This document shows positions 1 through 64,000 of a stretch of DNA of 64,000 nucleotides, piece after piece. The stretch spans positions 1 through 64,000 of the forward strand of contig JASEGV010000001.1 in NCBI GenBank assembly GCA_030017895.1, given 5' to 3'. The notes under the pieces were generated by a model, which was not told the DNA's origin, did no database searches, and worked only from the letters and a program-made list of their open reading frames with translations. Within the stretch, counting starts at the first letter, position 1, and each line of letters begins with the position of its first letter. The DNA comes from Bacteroidota bacterium. GTDB lineage: Bacteria; Bacteroidota; Ignavibacteria; UBA10030; BY39. Both the position numbers and the translations under genes were made by a program.

Positions 1-39
1 ACACGACGATAAAATCTATAACACTAAACTTATATTTGA

Positions 40-495
40 ATTTTTGGAACTGCCCTTACCGGCAATGACCGTTCGTATATTAAGGGACAGAAATATACAC
101 TTTTATCCAATAGTGAAAATCTTACTTTGGACGGACGCAAGTCGTTGAAGAAGCTATTGAAAGTCAACAAGCGTATCAATACAGCGTACTTGCTTAAAGA
201 AAGTTTTGGTCAATTATGGAGTTATCAGACAGAAGGATGGGCAAGACGTTTTTTCGATAACTGGAAGGATGCGTTAAAATGGCAGCGGCTAGAACCGTAT
301 GAAAAATTTGCCAAGATGATTGAACGACATTGGGAAGGTATTGCTGCATATAGCAGAACGGAAAACAAAGTCTCTTTAGGTTTTGTCGAGGGACTGAATA
401 ATAAAATTAGAGTAATACAAAGAAGGGCTTACGGTTTAAGAGATGAAGAGTATTTGCGTTTGAAAATTCTTACTTGCATGCTCAAGGAGATATAA
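40..495 (+). pseudogene. ISL3-family transposase, C-terminal remnant
   Basis: The reading frame is open from position 40 (after a stop at 37-39) to the stop at 493-495 and encodes only the last part of an ISL3-type transposase. Visible family features are the conserved C-terminal run including AYLLKESFGQLW, WARRFFDNW, SLGFVEGLNNKIRVIQRRAYG and LRDEEYLRLK, which carries the last acidic DDE residue (E in FVEGLNNK). A full ISL3 transposase is about 400 residues, so the N-terminal helix-turn-helix and first catalytic residues are missing. The stops upstream in this frame indicate a decayed copy or one cut by the window edge. An ATG is lacking; TTG 127 is only an internal codon. Confidence 0.85.
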
Positions 496-499
496 AATG

Positions 500-523
500 A
501 CCCACTCGAGTACGCGAAGACCC
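500..523. repeat. Probable right terminal inverted repeat of the ISL3 element
   Basis: Five bases after the transposase stop comes a segment ending in GCGAAGACCC, which read inward from the outer end begins GGGTCTTCGCG. ISL3-family elements typically have imperfect terminal inverted repeats starting GGGTCTT or GGCTCTT. The following bases (TAAAATTA) would be the AT-rich 8-bp target site, but the other end is outside the window, so no duplication can be checked. Confidence 0.55.
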
Positions 524-535
524 TAAAATTAAAAC

Positions 536-1876
536 TTACTGTTTTGAGGAAATTACTAACTCAGCACATTTAAACCCGCTTTGAATTGCTCCCTCGATTG
601 TTGCGGGTAAGCCGGTGTTCGTCCAATCGCCGGCTAAATAAAAATTCTTTATCGGCGTTGTGGGATTCGGCCGGATGCTCTCAACCTCGTTAGTGGCTGA
701 ATAAGTAGCTCGTTTTTCTTTTATGACAATCGCATTTGTGAGCTGTGCATTCCGACAATCAGGAAATACTTCCTTTAATTCTCCGACAGCCATTTTTACT
801 AACTCATCTTTTGTTAATTTAATTTCATCTCTTGCTGCGCTGATAACCGCCGAGATATAATTTTCCGGCTTTGTGGTATCCTCACTTATCCTGCGTCTGT
901 TAAAAATCCATTGCAGATTTCGATTTATCAATCCAACAAACTCAATGTCAATCACATTTTTATCGAACCACAAATTAATAGAAACTATCGGCGACGATTC
1001 AAATAAATTTAGCTCATTGAACATAATATGATTCAAATAATTTTTCGGAATTAGTTGAGCTACATTGTAATACGGCACCGAACTGATGATATATTTCGAC
1101 TTTATCTTTTTAACAGCCTCTACCCCAACTGCTGCCCCATCTGAAACGATGATTGATTTTACTTTCGCATTCGTTATCACTTCCGATTTATTTTTCTTCA
1201 ACAACTCAACAGCTTGTTCTACATATAGTTTTGTTTGTCCTACAGTTGGAATTAAAACATCGGCATCAATCTTTTTATCTAAAAATGTATTCCTCAAGGA
1301 ACGTGCAAATAATAAAGCCGAAGCCCTGCTGGGTGTTTCGTTCATTACTGAAATTACAATCGGATTCCAAAAGCTTCGTTTGGCTTCATCGCTTTGGTTC
1401 AAACTATCGAGCCACGAATCGACAGATAACTGAGAAAGTTTTCTCTCAAACTTCTCGTTCCATCGCTTTAATTCTAACCCAACCCTTAACAATTTATTCC
1501 TTTCGCGGAATGAGAGTATTTTGTAATTCAACATCGCGGCAGTAATATCGAACGGCTTGGGGAGATTTGATATCTCGAAAATATGCAAACCTTTTTGCTG
1601 ATGGTGAAAATATAAGCGGGGTTTACTTTGTCGCTTCAGGAAATGCTTCGTCCCGATTAATTCCAAATATTTTAATGTTTTGTGATAAGCACCTACAAGT
1701 ATATGCTGTCCGTTATCTACTTCATCTCCAGTTTTGGAGTCAGTAAACGAGTAAGTCCGCCCGCCTAATATGGATTTCTGTTCAAGTAAAACGACTTTAG
1801 CACCGGATAGCGAAAGTTTTATTGCAGCAGCCAAACCGCTTAATCCCCCTCCGATTACGATTACATCGGCTGTCAT
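536..1876 (-). CDS. hpnE: Squalene-associated FAD-dependent desaturase HpnE
   Basis: A 446-residue flavoprotein amine-oxidase-fold enzyme. It has an N-terminal dinucleotide-binding motif IGGGLSGLAAA (about residues 7-17), the GGRTYSF segment that follows the E of the FAD-binding strand, and a C-terminal FAD-contacting motif YLAGDWTNTGLPATIEGAI. In the known pathway HpnE reduces hydroxysqualene to squalene after HpnC and HpnD. The start ATG overlaps the stop of hpnD in an ATGA arrangement, so translation is probably coupled. Carotenoid desaturases are related, but the hpnC-hpnD context decides for HpnE. It is the last gene of the operon and converges on the ISL3 remnant. Confidence 0.9.
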   Translation of the reverse strand: MTADVIVIGGGLSGLAAAIKLSLSGAKVVLLEQKSILGGRTYSFTDSKTGDEVDNGQHILVGAYHKTLKYLELIGTKHFLKRQSKPRLYFHHQQKGLHIFEISNLPKPFDITAAMLNYKILSFRERNKLLRVGLELKRWNEKFERKLSQLSVDSWLDSLNQSDEAKRSFWNPIVISVMNETPSRASALLFARSLRNTFLDKKIDADVLIPTVGQTKLYVEQAVELLKKNKSEVITNAKVKSIIVSDGAAVGVEAVKKIKSKYIISSVPYYNVAQLIPKNYLNHIMFNELNLFESSPIVSINLWFDKNVIDIEFVGLINRNLQWIFNRRRISEDTTKPENYISAVISAARDEIKLTKDELVKMAVGELKEVFPDCRNAQLTNAIVIKEKRATYSATNEVESIRPNPTTPIKNFYLAGDWTNTGLPATIEGAIQSGFKCAELVISSKQ

Positions 1877-2721
1877 ACAGTTTTCAGCAGGCGAAGTTTA
1901 ACCCAATATTTGATGGCGATCATAAGTTGTAAATACCGGGGCAACTTTAAACTCTTTTTGTAAACATTATAACGATTTGCTTTGATTCGAAGAAGAGTAT
2001 GATAATAAATCCGTTCCATAATTTTGGGTGCGAATAAAAATCGTTTATCTTCTTGTTTCAACGAGTTCTGTGCTGCGCTATAAAACTCTTCAGCGCGTTT
2101 TGTTTCAAACTCCATTAGGTTGATAAAGTTCGAATTGTAATCGTTATTTAAAATATTTTCTTCAGTGTATCCGAAACGTTTTAAGTCCTCTTGTGGAATA
2201 TAAATCCGGTTTATCTTTGCATCGGCTTTAATATCGCGAAGAATGTTTGTAAGCTGTAAAGCGATTCCCAAATTTTCAGCATACTTTTCCACCCGCTCGT
2301 TAGTAGGTCCGAATATTTTTATACTCATCAAACCAACAGTCGAGGCTACTAAATAACAGTATTTTTTTAATTGCCCAAAATTCTCAATACGTGTTTGGGT
2401 TAAATCCATTTCAACACCTTGAATAAGTTCATAAAAATGTTGAGTAGGTATATTAAACTTTTTTGTAACTTCAGCGAGTTGATTAAGGATAGCGAACCGG
2501 GATTCGCCTCTTAACGCTTTACCGAGTTCGATTCGCCACTTGCGTAAAAATATTGTTTTTTTATCTCTATCCGCTTCGCTATCAACTATATCATCGGTAG
2601 TGCGGCAAAAAGCATAAACAGTATTGAGTGCGTTACGTTGGTCTTTAGGAAGAAACGAAAAAGAATATAAGAAACTCGATTGGCTCCCTCGTGTAATAAT
2701 CGCCGTTAAGTCAGATCCCAC
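1873..2721 (-). CDS. hpnD: Presqualene diphosphate synthase HpnD
   Basis: A 282-residue trans-isoprenyl diphosphate synthase (squalene/phytoene synthase fold) that condenses two farnesyl diphosphates to presqualene diphosphate. The two aspartate-rich Mg-binding motifs are visible: DDIVDSEAD (about 43-51) and NILRDIKAD (about 159-167), together with YAFCRTTDD. The start is GTG 2721, supported by an unusually strong GGAGGAGGAG site just upstream. The N-terminus overlaps the end of hpnC by 16 bp. Phytoene synthase is the alternative, but a tandem pair followed by an HpnE-type desaturase is the hallmark of hpnCDE. Confidence 0.9.
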   Translation of the reverse strand: MGSDLTAIITRGSQSSFLYSFSFLPKDQRNALNTVYAFCRTTDDIVDSEADRDKKTIFLRKWRIELGKALRGESRFAILNQLAEVTKKFNIPTQHFYELIQGVEMDLTQTRIENFGQLKKYCYLVASTVGLMSIKIFGPTNERVEKYAENLGIALQLTNILRDIKADAKINRIYIPQEDLKRFGYTEENILNNDYNSNFINLMEFETKRAEEFYSAAQNSLKQEDKRFLFAPKIMERIYYHTLLRIKANRYNVYKKSLKLPRYLQLMIAIKYWVKLRLLKTV

Positions 2722-3620
2722 AAACTCCTCCTCCTGTATTTTGATATATCGTTATAAAACAATCCTCTTAAAAATATCACCACTTTATTTAATGAACTTA
2801 ATTTAACATGCTTTGAAAACATGTTATATTTTCTTTTTTCTATTTTATTGAGTATCGATATTCCACCGAACCAAACTAATTTCAATTCTAATTGTAAATC
2901 TTTATCAACTAGAAGCGGGAGTTGCGCCCCTTCGTAAAAAAGTGATCGTGTTCTTTCGATTTGGTGTTTCATTAATTTTTTATACGCATCGTTATAAATG
3001 TGTTTTGTCAGTTCGTTCGTACTATATCCGAAACTGTGAATCTCGTCTTCTGGAATATAAATCCTATTTTTTTGTAAATCAACCTTTACATCCTGATAAA
3101 AATTTGTTAGTTGTAGAGCGGTGCATATTTTATCCGACAGCTTAAAATAATCTTCATCTTTATAACCAAAAATCATCAATACTAACCTTCCCACCGGATT
3201 AGCTGAATATTTGCAATAATCCAACAGTTCATTAAAATTCTTGTAACTATTTTTTTGAACATCCTGCTTGAAAGCTTTCAACAAATCGGATAACGGTTCA
3301 ATTGGGATTGATAATTTAGAAACAGTTTCGTGCAGTGCAATAAAAATCGGATGTTCTGCTTTGCCTTGGTAGCATTCTTTTAATTGAAGCTCCCACTCAT
3401 CTAATTTTTGCAATCGTGTATGCGAATCGAGTGAATCCTCATCGGCGAAATCGTCGGCAGTGCGAGCAAAAGCATAGATACTTTGTATGTATGGTCTTTT
3501 TTCGGCTGGTAGAAAAAGTGAAGCAACAGGGAAGTTCTCGTAATGCTTTAGAGTAACATCAGCGACATAAGCGAACGCTTCGTCGGCTGAATAACTGGTT
3601 TTGATTCTATTTTTTGTCAT
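2706..3620 (-). CDS. hpnC: Hydroxysqualene-forming synthase HpnC
   Basis: A 304-residue squalene/phytoene synthase family protein that in the known pathway converts presqualene diphosphate to hydroxysqualene. Aspartate-rich motifs DDFADED (about 56-62) and QLTNFYQDVKVD are present, as is the family N-terminal HYENFPVASLFLPAEKRPYIQSIYAFAR. The ATG at 3620 is chosen; the frame extends to a TTG at 3632 with no better ribosome site. First gene of hpnCDE, divergent from the tRNA at 3714. No squalene-hopene cyclase gene is in the window, so whether the product goes to hopanoids, sterols or free squalene is not shown. Confidence 0.88.
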   Translation of the reverse strand: MTKNRIKTSYSADEAFAYVADVTLKHYENFPVASLFLPAEKRPYIQSIYAFARTADDFADEDSLDSHTRLQKLDEWELQLKECYQGKAEHPIFIALHETVSKLSIPIEPLSDLLKAFKQDVQKNSYKNFNELLDYCKYSANPVGRLVLMIFGYKDEDYFKLSDKICTALQLTNFYQDVKVDLQKNRIYIPEDEIHSFGYSTNELTKHIYNDAYKKLMKHQIERTRSLFYEGAQLPLLVDKDLQLELKLVWFGGISILNKIEKRKYNMFSKHVKLSSLNKVVIFLRGLFYNDISKYRRRSLWDLT

Positions 3621-3670
3621 AATGTATGTCAAACATAAGAAACTTAATGAAGAAAGGCAATTCCGAATCC

Positions 3671-3699
3671 TTGCATTTTTAATGGAATATTTCTATATT
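3671..3699 (+). promoter_or_regulatory. Sigma-70-like promoter of tRNA-Met (and perhaps tilS)
   Basis: TTGCAT at 3671-3676 and TATATT at 3694-3699 are separated by exactly 17 bp. Predicted transcription start is about 3706, just ahead of the tRNA at 3714. No terminator is evident between the tRNA and tilS, so co-transcription is possible. Confidence 0.6.
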
Positions 3700-3713
3700 T
3701 TGAGCGTAAAAAT

Positions 3714-3787
3714 GGCGGGATAGCTCAGCTGGTTAGAGCGTCGGAATCATAATCCGTAGGTCGTGGGTTCGAATCCCTCTCCCGCTA
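3714..3787 (+). tRNA. tRNA with CAT anticodon, probably elongator tRNA-Met
   Basis: Folds as a complete cloverleaf: acceptor GGCGGGA/TCCCGCT with a G1-U72 wobble, D-arm GCTC/GAGC with loop AGCTGGTTA, anticodon loop ATCATAA, T-loop TTCGAAT, discriminator A73. CCA is not encoded. T50-T64 and T27-T43 are mismatches. The CAT anticodon could also belong to tRNA-Ile2, the substrate of TilS, which is encoded next door; the acceptor stem and A32-T33 loop look more like bacterial elongator Met. It is not an initiator: the G30-C40 stretch lacks the GGG/CCC anticodon-stem signature. Confidence 0.9.
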
Positions 3788-3877
3788 CTGATTCATAAAT
3801 TGCCTTTCAGTCGCTTTGAATTTCAGAAGGAGGCTGAGAGGGTTTTTTTTAAACATAGTCTTGAATCTTTTAAAATC

Positions 3878-5263
3878 ATGCAATCAAATAGTCCATTCAT
3901 AGAATCGATGAACCAATTCATCCTCGCAAATCAATTAATGCGGCAGGGAGAAAAGATTATCCTGGCTGTAAGCGGTGGTATCGATTCAACAGTTCTTTTA
4001 GATACTCTCTACAAACTAAAAGACAGGTGGAAATTATCATTAGCTCTGATACATCTCAACCATCAATTGCGAGGGAGAGAATCGGATGAGGATGAAGATT
4101 TTGTTCGCCAGATAGGCAAGAATTATGGAATCGACTGTTACATCGAGAGGGTAAATACTACATTGGTTGCTGAAAGTAAGAAGCTCTCGCTTCAAGAGGC
4201 TGCCCGCAATTTACGATATAATTTTTTTTCTAAGGTTCGCGCTTCAAGCGGTTTTTCAAAAATCGCTGTTGGGCATAACGCCGACGACAATGCAGAAACG
4301 ATGTTGATTAATATTTTCCGAGGCGCTGGTGTTCATGGATTAACCGGTATTCCGGTTTCACGCGCAGATAACGGTGTAATACGTCCACTGCTCTTCGCAT
4401 CTCGATTGGATATTGAAACTTACGCTTTAGAAAACCGAATTCCTTACCGCGTCGATTCTTCAAATTTAAAAACCGATTATTTGAGAAATTTTATCCGGCT
4501 CAAGCTGCTACCGACGATACGCGAAAATATTAATCCGAACATTTCAGCTACTTTAGGAAGAACGGGAATTCTATTTTCGGAGCTTGAAGATTTTTTAACT
4601 GAAGAAGTGCGCCGCCAACTCCCCGAAATTATTAGTCAGAAGTTGGAAGATGAAGAAATTGTTATTGACTTGGATAAACTCCACAGCAAACCCGAGTTCA
4701 TTCAAGAACATTTCTTGAATAAAATTGCAAAAGATTTTACTCAAGGTGAAATAAGTTTTACTACAGTTCGTGCGATACATAAAACAACAAAATCGGAAAC
4801 CGGGACAGCTTGTTCAATAAAATCGGATATTGTTTTCTACAAAGATAGAAACAGAGGCGTTTTCAAACATATAAGACAACCTAAACCGTTCAGACATGAA
4901 ATTCAGATAAACAACAGCTATGATTTAGATAAATATTACTTTTCATCAGAGTTTGTTGATGAAGCAATATTCGATACAAATTCTGCTATCGAATTTATTG
5001 ATGCCGATTTATCCGGAGAAAAATTGATTTTGAGGAATTGGCGCGATGGCGATTGGTTTCTTCCTTTTGGAATGCAGGGAAAGAAAAAAATAAGCGATTT
5101 TTTTATCGACGAAAAAATTCCGATATTTAACAAGAATTCAATTCCAATCCTCGAATCTGATGGCGAGATTGTATGGGTCTGTGGTTTGCGATTAGATGAT
5201 AGATTTAAAATAACAGATTCATCAAAGAGAATATTAAAACTTACATTCAATATTAAAAACTAA
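3878..5263 (+). CDS. tilS: tRNA(Ile)-lysidine synthase TilS
   Basis: A 461-residue N-type ATP pyrophosphatase that puts lysidine on C34 of tRNA-Ile(CAT), switching it from Met to Ile decoding. The PP-loop SGGIDST is at about residues 32-38, followed by LIHLNHQLRGRESDEDE, the GHNADDNAETMLINIFRGAG catalytic segment and the C-terminal TilS domain with LRNWRDGDWFLPFGMQGKKKISDFFID. The frame is open to TTG 3800, but the ATG at 3878 matches family length. It starts a compact + strand run with hpt and ftsH, a gene order common in bacteria, and lies 90 bp after a CAT-anticodon tRNA. Confidence 0.93.
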   Translation: MQSNSPFIESMNQFILANQLMRQGEKIILAVSGGIDSTVLLDTLYKLKDRWKLSLALIHLNHQLRGRESDEDEDFVRQIGKNYGIDCYIERVNTTLVAESKKLSLQEAARNLRYNFFSKVRASSGFSKIAVGHNADDNAETMLINIFRGAGVHGLTGIPVSRADNGVIRPLLFASRLDIETYALENRIPYRVDSSNLKTDYLRNFIRLKLLPTIRENINPNISATLGRTGILFSELEDFLTEEVRRQLPEIISQKLEDEEIVIDLDKLHSKPEFIQEHFLNKIAKDFTQGEISFTTVRAIHKTTKSETGTACSIKSDIVFYKDRNRGVFKHIRQPKPFRHEIQINNSYDLDKYYFSSEFVDEAIFDTNSAIEFIDADLSGEKLILRNWRDGDWFLPFGMQGKKKISDFFIDEKIPIFNKNSIPILESDGEIVWVCGLRLDDRFKITDSSKRILKLTFNIKN

Positions 5264-5269
5264 CCAAAT

Positions 5270-5818
5270 ATGAAAAAAGAATTTACAATCAACAACGACC
5301 GGTTTAAGTTGTTTATTTCGGAAGCAAGACTGAAGAAGAGAATATCGCAGCTCGCTAAGAAAATAAGTAAAGACTATAAAGGCAGCATTCCAATTTTTAT
5401 AGGTGTTTTAAATGGGTCGTTTATCTTCTTCTCCGACTTGGTCCGCCAGCTTAGCATTGATTGTGAAGTCGATTTTCTGAAACTATCCAGCTACGGTGAT
5501 GCTAAGATAAGTTCAGGGAATATAAAAATGTTAAAGGAATTGAACTGTCAGATTGAAGGCAGAGATATAATTATCGTCGAGGATATTGTAGATTCCGGTT
5601 TATCTATCGACTTTATTAAAAATTTAATTCATAAACAAAACCCAAAGACACTGAAAGTCGTAACGCTGTTGCTAAAAAAGGATGTTGCAAGAATAAATTT
5701 TTCAATCGATTATGTAGGCTTTAAAATACCTACATACTTCGTGGTTGGTTACGGACTCGATTATGCACAACGGATCAGACACTTACGAGCAATCTATAAA
5801 TTAGCAGAAAACAAATAA
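5270..5818 (+). CDS. hpt: Hypoxanthine phosphoribosyltransferase
   Basis: A 182-residue purine salvage enzyme that makes IMP/GMP from hypoxanthine/guanine and PRPP. The PRPP-binding signature VEDIVDSGLSI is at about 103-113, preceded by the flexible-loop region LKLSSYGDAK and followed by GFKIPTYFVVGYGLDYAQRIRHL, typical of HPRT. It begins 6 bp after tilS and ends one base before ftsH; tilS-hpt-ftsH is a conserved bacterial cluster. Confidence 0.93.
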   Translation: MKKEFTINNDRFKLFISEARLKKRISQLAKKISKDYKGSIPIFIGVLNGSFIFFSDLVRQLSIDCEVDFLKLSSYGDAKISSGNIKMLKELNCQIEGRDIIIVEDIVDSGLSIDFIKNLIHKQNPKTLKVVTLLLKKDVARINFSIDYVGFKIPTYFVVGYGLDYAQRIRHLRAIYKLAENK

Positions 5819-5819
5819 T

Positions 5820-7826
5820 ATGGAATACAAAAATCCAAAAAAACAAAATAAATTAAAACCCGGTAAAAATCCTAAAAGTGGAGATGATTTTAATTGGGAT
5901 AAATTAGGCCGCGTGATGCTAACTTGGTTAGGGATACTTGTAACTATCTTCTTCATCATGGCTATCGCCAAAACCACAGGAACCAAAGAATTCGAGCTCG
6001 CTTATCCCGATTATTTAGAACTTTTAAGGCAGAGGGAAATTAAAGAAGCATCCCTTAATAAATCGGATTATGGCCATTATACCTTGCACGGTGTCCTTAA
6101 AAGGGAGAGGTCTCTAAAACTCGCAGATGGTAAACACGCATTGGTACTAAATTTCTGGACTAATCTTCCTTATCTTGAAAAAGAAACGATCGATTCATTG
6201 AATGCTTCCGGTATCGCGTATAAGATAGAGCGGGACGATAGTACATGGACGAATGCTTTGATAACCATACTACCTTGGATTCTGATATTGGGTGTTTGGT
6301 TATTTTTTATGAAGCGAATGCAAGGAGGAGGAGGAACGAAAGGTATTTTTTCGTTCGGTAAAAGTAAAGCTAAGATGCTAACGAGCGAACAGCAACGCTT
6401 CACATTTCAAGATGTAGCCGGTGCTGACGAAGCTAAAGTTGAACTGCAGGAAGTAATTGAATTTTTAAAAGAACCTGCCAAGTTTCAAAAGTTAGGAGGT
6501 AAAATTCCGCGAGGTGTTTTACTGCTTGGACCTCCAGGCACGGGAAAAACTTTATTAGCACGCGCAGTTGCCGGCGAAGCTGGTGTTCCGTTCTTTACAA
6601 TTTCAGGTGCCGATTTCGTGGAAATGTTCGTAGGTGTAGGCGCAAGCCGAGTGCGAGATTTGTTTGAAACGGGCAAAAAAAGCGCACCTTGTATAATATT
6701 TATAGATGAAATTGATGCGGTCGGGCGTCATCGCGGAGCCGGATTAGGTGGTGGACACGACGAACGCGAACAAACATTAAATGCTCTACTCGTCGAGATG
6801 GATGGGTTCGAGCAAAACAGCGGTGTTATTATTATAGCTGCTACTAACAGACCCGATGTTCTTGATCCTGCTTTGATGCGACCCGGACGATTCGATCGAT
6901 TAGTTGTAGTTGATCGACCTGACGTGAAGGGACGTGAAGGAATTTTAAAAGTCCATACACGAAAAATTCCCTTAGCCGAAGATGTTCACCTCGATGTGCT
7001 GGCGAAAGGAACGCCCGGACTTGCAGGTGCAGAGTTAGCAAATCTTGTTAACGAAGCTGCATTATTAGCTGCCCGGCAAAATTCACAATCTGTTACCATG
7101 CGTCACTTCGAAGAAGCAAAAGATAAAGTGATGATGGGAACTGAACGTAAAAGCATGATAATCAGCGATACTGAGAAAAAAATAACTGCTTACCACGAGT
7201 CAGGACACGTGTTGGTTGCGAAGATGATACCCGAAGCCGACCCTGTGCATAAAGTAACAATAATTCCACGTGGAAGAGCTTTAGGTTTAACTACATATCT
7301 TCCTATAGATGAAAAACATACATATTCCAAAGATTATTTGATGGCTATGATTACTTATGCACTTGGTGGACGAGCAGCAGAAAAAATTGTATTCGATAAA
7401 TTAACTACCGGGGCTGGCAATGACATCGAACGAGCTACTGCTCTCAGTCGAAAGATGGTATGCGAATGGGGTATGAGCGACGTGTTAGGACCTCTGAATT
7501 ATGGACAGAAAGAAGAAGAAATATTTCTCGGACGTGAAATGACGAGGTCGAGAAATTATTCTGAAGCCACGGCAGTAGCAATTGATCAAGAAATTAAAAA
7601 AATAGTTGATACTTGTATGCAACGCTCTGATGAACTCATCAATGCGAATATTGATAAGCTACACGTAATAGCAGCAGCTTTGCTTGAGCGCGAAATTTTA
7701 GACGGGAATGAAATCGATATTTTGATTCGTGGTGATTTTTTGCCCCCTGTCGAAAACAACCACACTGCAGAAAAAACTCAGGATGCAACTCCGCCACAAA
7801 ATGCTGAGTCCGTCGATAAAAAATAG
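5820..7826 (+). CDS. ftsH: ATP-dependent zinc metalloprotease FtsH
   Basis: A 668-residue membrane-anchored AAA+ protease for membrane-protein quality control. Two membrane segments (about 32-50 and 147-164) flank a short periplasmic domain; then an AAA module with Walker A GPPGTGKT (237-244), Walker [12 protein letters not shown] and the SRH segment [20 protein letters not shown]; then the M41 peptidase with the zinc motif HESGH (near 460) and the third ligand in GAGNDIERA. The glycine-rich linker [16 protein letters not shown] precedes the AAA domain. The stop codon touches the ATG of the next gene. Confidence 0.97.
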
Positions 7827-8486
7827 ATGTTCGAAAATATTCAAAATATCGAAAAGAATTATAAGATAGAATTTATACGGAAAAGCATTCATTTTTGCTC
7901 TCTTTCGATCCCTGTTGTTTATTTTTTCATAGATAAAATAACAACGCTGAACATATTGATTCCAATTACAGCATTGTTTGTGGTATTCGATTTAGCGAGA
8001 TATTATTACCAGCCGGCTGCAAAACTGTTTTATAAATTTTTCGGCTGGCTGCTCCGCGATTACGAAATAGACAATAAACGAAAACGACTTAATGGCGCTT
8101 CGAATATTTTAATTTCTGCAATAATTTGTGTAATTATTTTCCCGAAAATTATTACCGTTACTGCTTTCTCGGTTTTAATAATTTCTGATTCTTTAGCCGC
8201 CTTAATCGGAAGACGGTTCGGGAAGCGAAAGTTTTTCAAGAAAAGTCTTGAAGGAAGTTTGGCTTTTATCGGCGGTGGTTTAATTGTAATTTTCTTAACA
8301 CCAAAAGTCGATTATTTTTACGCTGAATATTTAATAGCAGCATTTGCAGTAATAGTTGCAGCTTTTTTTGAAGCAGCTTCCACAGTTCTCGATGATAACT
8401 TCACAGTTCCAATAAGCATCGGCTTTGTAATGTGGCTGCTCTATTTACTATTCTTACCAACATTAAACCTCTATATAATTGGATAA
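7827..8486 (+). CDS. Dolichol/diacylglycerol-kinase-like membrane CTP-transferase
   Basis: A 219-residue integral membrane protein with about six hydrophobic segments. It resembles the SEC59/DGK1/VTE5 polyprenol kinase family (a branch of CTP transferases): KSIHFCSLSIPVVYFF near the N-terminus, the conserved DSLAALIGRRFGKRKFFKKSLEGSLAF around residues 115-145, and a C-terminal AAFFEAASTVLDDNFTVPISIG. Proteins of this family phosphorylate dolichol, phytol or diacylglycerol using CTP. The actual lipid substrate cannot be read from the sequence. The ATG follows the ftsH stop directly, so the genes are coupled. Confidence 0.75.
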   Translation: MFENIQNIEKNYKIEFIRKSIHFCSLSIPVVYFFIDKITTLNILIPITALFVVFDLARYYYQPAAKLFYKFFGWLLRDYEIDNKRKRLNGASNILISAIICVIIFPKIITVTAFSVLIISDSLAALIGRRFGKRKFFKKSLEGSLAFIGGGLIVIFLTPKVDYFYAEYLIAAFAVIVAAFFEAASTVLDDNFTVPISIGFVMWLLYLLFLPTLNLYIIG

Positions 8487-8489
8487 TCT

Positions 8490-8960
8490 ATGAAAGTATA
8501 TTTATCGGGCGGTATGGAATACGCCGACGGCGAAGGATTTCAGTGGAGGCAAGAACTCCAAACCTGGATTGAACAAAACCTCGAGCACGAATGTTTTAAT
8601 CCCAATCATGAAAGTAATATTTTTTTCGAGAAGCACTATCCTTCAGTAAATTTCCGGGAATTAAAAATACAAGATATCGACCTATACAAAACTATAGCTA
8701 CAAAATTAGTTGAAATCGACAGCGATGAAATTGCCAAGAACACAGATTATTTAATCTGCTATTGGGATAACGGAGCCGCAAAAGGTGCGGGAACGAAAGG
8801 CGAATTAACGATGGCGAAGTTTTTTGGGAAACCTGTTTATTTAGTTACTAGTTTTCCCTTGTCAGACATTCCGGGCTGGGTTTTAGGCTGCACTACAAAA
8901 TTTTTTAAAAGTTTTGATGAATTGAGAACCTACCTCTCGAAAATGTATATTACTAAATAA
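8490..8960 (+). CDS. Nucleoside 2-deoxyribosyltransferase-like protein
   Basis: A 156-residue soluble protein with a Rossmann-like layout resembling the nucleoside 2-deoxyribosyltransferase superfamily. It opens with MKVYLSGGMEYADG, has DIDLYKTIATKLVEIDSDEIAKNTDYLICYWD in the middle, and then GAGTKGELTMAKFFGKPVYLVT, where GT..E is the family's catalytic-glutamate region. It could be a nucleotide salvage or house-cleaning hydrolase; the exact reaction is not determined. It starts 4 bp after the kinase-like gene and is the last of the + strand operon, followed by a strong terminator at 9092-9114. Confidence 0.6.
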   Translation: MKVYLSGGMEYADGEGFQWRQELQTWIEQNLEHECFNPNHESNIFFEKHYPSVNFRELKIQDIDLYKTIATKLVEIDSDEIAKNTDYLICYWDNGAAKGAGTKGELTMAKFFGKPVYLVTSFPLSDIPGWVLGCTTKFFKSFDELRTYLSKMYITK

Positions 8961-9026
8961 CCACAAATATTTTTAGAACCTTTGAAGCATTAAAAAAATA
9001 TGATGCACAATTTTACTGTTAAGGAC

Positions 9027-9079
9027 CACGCAACACCGTGAACGATGATGCTGACCGAACAAAGCATCGTTTACGATGC
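9027..9079 (+). other. Stem-loop cluster, possible structured RNA or 3' UTR
   Basis: Three local stems can be drawn: CACG/CGTG (9027-9030 with 9037-9040), GATGCT/AGCATC (9047-9052 with 9063-9068) and GCATCG/CGATGC (9064-9069 with 9074-9079). The last two share bases and are mutually exclusive. GACCGA at 9053-9058 can also pair with the 3' arm of the terminator stem (TCGGTC 9102-9107). This layout of competing stems before a terminator resembles an attenuator or small RNA, but I recognise no family. Confidence 0.35.
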
Positions 9080-9091
9080 AAACTATGCCGA

Positions 9092-9114
9092 GACCGATTC
9101 ATCGGTCTTTTTTT
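9092..9114 (+). terminator. Rho-independent terminator after the tilS-hpt-ftsH operon
   Basis: Perfect stem GACCGA/TCGGTC (9092-9097 and 9102-9107) with loop TTCA, followed by seven T residues. It ends transcription coming from the + strand operon, or of a small RNA encoded just upstream. Confidence 0.85.
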
Positions 9115-9121
9115 ATCAGCG

Positions 9122-9274
9122 TGAGGCTGTCTAAAAAGTCTTTGTGTGCCTAAGTGTTCTTAGTACCTTAGTGTTGATGCTCTTATTTTTGAATCATAAT
9201 CAAAGGATTCTTACCACTAAGTCACCGAGTTCACTAAGAAACACTAAGAAATATTTACTTTTTAGACAGCCTCA
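9122..9274. mobile_element. MITE-like element with perfect 18-bp terminal inverted repeats
   Basis: The ends TGAGGCTGTCTAAAAAGT (9122-9139) and its exact reverse complement (9257-9274) bracket 117 bp without coding capacity. The interior is rich in CTTAGTG-type motifs in both orientations. Ends beginning GAGGCTGTCT are seen on known bacterial insertion sequences, so it was probably moved in trans by a transposase. A clear target duplication is not visible. Confidence 0.75.
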
Positions 9275-9404
9275 TGCGAGATTTTCGCGAACTTTTGGAA
9301 AGCCCGCTCGACTAACCAGCCCTACATCTATCTGGCGAGGGGACGAGCTTGTAAAATTTCCGATTTATACAAACCTAAGCTCGGTCATAAATCTGAATTT
9401 AGTC

Positions 9405-11411
9405 TCAATTTTCAAGAGCTTCAGCAACCAACTCGGCAATATCTTTTACAGATACTTTATCGGACGCTTCCTTATCTTTCACTCCGTCGGTAAGCATTGT
9501 TAAGCAGAAGGGACAAGCTGTGCCGATAATATCCGGGTTGAGTGCGAGTGCTTCTTCAGTCCGTTCGAGATATACCCGTTTCCCGATATTTTCTTCCATG
9601 AACATTCTTGATCCTCCGGCTCCGCAGCAAAATCCTTTGTCCTTTGATCTTTTCATCTCAAGGCATCTATCCCCTGTTATATTTTCTATTACTCCGCGTG
9701 GTGAATCGTACACATCATTATACCTGCCTAAGTAACACGAATCGTGGTAAGTTATTTTCTGAGAACCATTTGCCGAAACGCGAATTTTCTCATTTTTTAT
9801 CAAATTTAAAATAAAATCGGTGTGGTGGACAACTTCGTAGTTACCGCCAAACTGAGGATACTCGTTCTTAAGTGCATTAAGACAGTGCGGACAGGCAGTT
9901 ACAATTTTACGGATGTTATATTTATTCAGCGTAGTTACATTCTCGTTGATGAGCATTTGGGCAAGATATTCGTTCCCCGCTCTGCGTGCTGAGTCGCCGG
10001 TACATTTTTCTTCATTTCCTAGAATTGCAAATTTTACATCAGCTTTTTGTAATATTTTTACAATTGCTCGTGTAACGCTTTTAGCTCGCTCATCGAATGA
10101 ACCAGCACAACCAACCCAGAACAAAATTTCAGCATCTTGAGTTTGCGAAAATACAGGAACATCCAAACCTTCAGCCCAATCAGCTCTTGAAGCAGAACTG
10201 AATGCCCAAGGAGTATAGTTGCGTTCTAAATTTTGAAATGTAACTTGCAATTCTTTTGGAAAACGTGACTCGTTCAAAACCAAATACCGCCTCATCTCAA
10301 TAATCGAATCGACATGCTCTATCATCACGGGACATTCTTCCATACAAGCCATACAGGTTGTGCATGCCCATAATTCATCTTCACTTATATAATCATCCAC
10401 CAATTGGTTTTTGGGAGAACTTGTTAGATTACTTTGTAGCTCTGTTATCTTTTCAGTTCGATTGTTTTTAGCCCATATCGGACCTTTTTCAATAAGGCGA
10501 TGCCGCATATCTTCGAATATCTTACGTGGCGATAACGGTTTCCCTGTGAGGTTGGCAGGACAGACTGCAACACATCTGCCGCATTCAGTACAAGTGTAAC
10601 TATCTAACAATTGTTTCCATGTAAAATCTTCAACATCCGATGCACCAAATTTTGTTAATGTTTCGTCGCTTAAATTTATTGTTTTAAGTGCTCCCTTTGG
10701 TGTCAACTTAGAAAAATAAACGTTCGGTATCGAGGTTAAAACATGTAAGTGTTTGGAATAAGGAAGATAATTTAGGAATACAAGAACCAAGCCGACATGT
10801 ATCCACCAAAAGATATGATAAAATATTGTTTGTGTTTCAATACCAAATAAAGAAAAAAGAGGTAACAAGTTAGCTGAAACAAAATTAGCAGATGAAACTG
10901 ATTGGTGCATCAGCATTTTTGTTGCACTTTGTCCGTACATCGAAAGCATAATAAACAGAATCATTGTTAAAATGAAGTAAGCTTCTGCCGATGAATGATT
11001 TTCGAAACGTTTTGGTTTCAAAATAATTCGTCGAATGAAAGCGTATAAGATGGATACAACGACCAAAAGAGCAAATAATTCCTGTAATAAAATTAGGGGA
11101 GGATGAATTGTGCCTAAAAACGAGAACGAAAATCCAGAATAAAACCCTTCGCCAATAGATTCGATAATTGCGCTGAACAAAACTACAAAACCCCAGAAAA
11201 TAAAAAAGTGCATCAAACCCGCTAATGGTTCACGAAGTAGTTTGGTTTGACCGAAGGCAACTACGAATACTCGCATGAGTCGTTGAAATGGTTTGTCAGT
11301 TCGATACTCTTCACGACCTAATTTTAAATACGAAAATAATCTTCTCACATTATAAAAGAAAAAAGAAATCGAAATAATAAAAACAAAAATGAAAACAATA
11401 CTGTTAGTCAT
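9405..11411 (-). CDS. HdrD-like (DUF224) Fe-S oxidoreductase with membrane cytochrome-like domain
   Basis: A 668-residue redox protein. The N-terminal third has about six membrane segments like the gamma subunit of respiratory nitrate reductase (NarI-like, potential heme b site). Next come two 4Fe-4S motifs, CTECGRCVAVCPANLTGK and CTTCMACMEECP. The C-terminal half has two CCG-type cysteine domains (the second ends SCYLGR...CCGAGG...TACPFC), as in heterodisulfide reductase HdrD. Proteins of this build pass electrons between soluble carriers, often electron-transfer flavoprotein, and the quinone pool. No etfAB or acyl-CoA dehydrogenase is adjacent here, so the partner is unknown. Confidence 0.82.
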   Translation of the reverse strand: MTNSIVFIFVFIISISFFFYNVRRLFSYLKLGREEYRTDKPFQRLMRVFVVAFGQTKLLREPLAGLMHFFIFWGFVVLFSAIIESIGEGFYSGFSFSFLGTIHPPLILLQELFALLVVVSILYAFIRRIILKPKRFENHSSAEAYFILTMILFIMLSMYGQSATKMLMHQSVSSANFVSANLLPLFSLFGIETQTIFYHIFWWIHVGLVLVFLNYLPYSKHLHVLTSIPNVYFSKLTPKGALKTINLSDETLTKFGASDVEDFTWKQLLDSYTCTECGRCVAVCPANLTGKPLSPRKIFEDMRHRLIEKGPIWAKNNRTEKITELQSNLTSSPKNQLVDDYISEDELWACTTCMACMEECPVMIEHVDSIIEMRRYLVLNESRFPKELQVTFQNLERNYTPWAFSSASRADWAEGLDVPVFSQTQDAEILFWVGCAGSFDERAKSVTRAIVKILQKADVKFAILGNEEKCTGDSARRAGNEYLAQMLINENVTTLNKYNIRKIVTACPHCLNALKNEYPQFGGNYEVVHHTDFILNLIKNEKIRVSANGSQKITYHDSCYLGRYNDVYDSPRGVIENITGDRCLEMKRSKDKGFCCGAGGSRMFMEENIGKRVYLERTEEALALNPDIIGTACPFCLTMLTDGVKDKEASDKVSVKDIAELVAEALEN

Positions 11412-11420
11412 ATATTTTCT

Positions 11421-12338
11421 CTATTGTTTATTTGGAATAAGCATATCGGTCTCGAAGACAGTAACCGCATAACCACCGATTTTTATAGATTGGACTTTAT
11501 TATTCTCTACTGACAAAGTAACATTTATTCTCCCTTTTCTGCCGAGAACATCCCCCTGCTCAGCTATATAGGTAGCCACACCATCGACGGGTGCTAACAG
11601 ATTATTTTCAAAAAGATAAACTGCTAATGGTCCGTGTGCCGAACCGGTTACCGGGTCTTCCTGTATTCCTTCGTTTGGGGCAAAAAACCGTAAATGTACC
11701 AACGATTCCCTATCAATCGTTTCTTGCGTAAATACACAGATTCCCTGCAAATTTCGTTGATTTAAGAAATTAGTTACAGCAAAATAATTTGGCTTTATGC
11801 TGTATAATACATGCAACCTTCTTATCGGCACGATAAGATACTCGGCTCGGAGAATTAATATTTTAGGATCTACATCACTAATGTTAAGGTTTAATATTCT
11901 AATAATATCTAATTTTTGGGACTGATAGCGCTCGAATTTAGTTGGAACAATTAAACCTAAATTGATACCAATTTTTTCTTCTGATTTAATAACTTCGACG
12001 GGAAGAATTCCTGATTTTGTTTCAAGTTTGAAATTATAATTTCCGTGCTTTTCCATCCCGTACAAACCATCTTCAGCAAGCGAATGAAAAGCCGCAATCG
12101 TTGCATGTCCGCATAGGGATACTTCATTAAGGGGAGTAAACCAGCGTAGCTGTAAATCGGCTCCCTGGACGGTCGGAGGCAAAACAAATGCTGTCTCCGA
12201 TAAATTCATTTCGCGCGCTATTTTTTGCATTTGATTTGAATCGAGTTTATTTGCATCGTTCACTACGCCAGCTGGGTTTCCTTCAAAAGGAGTTGTTGTG
12301 AATGCATCAATTTGTTTTATTTTTATACGATTTAACAT
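11421..12338 (-). CDS. PhzF-family isomerase/epimerase
   Basis: A 305-residue protein of the diaminopimelate-epimerase-like fold. Conserved PhzF features: DAFTTTPFEGNPAGVV at the N-terminus, LSETAFV with the presumed catalytic Glu48, LCGHATIAAFH (about 82-92), and EDPVTGSAHGPLAVY in the C-terminal half. Family members isomerise small acids (PhzF itself acts in phenazine synthesis), but no phenazine genes are present, so the substrate is unknown. It starts 7 bp downstream of the YjbQ gene and ends 9 bp before the oxidoreductase start, so all are probably one transcript. Confidence 0.88.
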   Translation of the reverse strand: MLNRIKIKQIDAFTTTPFEGNPAGVVNDANKLDSNQMQKIAREMNLSETAFVLPPTVQGADLQLRWFTPLNEVSLCGHATIAAFHSLAEDGLYGMEKHGNYNFKLETKSGILPVEVIKSEEKIGINLGLIVPTKFERYQSQKLDIIRILNLNISDVDPKILILRAEYLIVPIRRLHVLYSIKPNYFAVTNFLNQRNLQGICVFTQETIDRESLVHLRFFAPNEGIQEDPVTGSAHGPLAVYLFENNLLAPVDGVATYIAEQGDVLGRKGRINVTLSVENNKVQSIKIGGYAVTVFETDMLIPNKQ

Positions 12339-12345
12339 TAATTAT

Positions 12346-12765
12346 TTATACTCCTAATATTTTGCAAATTATTTTTCGTTCGCGGGGACGATTATCGAAG
12401 TCGATTAACACCACTTGCTGCCATACTCCTAAATGAGTCGCCCCATTTTCTATCGGGATTGTTAACGATGTTCCGAGCAGTGTCGACCGTACATGAGCGT
12501 ATCCATTTCCGTCATGCCAAGTATAGTCGTGATGGTATCGGTGTTTCATCGGGGCGATTCTTTCGAAAGTTTCGGGTAAATCTTTTAGCAAACCGGGCTC
12601 ATATTCCATTGTACTTAAACCGGCTGTCGAGCCAACTACAAATATATTAACTATCCCATCGCCGATACCGGATTTAGTAACAACAGAATTTATCTTTTCT
12701 GAAATGTTGATAATTTCAGAATTTCCTTTTGTCGGTATTTCGATATGTTCAGTTATTACTCTCAT
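12346..12765 (-). CDS. YjbQ family protein (UPF0047, secondary thiamine-phosphate synthase type)
   Basis: A 139-residue single-domain protein. The family signature is clear: YHHDYTWHDGNGYAHVRSTLLGTSLTIPIENGATHLGVWQQVVLIDFDNRPRERKI, with the conserved histidines and the GxWQ motif (only partly quoted motifs such as HHD, GNGxxH and LGxWQ matter). Some members have weak thiamine-phosphate synthase activity; the physiological role is unsettled. The start overlaps the end of the DUF4905 gene by 17 bp. Confidence 0.88.
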   Translation of the reverse strand: MRVITEHIEIPTKGNSEIINISEKINSVVTKSGIGDGIVNIFVVGSTAGLSTMEYEPGLLKDLPETFERIAPMKHRYHHDYTWHDGNGYAHVRSTLLGTSLTIPIENGATHLGVWQQVVLIDFDNRPRERKIICKILGV

Positions 12766-13606
12766 ATAACTTTACCGCTTTTAATATTGTTTTGTCTTTT
12801 ATGTAATACAGAAAATTTCCTTTCCAAAAATATTTTGGAATAACCGGCATATTCGCCGACGATATTATTTTATCTGTATAGAAAATTTTATTTTTATTAC
12901 TTAGAACACAAATGTACTCATCATAGGTTGGTGCCGCGATATCGTCGTTGACCTTTCTGCTATATCCTATTACATTTACATCATTCGCCACGTTTGTGAG
13001 TACTTCTACCGGATCTACGATATCGCTTGCATTGTTTTGTTTTTTGATAAATCTATGGACAGTTTCGTTTGGCAACTCGTTTATCGAATGTTCAGCTGGT
13101 GTTTGATAATAGAGCTGTTCATTAATTTTCAATTCTTTTAATCTATTTTTGAATCCATCTTCGCTTACCTCACAGAGGGTTTCGCCGGTTAATAGGTTAA
13201 GTTTCAGTTTTTGTGTAGCAGCAAAACTGTTTCTTGATGCGATTAAATAATTGTTGTCGGATGAAACAAAAATCAATTCGTTGTTGCTCCATAATATTTT
13301 GCCGGTATTGATATCAACTACTATAATTTTTTTGTGAGCAGGTAAATCGGGTCTTTCATACTCATGTAAAATCACAACATCACCGAAAACCCCCTCGATA
13401 CCAACCCACCAGGTTTGCGATAACTGAATATCAGCCCATCTCGATTTTCCGGTTACAGCATCGATACAATAAAAAGAAACTACCTTCTCGGTAACGTTCC
13501 TGACTTCAGTGATAATGCAGTTTTGATGATTGGGAAATAGACGCCAAATTGGGTGTAAAAAATTGATTTCCCACACGACATTGGTTATATTTTTTTTAAA
13601 GAGCAA
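12749..13606 (-). CDS. DUF4905-like protein of unknown function
   Basis: A 285-residue protein resembling DUF4905, a family confined largely to Bacteroidota/Chlorobiota relatives. It begins with a conserved WEINFLHPIWRLFPNHQN stretch and has repeated beta-rich blocks such as DAVTGKSRWADI and DINTGKILWSN, reminiscent of PQQ-type or other propeller blades. No signal peptide or membrane segment is obvious. Start is TTG 13606; an in-frame stop lies 6 bp upstream and no ATG is available near the N-terminus. The 3' end overlaps the yjbQ-like gene, suggesting coupled expression. Confidence 0.6.
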   Translation of the reverse strand: MLFKKNITNVVWEINFLHPIWRLFPNHQNCIITEVRNVTEKVVSFYCIDAVTGKSRWADIQLSQTWWVGIEGVFGDVVILHEYERPDLPAHKKIIVVDINTGKILWSNNELIFVSSDNNYLIASRNSFAATQKLKLNLLTGETLCEVSEDGFKNRLKELKINEQLYYQTPAEHSINELPNETVHRFIKKQNNASDIVDPVEVLTNVANDVNVIGYSRKVNDDIAAPTYDEYICVLSNKNKIFYTDKIISSANMPVIPKYFWKGNFLYYIKDKTILKAVKLYESNN

Positions 13607-13667
13607 AAGTTACCATATCATAATTCGTTAAAAATATGGTATAAGATAACAATCTCGACTTACATTA

Positions 13668-14258
13668 TCAAGTATAATCTGTAATAAATGGTTTTATCAG
13701 AGTGAATGCACGCCCCCTGTGGCTTATTGAGTTCTTAATCTCTTGTGATAATTCAGCAAAAGTTTGCCGATAACCATCGGGTATAAAAAGTGGGTCATAC
13801 CCAAAACCTCCACTGCCTCGTAATTCATTGATTATCCTGCCTGTGCAAAATCCTTCGACGATGTGTTCGGTTTCAAAAGTTTTAAATACAACGACACACC
13901 GGAAACGAGCTTTTCTTTTATCATCATAATAATATTTCAACAACTTTAAAAGTTTTTGATTATTCTTATTATAGTCCTTCGGTTCACCGGCAAAACGTGC
14001 TGAGTAAACCCCCGGTTGCATATTTAGTGAATAGACTTCCAATCCGGAATCATCACTCAGAATAGGCAATTGTAGAATACTAAAAACCTCGCGTGCTTTT
14101 TTCAGCGCATTTTCTTCAAATGTCTTCCCATCTTCTATAATTTCAGGAATCTCCGGATAATCTTTTAAACTTTTAATTTCAAGATAAAGGTCGGATAAAA
14201 TCTCTTTAATCTCACGAACTTTGCCCTCGTTATTACTTGCAATAACTAACGATTTCAT
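13668..14258 (-). CDS. rdgB: XTP/dITP diphosphatase (RdgB/HAM1 family)
   Basis: A 196-residue house-cleaning nucleotide pyrophosphatase that removes dITP, ITP and XTP from the pool. Conserved features are the N-terminal LVIASNNEGKVREIKEIL, the SDDSGLEV catalytic stretch, PGVYSARFAG, and the C-terminal GGFGYDPLFIPDG...TFAEL...K..ISHRGRA. The ATG at 14258, 4 bp after the radA stop, gives the normal family start; the frame opens further upstream inside radA. Last gene of a long collinear minus-strand run. Confidence 0.94.
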   Translation of the reverse strand: MKSLVIASNNEGKVREIKEILSDLYLEIKSLKDYPEIPEIIEDGKTFEENALKKAREVFSILQLPILSDDSGLEVYSLNMQPGVYSARFAGEPKDYNKNNQKLLKLLKYYYDDKRKARFRCVVVFKTFETEHIVEGFCTGRIINELRGSGGFGYDPLFIPDGYRQTFAELSQEIKNSISHRGRAFTLIKPFITDYT

Positions 14259-14262
14259 AAAC

Positions 14263-15615
14263 TTAGAGCAATTTATCCAGGGCATCGTTAATCGTCTCTA
14301 CACCGATGATCTCGAGGTTAGAGTTTTTATAAAAATTTTTCAAATTATTTTTTGGAATGATAATTTTATTGAATCCTAATTTATCAGCTTCTTGGATTCT
14401 TCGTTCGGGTTGGCTGACAGTTCGTATCTCACCACCTAATCCGACTTCTCCGACGGCTATCGTTTTTGAATCAACTGGCATATCACGTAAACTCGAAACA
14501 ATCGAAGCAGCGATACCAAGGTCAACCGCAGGTTCATCAGTTCGCAAACCACCTGCGATATTCACAAAAACATCATGATTCGAAAGTTGAACACCTACCC
14601 GTTTTTCGAGCACAGCCAATAGCAATCCTAACCTCCGGTAATCGATGCCTGTTGTATTCCGCTGAGGCATTCCATAATTCGTTGGCGAAACAAGAGCTTG
14701 CACTTCGATCAACAGAGGACGCGTTCCTTCGATACTTGCGACAACCGTTGAACCGGAAGCACCAAATATCCTCTCTGATAAAAATACTTCTGATGGATTT
14801 TTTACTTCACACAATCCGGTATCGTGCATTTCAAAAATTCCTATTTCATTCGTTGAACCAAACCGGTTTTTGATACACCTCAAAATTCTATATGCGTGAT
14901 GCCGCTCCCCTTCGAATTGGAGAACAGTATCCACCATGTGTTCTATTACTTTTGGTCCGGCAATTATTCCTTCCTTCGTAACGTGCCCGATTAAAAATAT
15001 AGCGATATTATTTTCCTTCGCCATACGTTGCAACAATGCCGTGCATTCACGGACTTGTCCAACACTTCCGGGAGAACTTTCTAACTCGCTTCGGTACATC
15101 GTTTGAATCGAGTCAACAACGAGGATATCAGGTTTTTGGTGTGTTACAACATTCACAACTTTTTCGAGGTCGGTTTCAGCCATCGGGAAAATAGAATCAG
15201 CCGATTCCACTTTGAGACGTTCAGATCGAAGTTTTAACTGTTGCAGCGATTCTTCACCTGTTACATAAAGAATAATTTTATCGCCGATACTATCAGCAAT
15301 CTGCAACATCAGTGTTGATTTTCCGATCCCCGGATCACCACCTATTAAAGTTACCGATCCGTGCACAATACCGCCGCCTAACACCCTGTTGAACTCATTC
15401 AATGCGGTTATAATTCGTGGTTCTTCTGCAGTTTCAACACCGGAAAGAGGTATAACATCAAATTTTTCTTTCTTTGAACTTTTAATACCTCTTGAGGTCT
15501 TGAATATCTCTTCAACAAAAGTATTCCATTCCTCGCAATTCGGGCATTTTCCAATCCAACGTGGCGACTCGTACCCACACGATTGGCAAACATATTTCAG
15601 ATGTGTTTTCGACAT
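14263..15615 (-). CDS. radA: DNA repair protein RadA
   Basis: A 450-residue RecA-like ATPase that promotes branch migration of recombination intermediates. The N-terminal zinc finger uses C10, C13, C24 and C27 (CQSC...GKCPNC). Walker A is GGDPGIGKST (92-101), the RadA-specific KNRFG motif is present (IKNRFGSTNEIG), and the C-terminal Lon-protease-like domain follows (GGLRTDEPAVDLGIAASI...GEVGLGGEIR). Its stop lies 4 bp before rdgB. Confidence 0.96.
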   Translation of the reverse strand: MSKTHLKYVCQSCGYESPRWIGKCPNCEEWNTFVEEIFKTSRGIKSSKKEKFDVIPLSGVETAEEPRIITALNEFNRVLGGGIVHGSVTLIGGDPGIGKSTLMLQIADSIGDKIILYVTGEESLQQLKLRSERLKVESADSIFPMAETDLEKVVNVVTHQKPDILVVDSIQTMYRSELESSPGSVGQVRECTALLQRMAKENNIAIFLIGHVTKEGIIAGPKVIEHMVDTVLQFEGERHHAYRILRCIKNRFGSTNEIGIFEMHDTGLCEVKNPSEVFLSERIFGASGSTVVASIEGTRPLLIEVQALVSPTNYGMPQRNTTGIDYRRLGLLLAVLEKRVGVQLSNHDVFVNIAGGLRTDEPAVDLGIAASIVSSLRDMPVDSKTIAVGEVGLGGEIRTVSQPERRIQEADKLGFNKIIIPKNNLKNFYKNSNLEIIGVETINDALDKLL

Positions 15616-15617
15616 TT

Positions 15618-16496
15618 TTATTTACCTGTTCTGATATCTCTTCCCCAAAGTAATTTTGTACGCAGTAGTTCGAAATATGAATGTTCTTTCCTCTTTATCA
15701 ACTTTACCTGATAACTGGCTCTGCGAATGATAAACTCGACGGGCGTTTTGAAAAAAGCTTCCTCCTGCCCATCAGCTGAAAGATGGATTGGAACATCGGT
15801 TTTTACTATCACTTTTATAATACTATTATCCGGTACAACAACCGGTCGTGCAGTCAATGTATGTGCAGCAATAGGAGTAATTACGAAAACATCAGTGCCG
15901 GGAGTTACAACCGGACCTCCTGCTGCAAGGGAGTAAGCTGTGGAACCGGTTGGTGTTGTGATTATCAATCCATCAGCAGAGTATCGAACTAAAAATTGTC
16001 CATTCACATAAGTTTCCAACTCGATAACCCGCTTATAATTTCCTCTATCAATCACAATATCATTCAACCCAAAATATTTTTTCTTCTTTACGTTGGAAGA
16101 TGCTTCTAATACTATACGGTTTTCAATCAGATAATTATGATCGATAATTGACTGTATACTTTTTTTCATTTCGGTTATTGTAACATCGGCAAGAAAACCA
16201 AGTTTTCCTAAATTAATTCCGAGAATCGGGGTTTGCTGTTTGCCGACAATCCGTGCCGCAGCGAGCATAGTTCCGTCGCCACCAAATGCAATCAATACAT
16301 CGCAATTAGCCGGTAGCGCTTTGGATGATGCAATATTACTTTCTTTAAAATTATAACGTTTGAGCTTACCAAGTAATGCGACTACATCATCACTCACGAC
16401 AAAATCGATTTTTTTTTCACGAAAATATGAAATCAAATCGATAACAACTTCAGATAAAGTTGGTTTATGAATATTACCGATAATTCCAAATTTCAT
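15618..16496 (-). CDS. nadK: NAD kinase
   Basis: A 292-residue ATP-dependent NAD kinase, the route to NADP. The GGDGTM motif (72-77) and the region NDIVIDRG...TYVNGQFLVRYSADGLIITTPTGSTAYSLAAGGP are the two hallmark stretches. Length and architecture are normal. It ends 2 bp before radA. Confidence 0.95.
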   Translation of the reverse strand: MKFGIIGNIHKPTLSEVVIDLISYFREKKIDFVVSDDVVALLGKLKRYNFKESNIASSKALPANCDVLIAFGGDGTMLAAARIVGKQQTPILGINLGKLGFLADVTITEMKKSIQSIIDHNYLIENRIVLEASSNVKKKKYFGLNDIVIDRGNYKRVIELETYVNGQFLVRYSADGLIITTPTGSTAYSLAAGGPVVTPGTDVFVITPIAAHTLTARPVVVPDNSIIKVIVKTDVPIHLSADGQEEAFFKTPVEFIIRRASYQVKLIKRKEHSYFELLRTKLLWGRDIRTGK

Positions 16497-16523
16497 AGTT
16501 GATCCTTTATTTTATCAGTTGAC

Positions 16524-16793
16524 TTATTGTACTTTAGCGACTTCGTCCACATAATTTAATTTTAATTCTTTTAATACTTCAACAAACATCCGGCTCTCGT
16601 TTTCTGTAAGATTATTTTTCATTTTTTGGAATAACATATCTAAAATATCAATCGATGTTTGTGCCATTTCCAGGTTTTTTTCTACTTTATCAGTTATAGG
16701 ATTTTTCAATTTTCTCATCTGCTGAAGGGCTGCTGTTTGAAACATTAGAACTACGTGTGTTAACAATATTTCGTTTTTTTCAGGTTGACTCAT
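16524..16793 (-). CDS. DUF1844 domain protein
   Basis: An 89-residue, largely helical protein matching the DUF1844 pattern: LTHVVLMFQTAALQQMRKL at the N-terminus, then ..MAQTSIDILDMLFQKMKNNLTENE. The family is widespread in FCB bacteria and others; its function is unknown. Its start codon overlaps the stop of the glycosyltransferase gene in an ATGA arrangement. Confidence 0.8.
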   Translation of the reverse strand: MSQPEKNEILLTHVVLMFQTAALQQMRKLKNPITDKVEKNLEMAQTSIDILDMLFQKMKNNLTENESRMFVEVLKELKLNYVDEVAKVQ

Positions 16794-17572
16794 AATAAAT
16801 CCTTTTTATTGGTTTTCGATAATTTGATTTCCCATAATTTTGCATATTTCGTAAAAACGTAAGCTGACGAGAGAACGGACAAAACGAAACCGTGTAAGCC
16901 ATCTAAAAAGCCCCGTTTTAAAATAAACATTTTGAAGAAAGTATAAATAGGTTTAATAAATAAATACCAAATTCGAAAGGGTGTTCCCTTTTCTTCTAAA
17001 TCGTCAGCAGCAAGCGAGGTATATTTATTAAACTTGTTAAAATAATGTAACAGATTATCGTCCGTAAAATGAAGCAGGGGGTTGTTTAAAGTTCCGGTTT
17101 CACCAACAAGTTCAAATCTTTCGTGAACCCGTGAGTTGCTGAAAGTACCGGAATCTTTCCGAAAAAGCCGTATTACATACCCCGGATACCAGCCACTATG
17201 TTTTATCCATTTGCCTAAAAAATATGCTTGCCGGGCAACTTTATATCCTGTGTATCGTTTGCTGCTATCATTAATTACCGATATGATTTCATTTTTAAGT
17301 TCCGGTGTAACCCGCTCATCCGCATCTATTGATAATATCCAATTGTTCGAGGCATTCTGTACAGCAAAATTTTTTGCTTCTGAGTAGCCTTCCCACTTTC
17401 GCACAAATATTTTGGACGTGTATTGTTTCGCTAATTCGATAGTTCTATCTGTGCTAAACGAATCGACCATTATAATTTCATCAGCCCATGAAACAGATTT
17501 TAAGCAATCCTCGATATTTCTTTCTTCATTGAACGATATTACGCACACTGATATTTTTGATTTATTATCCAT
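16790..17572 (-). CDS. Family 2 glycosyltransferase (WaaE/KdtX-like)
   Basis: A 260-residue GT-A enzyme. It begins ISVCVISFNEERNIEDCLKSVSWADEIIMVDSFSTDRT, has the metal-binding DXD at SIDADERV, and the acceptor region GWYPGYVIRLFRKDSGTFSNSRVHERF typical of lipopolysaccharide core beta-glucosyl/heptosyl transferases of the WaaE type. A hydrophobic stretch near the C-terminus suggests membrane association. The ATG at 17572 is used; the longer frame upstream is antisense-of-nothing extension inside the neighbouring gene. Likely acts in lipopolysaccharide or exopolysaccharide assembly with the two genes upstream. Confidence 0.85.
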   Translation of the reverse strand: MDNKSKISVCVISFNEERNIEDCLKSVSWADEIIMVDSFSTDRTIELAKQYTSKIFVRKWEGYSEAKNFAVQNASNNWILSIDADERVTPELKNEIISVINDSSKRYTGYKVARQAYFLGKWIKHSGWYPGYVIRLFRKDSGTFSNSRVHERFELVGETGTLNNPLLHFTDDNLLHYFNKFNKYTSLAADDLEEKGTPFRIWYLFIKPIYTFFKMFILKRGFLDGLHGFVLSVLSSAYVFTKYAKLWEIKLSKTNKKDLL

Positions 17573-18734
17573 TCGATAACCTATACTTGCTGACCAATGC
17601 CAAAACGGAGAGTAAAAATATATACAGCAACGAGATAACAGGATTCGATAGAAAACCGCCAGCAATAGTCGATACATAAAAAGCAACCATTGCCAATAAT
17701 ATACCCCATGTGATATTTTTCAGATTATTATTTATATGTTTGGCTTTTAGGATTTTTATAATCGAAGAAAATATAACAACTGCAAGGTAAATAAAAATTA
17801 TTAAACCTACAACTCCGCATTCCATATACATCTGCAAAAAATCGTTGTGCCAATTACTGATTCCTTTATCAATTAATTCATTTTTGAAGGGAAATATTAA
17901 TGTAAAAGTATCAAGCCCGAAACCGAAGAATATTCTCTCATCCCAAATCTTAATAGCTCCTTGCCATAGTGTTACTCGTTCACTTGTGTGCGATAATGGA
18001 TTCAGAAGTGTGGATGCTCGCTGCAAAACGCTCGGAAATATTATCAGCATTAATCCAGCCGCAGAAATAGCCGCTATTAATATACGGCGGTTTTTGAAAA
18101 TACCATATACCAAAATAAGAACCACCGCCGCCAGCCAATGTATGCGGTTAAAAGTAAACATCAGAGCAATTATTGCTAACGTAATTGAGATAATAAAAAA
18201 CCAATACCTCTGAAATATTTCCTTCTGTTGGTTTAAAGCTAACATTATTCCGATCAGTACCGCCAGATACATCCCAAAAGTATAATAACCTGACGTTGTT
18301 GACGAAGCACGACTTTCAAGACCATAACCGTATTTTGCTATTCCTATAATTGAAGCTGCCACTCCAGCAACCACAAACACTTTTATCATTATGTGATTTT
18401 TTAAATCATCTTTGATGTTGATGTTGTTTGTGAAGAAAAAGAATAAGAAATAAAAAATTATTTCTGTCCACAGGGCCGGTGTACTCACTTCGTGGTTTAT
18501 CGAAAACAGTATTCCCGATAACCTCGAAGCGATGAAGAGTAAGACTGGAATATCGAGCGGTGTTGTTTCGATTTTATAATTTTTATTTTTTACAAGTTTG
18601 ATTAACCATAAAACAATTAGCAGCAAAGAAACAATTTGTAGGATTGCAATCGACAAGATTAATGAGGCAAGAAATAATAATATTCCCCACAAAATTATTT
18701 TATCTAAAGATAAATTTAATTCTTGCGTTAGCAT
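17565..18734 (-). CDS. O-antigen ligase/polymerase-like membrane protein (Wzy_C family)
   Basis: A 389-residue protein with about ten to twelve membrane segments and a large loop carrying the O-antigen ligase signature: SHTSERVTLWQGAIKIWDERIFFGFGLDTF followed by WHNDFLQMYMECGVVGL. Such proteins join O-antigen to lipid A core or polymerise surface glycans. The ends overlap both flanking glycosyltransferase genes, so the three form a translationally coupled glycan cassette between leuS and DUF1844. Confidence 0.85.
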   Translation of the reverse strand: MLTQELNLSLDKIILWGILLFLASLILSIAILQIVSLLLIVLWLIKLVKNKNYKIETTPLDIPVLLFIASRLSGILFSINHEVSTPALWTEIIFYFLFFFFTNNINIKDDLKNHIMIKVFVVAGVAASIIGIAKYGYGLESRASSTTSGYYTFGMYLAVLIGIMLALNQQKEIFQRYWFFIISITLAIIALMFTFNRIHWLAAVVLILVYGIFKNRRILIAAISAAGLMLIIFPSVLQRASTLLNPLSHTSERVTLWQGAIKIWDERIFFGFGLDTFTLIFPFKNELIDKGISNWHNDFLQMYMECGVVGLIIFIYLAVVIFSSIIKILKAKHINNNLKNITWGILLAMVAFYVSTIAGGFLSNPVISLLYIFLLSVLALVSKYRLSNG

Positions 18735-19540
18735 TTATTTTCTAACCCGTTTAAACATACAGGAGAATTTCTCTGTTTTGTATCGTTATAAATTTTCCAA
18801 TTATCCGTTAATTCCATCGTTTTTTGATGGTATAAGTGATATATAATTGCATAATTCCGTACAGATTTAAATTTAACTCCAAGCAAATTCAATCTAAATT
18901 CAACATCACTATCCTCTCCTAATCCTGGCCCTTCGTATCTCTCATCAAAACCATTAATCTCTTCTAACATTGATTTCTCAATAGAAAAATTGGAGCCCAA
19001 AATTCTTGCCTGTTTTCGCTGTTGTATCTTCAGTAATAATCTGTTGCGGATTCCATCTTCTAATCTCGATGCTTTCCCCCTGAGTGCATCAATCACTAAT
19101 TGCAAACTAAATTTTTCTACTTTCCCATTTTGAACATCATTCAATGATAATGCGTCTGAAAAACTATTACTAAGCATAACGCGACTTCCGCAAAGAACTG
19201 AGTTAGGCTCCTTTTCTTCGATATGCGACTCAATAAAATTTTTATGAGGGATGCAATCGCCATCGATGAAAATTAAATAATCTGAAGCAGAAGCTTTAAT
19301 CGCTTTGTTTAATATTTTATTTTTGCGGAATCCATTATCTTCGTGCCAGATATGTTTAATTTCATAAGGCAACGCTTGCCTGCTTTGATTTATATATTGC
19401 CGCATCTCTTCCCCAGAACCATCATCTGCAATAATTATTTCAAATTTTTTATAAGTTTGACGGGTAACTCCGGCTAAAACTAAATTAAGAAACCGTACTT
19501 TAGAATAAACCGAGATAATTAATGAAGCACCAATCGCCAT
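18728..19540 (-). CDS. Family 2 glycosyltransferase with C-terminal galactosyltransferase-like region
   Basis: A 270-residue GT-A enzyme: ASLIISVYSKVRFLNLVLAGVTRQTYKKFEIIIADDGSG, then the DXD in YLIFIDGDCIPHKNF, and a second conserved region ILGSNFSIEKSMLEEINGFDERYEGPGLGEDSDVEFRL typical of galactosyltransferase-like family 2 enzymes. It starts immediately after the leuS stop and overlaps the O-antigen-ligase-like gene by 7 bp. Sugar donor and acceptor are not predictable. Confidence 0.87.
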   Translation of the reverse strand: MAIGASLIISVYSKVRFLNLVLAGVTRQTYKKFEIIIADDGSGEEMRQYINQSRQALPYEIKHIWHEDNGFRKNKILNKAIKASASDYLIFIDGDCIPHKNFIESHIEEKEPNSVLCGSRVMLSNSFSDALSLNDVQNGKVEKFSLQLVIDALRGKASRLEDGIRNRLLLKIQQRKQARILGSNFSIEKSMLEEINGFDERYEGPGLGEDSDVEFRLNLLGVKFKSVRNYAIIYHLYHQKTMELTDNWKIYNDTKQRNSPVCLNGLENKC

Positions 19541-22063
19541 TTACTTAACTACAATATTAAACAGTTTATTCTTTACAAAAATTGTTTTCACGACTGTTTT
19601 ACCTTCAAGATGCTTTTTAACCGATTCATTCTCGAATGCTAATATTTTTACTTCTTCTTCAACTGAGTCGAGAGACAGTGGCAGTTTCGCTCTGATTTTT
19701 CCGCTTACTTGAACAACCATTTCAATTGTATCCACACGGGTTTTAGATTCATCGAATTTATGCCAAGCCTCGTATGCCAATGATTTTATCGACCCAAGTT
19801 TTTCCCAAATTTCTTCTGCGATATGTGGAGCAAATGGTGAAAGCAACAAGACGAACGGCTTCAGAGCAGCGAGTGGTTTTACATCTAAATTTAAAAATTC
19901 GTTCACGAAAATCATCATCTGCGAAATTGCCGTATTAAAATTCATCGTCTCAATATCCGAAGTTACCTTCTTAATTGTTTGATGCATAATTCGTTCTTGG
20001 TCAACAGTCAACGGAACATCTTGAATCGATGAGTTTATTTTTCCATCTTCATCAACGAACATCCTCCAAACACGATTCAAGAAACGGAAAACACCATCAA
20101 CACCTTTTGTTGACCATGGCTTAGTATCTTCGAGTGGTCCCATAAACATCTCGAATAAGCGTAAAGCATCGGCACCATATTCATTTACAACATCATCAGG
20201 ATTAACAACATTTCCCATTGATTTCGACATTTTTTGACCGTCTTCGCCTAAAATTAAGCCCTGATTCACAAGACGTTGGAACGGCTCCTTGGTTGAAACA
20301 TAACCCAAATCGAAAAGTGTTTTATGCCAGAATCGTGAGTATAGCAAATGAAGAACAGCATGCTCGGCGCCACCAACATATAAATCAACAGGCATCCAAT
20401 ATTTTTGTTTTTCTGAAGAACAGAATTCATTATTATTCTGCGTATCTAAATAACGGAGGTAGTACCAACAAGAACCAGCCCATTGAGGCATTGTGTGAGT
20501 TTCCCGACGATATTTTTTATCGGTTTTAGGATCTGTATAGTTTAACCATTTTTCGATTGTTGCCAAAGGTGATTCCCCCGTACCACTCGGTTTGTACGAC
20601 TCGACATCAGGTAATATAATCGGTAATTCAGTTTCTGAAAGCGCAATCGCCGTTCCGTCGTCATCATAAACTAACGGGAAGGGTTCGCCCCAGTATCGCT
20701 GACGTGAAAATAACCAATCACGCAATTTGTAATTTATTTTACGCTTCCCAATTTTCTTTTCTTCTAACCAATGAATAATTTTATCTTTCGCCTGCTTTGT
20801 AGGAAGATTGTCAATCGAAATTTCATCGTTCGAAGAATTTATCGCCATCCCTTCCCCCTCGTATGCTGCTATTGTATAATCACCTCCTGAAACAACTTCC
20901 ACAATCGGCAGATGATAAGTTTTAGCAAAATCGTGGTCGCGCTGATCATGACCGGGCACAGCCATTATCGCACCCGTTCCGTAGGAAATCAAAACATAAT
21001 CGGCAATCCAGATTTGAATTTCTTTTTTTGTAGCCGGGTTGACGGCGTAACCGCCTGTAAATACTCCGGTTTTATTTTTTTCTAAGGCTGTGCGTTCGAT
21101 TTCACTTTTTAATGCTGCTTGATTCCTATATTCTTCAACATCCTCGAAATATTCTGCTGTAGTAATTTTTTCGACTAATTTATGTTCGGGAGCTAATACC
21201 ATATAAGTAGCTCCAAAGAGTGTATCGGGACGAGTTGTAAAAACGCGAATCGTTTCCTGAGTGTCCTTGATTTTAAATTCGATTTCAGACCCTTCCGATT
21301 TTCCTATCCAGTTCCGCTGCATCTCTTTAATACTTTGGGGCCAATCAAGTTCTTCCAAGTCGGCTTCGAGACGGTCGGCGTAGGTTGTAATACGCAGCAT
21401 CCACTGACGCATCATTTTACGTTCGACTTTGTATCCTTTTTCGACCCATTCGTCAACTTCCTCATTAGCTAACACAGTTCCTAATTCAGAGCACCAATTC
21501 ACCGGCATTTCAGCAAGGTAAGCGAGCCGGTGTTTTGATATAAAATCGTACTTATCTTTCTCGTTCAGTCCGTCGGGTATCGGAAGTTCAGAAATCGGGC
21601 GTGCTTTGCCTACTTTTTTATCGAACCACGAATTATATATTTTCAAAAATATCCATTGCGTCCACTTGTAATATTCTGGATCCGTTGTATTAACCTCGCG
21701 CGACCAATCGTAGGATAAACCCAACATTTTGATCTGCCGTTTGAATGTAGAAATATTCTGTTGTGTAGTGATACTCGGATGGATACCGGTTTGCATAGCG
21801 TATCTTTCCGCCGGTAATCCGAAAGCATCCCAGCCCATCGGATGGAGTACATTAAATCCGTTCATCCGCTTGTAACGCGAGATGATATCCGTTGCCGTAT
21901 AACCTTCGGGATGCCCAACATGTAAACCGGCTCCGGAAGGATACGGAAACATGTCGAGAATATAATATTTTGGCTTATCGGAACTTTCTACAACTTTAAA
22001 AATGTTATTATCGTCCCAATATTGTTGCCACTTCTTTTCTATTTTATCAAAAGGATAACTCAT
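19541..22063 (-). CDS. leuS: Leucyl-tRNA synthetase
   Basis: An 840-residue class Ia synthetase. The HIGH motif is HVGH (48-51), the KMSKS motif is in [18 protein letters not shown], the editing domain holds [18 protein letters not shown] and [20 protein letters not shown], and the C-terminal anticodon-binding region includes [19 protein letters not shown]. Length is normal for a bacterial LeuRS. Complete and apparently intact. Confidence 0.97.
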
Positions 22064-22091
22064 ATTCTAATTAATTTTGTTAAAAAATTTT

Positions 22092-23765
22092 TTACCTTGA
22101 ATAAACAACTTTTCCACCTATCATCGTCATAACGATATCCGTATTCAGAATTTCACTTGCAGGAATAGTCATAATATCTTGCGAGATAATTGTTAAGTCG
22201 GCACACTTACCCACTTCGATTGTACCTTTCTCCTTTTCTTTAAACGCAGCATACGCAGCCCATGTTGTATATGACTTCAACGCTTCTTCCCGCGACATAC
22301 ATTCTTCGGCATGCCACCCTCCTTCTGGTTTTCCGTCTTGATCCATTCTTGTTACTGCAGCATAAAATCCCCAGAGAGGTTGCATAATGTCGTTCGGGAA
22401 ATCTGAACCAGCCGGTATGAAAGAACCGGATTTTATCAGAGATTTCCAGGCATAAGCTCCTTTAACCCGTCCAGAGTTTAACCGTGCCTCTGCCCAATCC
22501 ATATCTGATGTTGAGTGAATTGGTTGCATACTCGGTAAAACATTTAACTTGCTGAATCGTGAAATATCTTCAGGTAATATAACCTGAGCGTGTTCAATTC
22601 GAAAACGTAAATCTTTTTTATTCTCAGTCCCAAGTACTTTCTCGTACATATTTAATACAAAATGGTTGGCTCTGTCGCCGATAGCATGTGTACAAACCTG
22701 AAAATTCTTTTTGATGGCTTGACGAGTTACTGCTTCCATTGTAGAATCATCGAGTAAAGTAAGTCCACGGTTTCCCGGATCGTCAGAATAATTTTCAACT
22801 AGAGCGGCGCCTCGTGAACCGAGAGCTCCGTCAGCGTACATTTTAACAGCCCGGATTGTTAACATACCGTTGCCATAATTCAGCAATGGTCCTCGTTCAC
22901 TGAATTCGTTCCAGGTTTGGCTTGGTGCATCTATTGCACCGTAAATTCGGATAAGGAGTTTCTGCTCGTCCGCTAATTTTTTGTACACTCGAATCGTTTG
23001 CGAGTTCAAACCCATATCGTGCACTTCGGTTAAACCTGCTTTTAAACATTCTTCAGCAGCAAGTAAAATAGATTGTTCAACATCAGCATCAGTCGGAGGA
23101 GGAACCATTTTTTCGACTAACTCGGTTGCTTTGTCTATTAATACACCGGTGGGTTTACCGGAATTATCACGAATTATTTTTCCACCAAGAGGGTCAATTG
23201 TAGCCGATGTTATCCCTGCCATTTCAAGCGTTTTTGAATTTACCCAAATCGCATGTCCATCAATTCGCCCTAAAATTACAGGATTATCGGGAGCGGCTGA
23301 ATCTAATAAATCTTTGGTCGGGAATTTTTTTTCGCTCCAAAGAGTTTGATCCCACCCTCTGCCGTAAATCCACTCACCGGCGGAAATGGTTTTCGACTTT
23401 TCTGCTACCTTCCCGGCAATTTCGTTTTCCGATGTTATTCCGGCAAGCATCAACGAATTAAGCATTTGCCCAAAACCGAACATGTGTGCGTGTGCATCAG
23501 TAAGTCCCGGAATAACTACACTTCCTTTTAAATCGATTATTTTTTCAGCATTATACAGGTCTTTTAATTCGCTTGAGTTTCTTACAGCAATTATGTACCC
23601 TTCTTTAATTGCAATTGCCTCGGCAAGAGGGTTGTTGTCGTCGAGAGTATAAATGATACCATTGATTAATAAGAGGTCAGCTTTTTTCTCCATAAAAAAT
23701 ATCGTATATATTACAAGAAAAAGTGCAATACAAAATAGCAAGATTAATGCAATTTTAGATTTCAT
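22092..23765 (-). CDS. Membrane-anchored amidohydrolase of the YtcJ type
   Basis: A 557-residue metal-dependent hydrolase of the amidohydrolase_3 group. An N-terminal hydrophobic anchor (about residues 4-24) is followed by ADLLLINGIIYTLDD, the metal motif TDAHAHMFGFG, GRIDGHAIWVNSKTLEMAG, YADGALGSRGAALVENY, HAIGDRANHFVL, RIEHAQVI and PAGSDFPND. Known relatives act on N-substituted amides or are uncharacterised. The ATG at 23765 is preferred over a TTG at 23807; with the TTG it would overlap the ATPase gene by 4 bp. Confidence 0.85.
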   Translation of the reverse strand: MKSKIALILLFCIALFLVIYTIFFMEKKADLLLINGIIYTLDDNNPLAEAIAIKEGYIIAVRNSSELKDLYNAEKIIDLKGSVVIPGLTDAHAHMFGFGQMLNSLMLAGITSENEIAGKVAEKSKTISAGEWIYGRGWDQTLWSEKKFPTKDLLDSAAPDNPVILGRIDGHAIWVNSKTLEMAGITSATIDPLGGKIIRDNSGKPTGVLIDKATELVEKMVPPPTDADVEQSILLAAEECLKAGLTEVHDMGLNSQTIRVYKKLADEQKLLIRIYGAIDAPSQTWNEFSERGPLLNYGNGMLTIRAVKMYADGALGSRGAALVENYSDDPGNRGLTLLDDSTMEAVTRQAIKKNFQVCTHAIGDRANHFVLNMYEKVLGTENKKDLRFRIEHAQVILPEDISRFSKLNVLPSMQPIHSTSDMDWAEARLNSGRVKGAYAWKSLIKSGSFIPAGSDFPNDIMQPLWGFYAAVTRMDQDGKPEGGWHAEECMSREEALKSYTTWAAYAAFKEKEKGTIEVGKCADLTIISQDIMTIPASEILNTDIVMTMIGGKVVYSR

Positions 23766-23803
23766 AATTCCAAAAAGATTTTGACTTAATATAAAAAGAT
23801 TAG

Positions 23804-25351
23804 TCAAGAAATGCTAACGGATTTTTTCCTTCTGGAAACGATACCCAATCCGCTTTTATATAAGGGGGGAATAGTAAACTTCAAACATGCATCTACATTT
23901 TTATTGCCGATGGGTTGGAGCAAACCTGTTTCATAAATCGCACGAACTGCGTTAGCTCCCGAAGGTGTTAAGCCGTTAAACATTGTGTAGAGTTCTTCCC
24001 TACTTATTAAGATTTTAGTAAGTCCTTTGAATTGATTGAAATGATTCTTTAGGTGGGGAAATTCTGCATAGAGGAAAGTATCGCATCTATATTTCGATAC
24101 TTCTGAAAAAGCTTCTTTGATCGCTTTAACACTCAATATATTCTGAGATATTTGCTCAGATACTCCATCGTTGGTGTGAGTTGAAAGTAATTTGTTAATT
24201 TCTCTTTGTTTTATGACTGCTTGATTGCCTAAGTGAATAAATTCCCGCGGATACAACATGCCTAAACCATCTATCATGCGTTTCATTATCCATTTATGCC
24301 CATTTATATTTAAATTAAATATCAAATGAAATACTTTTTCCATCAGCTCATCATTGGCTGAAATAACTTTGACGACATCTAAATTTTCATTCAATATTTT
24401 TTCACAGTATGCTCTGACTACGCGATCATGGACAGCGCGGGCGACTAATAATTTTATGAGCAAATTATCAGCCCACTTCAATTCAACAGTAAGTGAAACG
24501 AGATGTGATTTATTTACAATTTGTAGTTCTTTAAAAATATCAGTCCGTAAAAATACTTTAAGATTTATATTCGAAAATCTGTTGCTATATACGATTAATA
24601 ACTGAATTAGAGCAGTTATTGCCTTTTCTCTTCGTTCAAGATTATCTAAATATAACAGATCTATTTGGTCGGCTAAAATCCATGCGAGGCATTTTGTTTC
24701 TTTTAGAACTTTATCAACCAAATCGAGTAAGGAAACTATATTTAAGGCAGTTTTGCCTTTGTATGTTTTAGTTAGAATCCTCCCTTTTTCTGCTGTAGTG
24801 GTTGAAAAGTTTGTTTGATGCAGAAAAAGTAAATCTTTTATTTTTCTATTCATACGACCGATGTAATCGTCGTGCCGATATAAACCAATTTCAGAGAGGA
24901 GACTTATAATTGTGTTGTAATTAGATTTAAGAGAATCGGATTTACTTGAATTAACTCGCGACCGCATTCTCGGGCATGTAGCGATATGACCGGCAGTTTT
25001 CAAACCAAAATACAGTTGCCAAAAATATTTAAAGTCGTCGATTGTTTGGGGATTGATTTCTTGAATTTCAGAGTAACTAATATACTCGTCGCTGTGCAAG
25101 CCGTATGCGGGGATGCTATATATTTCCGTGAAAGAATTATGGAGCAGTGGAGTCAGCCGGTAAATGTCTTGCGAGAGCAGACGGAAAAAAGCGCTTTTAC
25201 CCGAGCCTTTACCACCTAATAGCAATGTATGGCGTGGCTGTAAAGTCTGTTTGAATAAATCAGTCCCGATAAAGCAGTTAGCTAATTTATCGTCGGACTC
25301 GGCATCAACTTTTCCGAAGGATAAATTCGATAAAATCTGATTGGTATCCAT
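23804..25351 (-). CDS. Sll1717-family P-loop ATPase
   Basis: A 515-residue protein with the signature start LSFGKVDAESDDKLANCFIGTDLF and Walker A GGKGSGKSAF (46-55), followed by CLAWILADQIDLLYLDNLERREKAITALIQ, where the Asp-Gln-Ile-Asp pattern is a plausible Walker B. The rest is helical with a C-terminal winged-helix-like part. The family is named after a cyanobacterial protein and often appears in accessory or defence settings, but no partner gene is adjacent here. Function unknown. Confidence 0.7.
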   Translation of the reverse strand: MDTNQILSNLSFGKVDAESDDKLANCFIGTDLFKQTLQPRHTLLLGGKGSGKSAFFRLLSQDIYRLTPLLHNSFTEIYSIPAYGLHSDEYISYSEIQEINPQTIDDFKYFWQLYFGLKTAGHIATCPRMRSRVNSSKSDSLKSNYNTIISLLSEIGLYRHDDYIGRMNRKIKDLLFLHQTNFSTTTAEKGRILTKTYKGKTALNIVSLLDLVDKVLKETKCLAWILADQIDLLYLDNLERREKAITALIQLLIVYSNRFSNINLKVFLRTDIFKELQIVNKSHLVSLTVELKWADNLLIKLLVARAVHDRVVRAYCEKILNENLDVVKVISANDELMEKVFHLIFNLNINGHKWIMKRMIDGLGMLYPREFIHLGNQAVIKQREINKLLSTHTNDGVSEQISQNILSVKAIKEAFSEVSKYRCDTFLYAEFPHLKNHFNQFKGLTKILISREELYTMFNGLTPSGANAVRAIYETGLLQPIGNKNVDACLKFTIPPLYKSGLGIVSRRKKSVSIS

Positions 25352-25366
25352 TGGTTCAAATTCAAT

Positions 25367-25852
25367 TTATCGGATTGTTTTTCGCAATCTCAATAAAGTC
25401 TCATTCATATCTTCTGAGATAAGCTTTGTATCTGCCAATACGGGCATAAAATTCGTGTCACCGTTCCAGCGTGGAACTATGTGAAAATGAATATGATCAT
25501 CGATCCCCGCCCCTGCGCTCCTGCCCACATTAGAGCCGATATTAAAACTATCAGGCGTCATAATCTCGGTTAGCGAAGCCGTCATCCGTTTTAAGAGGTC
25601 GAAAATTTCCAATGATTCTTCATTCGAGAAAGAATCCAAATTTCCGATGTGTCTGAAAGGTACAACCATCAAATGACCGCTGTTGTATGGATACAAATTC
25701 ATAATTACATAACAATGGATGCCACGTGTTACAATCAAATTTTTATCGTCGTCATTCTCTTGAAATGCTTTGCAGAGGATGCATTCTCCACTCGATTGCT
25801 CTGAAAACGATGCAACGTATTTTGACCGCCACGGAGAATACATCCTTTGCAT
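25367..25852 (-). CDS. HIT-family hydrolase
   Basis: A 161-residue histidine-triad protein related to Ap4A phosphorylase/hydrolases. The catalytic triad reads HIHFHIVPRW, and the typical CxxC-spaced pair CILCKAF near the N-terminus may bind zinc. YSPWRSKYVASF at the start is the normal beginning of this subfamily. It starts 8 bp after the EF-G-like gene, so the two are likely co-expressed. Confidence 0.92.
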   Translation of the reverse strand: MQRMYSPWRSKYVASFSEQSSGECILCKAFQENDDDKNLIVTRGIHCYVIMNLYPYNSGHLMVVPFRHIGNLDSFSNEESLEIFDLLKRMTASLTEIMTPDSFNIGSNVGRSAGAGIDDHIHFHIVPRWNGDTNFMPVLADTKLISEDMNETLLRLRKTIR

Positions 25853-25860
25853 AAAAAATA

Positions 25861-27957
25861 TTATTCCTCTTCTTCGGTTTTACTCTTTTCGTAATCAGCA
25901 ATTATTTTATCCATAATTTCTCGTGGCACTTCTTCATAGAACGAAAATTTTTGTTTATGGATACCCCGACCTTGAGTCATCGATCGGAGAGTTGTTGAAT
26001 ATCTGAAAAGTTCCTTCAATGGTACAAGTGCTTTTATAACTTGATTATGTGAAAGAGCCTCCATACCAAGAATTTTTCCTCTGCGGCTCGAAATATCGCC
26101 CATTACGTCGCCCATATAATCTTCGGGAACAGTTACTTCGATTTCATAAATTGGCTCTAACAAAATTGGTTTAGCTTCTTTGAAACCTTTTTTGAAACCC
26201 ATCCGTCCTGCAATTTTAAATGAATGTTCATCAGAATCTACCGAGTGCGCCGAACCGTAGAACAGAGTAACTTTCACGTCAATAACTTTGCATCCGGCTA
26301 CTACGCCACCCACCATTGCTTCTACGACACCTTTTTCAACAGCCGGTATGAAACGTCCTGGAACTACTCCGCCGACGATTGCATCTACAAATTCGAAACC
26401 TTCGCCTCTTGGTTTAGGTTCAATTTTAAGAAATACATGCCCAAATTGTCCACGTCCACCGCTCTGTTTTTTGTGCTTGTATTCCATTTCCTTACATACA
26501 CCTTTAATAGTTTCACGATAAGGAAGTTTCGGTTCAACCAAGTCCACATCAACACCAAAACGGGCTTTTAATCTTTGTGCTATAATGGTTAAATGTAACT
26601 CTCCTTGTCCGCTTACAACTGTTTGCCGCAATTCGGGATCAACTTTAACAATAAAAGTTAAATCTTCAGCATGCAATGTATGCAATCCGTTCGCAACTTT
26701 ATCTTCATCACCCTTCGCCTTCGAAACTATCGCCATGCTTATTACAGGTTCAGGAAATACAATGGCAGGAATCGTTATGGGTGCCGATTTACTGCTTAAT
26801 GTGTTGTTAGTGTGAGTGTCTTTTAGCTTCACCGCAGTTCCAATATCGCCGGCGAATAATTTTCCCGTCTCCTTCCGTTCTCTACCGTTTAAAATATAAA
26901 TCTGACTCAGCCTTTCAGATTTACCATTTGTTTGATTGATAAGATCGAGTCCGGAATATATTGAGCCCGAATAAGCCTTAAAGAAAGACATCTCCCCTAA
27001 ATGCGATTCAGCTAAAGTTTTAAAAATAAACATTACCGGAGTTCCGCTCGAATCACATTTTAGATCTTGTGTATTTGAAGTCCCTGAAACTACCGCTACT
27101 TTAGAACCCATATCGACTGGATTGGGGCAGTAGTCAACTATAAAATCCAAGCTTGATGCGATTCCGATTAAATGCGTCCCCGCTGAACACAAGATCGGGA
27201 AAATTTTCCGCAGTCGAATAGCTGACTTTAAACCCGTAACGATTTCGGATTCAGTTAATGTACCGTTATCGAAAAAATTAGTTATAAGCGTTTCATCCGA
27301 TTCGGCAATTTTTTCGATTAATTGAGTACGCAATTCTTGAGCTTTAGATAACAATTCAGAAGGGACATCCGATTCAGTATATTTTCCCTTTCCGTCGCGA
27401 TTATATTTAAGAACTTTCATTCTAAGAACATCAACAATTTCTTCGAAGCCCAACCCCTGCCGAACGGGAAATTGGATTGGCATAACATCGTTACCGAATC
27501 TTTCTTTTGCTGCGTTTACAGTTTTTTCGAAATCTGCATTTTCGTTATCCAGTTTATTAATTAAAAATACGGCAGCGTTCTTGTATTCTTTTGTGTATTC
27601 CCATACTAATTCAGTACCTACCTCAACACCTTCAAATGCTTTCAAAAATATTAACGCAGTATCAGTTACAGAAAGAGCACATTTTACTTCTCCGGTAAAA
27701 TCCGAATAACCGGGTGTATCTAAAATATTTATTTTGTTATTCTTCCATTCGCAATGCAGCATCGCTGTGCTGATTGAAATTTTTCGTTCGATTTCGTCAG
27801 GTTGGAAATCTGAAATTGTATTTGCATCTTCCACTTTGCCAATTCGGTTAGTAGCACCTGATGTATAAAGTAATGCTTCCGAAAACGAGGTCTTACCGGT
27901 ATGTCCATGCCCGATTAAGGAAATATTTCGAATGTGTTCCGAGGTAAACTCCTTCAT
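25861..27957 (-). CDS. Elongation factor G paralogue (EF-G2 type)
   Basis: A 698-residue translational GTPase with all five EF-G domains. G1 is GHGHTGKT (16-23), G3 DTPGYSDF, G4 NKLDNE. Domain IV has GGRGQFGHVFLKIEP. The G1 sequence GHGHTGKT differs from the GHIDAGKT of the canonical translocation factor and is typical of the second EF-G class found in many bacteria, whose role is less defined (ribosome recycling or stress). The main fusA is expected in the str operon outside this window. Confidence 0.9.
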   Translation of the reverse strand: MKEFTSEHIRNISLIGHGHTGKTSFSEALLYTSGATNRIGKVEDANTISDFQPDEIERKISISTAMLHCEWKNNKINILDTPGYSDFTGEVKCALSVTDTALIFLKAFEGVEVGTELVWEYTKEYKNAAVFLINKLDNENADFEKTVNAAKERFGNDVMPIQFPVRQGLGFEEIVDVLRMKVLKYNRDGKGKYTESDVPSELLSKAQELRTQLIEKIAESDETLITNFFDNGTLTESEIVTGLKSAIRLRKIFPILCSAGTHLIGIASSLDFIVDYCPNPVDMGSKVAVVSGTSNTQDLKCDSSGTPVMFIFKTLAESHLGEMSFFKAYSGSIYSGLDLINQTNGKSERLSQIYILNGRERKETGKLFAGDIGTAVKLKDTHTNNTLSSKSAPITIPAIVFPEPVISMAIVSKAKGDEDKVANGLHTLHAEDLTFIVKVDPELRQTVVSGQGELHLTIIAQRLKARFGVDVDLVEPKLPYRETIKGVCKEMEYKHKKQSGGRGQFGHVFLKIEPKPRGEGFEFVDAIVGGVVPGRFIPAVEKGVVEAMVGGVVAGCKVIDVKVTLFYGSAHSVDSDEHSFKIAGRMGFKKGFKEAKPILLEPIYEIEVTVPEDYMGDVMGDISSRRGKILGMEALSHNQVIKALVPLKELFRYSTTLRSMTQGRGIHKQKFSFYEEVPREIMDKIIADYEKSKTEEEE

Positions 27958-28015
27958 AACGCTTTATATTCTCCTATTGAAAAAATGATTTAAATTATTT
28001 TTAGTGATAATCAGC

Positions 28016-28402
28016 TTAATTTTTTAAACGTTCGATAAAAGCCCGGACTCCTTTTACAATAGCGCCAAAGAAAGAAACGGCATCAAGAACTGGTTCTTCT
28101 ATTCTTCTTTGAATTTTTTGTTCAAAGGCAACTACATCGTCGGCAATTTTTTTAATAGAATTGATTGAATAGATTACTCCATCAATCTGCTTCTCGATGT
28201 TTTCGGTCACTTGATCTATCCTTTGGGCTGTTTTAGATAAGTTTTCAAATACAGGAGTGGCTTTTGAGGTGATAAGGTTGATATCCTTTTCGATATTGCA
28301 AAAGGAAGAAATGATTTTTTTTATCGCAAATATCAAATAAATAGATAATATTGATACGCATAAAAGAGCAATTATTTGAACAAAGGTTAATAAGGTTTCC
28401 AC
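28016..28402 (-). CDS. DUF948 domain membrane protein
   Basis: A 128-residue protein with one N-terminal membrane segment (about 5-28) and a long helical/coiled-coil part spaced by DQVTENIEKQIDGVIYSINSIKKIADDVVAFEQKI, ending in a short hydrophobic tail. This is the DUF948 pattern, often paired with YtxH-type stress proteins as it is here. The start is GTG 28402, with AAGGAG 8 bp upstream; a nearby ATG at 28404 is out of frame. Confidence 0.75.
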   Translation of the reverse strand: METLLTFVQIIALLCVSILSIYLIFAIKKIISSFCNIEKDINLITSKATPVFENLSKTAQRIDQVTENIEKQIDGVIYSINSIKKIADDVVAFEQKIQRRIEEPVLDAVSFFGAIVKGVRAFIERLKN

Positions 28403-28428
28403 ATCAATTTCTCCTTAAGTGTTCTTTA

Positions 28429-28812
28429 TTATGAACGTTCTTTTTTATATGTTTCTACACCTGCGTGCACTGCTTCTTTAATTCGCTTCCCTTCATCGGT
28501 AGCTTTTTCACGAACTTGAGACACAATTTTTTCGGCATCGCCTAAAATCTCTTCAGCTTTTTTCTTTGCGTCGGTGATTATAGCTTCCGATTGTTTCTTT
28601 CCCTCTTTAATTAAAAACAATGCTTTTTCTTTTGCAATTTTCAGATACTCTTCAGCATCCTGTTTCAAATCGGTAGCTTTTTGTTTAATATCTTGTCTGA
28701 GTTCTTTGCCCGGTTTGGGGGCATAAAGCAGAGCGACGATTGCTCCGATAACACTACCGGCTAAAAAACCCATTAAAAAACCTTTTGCCATTTTGTTGTC
28801 TTCAGTTGCCAT
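28429..28812 (-). CDS. YtxH domain general-stress-like protein
   Basis: A 127-residue protein with the characteristic glycine-rich N-terminal membrane helix GFLMGFLAGSVIGAIVALLYAPKPGKELRQDIKQKA and a charged alanine/lysine/glutamate-rich helical tail. The role is unknown; some members are stress-induced. AAAGGAG precedes the ATG. It heads the minus-strand run and is divergent from the membrane protein at 28980. Confidence 0.85.
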   Translation of the reverse strand: MATEDNKMAKGFLMGFLAGSVIGAIVALLYAPKPGKELRQDIKQKATDLKQDAEEYLKIAKEKALFLIKEGKKQSEAIITDAKKKAEEILGDAEKIVSQVREKATDEGKRIKEAVHAGVETYKKERS

Positions 28813-28917
28813 AACATCTCCTTTTATTATTAGTTTAAGGTGTTGTTAATTGTGTAGGAAATTACGAAGTTAATACCTAAAAAGCAAGAATAACTTAAAC
28901 TGAAGTGAACAAATAAT

Positions 28918-28946
28918 TTGTTTTTTAGCAAAATATGTAATATAAT
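28918..28946 (+). promoter_or_regulatory. Sigma-70-like promoter for the gene at 28980
   Basis: TTGTTT at 28918-28923 and a perfect TATAAT at 28941-28946 with a 17-bp spacer. The start point would be near 28953, giving a leader of about 27 bases. No clear ribosome-binding site precedes the ATG. Confidence 0.65.
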
Positions 28947-28979
28947 TAACAAAAATTATTAATAATACTACTTTTAATT

Positions 28980-30086
28980 ATGTGGAAAACAACTGATGGC
29001 ACAACCGGAAGACTAATTCAGCTTTGTCTGGGGTATTTTTTCTTTTATTTAATCTTTGGCACGACTGTTAAATATTTTACCGACTACCTGGTACAACAGA
29101 TGAGTGACCCTGCTACATTTAAAGCGATGCAAGTCAGAATGAATATGGAATTCTTAGTTTACAGTACGATGGGTGGTAATTTAATTTGCCTATTTATTGT
29201 GTTAGTCTTTCGATGGTACAAACTAAAATCTAATTATTCAATTCAAGCAGCAGGTGTGAAATTCCCGGTCGAATTTTTATACATCGTACCATCGGGAATA
29301 ATGACAGCAGTAATAATACCGACTACCACCTTAATGTTCACACTACCCATATCAATAATGGTGGCAATGGTTATAATGCGTGGCAGTATAATTGTAATTT
29401 CTCGATTAGTAGATGCCATACAGATTAAACAGAAAATTTTGAAAAGGAAGGTTTACATTCAGGAAGAAATTGCAGTTTTATTTGCAATATTAGCTGTGAG
29501 TGTTCATTTATTTTACGATCGTGGGAATTCAAGTTTTGATTTTATTACCTATACTCCAGCTATGATAATTTTAGGAAGCTATTTAGTGGCTTATTCAATT
29601 CGGCTTTATATAATGAATTATTATAAAAACACGAGGGGCAAAGGAGTACCTCAGGACAACAAGGGCTTTTTTGCTATCGAGCAAATTTCAGCCGGGATCA
29701 CGGTGTTGATTGTCGGATTTATACTGTTTAACATCAGCGAGCCTGAGTCTTATCAGGTTAAACTTTTCCAAGAAGCACTGACGCAACCAACTTATCTTTG
29801 GGGATGGGAAATTATTGCAGGAACAGTGTTTGGTGTAGTTGCTTTCTTTTCAGTATTTTTATTTATGTTCAAAGGTCGAACCGCCACTTTCGCCGGTTTA
29901 GTAAACCGTTTAACTTCGTTAATTGCAGGGACTGGAGCAACTTTAGTTTTCTACTACATTTTTGGAGGTAAATTCCCGAAAAACTCCGATTGGATATCGT
30001 TAGGTTTTATACTCGTTGCAGTGGTTTTCTTAACAATCGCCGAGAAGAGGCGGACTGCTGAATTGAAAGCTGAACATGTGATATAA
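28980..30086 (+). CDS. Polytopic membrane protein of unknown function
   Basis: A 368-residue protein with about nine to ten hydrophobic segments and short loops. It begins MWKTTDGTTGRLIQLCLGYFFFYLIFGTTVKYF; the segment MVAMVIMRGSIIVISRLVDAIQIKQKILKR and the late FAGLVNRLTSLIAGTGATLVFYYIF are notable. The overall layout with two similar halves recalls drug/metabolite-transporter-type permeases, but I do not recognise a family with confidence. It stands alone on the + strand with its own promoter and a bidirectional terminator. Confidence 0.7.
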   Translation: MWKTTDGTTGRLIQLCLGYFFFYLIFGTTVKYFTDYLVQQMSDPATFKAMQVRMNMEFLVYSTMGGNLICLFIVLVFRWYKLKSNYSIQAAGVKFPVEFLYIVPSGIMTAVIIPTTTLMFTLPISIMVAMVIMRGSIIVISRLVDAIQIKQKILKRKVYIQEEIAVLFAILAVSVHLFYDRGNSSFDFITYTPAMIILGSYLVAYSIRLYIMNYYKNTRGKGVPQDNKGFFAIEQISAGITVLIVGFILFNISEPESYQVKLFQEALTQPTYLWGWEIIAGTVFGVVAFFSVFLFMFKGRTATFAGLVNRLTSLIAGTGATLVFYYIFGGKFPKNSDWISLGFILVAVVFLTIAEKRRTAELKAEHVI

Positions 30087-30098
30087 CATAAAGGGTAT

Positions 30099-30137
30099 AA
30101 AAAAACCGCTAAGGTGTTAATGTCTTAGCGGTTTTTT
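30099..30137. terminator. Bidirectional rho-independent terminator
   Basis: The 9-bp stem ACCGCTAAG/CTTAGCGGT (30105-30113 and 30124-30132) is preceded by an A run and followed by a T run, so it can stop transcription from both sides. It lies between the convergent genes at 28980 (+) and 30874 (-). Confidence 0.88.
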
Positions 30138-30157
30138 ATTTTAAAAGATAATTCTTC

Positions 30158-30874
30158 TTATTTGTTCTTAATATTCCACAACTTCGAAGTAGCTCGTTCT
30201 AACTCGGCTCCGATTAATTTAGGATCGAGAGTTTTTTCGGGTTCATTCTGAAACACTGCGTAAGGAACCTTGACTCCTTTTACTTCAATGTAGTCCGGGT
30301 CATTTGCTTCCAACTTCTCCCAATCGTTCACCTTGTAATAAAATTCCATTTTTTCGTCCGGTAATGAATGGTGCAAAATCGAATGTTCAAGACCTTTCCG
30401 CGCTCTACGTTGGTTCTTTCGAACTGATTCTTCGTAAGAAACCTTAATATAAACCAACACGGCGTTCTTCAATATATTTTCATCTAAATAACTTAATGCT
30501 TCGTAGATTCCGTTTTCACCACCGCGGGCAAATTCTATTAATGTAGTCATGTTGTCATGATAATTCACATCGCGGGCTAATTTTTTCCGGTATTCTAAAT
30601 TGATCCGCTCAATATATAAATTCCAAATAAAGTGTTCTTTGAACCAATATTTTTCATCAGTCCATAATCTCGGCTTCCCATGCTTTGTCAGAATATCATC
30701 GACTTCAAAGGTTTCCCAAACATAAACAAAATCATCTAACTCTTCAAAGTTAGCAATATGTAAACGATCCAAACGTTCATTCGCATTACTGTGTTTCAGA
30801 TAGTCTATAACTTCCGACTTACCGGCAGCTGGTCTGCCTATAATTATCACAATTGGAAAATTATTTTTTTTCAT
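30158..30874 (-). CDS. P-loop NTPase/kinase-like protein of unknown function
   Basis: A 238-residue protein with Walker A GRPAAGKSE (13-21) and the sort of layout seen in small nucleotide or nucleoside kinases: IVIIIGRPAAGKSEVIDYL, LIEFARGGENGIYEALSYL, VLVYIKVSYEESVRKNQRRAR, where the last Arg-rich segment could be a lid. No substrate signature is recognised. A single-gene unit between the convergent terminator and the nucleotidase-like gene; the 5'-nucleotidase-like gene lies upstream and might share its transcript. Confidence 0.6.
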   Translation of the reverse strand: MKKNNFPIVIIIGRPAAGKSEVIDYLKHSNANERLDRLHIANFEELDDFVYVWETFEVDDILTKHGKPRLWTDEKYWFKEHFIWNLYIERINLEYRKKLARDVNYHDNMTTLIEFARGGENGIYEALSYLDENILKNAVLVYIKVSYEESVRKNQRRARKGLEHSILHHSLPDEKMEFYYKVNDWEKLEANDPDYIEVKGVKVPYAVFQNEPEKTLDPKLIGAELERATSKLWNIKNK

Positions 30875-30910
30875 AATTATATTTTGCCTTTCATCATTGT
30901 ATTTTTATTT

Positions 30911-32407
30911 TTACTTAATTTCTTCAATTCTATTTTCGATTTTGGAATCTATTTCTTTTGTATTGAGGACTACTTTTCGAACTTCATCAAAAACTTTCAT
31001 ATTCAATTGAATTGCGTTATTAATTTCTAGACCGAGGTAGCGTTTTGCTTCACCTATGAAGTAATCACTGGCAGCAGCACTGTAGTTTCGATCATCTTCT
31101 ATTGGTTTTCCTTGAATATCTAATTTTAGAAATTCGATATCGCCTTCTTTTTTTGTCCATTGGCATTTGATGCCTGAAAATTGGATGGGCGATTTTTCTT
31201 TGATGTAATATTTTACTATCGATTTTATTTGCTGTCCGCTAAGTTGGAAAGTTGTTAATATATTATAAAAAGGAAGCACTTCGAATAAATCTTTTTTGCT
31301 CATCTGCCCTGCGGGTAAATCTCTTCTAATGCCGTGGTTATTCATAAATGCAATATCAGTTTTTGCTGCAATCCGCTGTGCATCAACGATGAAATTCCCG
31401 ATGCCGCTTTCGCCACTGCCCCGCTTCCAATCTGATTTTAATATTCCAATAATTTCGCTGTAATCTTTTTCTATCGTCGTTTCCATCGAATCGACCAGAC
31501 TCGAAAGCTGATTCTTGGGTCTATCAGCACGAAACCAGAGTGGTATTAATTTGCCGTTGAAACTTGCTACTTTGTCTTTTTCAATAAATAATTCCAACTC
31601 GCCTAAATTTTCACCGTTGCCACCGGCTTGTGCAATTATTACATCGTTTATTAATTTGGGTTTAGTTAAGCGGGTGTGCGAATGCGCGCCTATTATTATA
31701 TCCAATCCACGAACATTGATCGCTAAAACTGAATCGTCGAACACTCCTTGGTGAGTTAATGCAATAATCAAATCTGTTTTCGGATCAATTTCGTTTATAT
31801 ATTTTTGCAACGTTTCGATGGGCGAAAGAACACGAATGCCAACCAAATTGTTTTGGTTGACTAATCCGTATAAGTCCTGCGATATGATTCCGATAATTCC
31901 GATTTTAATACCGCCTTTATCAACTATGATGTAAGGTAAATTATTCAGATGATTCTTCCCCTCGTTATTTACCAAGTTTGCCGATACTGTCGGAAACTTT
32001 GCAATTTTAGTTAACTTAACAAAGTTGTCCTGTGAAATATCAAAATCATGATTACCCGGGCACCAAACTTCGTATCCTATCATGTTCATCATTTCGAAAA
32101 GTGCACCGCCTAATGCACCTTTGTATTTGTACTCAGTAATGGGGTTTCCAGTCATCACATCACCGGCATCCAACATCAATACATTTTTTATTTTTTTGAT
32201 ACTGTCGGCAACGAAATATAATTCCTTGAAACCGCCGATTTGGGGTTTCGGATTGTCTCGGATCCAAGCGGCTTCATGTGGAAGGAAGTTTGAATGAATA
32301 TCGTTCGTATGAAGAATTGTTAAAGCTTTTGGTTGCGAACAAGAAGAATAGAAAAATATAGCCATCAATAACGATAGCATAAATAAATAAATTTTGATTT
32401 TATACAT
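30911..32407 (-). CDS. 5'-nucleotidase/UshA-family metallophosphatase, probable lipoprotein
   Basis: A 498-residue periplasmic-type enzyme. The signal MYKIKIYLFMLSLLMAIFFYSSC has a lipobox-like end at Cys23, suggesting a lipid anchor. The metallophosphatase motifs are LHTNDIHSNF, DAGDVMTG, GNHDFD, ALTHQG and GAHSHT; the C-terminal nucleotidase domain includes GNFIVDAQRIAAKTDIAFMNNHGIRRDLPAG. Likely hydrolyses extracytoplasmic nucleotides or sugar nucleotides. The ATG at 32407 is chosen over one at 32467, since a terminator (32436-32464) lies between. Confidence 0.88.
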   Translation of the reverse strand: MYKIKIYLFMLSLLMAIFFYSSCSQPKALTILHTNDIHSNFLPHEAAWIRDNPKPQIGGFKELYFVADSIKKIKNVLMLDAGDVMTGNPITEYKYKGALGGALFEMMNMIGYEVWCPGNHDFDISQDNFVKLTKIAKFPTVSANLVNNEGKNHLNNLPYIIVDKGGIKIGIIGIISQDLYGLVNQNNLVGIRVLSPIETLQKYINEIDPKTDLIIALTHQGVFDDSVLAINVRGLDIIIGAHSHTRLTKPKLINDVIIAQAGGNGENLGELELFIEKDKVASFNGKLIPLWFRADRPKNQLSSLVDSMETTIEKDYSEIIGILKSDWKRGSGESGIGNFIVDAQRIAAKTDIAFMNNHGIRRDLPAGQMSKKDLFEVLPFYNILTTFQLSGQQIKSIVKYYIKEKSPIQFSGIKCQWTKKEGDIEFLKLDIQGKPIEDDRNYSAAASDYFIGEAKRYLGLEINNAIQLNMKVFDEVRKVVLNTKEIDSKIENRIEEIK

Positions 32408-32435
32408 TTTATTAACCAGTATTTTTAGATATAGA

Positions 32436-32464
32436 AAAACCAATCTATAATCCAGATTGGTTTT
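32436..32464 (-). terminator. Rho-independent terminator
   Basis: An 11-bp stem (AAAACCAATCT pairing with AGATTGGTTTT, loop ATAATCC). Read on the minus strand it is followed by a T-rich stretch. It ends the HU/TPR/small-ribosomal-protein transcript and sits just upstream of the nucleotidase start. Confidence 0.75.
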
Positions 32465-32496
32465 CACGAATTAGTCATATTTAATATAGATCTGTG

Positions 32497-32592
32497 TTAA
32501 CGAATCTTCTTCTTATGTCGATTCTTTCGCAAACGTTTTTTCCGTTTGTGAGTCGACATCTTATGACGCTTTCTTTTTTTACCACAGGGCAT
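32497..32592 (-). CDS. AURKAIP1/COX24-domain small basic protein (ribosomal, bS22/mS38-like)
   Basis: A 31-residue protein, MPCGKKRKRHKMSTHKRKKR at its start, ending in LRKNRHKKKIR. More than half the residues are Lys, Arg or His. It matches the short bacterial AURKAIP1/COX24 domain proteins, homologues of mitochondrial ribosomal protein mS38 and mycobacterial bS22, which sit in rRNA of the small subunit. AAAGGA lies 7 bp before the ATG. Too short for usual gene finders. It follows the TPR gene and precedes a terminator. Confidence 0.85.
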   Translation of the reverse strand: MPCGKKRKRHKMSTHKRKKRLRKNRHKKKIR

Positions 32593-32616
32593 GTATTGTT
32601 CCTTTAAATTATAGTT

Positions 32617-33222
32617 TTAATTAATTAAATGTTGTTGTAAAATTTGTTTTGCTTTTTGAGCGACCGAAGATGTAGAATCAAGGGCTATACATTTGTTGAA
32701 CCAAAAAGCGGCTTTTACAGAATTTCCATTCTGCCAATTTACGATGCCCAAATTAAAATGTCCCAAAACATGTTTGGGAGAATATTTTAGGGCTTCTTCC
32801 ATTGTGCTTATTGCAGTTTCGAAATACTCTTTCTGTTTTAATGTATCCTCATAAGCCATCTGGTAATAGCTTACGCCGAGATCGATACGGGCATCAGCAT
32901 TTTTCGAGTTTTGATCTAAATATTTAGTGTAAGTTTCGATAGATTTTAGAAGGTTACCGCTATCTTGATACAAATGTGCCAGATTCAACAATGATTCGAT
33001 GTCTGATGGATTCTCTTTGATTGCTTTTTCAAGTCGGACAATTTCAGCCTTCATACTTTCCATCTGTGCAACGTCGTGCGAATGCTGTTCATCATCGTTA
33101 TGAACGTGCCCTTCATGTTCAGCAGTATTTTCAGGTGTAGCAGGTTGACGCATAAGATATACGATTAATGCAACCGATGCTATTATTGCTGCTATCGCAA
33201 ATAAATGTTTTGAATTTTTCAT
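32617..33222 (-). CDS. Membrane-anchored tetratricopeptide-repeat protein
   Basis: A 201-residue protein with one N-terminal membrane helix (about 7-25), a His/Glu/Asp-rich linker (EHEGHVHNDDEQHSHD) that could bind metal, and about three TPR units (NPSDIESLLNLAHLYQDSGN, NADARIDLGVSYYQMAYE, LGHFNLGIVNWQNGNSVKAAFWFNKCIALD). Likely a scaffold in the periplasm; partners unknown. It begins 12 bp after the HU gene. Confidence 0.78.
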   Translation of the reverse strand: MKNSKHLFAIAAIIASVALIVYLMRQPATPENTAEHEGHVHNDDEQHSHDVAQMESMKAEIVRLEKAIKENPSDIESLLNLAHLYQDSGNLLKSIETYTKYLDQNSKNADARIDLGVSYYQMAYEDTLKQKEYFETAISTMEEALKYSPKHVLGHFNLGIVNWQNGNSVKAAFWFNKCIALDSTSSVAQKAKQILQQHLIN

Positions 33223-33234
33223 TGATTACTACTT

Positions 33235-33552
33235 TTAAGGTTCGGTACGACCCCAATTAGGTTGTGTTCTCTTTAAATTTTCATTCACATTTGTTTTCAA
33301 TTCTTTTGAAACTTTAAAAAGTGGAACAAAATGTTCGTCGACCTGAACCTGTGCACCTGTTCGAGGATTGCGTGCCATTCTTCCTTTTCGCTTCTTCACT
33401 TTAAAACTTCCGAAGCCGCGAATTTCAATATTTTTGCCTTCTTTCAAGGCGTTAATTACTGTGGATATAAATCCATCTACTACAGCTTCAGTTTCGACCT
33501 TTGTTAGTCCGGTCGCAGAAGCAATTACATCAACAATATCTGCTTTAGTCAA
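33235..33552 (-). CDS. HU/IHF-family DNA-binding protein
   Basis: A 105-residue nucleoid protein: MTKADIVDVIASATGLTKVETEAVVDGF at the start, the IEIRGFGSFKVKKRKGRMARNPRTGAQV arm-and-loop region that inserts into DNA, and a short tail. Start is TTG 33552, supported by GGAGG 6 bp upstream; an ATG further up is out of frame. Confidence 0.93.
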   Translation of the reverse strand: MTKADIVDVIASATGLTKVETEAVVDGFISTVINALKEGKNIEIRGFGSFKVKKRKGRMARNPRTGAQVQVDEHFVPLFKVSKELKTNVNENLKRTQPNWGRTEP

Positions 33553-33578
33553 TTGTATCCTCCATAAGTTAATGTTAC

Positions 33579-34484
33579 TTAGGGGTTAATTAATTTATAT
33601 TGTAAAATTGGGTGTTTAAAAATTTCATCTTTTAGATTAAAGAAATCGCCAAGTTTTGTTTCACCCAAAAAACGACCAACAAATGTTTTTCTTTTAACTT
33701 CTTTTACTACTGCCGGTTCGCCTTTTATACCGGCTAATTCTGCTGCAATTTTCAGTGCGTCTTCATAAGTCCCGAGTGTATCAACAAGTTTCATTTCTAA
33801 TGCCGCCTTACCGGTGAAAACCCGACCATCAGCATACTCGATTGCTTTATTTCTATCCAACTTTCGTTCGCTGCCGACTATATCAATAAATTGTGAATGC
33901 ACATCGTCCATCAGATTTTGAAAATATTGTTTATCTTCTTTTGTCATTTCACGGAAAGGATTACCTGAATCCTTGTACTTCCCCGACTTAACCGTATTCA
34001 TTTCTATTCCAAGTTTTTGAAACAACGGATCCATTCTGAGAAATTGTGAAATAACGCCGATGCTTCCTGTCAATGTCCCGGGATTTGCTACGATTAAGCT
34101 TGCACCACAAGCGACATAATATCCACCGCTTGCAGCAACCGAGCCCATCGACACAACAACCGGTTTACCCGATTCACGTGTCTGTTTTACTTCGTTGTAG
34201 ATTTCATGACTGGCAACAACACCACCACCAGGCGAATCAACTCTGAATAATACAGCTTTGATTGATTTATCTTTTCGATACTTCTTAAATTGTTTTACAA
34301 TTTTTTCTGATTCAACAATTACACCTTTTAATTCTATAAGTGCAATTTTTTCGCCTTTGCCGGAAACATATTCAATATCTTCTTCTTGTTCAACGAAAAA
34401 AGAAGAAATCAAAATAAATATTCCGGCACTTATAATTAACAACGCGGCAATAATACCGAAAAACCATTTTGAAGATTTTTTCAT
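33579..34484 (-). CDS. sppA: Signal peptide peptidase SppA (short form)
   Basis: A 301-residue S49 peptidase with an N-terminal membrane anchor (about 8-28). The nucleophile is S119 in SVAASGGYY and the general base is probably K169 in TVKSGKYKD. Other conserved parts are RVDSPGGGVVASHEIYNEV and TLTGSIGVI. It degrades leftover signal peptides in the membrane. Length fits the single-domain type of Gram-positive and many FCB bacteria. Confidence 0.93.
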   Translation of the reverse strand: MKKSSKWFFGIIAALLIISAGIFILISSFFVEQEEDIEYVSGKGEKIALIELKGVIVESEKIVKQFKKYRKDKSIKAVLFRVDSPGGGVVASHEIYNEVKQTRESGKPVVVSMGSVAASGGYYVACGASLIVANPGTLTGSIGVISQFLRMDPLFQKLGIEMNTVKSGKYKDSGNPFREMTKEDKQYFQNLMDDVHSQFIDIVGSERKLDRNKAIEYADGRVFTGKAALEMKLVDTLGTYEDALKIAAELAGIKGEPAVVKEVKRKTFVGRFLGETKLGDFFNLKDEIFKHPILQYKLINP

Positions 34485-34536
34485 TCCTATAACCTATTGA
34501 TTTTACATATAATTATACGAAATCTATGAATGAAAG

Positions 34537-35802
34537 TCAAACAACTGTAAGTTTTATTTTCCGTATCCTATTGTGTTTAACTTCGTCAACTTGAAACACA
34601 ATACCCATATATTCCAATTTATCATTACGTTTTGGGACCTTACCCGCAAGATGAAGTACTAATCCTCCAACCGTCGTATATTCAGCATTTTCTTCAATAA
34701 TCTTTATGTTTAATCTCTTTTCAACGTCTCTCATTAGAGCCGTTCCTTCAACGAGATAAGTTTTACTATCAATAATTTTAATTAGTTTAGATTCTGTGGT
34801 GATTAGTGAATCTCCCGAAATGCAATTTAGTATTTCTTGTAATGTAACCATCCCGACAGTTCCCCCATGTTCATCAACTACGATTGCCACATTAATTTTT
34901 GTGGTTTGAAATTCTTTCAGTAACTCGATTACATTTTTTGTTTCCGGGATATAAAGTGGCTTACGCACCAGCGGGAGTATATACTCCGTATCGAATTCGG
35001 GTATAGTTCGTTCAACTTTTAATATATCTTTTGAATAGATAACTCCCACTATATCATCTTTGCTGGATTTATACACTGGGATGTATAAGCTGTTTGCAAT
35101 CCGGATTACCTCTTTTAGTTTATTAAGAGTGGTGTGAATATCTATAGAAACGACATTCATTCTCGGTACTAATATATCTTTTGCATTAAGAAAAGATAGC
35201 TCACCGATTCGGTGAAATAATTGTTTTATGGGTTCATCGATTTCACCTTGTTGATTCACAATCTCAGTTAGTTGTTTCAAGTCATCTTCAGTTATCACCC
35301 GATCTTTTTTTTGATAATTTAGAAATGATTTAATATGTTGCATCAGATATTCAAAGATTTTTGAAAAGGGGGAGAGGAAAAAAGTAAATAAGGAAATTGG
35401 GACTGCCGCAAACCTAGCATACTGTAGTGTATATTTTCTGGCAATTACTTTAGGAGTTATTTCTCCGAAAATTAAGATAACAAGCGTTACAAAAACAATT
35501 TCAATCAGAAGCGCAATTATTTTATCGGATTGGAAGTGTTGTATTATTTGGAGTGTTAAGATTGCTGCCACCACTGCAGCAGAAACATTCACTAAAGTAT
35601 TACAAATCAAAATTGTGATAAGCAACTGCGAAGGGTTTTTTAGTAAATATATAAGGCGACGATTTATAAAATTCTGGGGAGCGATATTTACGATATCTTT
35701 ATTTTTTAAAGAAAATAAAGCTACCTCGCTCCCCGAAAAAAAAGAGGATGCGATAATCAGCAGAAAGAATAGAATGCCGTATGTTAAAATTTCAAGAAAC
35801 AA
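34537..35802 (-). CDS. CNNM/CBS-domain membrane protein (HlyC/CorC family)
   Basis: A 421-residue protein with a DUF21/CNNM membrane domain (about four helices in residues 1-150, including FSGSEVALFSL), a pair of CBS domains (VPRMNVVSIDIHTTLNKL... and the VVDEHGGTVGMVTLQEIL segment) and a C-terminal CorC_HlyC domain (GTALMRDVEKRLNIKI..YTTVGGLVLHLAGKVP). Family members are linked to magnesium/cobalt transport. The start is TTG 35802, 6 bp after the ssb stop, with no good ribosome site, so coupling with ssb is likely. Confidence 0.87.
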   Translation of the reverse strand: MFLEILTYGILFFLLIIASSFFSGSEVALFSLKNKDIVNIAPQNFINRRLIYLLKNPSQLLITILICNTLVNVSAAVVAAILTLQIIQHFQSDKIIALLIEIVFVTLVILIFGEITPKVIARKYTLQYARFAAVPISLFTFFLSPFSKIFEYLMQHIKSFLNYQKKDRVITEDDLKQLTEIVNQQGEIDEPIKQLFHRIGELSFLNAKDILVPRMNVVSIDIHTTLNKLKEVIRIANSLYIPVYKSSKDDIVGVIYSKDILKVERTIPEFDTEYILPLVRKPLYIPETKNVIELLKEFQTTKINVAIVVDEHGGTVGMVTLQEILNCISGDSLITTESKLIKIIDSKTYLVEGTALMRDVEKRLNIKIIEENAEYTTVGGLVLHLAGKVPKRNDKLEYMGIVFQVDEVKHNRIRKIKLTVV

Positions 35803-35808
35803 ATATTA

Positions 35809-36234
35809 TCAGAATGGCAGATCATCATCTTGCTGACTTGATAGAGGCGGCGTCACGCCCTCTTCCTTCGGTTCACCCGAGGAGGTTGAGGCCCCCTTTC
35901 CACCGCCAAGCATAATTAAGTTATCGGCATAAATTTCAGTAACATATTTCTTTTTTCCATCTTTATCATCATAATTGCGTGTTCGTATATTTCCTTCGAT
36001 ATATACCTTTTGTCCTTTTTTTAGCCATTCACCACAAACTTCAGCTAATTTATTCCACGCTATTATATTATGCCATTCGGTTCTTTCCTGCACTGCCCCT
36101 TCAGTATTTTTCCAGCTGTCTGTTGTAGCAATGGAAAATGAAGCAACAGCAGTTCCGTTTGCTGTGTATCGAAGTTCTGGATCTTTTCCAAGATTTCCGA
36201 TGAGCATTACTTTATTTAAACTTTTTGATGCCAT
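35809..36234 (-). CDS. ssb: Single-stranded DNA-binding protein
   Basis: A 141-residue OB-fold protein: NKVMLIGNLGKDPELRYTANGTAVASFSIAT at the N-terminus, TEWHNIIAWNKLAEVCGEWLKKGQKVYIEGNIRTR in the core, and a disordered Gly/Ser/Pro linker ending in the acidic tip DDDLPF that binds repair and replication partners. Complete. Confidence 0.96.
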   Translation of the reverse strand: MASKSLNKVMLIGNLGKDPELRYTANGTAVASFSIATTDSWKNTEGAVQERTEWHNIIAWNKLAEVCGEWLKKGQKVYIEGNIRTRNYDDKDGKKKYVTEIYADNLIMLGGGKGASTSSGEPKEEGVTPPLSSQQDDDLPF

Positions 36235-36258
36235 AGAATTTCTCTCAATTTGTTAATG

Positions 36259-37131
36259 TTATTTAGTTAAGAATAAATTTGTCGGACAGACCAATATCAT
36301 TTTATTAGTTAATAAATGTAGATGATCTTGAAATATTTTCACATCGGCAATTCGATTAGCTGATGGCAATTGAAAATATTCCTCGATATTAATTTTGTTC
36401 AATTGTTCGCCCAATTGATTAATTATTACCAACTCGGTGTCAGTAACAATATAAATTTCTTTCTCGGATAAACAAAATGCACGTGCTGATTGGGGTACTT
36501 CTAATTGAAGTGCCCGTAATAGTGTACCCCAACTATCATAAATTGATATTTTATTGGTCTCTAAAACAAATAAATTGTCTTCTCTCGCTAAAGCAAGTTG
36601 AATGGGATGAGGAGCTAGCCGATAATCCCCGATTATCCTTACGTCTTTAACCTGAAGCCCGTCGAAGTTAATTTTCATAATATTTTTATTTTCAGAATCG
36701 TAAAAATATAGATTTGAAAACCTATCGACAGCTAAAATAGAAGGCCGCACAAAGCGAATATTAGTGGATTGAAAAGACTCGCCGGATAATGAACTGATAA
36801 ATTCTAAGTTGCGATTAAATCTCTGGATGCGATTATTGTAATAATCCGAAACAAATATATTCAACCCATAAGAAGCATCAATTGCCACAGGTGTATCGAA
36901 ATTTAACTGGCCCCAACCAATCCCTCCTATTTCTTTTTGAAATTGATTTTGTGAATTAAATTTCAAAAGTTTATGGTTTTCTTGATCAAGTATATAAGTA
37001 TTACCTTCGTAATCCAAAGAAAATACTGACGATTCAGAAACCAATGAATCTATTTGAAAATATGAATAACTAGAATCCTGGATGTACGAAAATGGATACC
37101 AGATAGATAATAAAATAGAATAGAATATCAT
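36259..37131 (-). CDS. NHL-type six-bladed beta-propeller protein, probably secreted
   Basis: A 290-residue protein with an N-terminal hydrophobic stretch (MIFYSILLSIWYPFSY) that may be a signal peptide, and repeating blades such as FSLDYEGNTYILDQENHKLLKFNSQ and IAVDRFSNLYFYDSENKNIMKIN, followed by similar repeats to the C-terminus. Fold is clear, function is not. The ATG at 37131 is used; an upstream ATG at 37179 lies inside the terminator of the neighbouring gene. Confidence 0.7.
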   Translation of the reverse strand: MIFYSILLSIWYPFSYIQDSSYSYFQIDSLVSESSVFSLDYEGNTYILDQENHKLLKFNSQNQFQKEIGGIGWGQLNFDTPVAIDASYGLNIFVSDYYNNRIQRFNRNLEFISSLSGESFQSTNIRFVRPSILAVDRFSNLYFYDSENKNIMKINFDGLQVKDVRIIGDYRLAPHPIQLALAREDNLFVLETNKISIYDSWGTLLRALQLEVPQSARAFCLSEKEIYIVTDTELVIINQLGEQLNKINIEEYFQLPSANRIADVKIFQDHLHLLTNKMILVCPTNLFLTK

Positions 37132-37155
37132 TTCTCTATATATGCAAAATATAAA

Positions 37156-37183
37156 AGGGTTGTTCTCCGAAAAGAACAACCCT
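37156..37183 (-). terminator. Terminator of the downstream (B) TonB/PorV cassette
   Basis: An 11-bp perfect stem AGGGTTGTTCT/AGAACAACCCT with loop CCGAAA; on the minus strand it runs into a T-rich stretch. It follows the PorV-family gene ending at 37203. Confidence 0.8.
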
Positions 37184-37202
37184 ACTACCTTAAGATACTA
37201 TG

Positions 37203-38243
37203 TTAAAATCCTATCATCACAGAAAACCATTGATTACCGGAAAAGAAAGAAGTGGAACGATATGCGTAATCTACAGACATTTCAATTCCACCGACAGTAT
37301 ATCGAACACCGGCACCAAAAGTAGGTCCAAAAATATTTTCAAATTCTGAGGGAACACCTTGAGCATAAGCATAGCCACCTCTTATAAAAAATAAATTATT
37401 ATAAGCATATTCAACACCAAAGCGATACTCATCATTTGAATAGTTATTGTTTATAAAAGTAGTGCTCATCTCTACTAAGTGTTCTGTCATTAGTGGATAT
37501 TTGTATGCAAGACCTAATTCTAACGTTGTAGGCATACCGAATCCGGCAGTTCTAAGTCGCATTGGTTGAGTCGGATATCCGGGAGTCTGATTTGGGTCAT
37601 CGACAAATCTGTCAAAATCTGAACCATCAAAACTAATTTCTGACCCCAAGTTTTTGAGTGCCACGCCGAAATTAAATCCTGTTTCACCAGCTTTGTATTG
37701 TAATCCAAGATCGAATGCAAAGGCTGTAGCGGATACACGGGTAATGGATTCATGAACCATCTTGATATTTGTTCCAAAATGAATTCTATCGGTCATTCTC
37801 CGAGAATAAGTTAAACCGATTGTTATAAATGTTGGAGAGTAAGTAATACCAGTTCCTTCGGGTCTATCAATTGTAGTTTCTTCGATTTTTCCAAAAGAGA
37901 GAGTTTTTAAACTAACACCGAGATGACCTAAATCTTCCATATTTGCAGCAACCGCTAAATAATTAACGCCGATATCTGCAATGTATGATAAATTCGAGAA
38001 CATAACCTGAGCACTGAGATTGCTTCTCGATAAACCAGCCGGATTCCAGTGTATTGCATCTAACCCCTGGGCAGTGGCTAAGATCGATCCACTCATACCT
38101 ACACCGGTTGACCCTACAGGAATTAGTAATTCGGTAGCTCCTGCAGTTCCACGCCGATTTGGTGAACCAGCAAAACTATCGATTGTGAATGTTATAAAAA
38201 GAGCTACAACTAATATTATGTTTAATAATTTCAATCTTTTCAT
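37203..38243 (-). CDS. PorV/PorQ-family outer-membrane protein (cassette B)
   Basis: A 346-residue protein with a signal peptide (LLNIILVVALFITFTIDSFA), then GTAGATELLIPVGSTGVGMSGSILATAQGLDAIHWNPAGLS, the PorV/PorQ hallmark, followed by a FadL-like beta-barrel ending VDYAYRSTSFFSGNQWFSVMIGF with a terminal Phe. Known PorV shuttles T9SS cargo to the attachment complex at the cell surface. Here it is the third gene of cassette B and is about 35 to 40 percent similar by eye to the protein at 47695. Confidence 0.82.
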   Translation of the reverse strand: MKRLKLLNIILVVALFITFTIDSFAGSPNRRGTAGATELLIPVGSTGVGMSGSILATAQGLDAIHWNPAGLSRSNLSAQVMFSNLSYIADIGVNYLAVAANMEDLGHLGVSLKTLSFGKIEETTIDRPEGTGITYSPTFITIGLTYSRRMTDRIHFGTNIKMVHESITRVSATAFAFDLGLQYKAGETGFNFGVALKNLGSEISFDGSDFDRFVDDPNQTPGYPTQPMRLRTAGFGMPTTLELGLAYKYPLMTEHLVEMSTTFINNNYSNDEYRFGVEYAYNNLFFIRGGYAYAQGVPSEFENIFGPTFGAGVRYTVGGIEMSVDYAYRSTSFFSGNQWFSVMIGF

Positions 38244-38267
38244 GACTTTTTTCCTTATACTTTCATT

Positions 38268-41200
38268 TTAGAATGTGTCAAGTCGTTCTTCTTGTATGAA
38301 TATGGCAAACTTCAACACCTTTTCACCGATTTTTACTTCCCTTCCATGCTCATCAAATCCGAAACCTTCGATGTGTGCGATATACATCCCGCTTGCTACA
38401 GGAATATTTGCATGATTTTTGAGGTCCCAGCGAGTAGAACTATTATCCATTTGGTCTTGGTAGTCGTGATTTACAACTGCTACCATATCGCCAGCTAAAT
38501 TAAAAACTCTTATCTTAGCTCTGGGTGGAAGATTGGTAAAGGTTACATAACTATCGAATGGATCAGCCTGCAATTGATGCGAGGCATAGTACGGATTTGG
38601 GACAATTTTAATTTTACGCATCTCATCGCGTTGTTTTGCGATCTCTGAAATTCCTACTTTAGGGGGTTTGACTTCAAATTCAAAAACTTTATTTGTATTC
38701 AATGCATAATTGGGCCTGATGGCTATAACATCTCCATCAGCAAAATTTGATTGCGAAGTTAGCTTGCGCATTCCTACTACATACATTAAAGGTAAATTTC
38801 CGAACTCTCTCCCCTTATAATCAACATTTGGTTTTGTGTACTCTGGCTTGGCAGAATCAGAATAAGTGGAACGGAAAACCAAAATTATTTCATCACCGTC
38901 TCCGTGATTTTCAGTCGTAAATGGGGAAGGATCCCATCTAGCATCAATTTTGCCTCTGTATACATAAACAATGCTATCTCTTCCATAAATATCTTTCCTG
39001 AGAACACGCATAGAGTCATTTCTTTCGACAATAGCTACATCCAATTGTCGTGGTTTTCCATCTCCATAAATCGAGTCAATTTCCCAAACAGTAAAGGGTA
39101 CAACATAACCACTGTCCTGAATCCCCATTCTAAATTTCTGGTAATCTTGATATAAATAACCAAAACCTGTTGAGTCTACTAAATAAGGATTGAATTCTGG
39201 ATGAATGGGACCTCTTATCGGTCTTAACTCAAAACCGTTAACATATCTATACGCTTTTTGTGTATTTGTTTTTGAAAAACGAATTTCGACCCGTCTTAAA
39301 CTATCAGGTCGTAAGTTTGAAGTTAAATTAGTATATTTACCAGTTGTTGGAAAAGTTACTACACCAGTTCGTGGTGCTATTACTCGTGGTGTTACTGAGA
39401 TAAACATTGCAGAAAGTGAATCGTCCATTGCCCTTCCTCTTACACCATAAAACCATCGTTTTCCTTTATAAGAAAAACCCGAGGGAGATTGATACATTCT
39501 ACGAACTCCAATCGGAAGTTGCTGAACAACTGGCATAACGTTAGACACCGTCGGATAGTTACCGCCACCACTAAAGTCAGTATAATTTGCAATTACTGTA
39601 TCAATGACTTCATTATTAGAATTCAATTCGAGTAACGACCATGAAGATACATCTAATGTATTGGCTGGATTACCTCCCCTGAATGTTATACGATACTTCT
39701 TATTTTCAGTGCGCCACGGATCAACAACTTTTACTTGAACCGCATCGTCATAATTTATAGCTGAGTTCCACTTATTATGTGGCACAATTGAACCATGATC
39801 ATTACCACTCGGGAATTCAGTTCCTAGAACCGGATTTTTTGGAATAATTGTAATTACTTTTTTCGGTGATTCTAATAAAATCAAACCGCTTAGGTCTTTA
39901 AGTCTTGCCGTATCCGTAACGTTATAACTTGTATCCCTTGCTGAGGCAGTAATAATGAAATGATATGGTCTGCCCGGTACAAACGGTTTAGAAGTGATTT
40001 TGTCCTCTTTCAAAACAAGACGGTCAATAATACCTTCAAAATCCCCTTCCCAAATAATGGCAAGCACGGGGTCGGACACACCCGGGAATGTAACGAAATC
40101 TTTCAGTTCCGATGAATCGCCTTTTACATAGTATGTTCCGAGTTTTTCAGTACGTGCATTAGGTCTTAAAAGAGGATCATTAGTTTGATAAATAGTAAAT
40201 GAATTAAATTTCCAGGTAGTATTAAAAAACTTCTCATCATAGTTTATAAAATTTTGGGATTTTTTATCTTTATCCCACGATAGAATAATTTTTCCATCAA
40301 CATAGCTATGTTCAACCTGGGGGCTTGGTGGAGCTGGAGGTAATTTGAAATTATTGTTGAATAAAGTTTGGGACATATCAGCATAGGTACGTAAGACCTT
40401 GATACTATTTAAGTTATTCGAACCTCTGGCGACAATTACACCGATTACGACTTGTTGTGTATCACCCGGCATAATTGTAAATGGACCAGCAGGCATCGTG
40501 AATCTAACGTCAGATGGTTCCAGTAAGCTTGAATAGAGACAGCCTGTGTTCGCAACAGGATCTCCTGCGAACATAAAATAAGTTGTATCGCCGTTACATA
40601 CCCATCGTCTTCCGGATCGAGTTAGACCTTGCATAACATTGTACGATTGCAAAAATAACCACGGATCGTACCAATCAGGATTCGTGCATCCCCCTTGTGT
40701 AGGGTTACAATAGAAATTAAAACCACTTAAATTCAAATTTTTATAACCTGGTATCAAATTCCCCGACCATTTAGCAGTATCAGTTAACACACCAGTTTTA
40801 AAACGAGGTCCTTGAAAATATTTATATCCTACAGCCGGAGGAGCAGTTCCATAAACGGGATCAGTATTAGTACCATTATAGACAAAACCTAAATTCCGTT
40901 TTTCATTTGTTTTAGGATTGAAGATTGTTGTATCGACGCCAGAAGCATCATCAAAAGCATCTCCTAAATCCGGATCAGACCATACTACTAAATAAGCAGA
41001 ATCCCATGGAGAGCTACTTTTATTAATAACTTCAAAACGCATAAATTGCATTTGACCGAAGGGGCCTGCACGATTATAAGCCCAAGATGTTTGTCGGATT
41101 TCAGCACCTAAAGGTAGACTTCGTCCCCAAATCCAACTATGATAAGCTTCTTCAGCATCATTGTAAACTGCGAACATCAACACATCCGGATAAACTATGT

Positions 41201-41756
41201 CGTTTCCCCAAATTAATGCTGGTTTATCTACGTTTGGATTATATATACCATCTTTGTCAACATCGTGAAAAGGAGCCCCATCTTGAGCAGGCCATTCCGC
41301 ATAATCAGCATTCGTGTGAGGAGAATCTTCGTTAGGCCGCACTTGATAATATCGATATTTGGAGCGGGTAAAATCGTCCGCGACACCATCTGGTAAAATT
41401 ATACCAGGACGAAACTCGGAACCAAAATGACCGACTGTAGCAACCCTGATATCCTTTTTTGTTGTGTCATCTGGGTTAACTACTCTGGCTCCAATCCACA
41501 TTGATGAAGAAAAAATAGCGTGAACTTTACTCCCTTTAGGCCACTCAAAACCAGGACCAGTAGTTTTATGGTCGCTATAAAACTCACCATCATTTCGAAA
41601 CCAAGCATTAATGGTATTAATATCCATAGCTTTCCTGTCGATAATCATTGGCTTGTGTGGTCCTAGAGCAGCTTTTCTGGAAGATTCGATATCTAATGAA
41701 TACCCCGTTGAGAGTGACAAAGTGAATAGGAACACCAATAAAAATTTTATTTTCAT
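38268..41756 (-). CDS. Large secreted protein with T9SS/FlgD-like C-terminal domain (cassette B)
   Basis: A 1162-residue protein with a signal peptide (KIKFLLVFLFTLSLSTGYS). The N-terminal part shares blocks with its paralogue at 48773: INAWFRNDG, SSMWIGAR, EWPAQDGAPFHD, WSDPDLGDAFDDASGVD, LGFVYNG, PPAVGYKYFQGP. Fibronectin-like stretches follow (PPAPPSPQVEHSYVDGKIILSWD). The C-terminus KIVPNPYYA...ATVRI-like KIRVFNLAGDMV...WDLKNHANIPVASGMYIAHIE is a FlgD/T9SS type-A-like sorting domain with an extra tail. Likely exported and surface-attached; function unknown. Confidence 0.72.
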   Translation of the reverse strand: MKIKFLLVFLFTLSLSTGYSLDIESSRKAALGPHKPMIIDRKAMDINTINAWFRNDGEFYSDHKTTGPGFEWPKGSKVHAIFSSSMWIGARVVNPDDTTKKDIRVATVGHFGSEFRPGIILPDGVADDFTRSKYRYYQVRPNEDSPHTNADYAEWPAQDGAPFHDVDKDGIYNPNVDKPALIWGNDIVYPDVLMFAVYNDAEEAYHSWIWGRSLPLGAEIRQTSWAYNRAGPFGQMQFMRFEVINKSSSPWDSAYLVVWSDPDLGDAFDDASGVDTTIFNPKTNEKRNLGFVYNGTNTDPVYGTAPPAVGYKYFQGPRFKTGVLTDTAKWSGNLIPGYKNLNLSGFNFYCNPTQGGCTNPDWYDPWLFLQSYNVMQGLTRSGRRWVCNGDTTYFMFAGDPVANTGCLYSSLLEPSDVRFTMPAGPFTIMPGDTQQVVIGVIVARGSNNLNSIKVLRTYADMSQTLFNNNFKLPPAPPSPQVEHSYVDGKIILSWDKDKKSQNFINYDEKFFNTTWKFNSFTIYQTNDPLLRPNARTEKLGTYYVKGDSSELKDFVTFPGVSDPVLAIIWEGDFEGIIDRLVLKEDKITSKPFVPGRPYHFIITASARDTSYNVTDTARLKDLSGLILLESPKKVITIIPKNPVLGTEFPSGNDHGSIVPHNKWNSAINYDDAVQVKVVDPWRTENKKYRITFRGGNPANTLDVSSWSLLELNSNNEVIDTVIANYTDFSGGGNYPTVSNVMPVVQQLPIGVRRMYQSPSGFSYKGKRWFYGVRGRAMDDSLSAMFISVTPRVIAPRTGVVTFPTTGKYTNLTSNLRPDSLRRVEIRFSKTNTQKAYRYVNGFELRPIRGPIHPEFNPYLVDSTGFGYLYQDYQKFRMGIQDSGYVVPFTVWEIDSIYGDGKPRQLDVAIVERNDSMRVLRKDIYGRDSIVYVYRGKIDARWDPSPFTTENHGDGDEIILVFRSTYSDSAKPEYTKPNVDYKGREFGNLPLMYVVGMRKLTSQSNFADGDVIAIRPNYALNTNKVFEFEVKPPKVGISEIAKQRDEMRKIKIVPNPYYASHQLQADPFDSYVTFTNLPPRAKIRVFNLAGDMVAVVNHDYQDQMDNSSTRWDLKNHANIPVASGMYIAHIEGFGFDEHGREVKIGEKVLKFAIFIQEERLDTF

Positions 41757-41782
41757 ATTAATAAACTCCTTAAAAATTTTGA

Positions 41783-44700
41783 TTAAAATTCTAAAATAAG
41801 TCCGAATCTGACTTGTCGAGGTGCACCTACATAGCCCGGTTGCATCTCGAACATATTATATATTCCAGTAAAAACAGGAACTTCATCAGCTCTATCTTGT
41901 TCTATCATTCTCCGGATTGTTGCGTTGAATTCCGGCGTTTGAGTATATCCAGTTTGATCAGGTTGACCTGAACCAGCCCATACGCTAGCAATATTTTTTC
42001 TGTCCAGCAAATTCAAAATTAATATATAAGTATTCAACCTCATATTGGAAATAGGTAATTCGAATGTTTTATCAATCCGGTAATCGAACCTAAAATTCCA
42101 GCCACTGTAATTAGCGTTAATTGTTGATTGAGGCTTTATTCGTGAGTCGGTTGGCGGAATACTTGGATCATTTAGTGTATAGGGCCTACCGCTGTTACTT
42201 CTGAATAAGAAATTCATACCGAGTTGACTTAAAAATACATTATCAGTTTTCCCGAAGCGGTAATCTAACGTAGCGGCGATTGTGTGACGCTGATCGAAAT
42301 CGAGTGGCGATTCAAATTTTGGAGCCCTTGCATTCAACCAAAGAATTATGCCTAACGTACCTGGATCGGAACCTGTACCTGTTGCATACGACAAAGTATA
42401 GTTTACAGAAGCAGCTAAATTATTCCAACGTCTTGAATCAAATGTGAGGTCAAATCCACGGACCGTGGAGTAATCGCCATTTTGAAGAGTTGAGAAGGTC
42501 GTATTGTTCCAACGTGATTCGATGAAACCTAATTGAATAAGACCAGTAATTTCTTTGTAGTATGCTGTAACATTTAAGCTTGCTACCTCCCCTAATTGCT
42601 GACGAATACCTAATTCGTATTGAGTAGTTTTTTGAGGACGTAATCTCGGATTATTTATTGAAAAATAGCCGGGTGCTAAATACCATTCGCGTAACCTATC
42701 AGAACTCATGTAAAGGTTCGAAAGTGGGGGCATCTGTGCGAATGTCCCATATTGAGCAAAAAATACCATCCTTTCAGAGACGGGAAATGAAAAACCTAAA
42801 CGTGGGCTGAATATCAGAAATGGCTTTGATTCTTCAAAACTGTCGTCTTCAATTTTGTTTGGATTTCCCCAACCGTCTGTCGGAACTGGTTTGTTTGGAA
42901 ATAATCGCTTAAAGTTTTCTGGCGACCCATATTGTGTAGTATTTTTACTATTAGCGACATCGTATAAATCTTTTAATACATCAGTGTTAGAGTCCCAATA
43001 ATCAAATCTGAGTCCGGCGTTTACTATGAAATCTTGGTACTCCATTTTATCTTGTAAATACAGAGCACTGAAAACAGGTTCTTTGGGACCTTCACTCCGT
43101 TCACTCTTTTTATATCCGTCATAATTTACTTCCCGACCGAAATAATCATAACCATAAGTATTAATATAACGTGAGGCGTATTCTTTTAGGACGTAAGATT
43201 TTTGAGCTGGAGTTAATTTATCGTACCATCCATTCCGTAATGTATCAATTATACCAGGACGAAGTAACGCTAAACTAAGAGGTCCTATTGCATAAGCACG
43301 CAATTGATGGATTTTATATTCTCCACCTAATTTAATTTCGTGTTCACCCAATTGATGTGTTATGTTTGCATTAAATTGCCAAAATGTTGTTTTATTAAAT
43401 CCATATCCATTATATACCCGACCTGGATAAGCAAATATTCCTAAATATGTATCCATCGGAATTCTTGATGCTCTCAACTTGCTGGAATCTACCCCGGGAG
43501 GAAAGTAATTGAAGAAGAGGGGATTTTTTGCAGGATCCCCATAATCGAATACTCTATCTTCATGGACAGGATCCATGTAATCAAAATAAGTATAGAAATA
43601 ACTTCCCTGAGCTTCGAAAAATGTTTTTGGTTGCGGTGCCCAGGTAACTCGCATAGTGTATTGGTCGTTAACTGAATTTGTCATCGGATTGTGGAACGCA
43701 TTCATCAATGTGTAACTGAAAACTCTTGAACGTGCCCATGTTCTTGATGAGATTCCGCCTAAGTTAATTCGGAAATCACCTAAATTAGCAGTTAATTTTT
43801 CGTTCCAAGCAAGACGGAGCGAAGCACCATCGGGCATTTGCCCAGGGCGGGCTAAATTCCAATTCGGTTGATCTAATAATAATTCTTTAGCTCGTTGATC
43901 AATTTGTTCACTCGGCAATTTGGGTAGTCTTTGAAGATCTTCTTGAATATAATTTACTGTTACTGCCTTAAATTTTGGCCAAATACTATTAGAAAGCTCT
44001 CTTAGTCTTTCAGAGTTGTAACTTGGATTTGCATCCCTGTTGAATGTATATTCAAAAGAACCAAAGAATTGTAAAATATTTTTATTTGAAGGAATAACCG
44101 GACCGCCGAATGCTAAATTATATAATTGGTATCCATTATTCCTCCACCCTTTTACTCCATCCCCCAAAAATCCATCTGTTACATATTCGAAACTACCAAA
44201 ATAATTTGGTTTACCAGATTTAGTAGAGACGTTAACAATACCACTCATCACGTTTCCGTATTCGGCACTGTATCCGCCAGTCATAACTATCATTTCTTGT
44301 ATTGCTCTTTGGCTGACAAAAGCAGATGAACCGCCTGTTAATGGATTATTCGTCCAAACACCATCTACAATATAACCAGTTTCTTCTGAACGACCGCCGC
44401 GTATATTAAGTTCGCCGCCTCTTTCACCCTGCACGACACCTGCCGTAGTGGCTGCCATTTCTCGGATACCACGAACCGGCATTAATTGAATTTGCTCTGA
44501 GGTTACTACTCGGATAGTTCCGGTCTGGTCTTTGGGTATTATGGGACGCTCGGCTGAAATCACGACTTCCTTTAGTTCTACAGCTTCGGAACTCATCTCT
44601 ATGTTTTGAGTTGTCGTGAAGCTCACCATCGCTTTTAGGTTTTTTACCGTAACCTCTCGGTATCCTACGTATCGCACAATTAAATTGTAAGTACCGACAG

Positions 44701-44905
44701 GAACATTTAACATTAAGTAATTTCCATCTAGATCGGTAACAGTTCCAATCGTTGTGCCTTCGAGCATTACGTTAACACCGATGAGAGCTTCGCGCGATTC
44801 TTTATCGATAATTTTACCATTTAACTTACCTGTTGTTTGAGCAAAGCTTATGGATACAACTATAAAGATCAAAATAAAAAGAAATAGTAACTTTTTAATA
44901 ATCAT
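41783..44905 (-). CDS. TonB-dependent receptor (cassette B)
   Basis: A 1040-residue outer-membrane receptor. Order: signal peptide (about 1-22), carboxypeptidase-regulatory-like beta-sandwich (GKLNGKIIDKESREALIGVNV... to VRYVGYREVTV, about 25-95), plug domain (VTSEQIQLMPVRGI, LNIRGGRSEETGYIVDGV), then a 22-strand barrel ending in RQVRFGLILEF. An AGGAGGAG site precedes the ATG. It resembles SusC in domain order but is not followed by a SusD gene. Paralogue of the receptor at 52267. Confidence 0.88.
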   Translation of the reverse strand: MIIKKLLFLFILIFIVVSISFAQTTGKLNGKIIDKESREALIGVNVMLEGTTIGTVTDLDGNYLMLNVPVGTYNLIVRYVGYREVTVKNLKAMVSFTTTQNIEMSSEAVELKEVVISAERPIIPKDQTGTIRVVTSEQIQLMPVRGIREMAATTAGVVQGERGGELNIRGGRSEETGYIVDGVWTNNPLTGGSSAFVSQRAIQEMIVMTGGYSAEYGNVMSGIVNVSTKSGKPNYFGSFEYVTDGFLGDGVKGWRNNGYQLYNLAFGGPVIPSNKNILQFFGSFEYTFNRDANPSYNSERLRELSNSIWPKFKAVTVNYIQEDLQRLPKLPSEQIDQRAKELLLDQPNWNLARPGQMPDGASLRLAWNEKLTANLGDFRINLGGISSRTWARSRVFSYTLMNAFHNPMTNSVNDQYTMRVTWAPQPKTFFEAQGSYFYTYFDYMDPVHEDRVFDYGDPAKNPLFFNYFPPGVDSSKLRASRIPMDTYLGIFAYPGRVYNGYGFNKTTFWQFNANITHQLGEHEIKLGGEYKIHQLRAYAIGPLSLALLRPGIIDTLRNGWYDKLTPAQKSYVLKEYASRYINTYGYDYFGREVNYDGYKKSERSEGPKEPVFSALYLQDKMEYQDFIVNAGLRFDYWDSNTDVLKDLYDVANSKNTTQYGSPENFKRLFPNKPVPTDGWGNPNKIEDDSFEESKPFLIFSPRLGFSFPVSERMVFFAQYGTFAQMPPLSNLYMSSDRLREWYLAPGYFSINNPRLRPQKTTQYELGIRQQLGEVASLNVTAYYKEITGLIQLGFIESRWNNTTFSTLQNGDYSTVRGFDLTFDSRRWNNLAASVNYTLSYATGTGSDPGTLGIILWLNARAPKFESPLDFDQRHTIAATLDYRFGKTDNVFLSQLGMNFLFRSNSGRPYTLNDPSIPPTDSRIKPQSTINANYSGWNFRFDYRIDKTFELPISNMRLNTYILILNLLDRKNIASVWAGSGQPDQTGYTQTPEFNATIRRMIEQDRADEVPVFTGIYNMFEMQPGYVGAPRQVRFGLILEF

Positions 44906-45050
44906 AACTCCTCCTAATATAGGATAAATTTAACATTTTAATTTTTTCTGAAATTTAATTTATAAGGGATAACAATAGATCGGCATAGGTATTTACTAAT
45001 AACCGATATAAACAACAATAAATTATAGTTTAATGCAAAAATTCTAACTG

Positions 45051-45079
45051 AATATAAGGAATATCCCAATGTTTGTCAA
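45051..45079 (-). promoter_or_regulatory. Promoter of cassette B (TTGACA-17-TATATT)
   Basis: On the minus strand TTGACA (45079-45074) and TATATT (45056-45051) are separated by 17 bp. The start point would be about 45044, a leader of about 139 bases before the receptor ATG. The -35 element is a perfect consensus. Confidence 0.72.
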
Positions 45080-45160
45080 GTAATCATTGATTATATTTTG
45101 AAAATTATAAACACAGCAGAAGAAACAGAAAAGGTGCCTTTTTTCAATCCGGATTCACCT

Positions 45161-47470
45161 TTAAAACGAGATCAGATTCGCTAATAACTTATAAGCCCCC
45201 TCCTGTATATTCAATAATTGGTATTGTATTGCCATATTTACATACATAATCGTTCCTTTTTCATACTTTTTGGTTACTAGAAGTGGTGTTTTATTGATTG
45301 ATGATATTATCGGAAATTCTATTTCTTTTGTTGAAGTAATACTTACTTCATTTGATGTTCGAGTGTATATCCAATTTTCGAAATCCTCATCGGTTATTTT
45401 ATTAGGGATATTTAATATTCTATGGTTTGAATCTCTTTCGACAGATGAGTGTTCATCAAAACTGAACGACCGGGTTAATTTTATATCTCGTAATAAAAAC
45501 GATGAATCCCAAAAACTTTTATCCTGAGATAACACAATGAGTTTTCCTCCGGCAGCTACAAAAGTCTCAATATTATTTAAAAAAGATTTCGAATTATCTG
45601 TTAGATTTATATTTCTATCAATAATTATTACATCTAATTTATTTGCATAGGTTTGTAATAAATTCATGTCTTTGAGTTCTATAAATTTTACATTAAGTCT
45701 TTGTAATGTTAATTTAGTTATCGAATTCGTCTGCGAAGAAATCAGTCCAACTTTTTTCGTGCGATCAACAGAAACATCATATCTGCGTGCAACAAAATTA
45801 GCTACAGGTTCCTCACCGATTTTTAATTTCAAGAGGTTGTCGCCAATCTGAATCCCCCGTTTAAAAAATAAATTCAATGTATCTAAATACTCTGCCCCCT
45901 TATAACTAAGCTTTACATTTATAGTATCGGAACTTACTAATGCGGCATCGGATACTGTAACATAGTCTGCTATTCCATCTCTCGTATGATTCGTTAGTCG
46001 AAAGACAAATTTTTCATTATCTCCGTTAGCTAACGAAGCAAATACAACTGGGGTTAATATCTCGACAGTAAAGCGAGGTGAATAATCGAAATATATCATC
46101 TGCTTATAAACAAAATTTTCTTCCTTAACATTTGCGGATTGAATAACAAAAAAATAAAACTGATTTTTGAGATAGGTTTTATCTAAATTATAAATTTCGT
46201 AAGGATAACTATACACAAGATTTGCAGGAGATAAAATGCGATACTCCTCCCCTAACATTAAAGGGTGCCTCTTTTCAGTACTTTCGTTGATAACCCAATC
46301 CTCATCACCGCCAGGGAAGAATAGTTCTGTAGTCCCATTTTTAGATAAACCAGATATAGAGTCTACCCGCAAGATAGTTAATTGGCGGTTTGTTAAAATT
46401 GTTTCGCTGATTGTATAATATAGTTTTACACCTAATAATGAATTCCTAATTTTATCTAAATTTATTTTCCAATTCAAGAATATTTTGTATTCGGCTTGAG
46501 ATAAATTCATCCTGTATGATAACTGCGTATTTACAGAATCCGATAATTTTGATAAATATTTTAATATGTCAATATTTTTGTTATTTTCTTTTACATATTT
46601 TTGGTTTTTCAATACCGACACTGCTAATAAGTCAATATCCTTCTTAATATTCTTCAGCTTGTTCGTATCATAACTTGGTAGATCGGCAATTATATTATTC
46701 AGTTTTTTAGTCTTTGAAGGAAATATTAAAGAGTAACTTGGGACACTCCGGCTCTTTAATTTTTCTAATTGTAGTGAAATTGAGTTGTAATGTTTCATTG
46801 CATCTTCACCAATTTTGCGATACGATTTTTTGTGCCTTGTATCTTTTGTATCGACAGGAATTTTGATTCCTTTTCTTGATGGGTCATCATAATAAAAACG
46901 TGATACTTTCCAATCCCCAACATCAATTATCACTTCTTTAATGGTTTTTACGAGTATATTCAAGGAAAGATTTTTACTTTCGAAATACCAATCTCGGGAC
47001 AATAGGATTACGTCGGGTTTAAAAGTTGATATTAGTTTATATAGTCTATTTTTTAAAGAGTCTTCATTCCAAAGCGAATATATTTTTTCATCATTTGAAG
47101 CTGAAATTATTTCGGGAAACGAGAGATAGTAAGTTTCTCCTTTCAGCGATGATATTGCGGTAAAGCTTTCATGTTTTAATTTAGCGGCAATCTGGTGAGG
47201 ATAATAATAGCTCGAATCGGCTTCAGTGCATTCACCGTTAGTGATATAGGCGCTCATTATTTTTGCTCCTTGCCCAAACCGATAATATGCAAGTGCTGAG
47301 AAATCTTCGTATCCCGGTTTTAAAGAAATATTTAGCACATTTAAACCCGATTTTATATCGATGCAGCTTTGATATAATTCATCGTCTGGTTTATTATTCG
47401 GAAAGACAGAACCGCTTGCCAAGATATTAGCAATTAGAAGTAAAACAAAAATTGATACACTATTCGACAT
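45161..47470 (-). CDS. PIG-L deacetylase-like protein with lost zinc ligands, plus GATase-like C-terminus
   Basis: A 769-residue protein with a signal peptide (about 1-22). Residues 40-165 align by eye with the PIG-L/LmbE fold: VLNISLKPGYEDFSALAYYRFGQGAKIMSAYITNGE, then YYLSFPEI and FKPDVILLSRDWYFES. The HPDDE zinc motif is replaced by KPGYED (51-56) and the late H-x-x-H site by non-histidine residues, so it is probably catalytically dead. A beta-rich middle follows, then a GATase-1-like tail (VGLISSQTNSITKLTLQRLNVKFIEL...GGKLIVLSQD). It lies between the two cassettes. Its base use is AT-richer than its neighbours. Confidence 0.6.
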   Translation of the reverse strand: MSNSVSIFVLLLIANILASGSVFPNNKPDDELYQSCIDIKSGLNVLNISLKPGYEDFSALAYYRFGQGAKIMSAYITNGECTEADSSYYYPHQIAAKLKHESFTAISSLKGETYYLSFPEIISASNDEKIYSLWNEDSLKNRLYKLISTFKPDVILLSRDWYFESKNLSLNILVKTIKEVIIDVGDWKVSRFYYDDPSRKGIKIPVDTKDTRHKKSYRKIGEDAMKHYNSISLQLEKLKSRSVPSYSLIFPSKTKKLNNIIADLPSYDTNKLKNIKKDIDLLAVSVLKNQKYVKENNKNIDILKYLSKLSDSVNTQLSYRMNLSQAEYKIFLNWKINLDKIRNSLLGVKLYYTISETILTNRQLTILRVDSISGLSKNGTTELFFPGGDEDWVINESTEKRHPLMLGEEYRILSPANLVYSYPYEIYNLDKTYLKNQFYFFVIQSANVKEENFVYKQMIYFDYSPRFTVEILTPVVFASLANGDNEKFVFRLTNHTRDGIADYVTVSDAALVSSDTINVKLSYKGAEYLDTLNLFFKRGIQIGDNLLKLKIGEEPVANFVARRYDVSVDRTKKVGLISSQTNSITKLTLQRLNVKFIELKDMNLLQTYANKLDVIIIDRNINLTDNSKSFLNNIETFVAAGGKLIVLSQDKSFWDSSFLLRDIKLTRSFSFDEHSSVERDSNHRILNIPNKITDEDFENWIYTRTSNEVSITSTKEIEFPIISSINKTPLLVTKKYEKGTIMYVNMAIQYQLLNIQEGAYKLLANLISF

Positions 47471-47503
47471 ACTATTATTTTCGAAGATTATAATTTATAA
47501 ATA

Positions 47504-47626
47504 ACTGAAGTTACGCAGGATTGACTTTTTGTCATGTTGAGCGAAGCGAAACATCTAAAAATAGCCTGAATTTGAGGTTTCAGATTCTTCACTTCGTTCA
47601 GAATGACTCTTTTGCGTAACTTCAGT
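47504..47626. mobile_element. MITE-like element with 14-bp terminal inverted repeats and 5-bp target duplication
   Basis: ACTGAAGTTACGCA at 47504-47517 has its exact reverse complement at 47613-47626. AAATA occurs directly on both sides (47499-47503 and 47627-47631), the expected target-site duplication. The 123-bp element is non-coding and includes the two halves of a second inverted repeat (TGAGCGAAGCGAA and TTCACTTCGTTCAGAATGAC). It sits between a terminator and the PIG-L-like gene, so it forms part of the upstream region of the latter. Confidence 0.82.
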
Positions 47627-47641
47627 AAATAATGTAAAAAA

Positions 47642-47668
47642 AAGGCTGACTTAAAAAAAGTCAGCCTT
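47642..47668 (-). terminator. Terminator of the upstream (A) TonB/PorV cassette
   Basis: An 11-bp stem AAGGCTGACTT/AAGTCAGCCTT with loop AAAAA; on the minus strand it is followed by T-rich sequence. It lies 27 bp after the PorV-family stop. Confidence 0.85.
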
Positions 47669-47694
47669 TTAAACGTGTTACATTTGGGAATTAA

Positions 47695-48741
47695 TTAAAA
47701 ACCAAGTTTAATGGATAATACATTATTCCCGTCAAAGAAATCGGTTTGTCTGTATGCGTAATCGACAATAATATCAACACCGGGTGCAGAATAAGCAATA
47801 CCAGCGCCGAATGTACCGCCGAAAATGTTTGCATCTTTTTCAGCTTGTGGAACCATACCCATACCGGCTCTTCCGAACAATTTAAGACCACTTAGATAAT
47901 AACCAATTTCACCTCCAAGTTTATATTCGTCCAAGTATAAATTGTTATTTATGAAAGTACTGTTCAAGCTAAAATGTACATTTTCTTGAAATGTGCTAAC
48001 ATAAGCAAGTCCAATCTCAATTGAGGATGGGAGTTCAAAGCTTGCTGCTTGAGTTTTGTATCTTTGTTCAGGTCTGTAGCCCTCGCTTGAAGTTGCACTG
48101 CGGTACAATCCTGTTCCATCAAATGCCATTTGCGAACCGATGTTTTTAACCGTAACACCCATATTCAAACCGGAAATATGAGCCAAGTTGCGATACATTA
48201 CACCAAAATCAAAAGCGACACCGCTTGCTGAAACACGGTCGATTCGCTCAGAGATCATTTTAGCTGTAATACCCGCCGCAACAGCATCGGTCAGTGATTT
48301 CGAGTAAGTGAGACCTAAAGTAAAATAGGTTGGTGAATATACTCTTCCTAAAAGTCCTTCAGGGTCTTCGTTTGTTGTGAGTGGAATATCGCCGAAAGAA
48401 AGCGATTTTATAGTTAACCCAACAACACCGAAATCACCAAACGAAACACCCACGCCGCCGTAGCTAACACCGATATCTCCCAAATAACTCATGGAAGAGA
48501 ACATCCCTTCAGCCCCATACTTTATCAAGCTGAGACCGGCAGGATTCCAGTGTATTGCTTCGACTCCTGAAGTGTTTGAGATGGTGGCACCACCCATTGC
48601 AAAATCGCGAGCACCCACGGGAATTAGTAATTCATTGGCTGCCGCAGTGCCTATCCTTTTATTTTGAGCCTCAGTAAAATTAAAAACAACTAAAATTACA
48701 AGGCATATTAAAAAGGCGGTATATAAATATTTATTTTTCAT
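47695..48741 (-). CDS. PorV/PorQ-family outer-membrane protein (cassette A)
   Basis: A 348-residue protein: signal peptide (YTAFLICLVILVVFNFTEA), RIGTAAANELLIPVGARDFAMGGATISNTSGVEAIHWNPAGLS, beta-barrel, and the terminal IIVDYAYRQTDFFDGNNVLSIKLGF. It is the paralogue of 37203, with the same signature and the same position as the third gene of its cassette. Terminator follows. Confidence 0.83.
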   Translation of the reverse strand: MKNKYLYTAFLICLVILVVFNFTEAQNKRIGTAAANELLIPVGARDFAMGGATISNTSGVEAIHWNPAGLSLIKYGAEGMFSSMSYLGDIGVSYGGVGVSFGDFGVVGLTIKSLSFGDIPLTTNEDPEGLLGRVYSPTYFTLGLTYSKSLTDAVAAGITAKMISERIDRVSASGVAFDFGVMYRNLAHISGLNMGVTVKNIGSQMAFDGTGLYRSATSSEGYRPEQRYKTQAASFELPSSIEIGLAYVSTFQENVHFSLNSTFINNNLYLDEYKLGGEIGYYLSGLKLFGRAGMGMVPQAEKDANIFGGTFGAGIAYSAPGVDIIVDYAYRQTDFFDGNNVLSIKLGF

Positions 48742-48772
48742 ATTTCATTCTCCTTTTAATATTATTTTAGCC

Positions 48773-51700
48773 TTAGAATACATCTGGAACTTCTTGTTCT
48801 TGAATTATAGCTACCTTTACAATCTTGGTAACCCCTACGTCAGGCATATCGACGTGAGCTATGTAAATACCGCTTGCCACTGGAAAATTATGCTCATTAT
48901 TAAGATCCCATTTAAAGAACTGTGAAGGGTCCTCTTTTGTGAGAGTTCGCACTAATTGACCAGCCAAGTTGAATATTCTTATTGTTGCTTTCGCAGGTAA
49001 TTTGTTGAATGTTACAAACCTAACAAACCGGTTTGTTTCGGCAGGATTGAAAGCATAATAAGGATTTGGATACACGCCAACTTTTTGTGCATCGATTTTA
49101 GCAAGTGCATCCGAAAATGTCGGTGCGGTAGTCGTGAACTGATACATGTCTGTACCGGCAACGATCGGGTTGGCAAACTTCACCTTATACACATCGCCAT
49201 TCTTCCACTTCGATGTGCCACCCTGTTCGAAAAAGAGCAGCCAGCCGATTTTCTGATCGTTCGGGAACATTCTTGTGGTCTGTGCCGTGGCTGCATCGTA
49301 TGGGGTGTAAATTACCACGATGTAATCGCGACCTGTCATGCGGTAACGCGGTTCCTGACCAGCCGTGTTTGGATCACCAACGAAGTTGGTATAGGGCGCA
49401 CGACCATCGGCATTACGATTAATCAGAGCATAGTTGAGCTGACGGTTGTTTTCAATATCCCAAAGTTCAAAAGATGAACGCATCTGCACATTCAAGTGGC
49501 TTGTTTCAGTGACTGTTTGTAAACCGAATGAGGTGCGCTGCCACTGCGTTGTCCATTGACCACCCGTAGTGATAGGTGCATCGTTGTTACTCAGACCACT
49601 CGCATCGTTTCCTGTGAAGCGAATTTCAAGGTCGGCTTGCATGTCTGTCAATACTGGATCCGGGGGAATGTCTGCGCCTACCATCGATGACTTGTAAAGT
49701 CCTGTCACACCACCGAAGACTGTATAATCACCCCACAGGGATAATAAACCGCCCGTTGGGGGCACGGTCTGTGCATGCGAAAGGATGGTTATAGGCGGAC
49801 TGTATGTGAGTTTGGACACGTTCACCTGCATACCATCAAAGATAATATAGTTTTCATCACCGGAAATGTTCGTCTGCTTTGCCCGTTGCGTCGTTCCCTC
49901 GTGAACGGTCCATGATCGGACCGGTGAACCCGCAACCGTGTCAATGACCCATCCGATGTCGTATGTTGCAGTTTTCAGTGCCGTCGGGTCGATCACCTTT
50001 GCAACAACAGTCGCATCACCCGAGCCGCCAGTCTTTGTAACAGTTACCAAGTCACCGTACGCTGAGGGGAATCGGGTTCCGGGATTTGTGGAGTGCGGAC
50101 GGACAGTATATATTATTGGACTTGATTCAAGTGCAGTTGGTAAAAAGTCGGTAACTGTTGACCGGCTATAAGCAGTTACTGCTAAATAATATTCCTGACC
50201 ATTATTTAATTTATCGATATCTAATATGTGATCTCGATTAAATCGAAAATAACGAGTTATTCCGCTATTAGAACCAAATTGAACTGGCAACAATAATATT
50301 TCACCCGAACTAACATCGAATTTTCGGTCGAGAATTACTGTCGGCTCTGTTTCTAAATCGAAAGTGGTAAGCCGTTTTGCTTCGGCTAAACTTGCTGATC
50401 GCCTTGGTAATTGATAAACGTTATAACCTTCGAATACAAACTCACCTGGTTGGCTAATTGTATTTTCGGTCTTATCGACTGCTGAAAGATTACTACCCCA
50501 TTCCAGAACAATTTCGCCATCGAGTTCTGCGATTTTGACAGCGGGTGGTGGCGGTGAAGGTGTTACCTGGAAGAGAGCATCGTATGTTGTTTGGACAAAT
50601 TGATCATAAAATTTCATCACATTTATGCTTGATAACCTATCGGCACCTAAACCAGCTACTGTCCCAACAACAACTTCTTGAGTATCTCCGGGTGCAAGTG
50701 TAAATGGACCGGTATTTAAAACAATTCGGCGATCACCAGGTATCAACGACCATTCTGTACCTAAACCGTCAATAAAACCTGTTTTCCGCACAGGATCCCC
50801 ATTGAGGGGGAATTTAGTTTCAGGAACTCCTGTTGGATGAGGATATAACCTCCAACGTGCTGTGGAAGCATCAGGCACATAACCTTGCAACATTCTCCAC
50901 CATCTTAAACCACCTTCATAATTAAACGGTGGATCGCTAATACCACTACCTGCAGAGAAATATGCAAAAGAAGTCATCGGCATATTTTTCTTCCCATATA
51001 CCCTCTTGAGGTTGAAAACACCAGAATCTGTTGGGAGACCGGAGACTAATGGACCTTGTAAAAAATCGTATCCAACGGCGGGTGGTTGGAGACCGAATTT
51101 TTTAAATTCTGCATCAATCGCATTACCATTATAAACGTAACCTAAACTAAGTGGTTTACCGGTAACAGGTGGGAAGAGATTCATATCTACTCCGCATAAA
51201 TCGTCACCATACGACCCTAAATCAGGGTCAGACCATTGGGCGAAGAACATACTATCGATATAAAACGATCCTTTCACTCCTCCACCGATATCAACACCAC
51301 CTTTGTTTATGAACTTAATTTTCTTGAAGTATAAATTACCCATAGCATCGGTACGTTTATAACCCCACAACGTAATTTGTGCCTCAAGCCCTAATGGCTC
51401 TGAACCAAATAAACCTGTAGATGCGCTTCGATCGAGGTCGTTGATTACTGTCCAAATAACCTGATCTGCCGGTGAATTTGGATCAGCTCCAGCAAGTCCC
51501 GGCTCATCATAATTGTGTGCTATAAGAGAATCAGTATTAAAGATTGCACCTTTTGTAACATCATAATTAAACGGTTTGGGCTTTTGGTAACCCGCTGTGC
51601 CGTTTCTTTCGATGTACGGGGCTCCATAAGCTACGGGCCACTCATCCCAATCTTTCGCGTATTGATTCGTAATTTGATCGGTTTGTGATTTTGTTACACT

Positions 51701-52228
51701 GGATACCGGAATTTCAAAAGATTCGGAGGCATCTCGTATCAGTTCTTGCATATCCATCTGGGCGTAATCCCTCCGGACTCTATAAATACGAACATCAGGA
51801 TCAGCAGGAGATTGAGCTACAGCCGATGCACCTGTACCAATGATACGACCAGCACGCGTACCAATGTTATAAGTTTGACCGCCAACACGGATAAGTTGTG
51901 TTGGTGCAGGTGTAGTTAAGCCAGAATCTGTATAAGCTTTTCCACCCCATACAAAACCGTCCTGATAAATTACCCATTTTGTTCCACGTGGAAAATATGA
52001 ACCGTCATCACCCGTGGGTGAATGGTTTTGTTGTCCGTCTGCCCGCATCCAAGTTGTGATATTATTAATATTCAGAATTTGGTAAAGGGGCGTACCTGTT
52101 GGTTTCATCAACGACATATCTTTTTGGCGATTATTTTTATCTGGAATACCAGCGCCAAAAACAGTAGAGCATAAAAAGCCGAAGACCACAACAAGTATTG
52201 ATAGTAATTTTAATTTTTTTATGTTCAT
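48773..52228 (-). CDS. Large secreted protein with T9SS/FlgD-like C-terminal domain (cassette A)
   Basis: A 1151-residue protein. The ATG at 52228 is set by AGGAG 8 bp upstream; a TTG at 52237 is too close to it. Signal peptide KLKLLSILVVVFGFLCSTVFG. Shared blocks with the cassette B protein: INNITTWMRADG, FVWGGKAY, EWPVAYGAPY, WSDPDLGSYGDDLCGVD, LGYVYNG, PPAVGYDFLQGP. The C-terminus VYPNPYYAFN...ATIRIFNLAGQLVRTL...WDLNNEHNFPVASGIYIAHVD is T9SS/FlgD-like. The section encoded by roughly 49100-50100 (residues about 709-1043) has much higher GC than the rest and no clear counterpart in the paralogue. Confidence 0.72.
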   Translation of the reverse strand: MNIKKLKLLSILVVVFGFLCSTVFGAGIPDKNNRQKDMSLMKPTGTPLYQILNINNITTWMRADGQQNHSPTGDDGSYFPRGTKWVIYQDGFVWGGKAYTDSGLTTPAPTQLIRVGGQTYNIGTRAGRIIGTGASAVAQSPADPDVRIYRVRRDYAQMDMQELIRDASESFEIPVSSVTKSQTDQITNQYAKDWDEWPVAYGAPYIERNGTAGYQKPKPFNYDVTKGAIFNTDSLIAHNYDEPGLAGADPNSPADQVIWTVINDLDRSASTGLFGSEPLGLEAQITLWGYKRTDAMGNLYFKKIKFINKGGVDIGGGVKGSFYIDSMFFAQWSDPDLGSYGDDLCGVDMNLFPPVTGKPLSLGYVYNGNAIDAEFKKFGLQPPAVGYDFLQGPLVSGLPTDSGVFNLKRVYGKKNMPMTSFAYFSAGSGISDPPFNYEGGLRWWRMLQGYVPDASTARWRLYPHPTGVPETKFPLNGDPVRKTGFIDGLGTEWSLIPGDRRIVLNTGPFTLAPGDTQEVVVGTVAGLGADRLSSINVMKFYDQFVQTTYDALFQVTPSPPPPAVKIAELDGEIVLEWGSNLSAVDKTENTISQPGEFVFEGYNVYQLPRRSASLAEAKRLTTFDLETEPTVILDRKFDVSSGEILLLPVQFGSNSGITRYFRFNRDHILDIDKLNNGQEYYLAVTAYSRSTVTDFLPTALESSPIIYTVRPHSTNPGTRFPSAYGDLVTVTKTGGSGDATVVAKVIDPTALKTATYDIGWVIDTVAGSPVRSWTVHEGTTQRAKQTNISGDENYIIFDGMQVNVSKLTYSPPITILSHAQTVPPTGGLLSLWGDYTVFGGVTGLYKSSMVGADIPPDPVLTDMQADLEIRFTGNDASGLSNNDAPITTGGQWTTQWQRTSFGLQTVTETSHLNVQMRSSFELWDIENNRQLNYALINRNADGRAPYTNFVGDPNTAGQEPRYRMTGRDYIVVIYTPYDAATAQTTRMFPNDQKIGWLLFFEQGGTSKWKNGDVYKVKFANPIVAGTDMYQFTTTAPTFSDALAKIDAQKVGVYPNPYYAFNPAETNRFVRFVTFNKLPAKATIRIFNLAGQLVRTLTKEDPSQFFKWDLNNEHNFPVASGIYIAHVDMPDVGVTKIVKVAIIQEQEVPDVF

Positions 52229-52266
52229 TTTTAGCAACTCCTTTTTAATTTTGAGTTATGTTTATA

Positions 52267-55230
52267 TTATATTTCAAGTCGTAAACCAAAACGAACCTGA
52301 CGCGGCGTACCGAACAAATCGTTTCCGGTAGCCACCATATAAGCCCAACGGTTCTGTGAATTAATGGCTTTATAGAAATCGGTGTAGTTAGGAATTTGGT
52401 GGAATGGTGTTGCCGATGGATTACCTAACCAGCCATCGTCCTGGGCAGTTCCGGTTGTTGGATATACGTTCAATATGTCCTTTGTGTTGAGTAAATTAAT
52501 AATATTTACATATAATTCAGCATCGATTACACCAAGGTTGAATTTTTTACTAAAGTTGAGGTCGATATTATATACCCAAGGAGTGGTCGAACTGTTGAGT
52601 GGTTCGGTCGGGAAGCTTGCACGAGCATCGTTCAGAGGTTCAACACCGACGTTCCAAACGTCTGCTTGTCCGATTTCTTTCAACTCTTTTATTTTAGTAT
52701 ATGCATGTCCGCTATTGAACGAGAGTATCATATTGACACCCATTTGTTCTAATATTGGACCACCATCGCCTTTAGCAAATCTGTAATCGAGCAACAATGT
52801 GCCTGAATGAGTTTGGTTAAAATCGAGCGGGTTTATGAAGCTTGTCGGACGTCCAATGTTTTGTTCAACAGCTCCGAATGAAGAGCGTGAATTCGAACCT
52901 GTTCCGCGGGCATCGGATAATGTGTAATTAAACTTTGAAGCTAATCGGTTAGTACGACGTAGCTCAAGCGTTAATTCCAACCCCTTTATTGTTCCAAAAT
53001 CATCGTTCAAGTATGCAGTGAACAATTTACTACCAGCTTCATTAACGTACGAACGAACCTGTAATTGGTCTTTTATGTCTTTGTAAAATCCGCTAACTGT
53101 AAATGCAAAATTATCAGATAACGTTTGACGAATACCCATCTCGTATTGAGTTGTTCTTTCGGGTATCATCAGGTATCCAACTGGAGTTAAGAATGCATTT
53201 CCACGAGTTATCGGACTGACTGTACGGCTGAGAGTTGTGTTTCCAATGTACAGTTGATTCAAAGATGGCATCTGTGCGTATTTTCCGTACATCGCATAGA
53301 ATACTGTTACATCGGTAACAGGAAATGAAAAACTAACACGAGGTAACACCAGATTAAACGGTTTCGCCTCCTCTAATTTTTCTTCATCTATTACATCTAA
53401 ATCAGTATTGAAATCGGGTTGTAGAGGATCTTTGAACGTTTTATTCTTCGTATCGAAGTATTCGTAACGGAGACCCAAATTAAGAATAATGTCCTGATAT
53501 TCTAATTTATTTTGTAAATAAGCTGATGCAAAAAGTGGCTTTCGTGGTGCATCGAATCCCGAACTTGCCTCATTACCATCAACATCGTAGCCATAATGAT
53601 TGATAGTTCCTGCTTTAGATAATCGGACGCGTCTTTCATAATCATCAGCGAAGGTTCGGGGTGTTCTTCCGTCCGTACCGTAGAGATACTCCATAGCATT
53701 CTGAATATTACCTACTGCATAATTGCGGGCGATCCATGAATCTAATCTGGTACCGAATTTTATTTCCCAATTAGATGTAAGTTGAGAAGTTAGGTCGCCT
53801 GCAAAACCGTAAGATGTTTGTTGGTTTTTAAAGTAAGAATTATTGGGTGCATTTTCGTGTGTCATCAAAAATGCATTAATTATGTTATAAGGTAGTGGAC
53901 CTGCGTAAGGGCGTCGGAATCCAGTGTAACCTAATTCAGCATTTTTAGTACTATCGGTATATGATTTCCAGTCGTCACCAAAATCAGGATCAACACGCCT
54001 GAAGTATCGATTCTGGTAAGAGAGTGCTACTTCGTAGTAAGTTTTTGGATTAACAACATGAGTAAATCTGAAATTTGCAAATCCGGTTGTGTTGTGATCG
54101 ATACGCGACCGCTTGTTGAAATACCGGGTTAAAGCGACGGGCCATCTGTTATCGAATGGCGATTTATCGTATGTGTAACTTCCGGATAGTTTGAACTTCA
54201 TTGATTGTAACTCATAATTCAGGTTACCCTGCCCTGAGTAATTTTGCAACCAATTGCCCGGGACATAATTCTTCTTGAATTCGATCGGACCAGGGAGCGA
54301 TCTACCGGGCGCTTCATCGTTAATATCCGTAACAATATTTTTGAAACTGAAAGGTTCGATGAACCTTAGGCTGCGATTTCTAATAAATTGATGTTGACCA
54401 GCTACGAAAAATTTTAAATTTTTCACCGCAGGACCGCTAATCGTAGCCACCATATTTGTGTAACCAAACGATGATGAACCAAGATAGTCGGCACCGGGTT
54501 TAGCAAGGTTATCGGTTAGGAAATCGACCGAGCCTTTGTAGCTGCTTTGTCCTGTTCGTAGAGTAGTTCGTGCGATACCAGAGTTTGCACCGCCAAATTC
54601 TGCAGTATAACCACCGGCTTGCAACTGAAGTTCTTCAATAGCTTCCTGAATTACCGAAAAAGTTTGTGCATTGGTAATAGGATTTGTTGTAGAAGCGCCA
54701 TCAACAAAATATGCAATTTCGCCTGAACGTCCACCGCGCACATAAAGTAGATTATCTTGATCTACTACTCCAGCTTGCAGACTCAAAATATTTTCAAGTC
54801 CACGGATAGGAAGATTTCTGATATCTTCCTGTGTTGTAACTCGGACTGTGTTGGTTGTGTTTCGTTGAATAAGCGGACGTTCGGCAAAAATATCTACTGC
54901 ATCAACTTGAACAGCTTCGCTTAGAAGTTGAAAATTTTGAGTAGTAGTAAAATTCGAGAGGACACGAACGTTTGAGATTGTAACTGTAGCATAACCGACA
55001 TAGGATGCCTTTATGCTATATGTTCCGGGTGGAACACTTAAAATAAAAAACTCACCATTGATATCGCTTGCTGCACCCATCATAGTGCCTTCGAGAGACA
55101 CTGTTGCACCAATCAGGGGCTCACCGTTAGTTTTATCGGTGATGATACCACGTAACTTACCATCTTGTGCAGATGTAACAACTGTTACTAATAGAATAGT
55201 GAGAAATAAAGCTAGTAATTTTTTAATCAT
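52267..55230 (-). CDS. TonB-dependent receptor (cassette A)
   Basis: A 987-residue outer-membrane receptor with the same order as its paralogue: signal peptide, carboxypeptidase-regulatory-like domain (GKLRGIITDKTNGEPLIGATVSLEG), plug (VTTQEDIRNLPIRGLENI, LYVRGGRSGEIAYFVDGAS), barrel, and C-terminus RQVRFGLRLEI. No SusD homologue follows. AAGGAGG precedes the ATG at good spacing. A compact operon with the two genes below. Confidence 0.88.
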   Translation of the reverse strand: MIKKLLALFLTILLVTVVTSAQDGKLRGIITDKTNGEPLIGATVSLEGTMMGAASDINGEFFILSVPPGTYSIKASYVGYATVTISNVRVLSNFTTTQNFQLLSEAVQVDAVDIFAERPLIQRNTTNTVRVTTQEDIRNLPIRGLENILSLQAGVVDQDNLLYVRGGRSGEIAYFVDGASTTNPITNAQTFSVIQEAIEELQLQAGGYTAEFGGANSGIARTTLRTGQSSYKGSVDFLTDNLAKPGADYLGSSSFGYTNMVATISGPAVKNLKFFVAGQHQFIRNRSLRFIEPFSFKNIVTDINDEAPGRSLPGPIEFKKNYVPGNWLQNYSGQGNLNYELQSMKFKLSGSYTYDKSPFDNRWPVALTRYFNKRSRIDHNTTGFANFRFTHVVNPKTYYEVALSYQNRYFRRVDPDFGDDWKSYTDSTKNAELGYTGFRRPYAGPLPYNIINAFLMTHENAPNNSYFKNQQTSYGFAGDLTSQLTSNWEIKFGTRLDSWIARNYAVGNIQNAMEYLYGTDGRTPRTFADDYERRVRLSKAGTINHYGYDVDGNEASSGFDAPRKPLFASAYLQNKLEYQDIILNLGLRYEYFDTKNKTFKDPLQPDFNTDLDVIDEEKLEEAKPFNLVLPRVSFSFPVTDVTVFYAMYGKYAQMPSLNQLYIGNTTLSRTVSPITRGNAFLTPVGYLMIPERTTQYEMGIRQTLSDNFAFTVSGFYKDIKDQLQVRSYVNEAGSKLFTAYLNDDFGTIKGLELTLELRRTNRLASKFNYTLSDARGTGSNSRSSFGAVEQNIGRPTSFINPLDFNQTHSGTLLLDYRFAKGDGGPILEQMGVNMILSFNSGHAYTKIKELKEIGQADVWNVGVEPLNDARASFPTEPLNSSTTPWVYNIDLNFSKKFNLGVIDAELYVNIINLLNTKDILNVYPTTGTAQDDGWLGNPSATPFHQIPNYTDFYKAINSQNRWAYMVATGNDLFGTPRQVRFGLRLEI

Positions 55231-55368
55231 GATTTTAACCTCCTTATGTTATAAGTTGATTGTTGAGTTAAAAACATAGTAACATGTAATGTGAATTATT
55301 TGAACTAAATGTATTACAAAAAACAACTTGAATATTGATAAAACCTGTTATCAACAAACTTCACGGAA

Positions 55369-55397
55369 AATATAATGAATTAAAATGTATATGTCAA
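55369..55397 (-). promoter_or_regulatory. Promoter of cassette A (TTGACA-17-TATATT)
   Basis: On the minus strand TTGACA (55397-55392) and TATATT (55374-55369) with a 17-bp spacer. The start would be near 55362, leaving a leader of about 132 bases. Same hexamers, same spacing and similar leader length as the cassette B promoter. Confidence 0.72.
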
Positions 55398-55501
55398 GTG
55401 TTTTATTAAACAAAAGCTTTTTTTTATATATAAATCAGGTGCCCATTGGATATTCCATACATTCGACTGACGAAAAATGTTCCAGAGACCACTCAAAATG
55501 A

Positions 55502-56128
55502 CTAAATAAAGCTGTTTTTGAGTTGATTTTGAACTTTACCCAATAATTCGCTGCTTCCCTTCCCTATTAATGCTGAATATGGTAGGAGCTCCTGACAAAA
55601 TTTGCCCATCAGCATTTGATAAGTTTTCATCTGTTTAGCCCGCTCGTTTTGTGTTAATTTATCAATTTTGTTTAAAATTAAAAAATATGGAATATTTAAA
55701 GAGTTTAAATATTCATTCATGGTTTTATCGGAATCAAGTGGTTCACGCCTCGCATCTATTATTAGTATCCCTAATTTTATGTTCAAATCAGAACTAAAAA
55801 AACTATCCATCATGCTTTTCCATTCTGCAGACTCTTTGCCCGATACTTTTGCATAACCGTAACCGGGTAAATCAACAAAATAAAATTCGTTGTTGATTAA
55901 ATAATAATTTATTTGCCGTGTCTTACCTGGTTCGTTGCTAGTGCGGGCAATTTTTAGTTTAAGTAGTGAATTTATAAGAGATGATTTCCCAACGTTTGAT
56001 CTACCGATAAAAACAACAAGTGGTTCTTCGATTTTTGGGAATGAATATTTTTTGTTACCCTCGACAGCGGCTACAACATATTTTAATTCTGCTTGATTAA
56101 CTTTGTGCTCTTTGAAATCTATCTGAAT
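55502..56128 (-). CDS. engB: Ribosome-assembly GTPase EngB (YihA) with a non-canonical start
   Basis: A 208-residue small GTPase for large-subunit assembly. G1 is GRSNVGKSS (about 42-50), G3 DLPGYGYAKV, G4 LILNKIDKLT, and NEPGKTRQINYY is the switch region. The frame is open from 56158 to the TAG at 55502 without any ATG, GTG or TTG before the G1 motif; the only internal ATG (55813) would delete the G1 and G3 motifs. The best start is ATT 56128 (or ATA 56131), 4 to 7 bases from the rplQ stop. The downstream end matches the normal family length. The gene is the last of the ribosomal cluster. Confidence 0.85.
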   Translation of the reverse strand: MQIDFKEHKVNQAELKYVVAAVEGNKKYSFPKIEEPLVVFIGRSNVGKSSLINSLLKLKIARTSNEPGKTRQINYYLINNEFYFVDLPGYGYAKVSGKESAEWKSMMDSFFSSDLNIKLGILIIDARREPLDSDKTMNEYLNSLNIPYFLILNKIDKLTQNERAKQMKTYQMLMGKFCQELLPYSALIGKGSSELLGKVQNQLKNSFI

Positions 56129-56132
56129 TATT

Positions 56133-56624
56133 TTATTCCGATTTTGTTTGTGTAGTTGCTACCTTCTTTTCCGATTTTTTCCAACCTCGCTTAACTGATT
56201 TTGTTTTTTCGGTTGGTTTCGTTGTTTCTTTACCTAATCCATAATCAACGAGTTCAAGTAAGCCCATTTGTGCGGCATCGCCTAAACGGTGTCCGAGTTT
56301 AATAATTCGTGTATATCCACCAGGACGTGTAGCAACTTTCGGTGCAATTTCTCCGAAGAGTTCAGTAACAACTTCTCTATCTTTAATGAAGCGTGCAATT
56401 TCTCTTCTTGCGTGCACATTTTTCGGTGTGCCTGTTTCTTCAGTAGCAATTGCATTTTTTGCGCGAGTTATTAATTTCTCTACGTAAGGGCGAGCTTCTT
56501 TAGCCTTTGTCAATGTTGTTGTAATTCTCTTATTTTTTAATAAAGCTGTAGATAAAGAGATGAGCAAAGCTTTTCTATGGCTTGCTGTTCGTTTTAATTT
56601 TCTACCAGATTTTCTATGTCGCAT
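56133..56624 (-). CDS. rplQ: Ribosomal protein bL17
   Basis: A 163-residue protein. The bL17 core ([24 protein letters not shown], then [16 protein letters not shown] and [25 protein letters not shown]) occupies about residues 1-127. A basic Lys/Thr-rich tail of about 35 residues extends the C-terminus, as in many FCB bacteria. Standard position after rpoA. Confidence 0.96.
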
Positions 56625-56637
56625 AAATTCTTCCTGT

Positions 56638-57624
56638 TTATTCGTTTAAATATTTATCTACATCCATGCCGAAAGTCAGTCCGTATTCTTCAATAATTTC
56701 TGTAAGTTCCGACAACGATTTTCTGCCAAAATTTCGAAATTTAAGAAGCTCCGGAATATCACAACGCACAAGGTCGCCTAATGTATGTATATCACCCGAA
56801 AGAAGAACATTATGCGATCGCACTGAAAGTTCGAGATCGTCAACTGGAGTTTTTAAAATTTCTCTGATTCTGGCAATTTCAGCTTCCGATTGTGTTCCGT
56901 TTGACTCAATACCGGATTCACCTTCGTAATTAATAAATAATTGTATATGTTCGCGTAGTATTTTTGCTGCCTGTGTCATTGCATCATCAGGTGCGATTGA
57001 GCCATCTGTTTGAACCTCTAAAATTAATTTTTCGAAGTCTGTTTGTTGTCCTACTCTTGTTGGTTCAATTGTAAAACGAACATTAACGATCGGAGAATAA
57101 ATGGCATCGACAGGTATAACGCCCATTATTTGATCGTCCGGAACATACTCTTCGGCAGGAACAAAACCACGTCCATGACCAACATACAAGTCGATATCTA
57201 ATTCAGCTCCTTTATCGAGTGTTGCGATCTGCTGGTTTAAATTTAATATTTCAATATCGTCGTTTGCTTTCTGTATATCTGCTGCTGTTATTTGTTTGGG
57301 TCCTTCGAAATACAGAGAAATTTTTGTAGCATTATTATCCAATAATTTCAGCCGCACTGATTTCAAATTTAAAATCAGTTCTGAAACATCTTCTTTTATC
57401 CCTTCGATAGTTGAAAACTCGTGTAACACACCTTTTATCTGAATAGCATTAAAAGCAGCGCCAGTTAGTGACGACAAAAGTACCCGGCGCATTGTATTTC
57501 CTAACGTTACGCCATACCCTTTTTCAAGCGGTTGAAGAATAAATTTTCCGTAAGTATTGGTGAAAGAAGGTGCATCCACTTCAAGCTTTTCAGGCATATG
57601 TAAGTTCGATGAATTAATATTCAT
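56638..57624 (-). CDS. rpoA: RNA polymerase alpha subunit
   Basis: A 328-residue protein: N-terminal dimerisation domain with [30 protein letters not shown], the conserved [10 protein letters not shown] and [12 protein letters not shown] regions, a linker and the C-terminal DNA/activator-binding domain ([11 protein letters not shown]...[27 protein letters not shown]). Normal length and position between rpsD and rplQ. Confidence 0.98.
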
Positions 57625-57668
57625 AAATCTCTCCTATTATCAAATTCATAATTATATCAGTCTCATTG

Positions 57669-58298
57669 CTATTTAGAATACAATTCAACAATGAGCTGTT
57701 CGTTTGCATTAAGTGGAATATCGGCTCGTTCCGGGTGATTCAGAAAAGTTCCTGTCATTGCCCCTTTATCAAGAACTAACCACGGTAACATAGCATTATC
57801 GCGCATACGTTTTAAAGATAAGTGAATGATATCTAATTTTTTGCTGTTTTCTCTCACTTGAATAACGTCGCCGGGACCAAGCAGGTATGATGGAATGTTC
57901 ACGACTTTGTTGTTGATCATAAAATGTCGATGAGTTACTAATTGGCGAGCAGTTTTACGAGAAGGAGCAAACCCAAGTCGGTAAACTACGTTATCGAAGC
58001 GGCGTTCGAGTGTCTTGACAAGAATTTCGCTTGTTCGTCCTGTTTGTTTTAATGCTTTTAAGAAATAATTATGGAATTGAGTTTCCATCAAACCATACAT
58101 GCGGCGAACTTTTTGTTTTTCGCGAAGTTGAACTCCATAAACCGAAATTTTTTGACGACGTGATTGACCGTGCTGTCCGGGCGGGTAGCTTCGTTTGTCA
58201 ACCGGACATTTTTCGGTGAAACACTTTGTTCCCTTTAAAAACAATTTTTGTCGTTCTCTTCTGCATAATCTACAGCTCGATTCTAAATATCTTGCCAT
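57669..58298 (-). CDS. rpsD: Ribosomal protein uS4
   Basis: A 209-residue primary rRNA-binding protein. It is a zinc-carrying (C+) form: C9, C12, C26 and C31 in the N-terminal ribbon. S4 RNA-binding domain: ERRFDNVVYRLGFAPSRKTARQLVTHRHFMINN. KRSYPPGQHGQSRRQK is the typical basic segment. In many bacteria this protein represses the alpha operon. Confidence 0.97.
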   Translation of the reverse strand: MARYLESSCRLCRRERQKLFLKGTKCFTEKCPVDKRSYPPGQHGQSRRQKISVYGVQLREKQKVRRMYGLMETQFHNYFLKALKQTGRTSEILVKTLERRFDNVVYRLGFAPSRKTARQLVTHRHFMINNKVVNIPSYLLGPGDVIQVRENSKKLDIIHLSLKRMRDNAMLPWLVLDKGAMTGTFLNHPERADIPLNANEQLIVELYSK

Positions 58299-58334
58299 GC
58301 TTTTGTATAACCTTCTTTCTTTTATTTTACTTTA

Positions 58335-58730
58335 TTAAACTCTACGGCGCTTTGGCGGACGACAGCCGTTATGCGGAATGGGAGTAATATCCCGTATCGC
58401 ACTAATTTCCAACCCAACTGTTTGCAAAGAACGCATTGCAGCTTCGCGACCGGAACCGGGTCCTTTAACAAAAACTTCCACTTTTCTTAATCCTAAAGCG
58501 TATGCTTCTTTTGCTGCAGCTTCGGCAGTAACCTGAGCGGCAAAGGGAGTATTCTTACGTGAACCTTTGAACCCGTTTTTACCGGCAGAAGATGAACTTA
58601 TTGTATTACCGTATATGTCAGTAATTGTAACGAGTACATTATTGAATGTTGCTTTAACAAAAACTTTTCCGCTAACATCAACTTGCTGGCGTTTCTTCTT
58701 TTTAGCTGCTGCTGTTGTAACATTTGCCAT
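58335..58730 (-). CDS. rpsK: Ribosomal protein uS11
   Basis: A 131-residue protein with an N-terminal basic extension, [45 protein letters not shown] and the invariant C-terminus [15 protein letters not shown]. Complete. Confidence 0.97.
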
Positions 58731-58773
58731 TTATAAACTCCAATTCTTTTTATTTCATTATTGATATATCAAA

Positions 58774-59157
58774 TTACTTCTTAGCTGCCACTTTCTTCTT
58801 TCCGGCAACAGTTTTACGTTTACCTTTACGCGTACGCGAATTAGTTTTTGTTCTTTGTCCACGTACCGGTAATCCTTTTCTGTGTCGAAGTCCGCGGTAT
58901 GAGCCAATATCCATCAAACGTTTGATATTCATTTGGACTTCACTGCGGAGTGCCCCCTCTACTTTTATATCCGAGGTAATAATTGAACGTATCTTTGCCA
59001 CTTCATCGTCCGATAACTCACTTATTCGTTTGCCGAAGTCAACACCGGCTTTTGTTAGTATCTGTTGGGCAGTAGATAGACCGATTCCGAATATGTATGT
59101 TAAGCCGATCTCAGCTCTCTTATTTTTGGGTAAATCAATACCTGCTATACGAGCCAC
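58774..59157 (-). CDS. rpsM: Ribosomal protein uS13
   Basis: A 127-residue protein: [25 protein letters not shown], the helix-two-turn-helix middle, and [28 protein letters not shown]. The start is GTG 59157. The C-terminus is extended by a Lys/Ala-rich tail. Confidence 0.97.
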
Positions 59158-59180
59158 TTCTTATTCCTTTCGTAATTAAA

Positions 59181-59297
59181 TTAACCTTGACGTTGTTTGT
59201 GCTTTGGATTTTTTTTACATATAACGTAAACATAACCTTTACGTCTGACAATCTTGCAATTTTCGCATAATTTTTTTACAGATGAACGAACTTTCAT
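59181..59297 (-). CDS. rpmJ: Ribosomal protein bL36
   Basis: A 38-residue protein, [20 protein letters not shown] at its start, ending in PKHKQRQG. Its zinc site is C11, C14, C27 and H33, the zinc-binding form. AAGGAG lies 7 bp before the ATG. Too short for the usual gene threshold. It sits in the standard place between infA and rpsM. Confidence 0.97.
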
Positions 59298-59308
59298 TTT
59301 TTATCTCC

Positions 59309-59527
59309 TTATTTATATCTATACGTAATTCGCCCCTTGGTTAAATCGTAAGGGGATAATTCGACAGTAACTTTATCGCCAACAAGTATTTTAATAAAAT
59401 TCATACGCATTTTTCCTGAAACGTGTGCAATAATTTCATGATTGTTCTCTAATCGAACTCTGAACATTGCATTTGGCAGCGTTTCGATTATTGTTCCATC
59501 CATTTTTATTGGACCTTGTTTAGCCAT
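59309..59527 (-). CDS. infA: Translation initiation factor IF-1
   Basis: A 72-residue OB-fold protein: [20 protein letters not shown], then [51 protein letters not shown], the whole conserved protein. Located between map and rpmJ as in most bacteria. Confidence 0.97.
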
Positions 59528-59531
59528 TTAT

Positions 59532-60296
59532 TTACTTAGTTAAAATTTCCGGTTCTGAATCAGTTATATATACCGTATGTTCAAAATGTGCCGACGGCTT
59601 ACCATCTAATGTTTTTACAGTCCAACCATCAGAATTAAATCGTACCTTATATGCACCATAATTTACCATTGGCTCAATCGCCAAAGTCATTCCGCTTTTA
59701 AGCGACTCGCCGGTGCCGGCTTGTCCGAAATTTGGGATCTGAGGTTCTTCGTGTAAACTTCTGCCAATACCGTGTCCGACCAAATCGCGAACAACCGAAA
59801 ATCCTGCTTCTTCAACATGCTTTTGAACCGCTGAAGATATATCGAAGACCCGATTTCCGTTCAACGCTTTCTCAATTCCTTTATACAACGATTGTTCAGT
59901 GATTTCCAACAATCGTTTTTTTTCGTCGGATATTTTACCGACTGCGAACGACTTAGCACCGTCGCCGTAGTAATTATTTTTCTTCACACCAACATCTATC
60001 GAAATTATTTCACCTTCAATCAATTTACGATCGCCTGGAATTCCGTGAACAACTTCGTCTTCAACCGAAGTGCATAATGTAGCCGGATACAAATTTTTCT
60101 TATCGGCGCCGTATCCTTTGAATGCCGGTTCAGCATTTTGTGAACGAATATAATCTTCTGCTATAATATCTAATTCTTTTGTAGTAACGCCGGGTTTTAT
60201 TGAAATTTCTAACAACTTTAAAACTTCAGCAACAATCCTGCAACTTTCACGCATCAATTCAATTTCTGATTTCGTCTTAATCAAAATCCTCGTCAT
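59532..60296 (-). CDS. map: Methionine aminopeptidase, type I
   Basis: A 254-residue metallopeptidase that removes the initiator Met. Metal ligands are in SIDVGVKKNNYYGDGAKSF (two Asp), GHGIGRSLHEEPQIPNFG (His) and the Glu residues of LAIEPMVNYG and HFEHTVYIT. AdK, often between secY and map, is absent here; map follows secY directly. Confidence 0.96.
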   Translation of the reverse strand: MTRILIKTKSEIELMRESCRIVAEVLKLLEISIKPGVTTKELDIIAEDYIRSQNAEPAFKGYGADKKNLYPATLCTSVEDEVVHGIPGDRKLIEGEIISIDVGVKKNNYYGDGAKSFAVGKISDEKKRLLEITEQSLYKGIEKALNGNRVFDISSAVQKHVEEAGFSVVRDLVGHGIGRSLHEEPQIPNFGQAGTGESLKSGMTLAIEPMVNYGAYKVRFNSDGWTVKTLDGKPSAHFEHTVYITDSEPEILTK

Positions 60297-60316
60297 ATCA
60301 TCAATTAAAATATATC

Positions 60317-61654
60317 CTAGCCACGACGTCCTTTTAGATGACCTTTTTTCAAGAAACCATCGTAGTGCCGCATTAACAAGTGCGATTCAACTTGTTGCAG
60401 AGTATCTAAACCAACACCTACAATAATTAAAAGACTTGTGCCGCCGAAAAAGCTTGCGAACGAACCTGTAACACCTAACTTCATCATAAAGGTTGGTAAG
60501 ATAGCAACGAAAGCTAAGAAAAATGAACCCGGTAAAGTAATTTTTGTAAGAATATTATCAACAAAATCGGATGTATTTTTGCCAGGTCGAATGCCGGGAA
60601 TAAATCCACCTTGCTTCTGCATAGTTTCGGCTACATCTTTAGGATTAAAAGCAATAGCTGTATAAAAATATGTGAAGAATACAATTATCAAACCAAAAAC
60701 AAAGGAATAAAAATAAGAATCGTATTGAAAATACGAAGCTATACTTCCCATAAATTCGCTTTCAGGGAAAAAAGTAAGTATCGTACTCGGAATAAACATA
60801 ATCGACTGAGCGAAAATTATAGGCATAACACCTGCTGTATTTACACGCATCGGTATGTATTGAGTAACACCGCCATAAATTTTTCTACCGATAACTCTTT
60901 TCGCATATTGAACAGGGATGCGTCGTGTTCCTTGAGTCATAAAAATAACACCGGCAATTATTGCAACCATTGCAGCGATAATTACGATTTCGATAATTAT
61001 GCTGCGGGCACCTGAACTTACTAACTGATATTCATCTAAAATTGCGTGAGGCAAACGAGCAATAATTCCGATAAAGATAATTAGCGATATTCCATTGCCT
61101 ATCCCCCGTTCGGTAATTTGTTCGCCAAGCCACATCATAAATATAGTACCAGAAGTTAGTACAATAATTGTGCTGACCATAAAACCTATGCCTTGAACTT
61201 CAGGCGGCACGATTGAAACTCCGGCGGCTTGCATATTAATTAACCGGACACTCACTCCCCATCCTTGGAGGATAGAAACTAAAACAGTTCCGTACCGAGT
61301 AATCTGCGTGATTTTTTTCCTGCCTTCTTCGCCTTCTTTCGAAAGTTTTTGGAAGTAAGGAACTACAGCACCCAACAATTGAATAATAATAGAGGCACTT
61401 ATGTAAGGCATGATACCAAGAGCAAATATTGCAGCATTCTCGAAGGCACCACCTACAAACATATCGTACAAACCAAAAAGAGTATTTGCTGATTGATTGC
61501 GAACTGCTTCGGCGAGTGCTGCAGCATCGACACCGGGAAGTGTAATGTGCGCACCGATACGAACTACAATTAGAATTATAGCAGTAAATATAATTCGCTG
61601 CCTAAGTTCTTGAATTTTAAAGATATTTCGGAAACTTTCGCTGATCTTTGCCAT
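60317..61654 (-). CDS. secY: Protein translocase subunit SecY
   Basis: A 445-residue polytopic protein with ten membrane helices. Conserved parts include LGIMPYISASIIIQLL (TM2b), KKITQITRYGT, IPVQYAKRV, RVNTAGVMPIIFAQ, NPKDVAETMQKQGGFIPGIRPG. Main pore of the Sec translocon. It starts 2 bp after rplO. Confidence 0.97.
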   Translation of the reverse strand: MAKISESFRNIFKIQELRQRIIFTAIILIVVRIGAHITLPGVDAAALAEAVRNQSANTLFGLYDMFVGGAFENAAIFALGIMPYISASIIIQLLGAVVPYFQKLSKEGEEGRKKITQITRYGTVLVSILQGWGVSVRLINMQAAGVSIVPPEVQGIGFMVSTIIVLTSGTIFMMWLGEQITERGIGNGISLIIFIGIIARLPHAILDEYQLVSSGARSIIIEIVIIAAMVAIIAGVIFMTQGTRRIPVQYAKRVIGRKIYGGVTQYIPMRVNTAGVMPIIFAQSIMFIPSTILTFFPESEFMGSIASYFQYDSYFYSFVFGLIIVFFTYFYTAIAFNPKDVAETMQKQGGFIPGIRPGKNTSDFVDNILTKITLPGSFFLAFVAILPTFMMKLGVTGSFASFFGGTSLLIIVGVGLDTLQQVESHLLMRHYDGFLKKGHLKGRRG

Positions 61655-61656
61655 TT

Positions 61657-62133
61657 TTACTTATTAAAAGAAATGGTTAATGATTTTCCCCCAGCCGATT
61701 CAATTTTCTTGTTCGCTGTAGCGCTGAAGGCGTGTGCTGTAACATCTAATTTAGATTTTAATTCGCCGGTACCTAAAATTTTAACAGGAAGTGTTTTTTT
61801 TGAAACTGCTCCGATGTTATGTAAAATTTCTGGATTAACTAAACCATCAGGAAATTTTCCGGTTGCGGCAAGAGTTTCTAAATTTTGAACGTTTACAACT
61901 TGAAATTCAACTCTTGATATGTTTGTAAAACCAAACTTAGGAACACGCCGTGATAGCGGCATCTGTCCGCCTTCGAACCATGGACGGTAGCTTACACCGG
62001 AACGTGATTTTTGTCCCTTGTGTCCTTTGGTTGCAGTTCCGCCGTGTCCTGATCCTTGACCACGACCGATACGTTTTCGTTTTTTGCGTGAGCCTTCGTT
62101 GTATTTTAAATTCGATAATAATGCTTTTGCCAT
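61657..62133 (-). CDS. rplO: Ribosomal protein uL15
   Basis: A 158-residue protein: LKYNEGSRKKRKRIGRGQGSGHGGTATKGHKGQKSRSG followed by GGQMPLSRRVPKFGF, both diagnostic of L15 (quoted only as short blocks in the reading: GRGQGSGHGG, KGHKGQ, RRVPK). Complete and in standard order after rpmD. Confidence 0.97.
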   Translation of the reverse strand: MAKALLSNLKYNEGSRKKRKRIGRGQGSGHGGTATKGHKGQKSRSGVSYRPWFEGGQMPLSRRVPKFGFTNISRVEFQVVNVQNLETLAATGKFPDGLVNPEILHNIGAVSKKTLPVKILGTGELKSKLDVTAHAFSATANKKIESAGGKSLTISFNK

Positions 62134-62140
62134 ATGCGTA

Positions 62141-62332
62141 TTATTCTTTAATTTCTTCTACTTTTATAAGATGTATTACTTTGTTAATCATTCCTCTTAT
62201 TTGAGGTGTCTCGGTTTTGATAACTGAATGATTGGGTTTCCCTAATCCTAAAGCTTTTATAGTACGTTTATGAGCTTCGAGTGTGTCGATTATGCTATAA
62301 ACTTGTGTTATTTTAATTTTCTTTTGAGTCAT
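62141..62332 (-). CDS. rpmD: Ribosomal protein uL30
   Basis: A 63-residue protein: KKIKITQVYSIIDTLEAHKRTIKALGLGKPN followed by IRGMINKVIHLIKVEEI. Standard spc-operon position between rpsE and rplO. Confidence 0.95.
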   Translation of the reverse strand: MTQKKIKITQVYSIIDTLEAHKRTIKALGLGKPNHSVIKTETPQIRGMINKVIHLIKVEEIKE

Positions 62333-62340
62333 AACAATTC

Positions 62341-62862
62341 CTAATCATTTACGTTCGGTTCATTTTGAAACAATTCCTGATGTGATATGCCTCGCCGTGA
62401 AGCAATCTGTTGTGCATCCGACAAACTTAACAATCCTACTAAAGTTGCTTTCACAACGTTGTGAGGATTAGATGAGCCGAGCGATTTTGTTAACACGTCT
62501 TTGACACCGGCTGATTCCAATACTGCACGAACCCCCCCACCAGCAATCAAACCTGTGCCGGGAGAAGCTGGTTTTAGCAGAACTTTTGCAGCGCCGTATT
62601 TAGCAATAATAGGATGTGGAATTGTTCCTTTAACGATTTTCACTTTTACCACATTCTTTTTTGCGTCATCAATTCCTTTTGCGATGGCATCACTGACTTC
62701 ATTGGCTTTACCGAGTCCGACACCAACGTGACCATTTCCGTCGCCTACAACAACGATCGCATTAAAGCTGAAACGGCGTCCGCCTTTTACAACTTTTGCT
62801 ACGCGATTGATATGAACTATTTTATCTTTTAGTTCAAGTTCACTTGTTTTAATTCGTGCCAA
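62341..62862 (-). CDS. rpsE: Ribosomal protein uS5
   Basis: A 173-residue protein: [41 protein letters not shown], then [34 protein letters not shown]. The start is TTG 62862. The tRNA-Gln gene lies between it and rplR. Confidence 0.97.
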
Positions 62863-62910
62863 ATTTATTACTCCATATGTTTAAAATTTTTATTGTATTC
62901 ATACTTTCTG

Positions 62911-62981
62911 CTGCCGGGGGAGGATTCGAACCTCCACGTACGGCTCCAAAGGCCGCTGTCCTGCCATTAGACTACCCGGCA
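62911..62981 (-). tRNA. tRNA-Gln (anticodon TTG)
   Basis: On the minus strand a complete cloverleaf: acceptor TGCCGGG/CCCGGCA with the weak T1-A72 pair typical of tRNA-Gln, D-loop TAATGGCAG, anticodon loop CTTTGGA giving TTG, T-arm GGAGG TTCGAAT CCTCC, discriminator G73. CCA is not encoded. It lies between rplR and rpsE inside the spc operon, same strand. Confidence 0.95.
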
Positions 62982-63016
62982 ATTTGACAGCAACAGGAAG
63001 GTTCAAGATTTCATTC

Positions 63017-63385
63017 TTAGAATTTCAATCCACCCTCTCGGGCACCATCAGCTATCGCTTTAACATTACCATGATATCGGAATCCGCCTCTATCAAATAC
63101 AACAGTTTGAATTTTATTTTCTATTGCTTTCTTTGCAAGATGAATTCCGACTAACTTTGCTAGTTCAGTTTTACTCTTTATTTCTTTAATCGAATCTTGT
63201 AAATCTTTCGACCGGGTTGATACAAATACTATAGTATTGCCCTTAGTATCATCGATGAGTTGAGCGTAAATATGCTTCAGACTACGATAAACCGATAATC
63301 GCGGACACTCAGTAGTTCCGGAAATATTTTTACGAATATGTTTACGAATGCGGTCGCGGTTTTTAAATTTTGCTTTATTTATCAT
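63017..63385 (-). CDS. rplR: Ribosomal protein uL18
   Basis: A 122-residue 5S-rRNA-binding protein: RDRIRKHIRKNISGTTECPRLSVYRSLKHIYAQLIDD in the N-terminal half and VVFDRGGFRYHGNVKAIADGAREGGLKF at the C-terminus. Complete. Confidence 0.96.
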   Translation of the reverse strand: MINKAKFKNRDRIRKHIRKNISGTTECPRLSVYRSLKHIYAQLIDDTKGNTIVFVSTRSKDLQDSIKEIKSKTELAKLVGIHLAKKAIENKIQTVVFDRGGFRYHGNVKAIADGAREGGLKF

Positions 63386-63408
63386 ATCTCAATTTTCCTA
63401 ATAACTTA

Positions 63409-63960
63409 TTATTTTGAACCGGCTGATGCTGCAGTTTTACCGGCTTTACGACGAATGTATTCACCTTCGTATTTTACCCCTTTACCTTTGTATGGTTCCG
63501 GCGGTCGGAACGAGCGAATCTTTGCTGCAACAAGTCCTACAAGATATTTGTCTATTCCTTGAATCATTATACTAGTCGGTGTGGGGGCTGCAATATTTAT
63601 TCCTTGAGGAGGAACAAAGAAAATAGGATGCGAAAAGCCGAGTGCTAACTGGATTCCTTTTCCTTTGATTTCAGCTTTATAACCTACGCCTACGATTTCG
63701 AGTTTTTTCTGATAACCTTCAGAAACACCGTGTACCATGTTGGCAACCAAAGCACGCCATAAGCCATGAAGGGCTTTATCTCGTTTGTCTTCGGAACTTC
63801 TCTTAAGTATAATTTCATTTCCTTCGACCGCAACAGAAATACTGTCGGGCTTTTGGGATGTTAAATTACCTTTTGTTCCGGCAACCTGTATCTCGTTGCC
63901 GTTAATTTCTATTTTAACCCCTTTAGGGATTGGAATTGGTTTACGACCTACTCTTGACAC
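63409..63960 (-). CDS. rplF: Ribosomal protein uL6
   Basis: A 183-residue protein: SRVGRKPIPIPKGVKIEINGNEIQVAGTKG, then LWRALVANMVHGVSEGYQKKLEIVGVGYKAE and GIDKYLVGLVAAKIRSFRPPEPYKGKGVKY. The start is GTG 63960 with AAAGGAG upstream. Confidence 0.97.
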   Translation of the reverse strand: MSRVGRKPIPIPKGVKIEINGNEIQVAGTKGNLTSQKPDSISVAVEGNEIILKRSSEDKRDKALHGLWRALVANMVHGVSEGYQKKLEIVGVGYKAEIKGKGIQLALGFSHPIFFVPPQGINIAAPTPTSIMIQGIDKYLVGLVAAKIRSFRPPEPYKGKGVKYEGEYIRRKAGKTAASAGSK

Positions 63961-63977
63961 TTTTTATAGCTCCTTTA

Positions 63978-64000
63978 TTACCAAATATGACATAAAACTT
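63978..64000 (-). CDS. rpsH: Ribosomal protein uS8, C-terminal end only
   Basis: The last seven codons before a TAA read VLCHIW, matching the usual S8 C-terminus (GEVLCxVW). The rest is beyond the window. This is the expected upstream neighbour of rplF, 17 bp away. Confidence 0.85.

Follow-up and report, generated by a model that had tools for sequence, protein, structure and literature searches.

Organization of the locus

The window, meaning the whole stretch of 64,000 nucleotides analysed here, derives from a genome of the Ignavibacteria and harbors two gene trios, termed cassettes A and B, each encoding a TonB-dependent receptor, a secreted protein of about 1,150 amino acids, and an outer-membrane barrel of the PorV family. 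An earlier note on this DNA had proposed two such cassettes of identical order and strand, and all six open reading frames were confirmed on the minus strand at the following positions.

55369..55397, minus strand: promoter-like site of cassette A, TTGACA-17-TATATT
52267..55230, minus strand: cassette A receptor (P0001), TonB-dependent, with N-terminal CarboxypepD_reg domain, 987 aa
48773..52228, minus strand: cassette A large secreted protein (P0002), 1151 aa; unmatched N-terminal domain, putative FN3-like middle, T9SS-type CTD; start at ATG 52228, the mechanical open reading frame beginning at TTG 52237
48776..49108, minus strand: CTD of P0002, residues 1041-1151, PorZ/PorU-like; its last 12 residues (48776-48811) form a tail ending in F
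47695..48741, minus strand: cassette A barrel (P0003), PorV/PorQ family, outer membrane, 348 aa
47640..47670, minus strand: terminator-like hairpin 3′ of the cassette A barrel gene
45161..47470, minus strand: P0007, between the cassettes, 769 aa, with PIG-L-like and DUF7408-like regions
45051..45079, minus strand: promoter-like site of cassette B, TTGACA-17-TATATT
41783..44905, minus strand: cassette B receptor (P0004), TonB-dependent, 1040 aa
38268..41756, minus strand: cassette B large secreted protein (P0005), 1162 aa
38271..38615, minus strand: CTD of P0005, residues 1048-1162, cassette type, tail ending in F
37203..38243, minus strand: cassette B barrel (P0006), PorV/PorQ family, 346 aa
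37156..37183, minus strand: terminator-like hairpin 3′ of the cassette B barrel gene
36259..37179, minus strand: P0008, NHL-repeat protein after cassette B, with an ATG at 37131

The cassettes are paralogues, as had been supposed. Pairwise comparison yielded 26% identity for the large proteins, which are homologous along their length (E 8e-82), 31-40% for the receptors (E 2e-74), and 42% for the barrels (E 6e-89), values that rule out a chance resemblance. The further proposal that each cassette runs from a promoter to a terminator stands as far as the placement of sites is concerned: within the 20-kb region, the two best promoter-like sites (11/12) lie just 5′ of the two receptor genes, and the two best hairpins followed by T residues lie just 3′ of the two barrel genes. 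Since the total number of such sites equals that in shuffled sequence, their identity as genuine promoters and terminators is suggestive only. Two neighbouring genes, P0007 (47470-45161) and the NHL-repeat gene P0008 (37179-36259), are absent from the earlier note; both have homologues that are found repeatedly 3′ of PorV genes in related operons, those of P0007 downstream of barrels of type I, the cassette subtype present in the window.

Receptors and comparison with SusC/SusD

Both receptors consist of CarboxypepD_reg, Plug, and TonB barrel domains and, as in SusC/SusD systems, a receptor with an N-terminal CarboxypepD_reg domain is encoded beside the gene for a large surface protein. The two systems nevertheless differ. 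The cassette receptors score 61.8 and 82.5 against the SusC/RagA model, far under its cut-off of 368, and a search of the genome harboring the window gave no SusD_RagB protein, while a control genome was positive; the claim that the cassettes are distinct from Sus therefore holds. The cassette partner furthermore carries a T9SS CTD and is devoid of a lipobox, none being found in 63 large proteins. Its N-terminal domain has neither a Pfam nor a convincing PDB match, and its structure model suggests FN3-like domains in the middle part. The structure models obtained here are of modest confidence (68 and 61).

The CTD of the large protein

The earlier note had made its proposal dependent on a T9SS/FlgD-like domain in the large proteins; such a domain is present, and it is of the PorZ/PorU kind. 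Against the T9SS type A model TIGR04183 (cut-off 23), P0002 scores 28.8 and lies above the cut-off, P0005 scores 13.9 and lies below it, and both reach 110-123 bits with a cassette-CTD profile that was itself built with these two proteins. The closest solved matches of the cassette CTD are PorZ and PorU. The PorZ model matches 14/16 cassette CTDs, with a best value of 2.5e-13, as compared to weak matches in 3/10 ordinary CTDs, and a loop that mostly spans 7 residues in ordinary CTDs spans 12 in all 36 cassette CTDs inspected. The whole-protein equivalog model of PorZ (NF052228, cut-off 260) yields 40.6 and 20.7 for the window proteins, confined to the CTD region. Another named T9SS cargo, the M6-like protein NF052323, has a model that matches 6/16 cassette CTDs and ordinary CTDs as well, the window proteins remaining below its equivalog cut-off. 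The type B model TIGR04131 matches neither the window proteins nor any of the 16 cassette CTDs.

In the T9SS attachment complex of P. gingivalis, there is likewise one PorV-family barrel per T9SS-exported surface protein: PorQ holds PorZ and PorV holds PorU, and the CTDs of PorZ and PorU escape cleavage (PMC5562754, PMC11285876, PMC10202324). The cassettes differ from these pairs in their unrelated ectodomains, which match neither the PorZ propeller nor the PorU peptidase, in the many copies per genome, and in their tie to a TonB receptor. From the class of the CTD and its pairing with a barrel gene, the cassette CTD is predicted to escape cleavage and to remain attached to the PorV-family barrel.

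The barrel and its relation to the T9SS translocon

With 143 and 174 bits, both barrels exceed the cut-off of 90 of the NCBIfam PorV/PorQ family model NF033709. They fall short of the equivalog models of PorV (NF033710, cut-off 250; 61.6 and 70.6) and PorQ (NF033711, cut-off 220; 82.9 and 83.1), so that, with PorZ, the equivalog cut-offs of all three proteins are missed, and they are also below that of PorV2 (NF052325), another named member of the family. The canonical PorV of this genome is encoded elsewhere, on contig C10, where its gene follows one for a protein with a PorU-type CTD. The SprA translocon is present in the same genome and in 76/76 sampled genomes of the phylum that have the cassette-type PorV group. 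The description of the cassettes as a "self-contained" surface machine was accordingly too strong, because the module should depend on this shared T9SS translocon.

After PorV, the folds closest to the barrel are those of FadL and TodX, in line with an alternative in which the barrel is a FadL-like channel for hydrophobic compounds rather than a T9SS carrier and the cassette serves uptake or efflux, its secreted protein travelling on the common PorV. This is highly improbable, since PorV is the best solved match both by sequence profile (2e-19) and by fold, the barrel group is always accompanied by SprA in the sampled genomes, and the presence of a barrel tracks the class of the CTD and not merely the presence of a receptor.

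Conservation of gene order

The cassettes belong to a widespread module that occurs in many copies per genome in Ignavibacteria-like genomes. A gene for a cassette-CTD protein directly precedes 63 of the 98 non-canonical PorV paralogues in class-level genomes, and a TonB gene directly precedes the large-protein gene at 56 of those 63 loci. Across three whole genomes, PorV is linked to 23/25 cassette-type CTDs; for ordinary type A CTDs such linkage is rare in the genome of the window. Loci L141, L203, and L211, at each of which one of the ORF callers overlooked the barrel gene, are barrel-bearing. A few cassette proteins (C2 of the same genome, L053, and L054) come without a neighbouring barrel gene, so the pairing is not universal. 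The earlier note had named mostly unlinked families in related genomes as a refuting outcome; this did not occur: genes of the three families show strong linkage in this order throughout the class and the phylum and in some further phyla.

These data also bear on the role of the receptor. The large protein and its barrel could form a PorZ:PorQ-like pair acting in adhesion, a surface layer, or processing, with the TonB receptor a mere operon neighbour and no physical partner, and the FN3-like domains in the model of the large protein, a kind of domain common in adhesins, would fit such a function. This reading appears distinctly unlikely: the receptor gene lies directly upstream in ~95% of type I cassettes, the distances of receptor, ectodomain, and barrel are nearly collinear (r 0.92-0.95), and homologues in which this ectodomain is joined to an ordinary CTD have a PorV or TonB neighbour in 0/5 cases. 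CTD and barrel distances correlate as well (Mantel r 0.82). Given ectodomain and receptor, the partial correlation drops to ~0, so that their covariation is no greater than that of the whole cassette and a specific co-evolution of CTD and barrel is not claimed.

The C-terminal tail and predicted retention of the CTD

In type I proteins, constraint on the C-terminus extends to its final residue, which is hydrophobic in 59/59 proteins with a barrel (mostly F/Y) and K/R in 5/5 proteins without one. Other cassette types mostly end in K/R despite having a barrel; the rule is therefore limited to type I, and a hydrophobic C-terminus as a general feature was rejected.

The PorV paralogue might be a dedicated shuttle only: once it had drawn the large protein out of SprA, the CTD would be cleaved by PorU and the product released or anchored to LPS like other type A cargo. 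Type A CTDs are indeed carried by PorV as a shuttle that is recycled (PMC5562754, PMC12618676), and the P0002 CTD lies above the type A cut-off. Yet numerous type A cargos make do with a single common PorV, and a private copy for each cargo therefore suggests a stoichiometric partner. Together with the resemblance of cassette CTDs to the uncleaved CTDs of PorZ and PorU, and with the constraint on the type I C-terminus, this makes a shuttle-only role unlikely.

Proposed mechanism and implications

It seems likely, with a probability of roughly 0.6, that the large protein is a T9SS-exported surface partner of the TonB receptor and is kept by a dedicated PorV-type shuttle and anchor. One cassette would then specify one outer-membrane surface unit. 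The receptor would be placed in the outer membrane, and the large protein, following Sec export, would cross this membrane via SprA. The barrel encoded downstream would recognise the CTD and pull the large protein out. Rather than using the common PorV and being cleaved like ordinary type A cargo, the CTD would be left uncleaved on its own barrel, like PorZ on PorQ and PorU on PorV, the barrel combining the functions of shuttle and permanent anchor. On the surface, the ectodomain fixed in this way would partner the receptor encoded next to it, as SusD partners SusC, with CTD and barrel replacing the lipid anchor of SusD.

A broader version of this model is more tentative: in the Ignavibacteria and related lineages (with single loci in Latescibacterota and Handelsmanbacteria records), the PorV family may possibly have multiplied to give numerous private barrels that shuttle and anchor, every one paired with a single uncleaved T9SS surface protein and a single TonB receptor in an uptake machine of SusC plus barrel-anchored partner, which would replace SusD, and the hydrophobic-ended tail of type I might act as a lock onto the barrel.

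Type A CTDs are said to share one carrier, PorV, dedicated barrels being a matter of type B CTDs, whose cargo has a cognate PorP/SprF-like shuttle (PMC12618676). The cassettes resemble these type B pairs in that the carrier-barrel gene directly follows its cargo gene (PMC12618676), and differ from them in a CTD of the type A/PorZ-like class and a barrel of the PorV/PorQ family. Cognate PorV-like barrels that shield the CTD from cleavage appear in a 2023 review as a hypothesis only (PMC10202324), and no earlier description of TonB-CTD-PorV operons was found in the literature searched; the gene trio appears to be a hitherto undescribed analogue of Sus-type nutrient systems.

The lineage supplies dozens of natural CTD-barrel pairs together with built-in controls, namely the same ectodomain carrying an ordinary CTD without a barrel, and barrel-less versions without the hydrophobic C-terminal residue. 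Carrier specificity and CTD retention are therefore directly testable. If the model is true, the cassettes would constitute a different receptor-partner architecture for uptake in bacteria in which no SusD is detected.

The two cassettes and their operon

Two cassettes, each consisting of a TonB receptor, a large secreted protein and a PorV-family barrel, lie on the minus strand with intergenic gaps of 24-38 bp within each cassette. The coordinates given in the earlier note for all six genes were matched exactly on re-examination, and pairwise comparisons established that the paralogy it had proposed for cassettes A and B is genuine.

Genes of the two cassettes and their neighbours (coordinates, strand, description)
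55230-52267, minus, cassette A TonB receptor
52228-48773, minus, cassette A large protein (P0002)
48741-47695, minus, cassette A barrel
47470-45161, minus, PIG-L/DUF7408-like protein, 769 aa, recurrent 3′ of barrels of type I, the window's own cassette subtype
44905-41783, minus, cassette B TonB receptor
41756-38268, minus, cassette B large protein
38243-37203, minus, cassette B barrel
37179-36259, minus, NHL-repeat protein, recurrent in related operons

Domain searches identified both receptors as TonB type with a CarboxypepD_reg domain at the N-terminus and scored both barrels over the PorV/PorQ family cut-off. Known-family matches of the large proteins are confined to the C-terminus (FlgD-Ig/T9SS sorting domain), P0002 being the only one of the two to pass the TIGR04183 cut-off. 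The G+C content is 0.437 at 48001-52000, the region of the cassette A large gene, compared with 0.33-0.40 in the remaining window.

Related operons repeatedly carry a homologue of the PIG-L/DUF7408-like protein or of the NHL-repeat protein 3′ of the barrel, and several loci (L056, L059, L166, L193) harbor both. This recurrence suggests an ancestral operon of the order receptor-large protein-barrel-PIG-L-NHL, the trio of which would have been duplicated.

Further copies and T9SS genes in the genome

Within the same genome (GCA_030017895.1), a profile search revealed additional relatives of the large protein, and nine PorV-family copies score over the cut-off. Gene maps place cassettes of the same order also on contigs C9, C33 and C76 (the receptor gene on C76 being truncated by the contig end), and a receptor-large protein pair without a barrel on C2. 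Contig C3 (L043:5197-16473) carries a large protein, a protein with an ordinary, type A C-terminal domain (CTD), a lipoprotein-like protein, a receptor, a barrel and one more protein. This six-gene order, in which the barrel lies within the cluster and does not adjoin the cassette-CTD gene, is conserved in L079, L086, L091, L092 and L102; the third protein (lipoprotein-like in L043) measures ~460-590 aa, and the last one, of ~360 aa, following the barrel, is weakly similar to the NHL-repeat protein of the window (L079, L088, L091). A homologue on contig C52 (L039:10219-11865) is truncated by the contig end; what remains of it shares ~80% identity with P0002, and it probably represents a further recent cassette or else an assembly fragment. 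The canonical T9SS is represented by SprA, by a PorU-type CTD gene immediately preceding the highest-scoring PorV, and by at least 145 hits with the type A CTD model.

Linkage of the three families across genomes

A public-genome search with the large protein yielded 24 loci, whose records bear the names Ignavibacteria, other Bacteroidetes, Latescibacterota, Handelsmanbacteria, Neomarinimicrobiota and Zixibacteriota; it is by these matches that the window was placed near Ignavibacteria. The barrel is immediately downstream in 12 of the 14 complete cassette-CTD loci, and the receptor upstream in nearly all. In a sample made up of the own genome and 25 others of the class, with 3-24 PorV-family matches per genome, 100 stretches were taken around non-canonical PorV copies. 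A cassette-CTD protein is encoded directly 5′ of 63 of 98 non-canonical barrel genes, with a receptor directly before it in 56 of these 63 (most of the other seven are truncated by contig or stretch ends); 11 barrel genes directly follow a receptor, mostly in the six-gene type, and 24 occur in other contexts. Since these stretches had been picked around PorV, a reverse test was carried out from the CTD side by running the cassette-CTD profile on three whole genomes. The scores are plainly bimodal, with 25 matches at 69.8 bits or more and the next at 40.7 or less. Among these 25, the barrel lies directly downstream in 20, directly upstream in one and in the same cluster in two, and is absent in two, so that the linkage of large protein and barrel put forward earlier holds from both sides (23/25 CTDs barrel-linked). 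Just three of the lower-scoring CTD matches listed adjoin a PorV, each beside the highest-scoring PorV of its genome, and these are read as PorU-PorV pairs. Type I barrels are split off by score (269 bits or more for at least 48 loci, spread over 36 of the 148 phylum genomes, against 235 for the next) and again show the receptor-large protein-barrel order. PorV-family members of a smaller group (L104, L121, L127, L133, L134, L140, L144, L159), ~306-320 aa long and scoring ~200 bits, are devoid of CTD or receptor neighbours and possibly represent PorQ or another T9SS-related barrel.

SprA is present in 76/76 phylum genomes matching this barrel group versus 41/72 without such a match, a co-occurrence that is consistent with T9SS dependence rather than decisive because most of the SprA-less genomes listed come from one family. 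SprA was also found in locus-bearing Latescibacterota, Handelsmanbacteria and Neomarinimicrobiota genomes, and not in one Zixibacteriota record.

The cassette C-terminal domain

The T9SS/FlgD-like domain that the earlier proposal called for in the large proteins is present: among solved structures, the cassette-CTD profile matches PorZ best (1.8e-4), followed by PorU (1.6e-3) and FlgD. The PorZ model is matched by 14 of 16 cassette CTDs (best 2.5e-13), whereas ten ordinary CTDs of the own genome match TIGR04183 in all cases and PorZ in three, weakly, one of these three stemming from the gene that adjoins the canonical PorV. A conserved W/F and the GxY motif are separated by 12 residues in 36/36 parsed cassette CTDs and by seven in 42/53 ordinary ones. 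Judged by sequence, the cassette CTD is a distinct class. The predicted large-protein structure, of modest overall confidence (61) and mostly 80-90 in the CTD strands, likewise has PorZ as its top PDB match, besides matches to tandem FN3 domains and to the T9SS signal domain of NucA; PorV is the top match of the barrel by both profile and predicted structure. In PorU and PorZ CTDs the fifth strand is followed by an additional hairpin, and these CTDs remain uncleaved (PMC11285876), their anchors being PorV and PorQ (PMC5562754), and a review has suggested that cognate PorV-like barrels may shield such CTDs from cleavage (PMC10202324).

Large-ectodomain homologues with an ordinary type A CTD (e.g., L036:7426-10914 on C1 and L037:9977-13396 on C7, neither adjoined by a receptor or barrel) indicate that this ectodomain has become joined to CTDs of two classes; 0/5 such homologues adjoin a barrel or receptor. 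With all loci pooled, and L141 and L203 included after correction by hand, the last residue is hydrophobic, mostly F or Y, in 59/59 type I large proteins with an adjoining barrel, and in nearly all of them it stands a constant number of residues from an invariant lysine. A K or R terminus occurs in 5/5 cassette-CTD homologues without a barrel directly downstream, a contrast that the Fisher test overstates because the proteins are related, although the three K/R groups (own C2 and its relative L053; L054; the L201 pair) look independent. The L201 pair (L201:244-6717) is unusual in layout, comprising two tandem large proteins ending in ..LDIR, with a receptor-like gene and a barrel nearby on the opposite strand. 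The type I tail is read as a putative element for docking to the barrel. Specific CTD-barrel co-evolution was not seen beyond the joint inheritance of the whole cassette.

Proposed function

The component families are already known, and the cassette principle resembles the PorZ:PorQ and PorU:PorV pairs as well as the SprF-type shuttles and their type B cargo (PMC12618676, PMC10994853). The mainly non-subscription literature searched yielded no description of a large family of private type A-like CTD-barrel pairs tied to TonB receptors, which here are distributed across Ignavibacteria and some further phyla.

At its N-terminus the large protein has a hydrophobic signal sequence that lacks a lipobox (0/63), and it is therefore not expected to be held in the manner of SusD; together with the lack of detectable SusD_RagB in the own genome, this upholds the view that the system is distinct from Sus. 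In the simplest scheme compatible with these findings, of which the CTD class and the pairing of the genes are established, the T9SS would export the large protein, its own PorV-type barrel would extract it, presumably with specificity for the cognate CTD, and the uncleaved PorZ-like CTD would keep it on that barrel, where it could work with the adjoining TonB receptor. The large protein would probably be the ligand-capturing partner of the receptor next to which it is encoded.

Follow-up and report, generated by a model that had tools for sequence, protein, structure and literature searches.

Replacement of an orthologous module in a predicted type IX-secreted protein gene of an Ignavibacteria genome, and exchange of the same module across the protein family

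The window analysed here is a stretch of 64,000 nucleotides from a Bacteroidota bacterium of the class Ignavibacteria (assembly GCA_030017895.1, contig JASEGV010000001.1, positions 1 to 64,000), and it contains a gene cassette on the (-) strand, the strand of all window features described below. A gene at 48773..52237 encodes, according to its open reading frame and translation, a predicted secreted protein of 1154 amino acids that ends in a type IX sorting domain (TIGR04183); we label this window gene L001, its protein P0001 and its genome G000. Upstream of it lies a gene for a TonB-dependent receptor (52267..55230), which matches the generic TonB receptor domains (PF00593, 93 bits; PF07715, 30 bits) and scores below the SusC/RagA-family cut-off (TIGR04056, 61.8 bits vs 368). 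The product of the downstream gene (47695..48741) belongs to the PorV/PorQ family of outer-membrane proteins, with 143.1 bits against NF033709 at a cut-off of 90. A fourth cassette gene (45161..47470) has weak PIG-L and DUF7408 matches, and such a PIG-L/DUF7408-like large protein is a conserved fourth gene beside many homologues of L001 with any module type (23 of the 79 loci, five of which, namely, L119, L141, L143, L148 and L150, are partial and were left unread). A tie between module type and this gene was considered and none was seen, the gene adjoining different module types. The whole genome holds nine PorV-family genes above the cut-off, of which two or more lie in similar cassettes within the window, and the type IX cassettes of G000 are probably a paralogous set.

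The sorting domain of P0001 (residues 1050-1154, 48776..49090) scores 28.8 bits against TIGR04183 over residues 1055-1140, above the cut-off of 23, and stays under the cut-off of the Pfam model PF18962 (16.6 vs 27). The genome also encodes SprA (1099.9 bits over joined matches) and two Peptidase_C25 genes, one of them on contig C10, where a PorV-family match follows after about 1.2 kb. From these matches we infer type IX secretion and surface display of P0001, a predicted cargo.

The AF2 model of the full-length protein has a mean pLDDT of 81.5, with low confidence in the insert part described below. Residues 48-558 (50564..52096) form a conserved, predicted beta-supersandwich domain with pLDDT mostly above 90, the model of which resembles the N-terminal domains of GH94/GH116 and mutarotases (VIA-align Z of about 14-19). 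It is followed by a linker of residues ~565-710 (50108..50545), which we name FN3-like on the basis of its AF2 strand pattern and weak Foldseek matches to fibronectin III. The module between this linker and the sorting domain was also modelled alone (336 residues, pLDDT 77.9, with low values in parts of the insert), and VIA-align matched its model to domain D2 of FlgL (Z 9.2, 89 residues) and of FlgK (Z 8.5, 82 residues), with an rmsd of 2.5. Since the match begins at residue 12-16 and ends at residue 324 of these 336, yet comprises fewer than 90 aligned residues, we read the matched D2 part as the first ~90 residues plus the last strands of the module. Accordingly, a putative FlgK/FlgL D2-like scaffold would have its first part at residues ~724-812 (49802..50068, VIA-align) and its last strand at residues ~1029-1039 (49121..49153, VIA-align and homologue alignment), and the residues between them, ~813-1025 (49163..49801), would form a variable insert domain. 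The insert was delimited by alignment with L003 (in the same genome), L104 and L036, the three module-less paralogues among the 83 homologues, which have the D2-like domain without it. A standard Foldseek search of the module alone against the PDB gave no match at E <= 0.001, and a Pfam search gave no name for the window module; therefore, the D2 fold call comes from VIA-align and from the weak matches to Pfam flgK_1st_1 that 10 of the 51 modules examined show (best E 0.0015). The module thus appears to consist of a D2-like scaffold into which a variable domain of some 210 residues, likely an exposed tip, is inserted. Two of the 51 homologue modules match a CHRD domain (best E 4.6e-21), some modules having acquired this additional known domain.

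A sequence-only reading of this DNA had noticed a high-GC tract at about 49100-50100 within the gene, in an unbroken reading frame. Both the total GC and the GC at third codon positions (GC3) bear out the tract, and the open reading frame and its translation run through it without interruption. In 300-base windows the total GC is 0.47-0.52 at 49100-50149 vs 0.37-0.44 at 50150-51350 and 0.33-0.38 at 48650-49099; the 30-40% that had been given for the flanks is slightly low, most other windows of the gene having 0.36-0.45. GC3 in 100-codon windows is 0.46-0.56 for residues 701-1050 and 0.22-0.36 in most windows elsewhere in the gene. The best GC3 change-point delimits residues 712-1039 (49121..50104), with 0.53 inside vs 0.29 outside and a log-likelihood gain of 28.7, while the gain never exceeded 10.1 in 40 codon permutations, nor 8.6 in the other 28 window genes tested. 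For comparison with the family, we read 105 coding sequences, dropped seven that were broken, partial or cut (L101, L139, L154, L002, L102, L110 and L120) and then removed duplicates, leaving 83 homologues. GC3 of the segment minus GC3 of the N-terminal part is +0.23 in the window gene, and has a mean of -0.010 (SD 0.037, range -0.101 to +0.080) in the other 82, so that the window gene is the sole outlier. An intrinsic GC rise of the domain was thus rejected, since 82 of the 83 homologues lie within 0.101 of zero. As the other 82 homologues show no GC3 shift, the high GC is neither intrinsic to the domain nor an effect of amino-acid composition, which is also what the presence of the step at third codon positions indicates.

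We then compared the window gene with its orthologue L022 in the congener G001 and with L021 in G013, a genome of another family in the same order. Against the congener, the window protein has an identity of 82% over residues 41-700, of 94% over the sorting domain and of only 32% over the module, whereas its identities to G013 are 68% in the N part, 74% in the C part and 75% in the module. Since L022 has nearly the same length as the window gene, and most homologues have a domain of similar length at that place, the tract is a replacement of the orthologous domain by a different version and not an insert, as it had first been called. Trees were built from 33 sequences, namely, the window gene and those with an N-part identity of at least 0.52 to it. 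In the tree of the N and C parts, the window gene groups with G001 (support 100/100) and a grouping with G013 is rejected (AU p=2.5e-4); the module tree instead places it with G013 (100/97), and there a grouping with G001 is rejected (AU p=1.1e-6). The two parts thus do not have the same tree, each AU test rejecting the topology of the other part. Together with the GC3 step and with the fact that the closest relative of the tract, the G013 gene, has a GC3 of 0.55, this conflict upholds the suggestion from sequence alone of a mosaic gene with residues ~709-1043 from a donor of higher GC. The closest hits, which were said there to support transfer if they lay outside the phylum, are nearer: the best match (75%) is in the same order, in another family.

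The junctions were located in a codon alignment of the window gene, L022 and L021. At the left junction, about codons 706-713 (50099..50122), the last congener-like sites are followed by donor-like sites; at the right one, about codons 1046-1059 (49061..49102), which ends in the conserved PNPYYAFNPAET, the DNA is congener-like again within about 14 codons, and residues 1051-1100 are 98% identical to G001 in amino acids and 92% in nucleotides. Both junctions fall in well-conserved stretches, around AVTAYS...ALES and PNPYYAFNPAET, where assemblers may jump as well as recombination act. Thus, an assembly chimera, in which two related genes of one metagenome were joined at conserved stretches, has to be considered, the more so as the window genome is in 176 contigs and nearly all genomes compared are metagenome assemblies. 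However, it would need two in-frame jumps within one 115.6-kb contig at the usual borders of the family, and unrelated genomes with uniform GC3 have modules with these same borders; moreover, L132, which lies in a 6.3-Mb contig, also has a module of another type than its backbone relatives. We consider a chimera improbable.

The adjoining genes remained congener-like, the TonB receptor being 94.5% and the PorV-type protein 96.6% identical to those of G001, which argues that the locus is native and that the module alone moved. A small bump in GC3 is also seen within the receptor gene, at 54070-54375 (residues 286-387; 0.52 vs 0.31, LR 8.6). Co-exchange of the receptor was rejected, as it is 90-95% identical to the congener at this bump. 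Alternatively, the whole gene might have come from a G013-like donor, with both flanks later converted back to the native type. This is suggested by the synonymous-codon identity to the congener, which is 0.45-0.68 over residues 100-700 vs 0.66-0.96 in most of the neighbouring genes, and because of which residues 100-700 may have a more complex history. However, the N part of G013 is no closer to the window gene than that of its congener L025 or that of L024, GC3 is native in residues 30-710, and cassette B, which is collinear with that of the congener, also spans synonymous identities of 0.38-0.93. In view of this similar spread, a replacement of residues 100-700 as well is no more than possible; import of the whole gene seems to us quite unlikely. 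In the cassette B protein, no exchange was seen between the two congeners, which are 65-98% identical per 50-residue window and identical in the last 12 residues.

A different kind of transfer is hinted at by an exact 71-bp tract common to codons 404-427 of the window gene (~50957-51028) and the paralogue L002 of the same genome, where the congener differs; this suggests that gene conversion between paralogues may also occur. The paralogue (L002/L162, G000:C52:20222-21867) is 79-81% identical to residues 1-541 of the window protein, and its end runs into a sequence that is present at six places of the genome, mostly contig ends, probably an insertion-sequence end that interrupts it.

To see how the module varies across the family, we compared the 3160 pairs formed by the 80 homologues with a module region of 250-480 residues. 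In the 19 pairs, not all independent, with an N-part identity of at least 0.75, the module identity is bimodal, being 0.23-0.52 in 12 pairs and 0.72-0.95 in seven, with none between 0.52 and 0.72. L021 and L025 belong to one genus; their N parts have 92% identity and their modules 23%, a joint module clade being rejected (p=1.4e-47). Similarly, the orthologous pairs L087/L099 and L091/L029 of UBA6688 and NC_groundwater_753 each differ in their module, and the two paralogues within UBA6688 have one module type in common. More than one module type is found in six of the 12 backbone groups having several members. Conversely, the module is more alike than the backbone in L001/L021 (0.75 vs 0.68), L040/L043 (0.64 vs 0.43), L093/L149 (0.60 vs 0.41) and L093/L118 (0.76 vs 0.62). 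The best-fit borders of pairs with different modules cluster at 715-731 and 1037-1056 (715-1053, 731-1041, 722-1037, 725-1055, 723-1056 and 721-1051 in individual pairs), with exceptions on the left side in L001/L022 and L095/L118 (691-692) and in two Kryptonia pairs (816-1027), in which the insert alone seems to differ; where a pair has the same module on different backbones, the fits resolve the borders poorly and some place them elsewhere. These comparisons show that the same domain has been repeatedly exchanged among homologues with nearly identical borders.

One might instead suppose that there was no exchange, the domain evolving very fast in place and the GC rise being local drift. The module is indeed less conserved than the N part by more than 0.02 in four of the seven same-type pairs, as in L044/L045 (0.72 vs 0.88) and L111/L147 (0.72 vs 0.90). 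However, fast evolution fits poorly with the empty range in the module identities of the 19 close pairs, with pairs such as L001/L021, L040/L043 and L093/L149 that are closer in the module than in the backbone, with the AU tests that reject backbone clades in the module tree, and with the uniform GC3 of the other homologues, and we regard it as extremely improbable.

We searched for a donor in 98 genomes of the order and 391 of the class. Order-wide, 35 of the 98 genomes match the module at E <= 1e-6, with 75% identity in G013 and 40% and 38% in the next ones. Class-wide, eight of the 391 genomes, own genome counted, match at E <= 1e-15; after G013 come G128 of another order (53%), G214 with three copies (at most 46%) and G298 (40%), the last two with matches that begin at query residue 61-80, so that it is mainly the insert that is common to them. 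Since no match above 75% was found in either set, the donor itself is in neither of them; it would have a higher GC, and G013 would be its nearest relative among the genomes compared. Recruitment from outside the phylum found no support in these order and class searches. Likewise, no silent copy of the module was found at E <= 1e-6 in the own genome, in its 176 contigs.

Taken together, our best explanation, to which we give a probability of about 0.85, is that the module of a higher-GC relative replaced the native one by recombination, that such exchange is widespread in the family, and that it altered the likely exposed tip. DNA from a related cell would enter, and homologous recombination in the conserved flanks would swap the middle of the gene, a process that fits the conserved flanks and the codon-level junctions and would need neither a recombinase nor a repeat. 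The tip would thereby be altered while the N-terminal domain, the sorting domain, PorV and the TonB receptor stay constant. In the least certain step, the new tip would alter surface binding or recognition, be it of a phage, a grazer, a ligand or a neighbour. A constant receptor, PorV and backbone together with a changing tip might fit a recognition or binding surface, and the family-wide trading of the module suggests that the outer part of the protein is under pressure to change. More speculatively, the cassettes of TonB receptor, secreted protein and PorV in Ignavibacteria and neighbouring phyla could constitute a polymorphic surface-recognition system, an idea that we put forward only tentatively. 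If true, a constant carrier with a D2-like dock would bear tips that are traded across families, orders and even phyla and that determine, in uncultured bacteria, which phages infect, which neighbours are recognised or which ligands are chosen. Our literature search, the scope of which lay mostly outside subscription journals, found no report on this protein family. With the module and its borders defined and a likely scaffold and partner genes named, the selecting force, be it phage, grazers, ligands or kin, becomes directly testable.

Several known systems bear likeness to the one described here. Flagellins have variable domains between conserved ends, and the predicted scaffold of our module resembles domain D2 of the flagellar proteins FlgL and FlgK (Z 9.2, rmsd 2.5, 89 residues in the model comparison). 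Unlike these flagellar proteins, however, P0001 is a predicted type IX cargo, with its D2-like module between an FN3-like and a sorting domain. The cassette resembles a SusC/RagA pair in that the gene directly upstream codes for a TonB-dependent receptor bearing a carboxypeptidase-regulatory domain, but the receptor scores below the TIGR04056 cut-off and its partner has no SusD match in Pfam. The variable domain of TraA is of the PA14 type; no TraA-type domain was found in the window protein by Pfam, PA14 being without a match at E <= 1. TraA is a polymorphic self-recognition receptor of myxobacteria, and like P0001 it is a single surface protein with a polymorphic part, which in TraA sets recognition across an order (PMC6372800). 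The nearest parallel comes from Porphyromonas gingivalis, where the adhesin and catalytic domains of Kgp, RagAB and the fimbriae reportedly undergo allelic exchange and domain rearrangement, giving a mosaic that ignores the strain phylogeny and is attributed to horizontal exchange and recombination (PMC5266723). The distribution of variants in our family likewise conflicts with the backbone phylogeny, the pattern taken there as allelic exchange, and in both cases variants of a type IX-secreted surface protein, predicted as such in ours and joined in P. gingivalis by the TonB-linked pair RagAB, form a mosaic. The backbone here is, unlike a gingipain, a predicted beta-supersandwich protein and the module D2-like with an insert; no Pfam or NCBIfam match to the gingipain catalytic domain was found in P0001 at E <= 1. 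A predicted surface protein of environmental bacteria thus shows a module exchange that is best known from immune-pressured pathogens, over a far wider taxonomic distance: in P. gingivalis, the exchange reportedly involves one species with two to four variants per locus, whereas here it crosses the borders of families, orders and, apparently, phyla.
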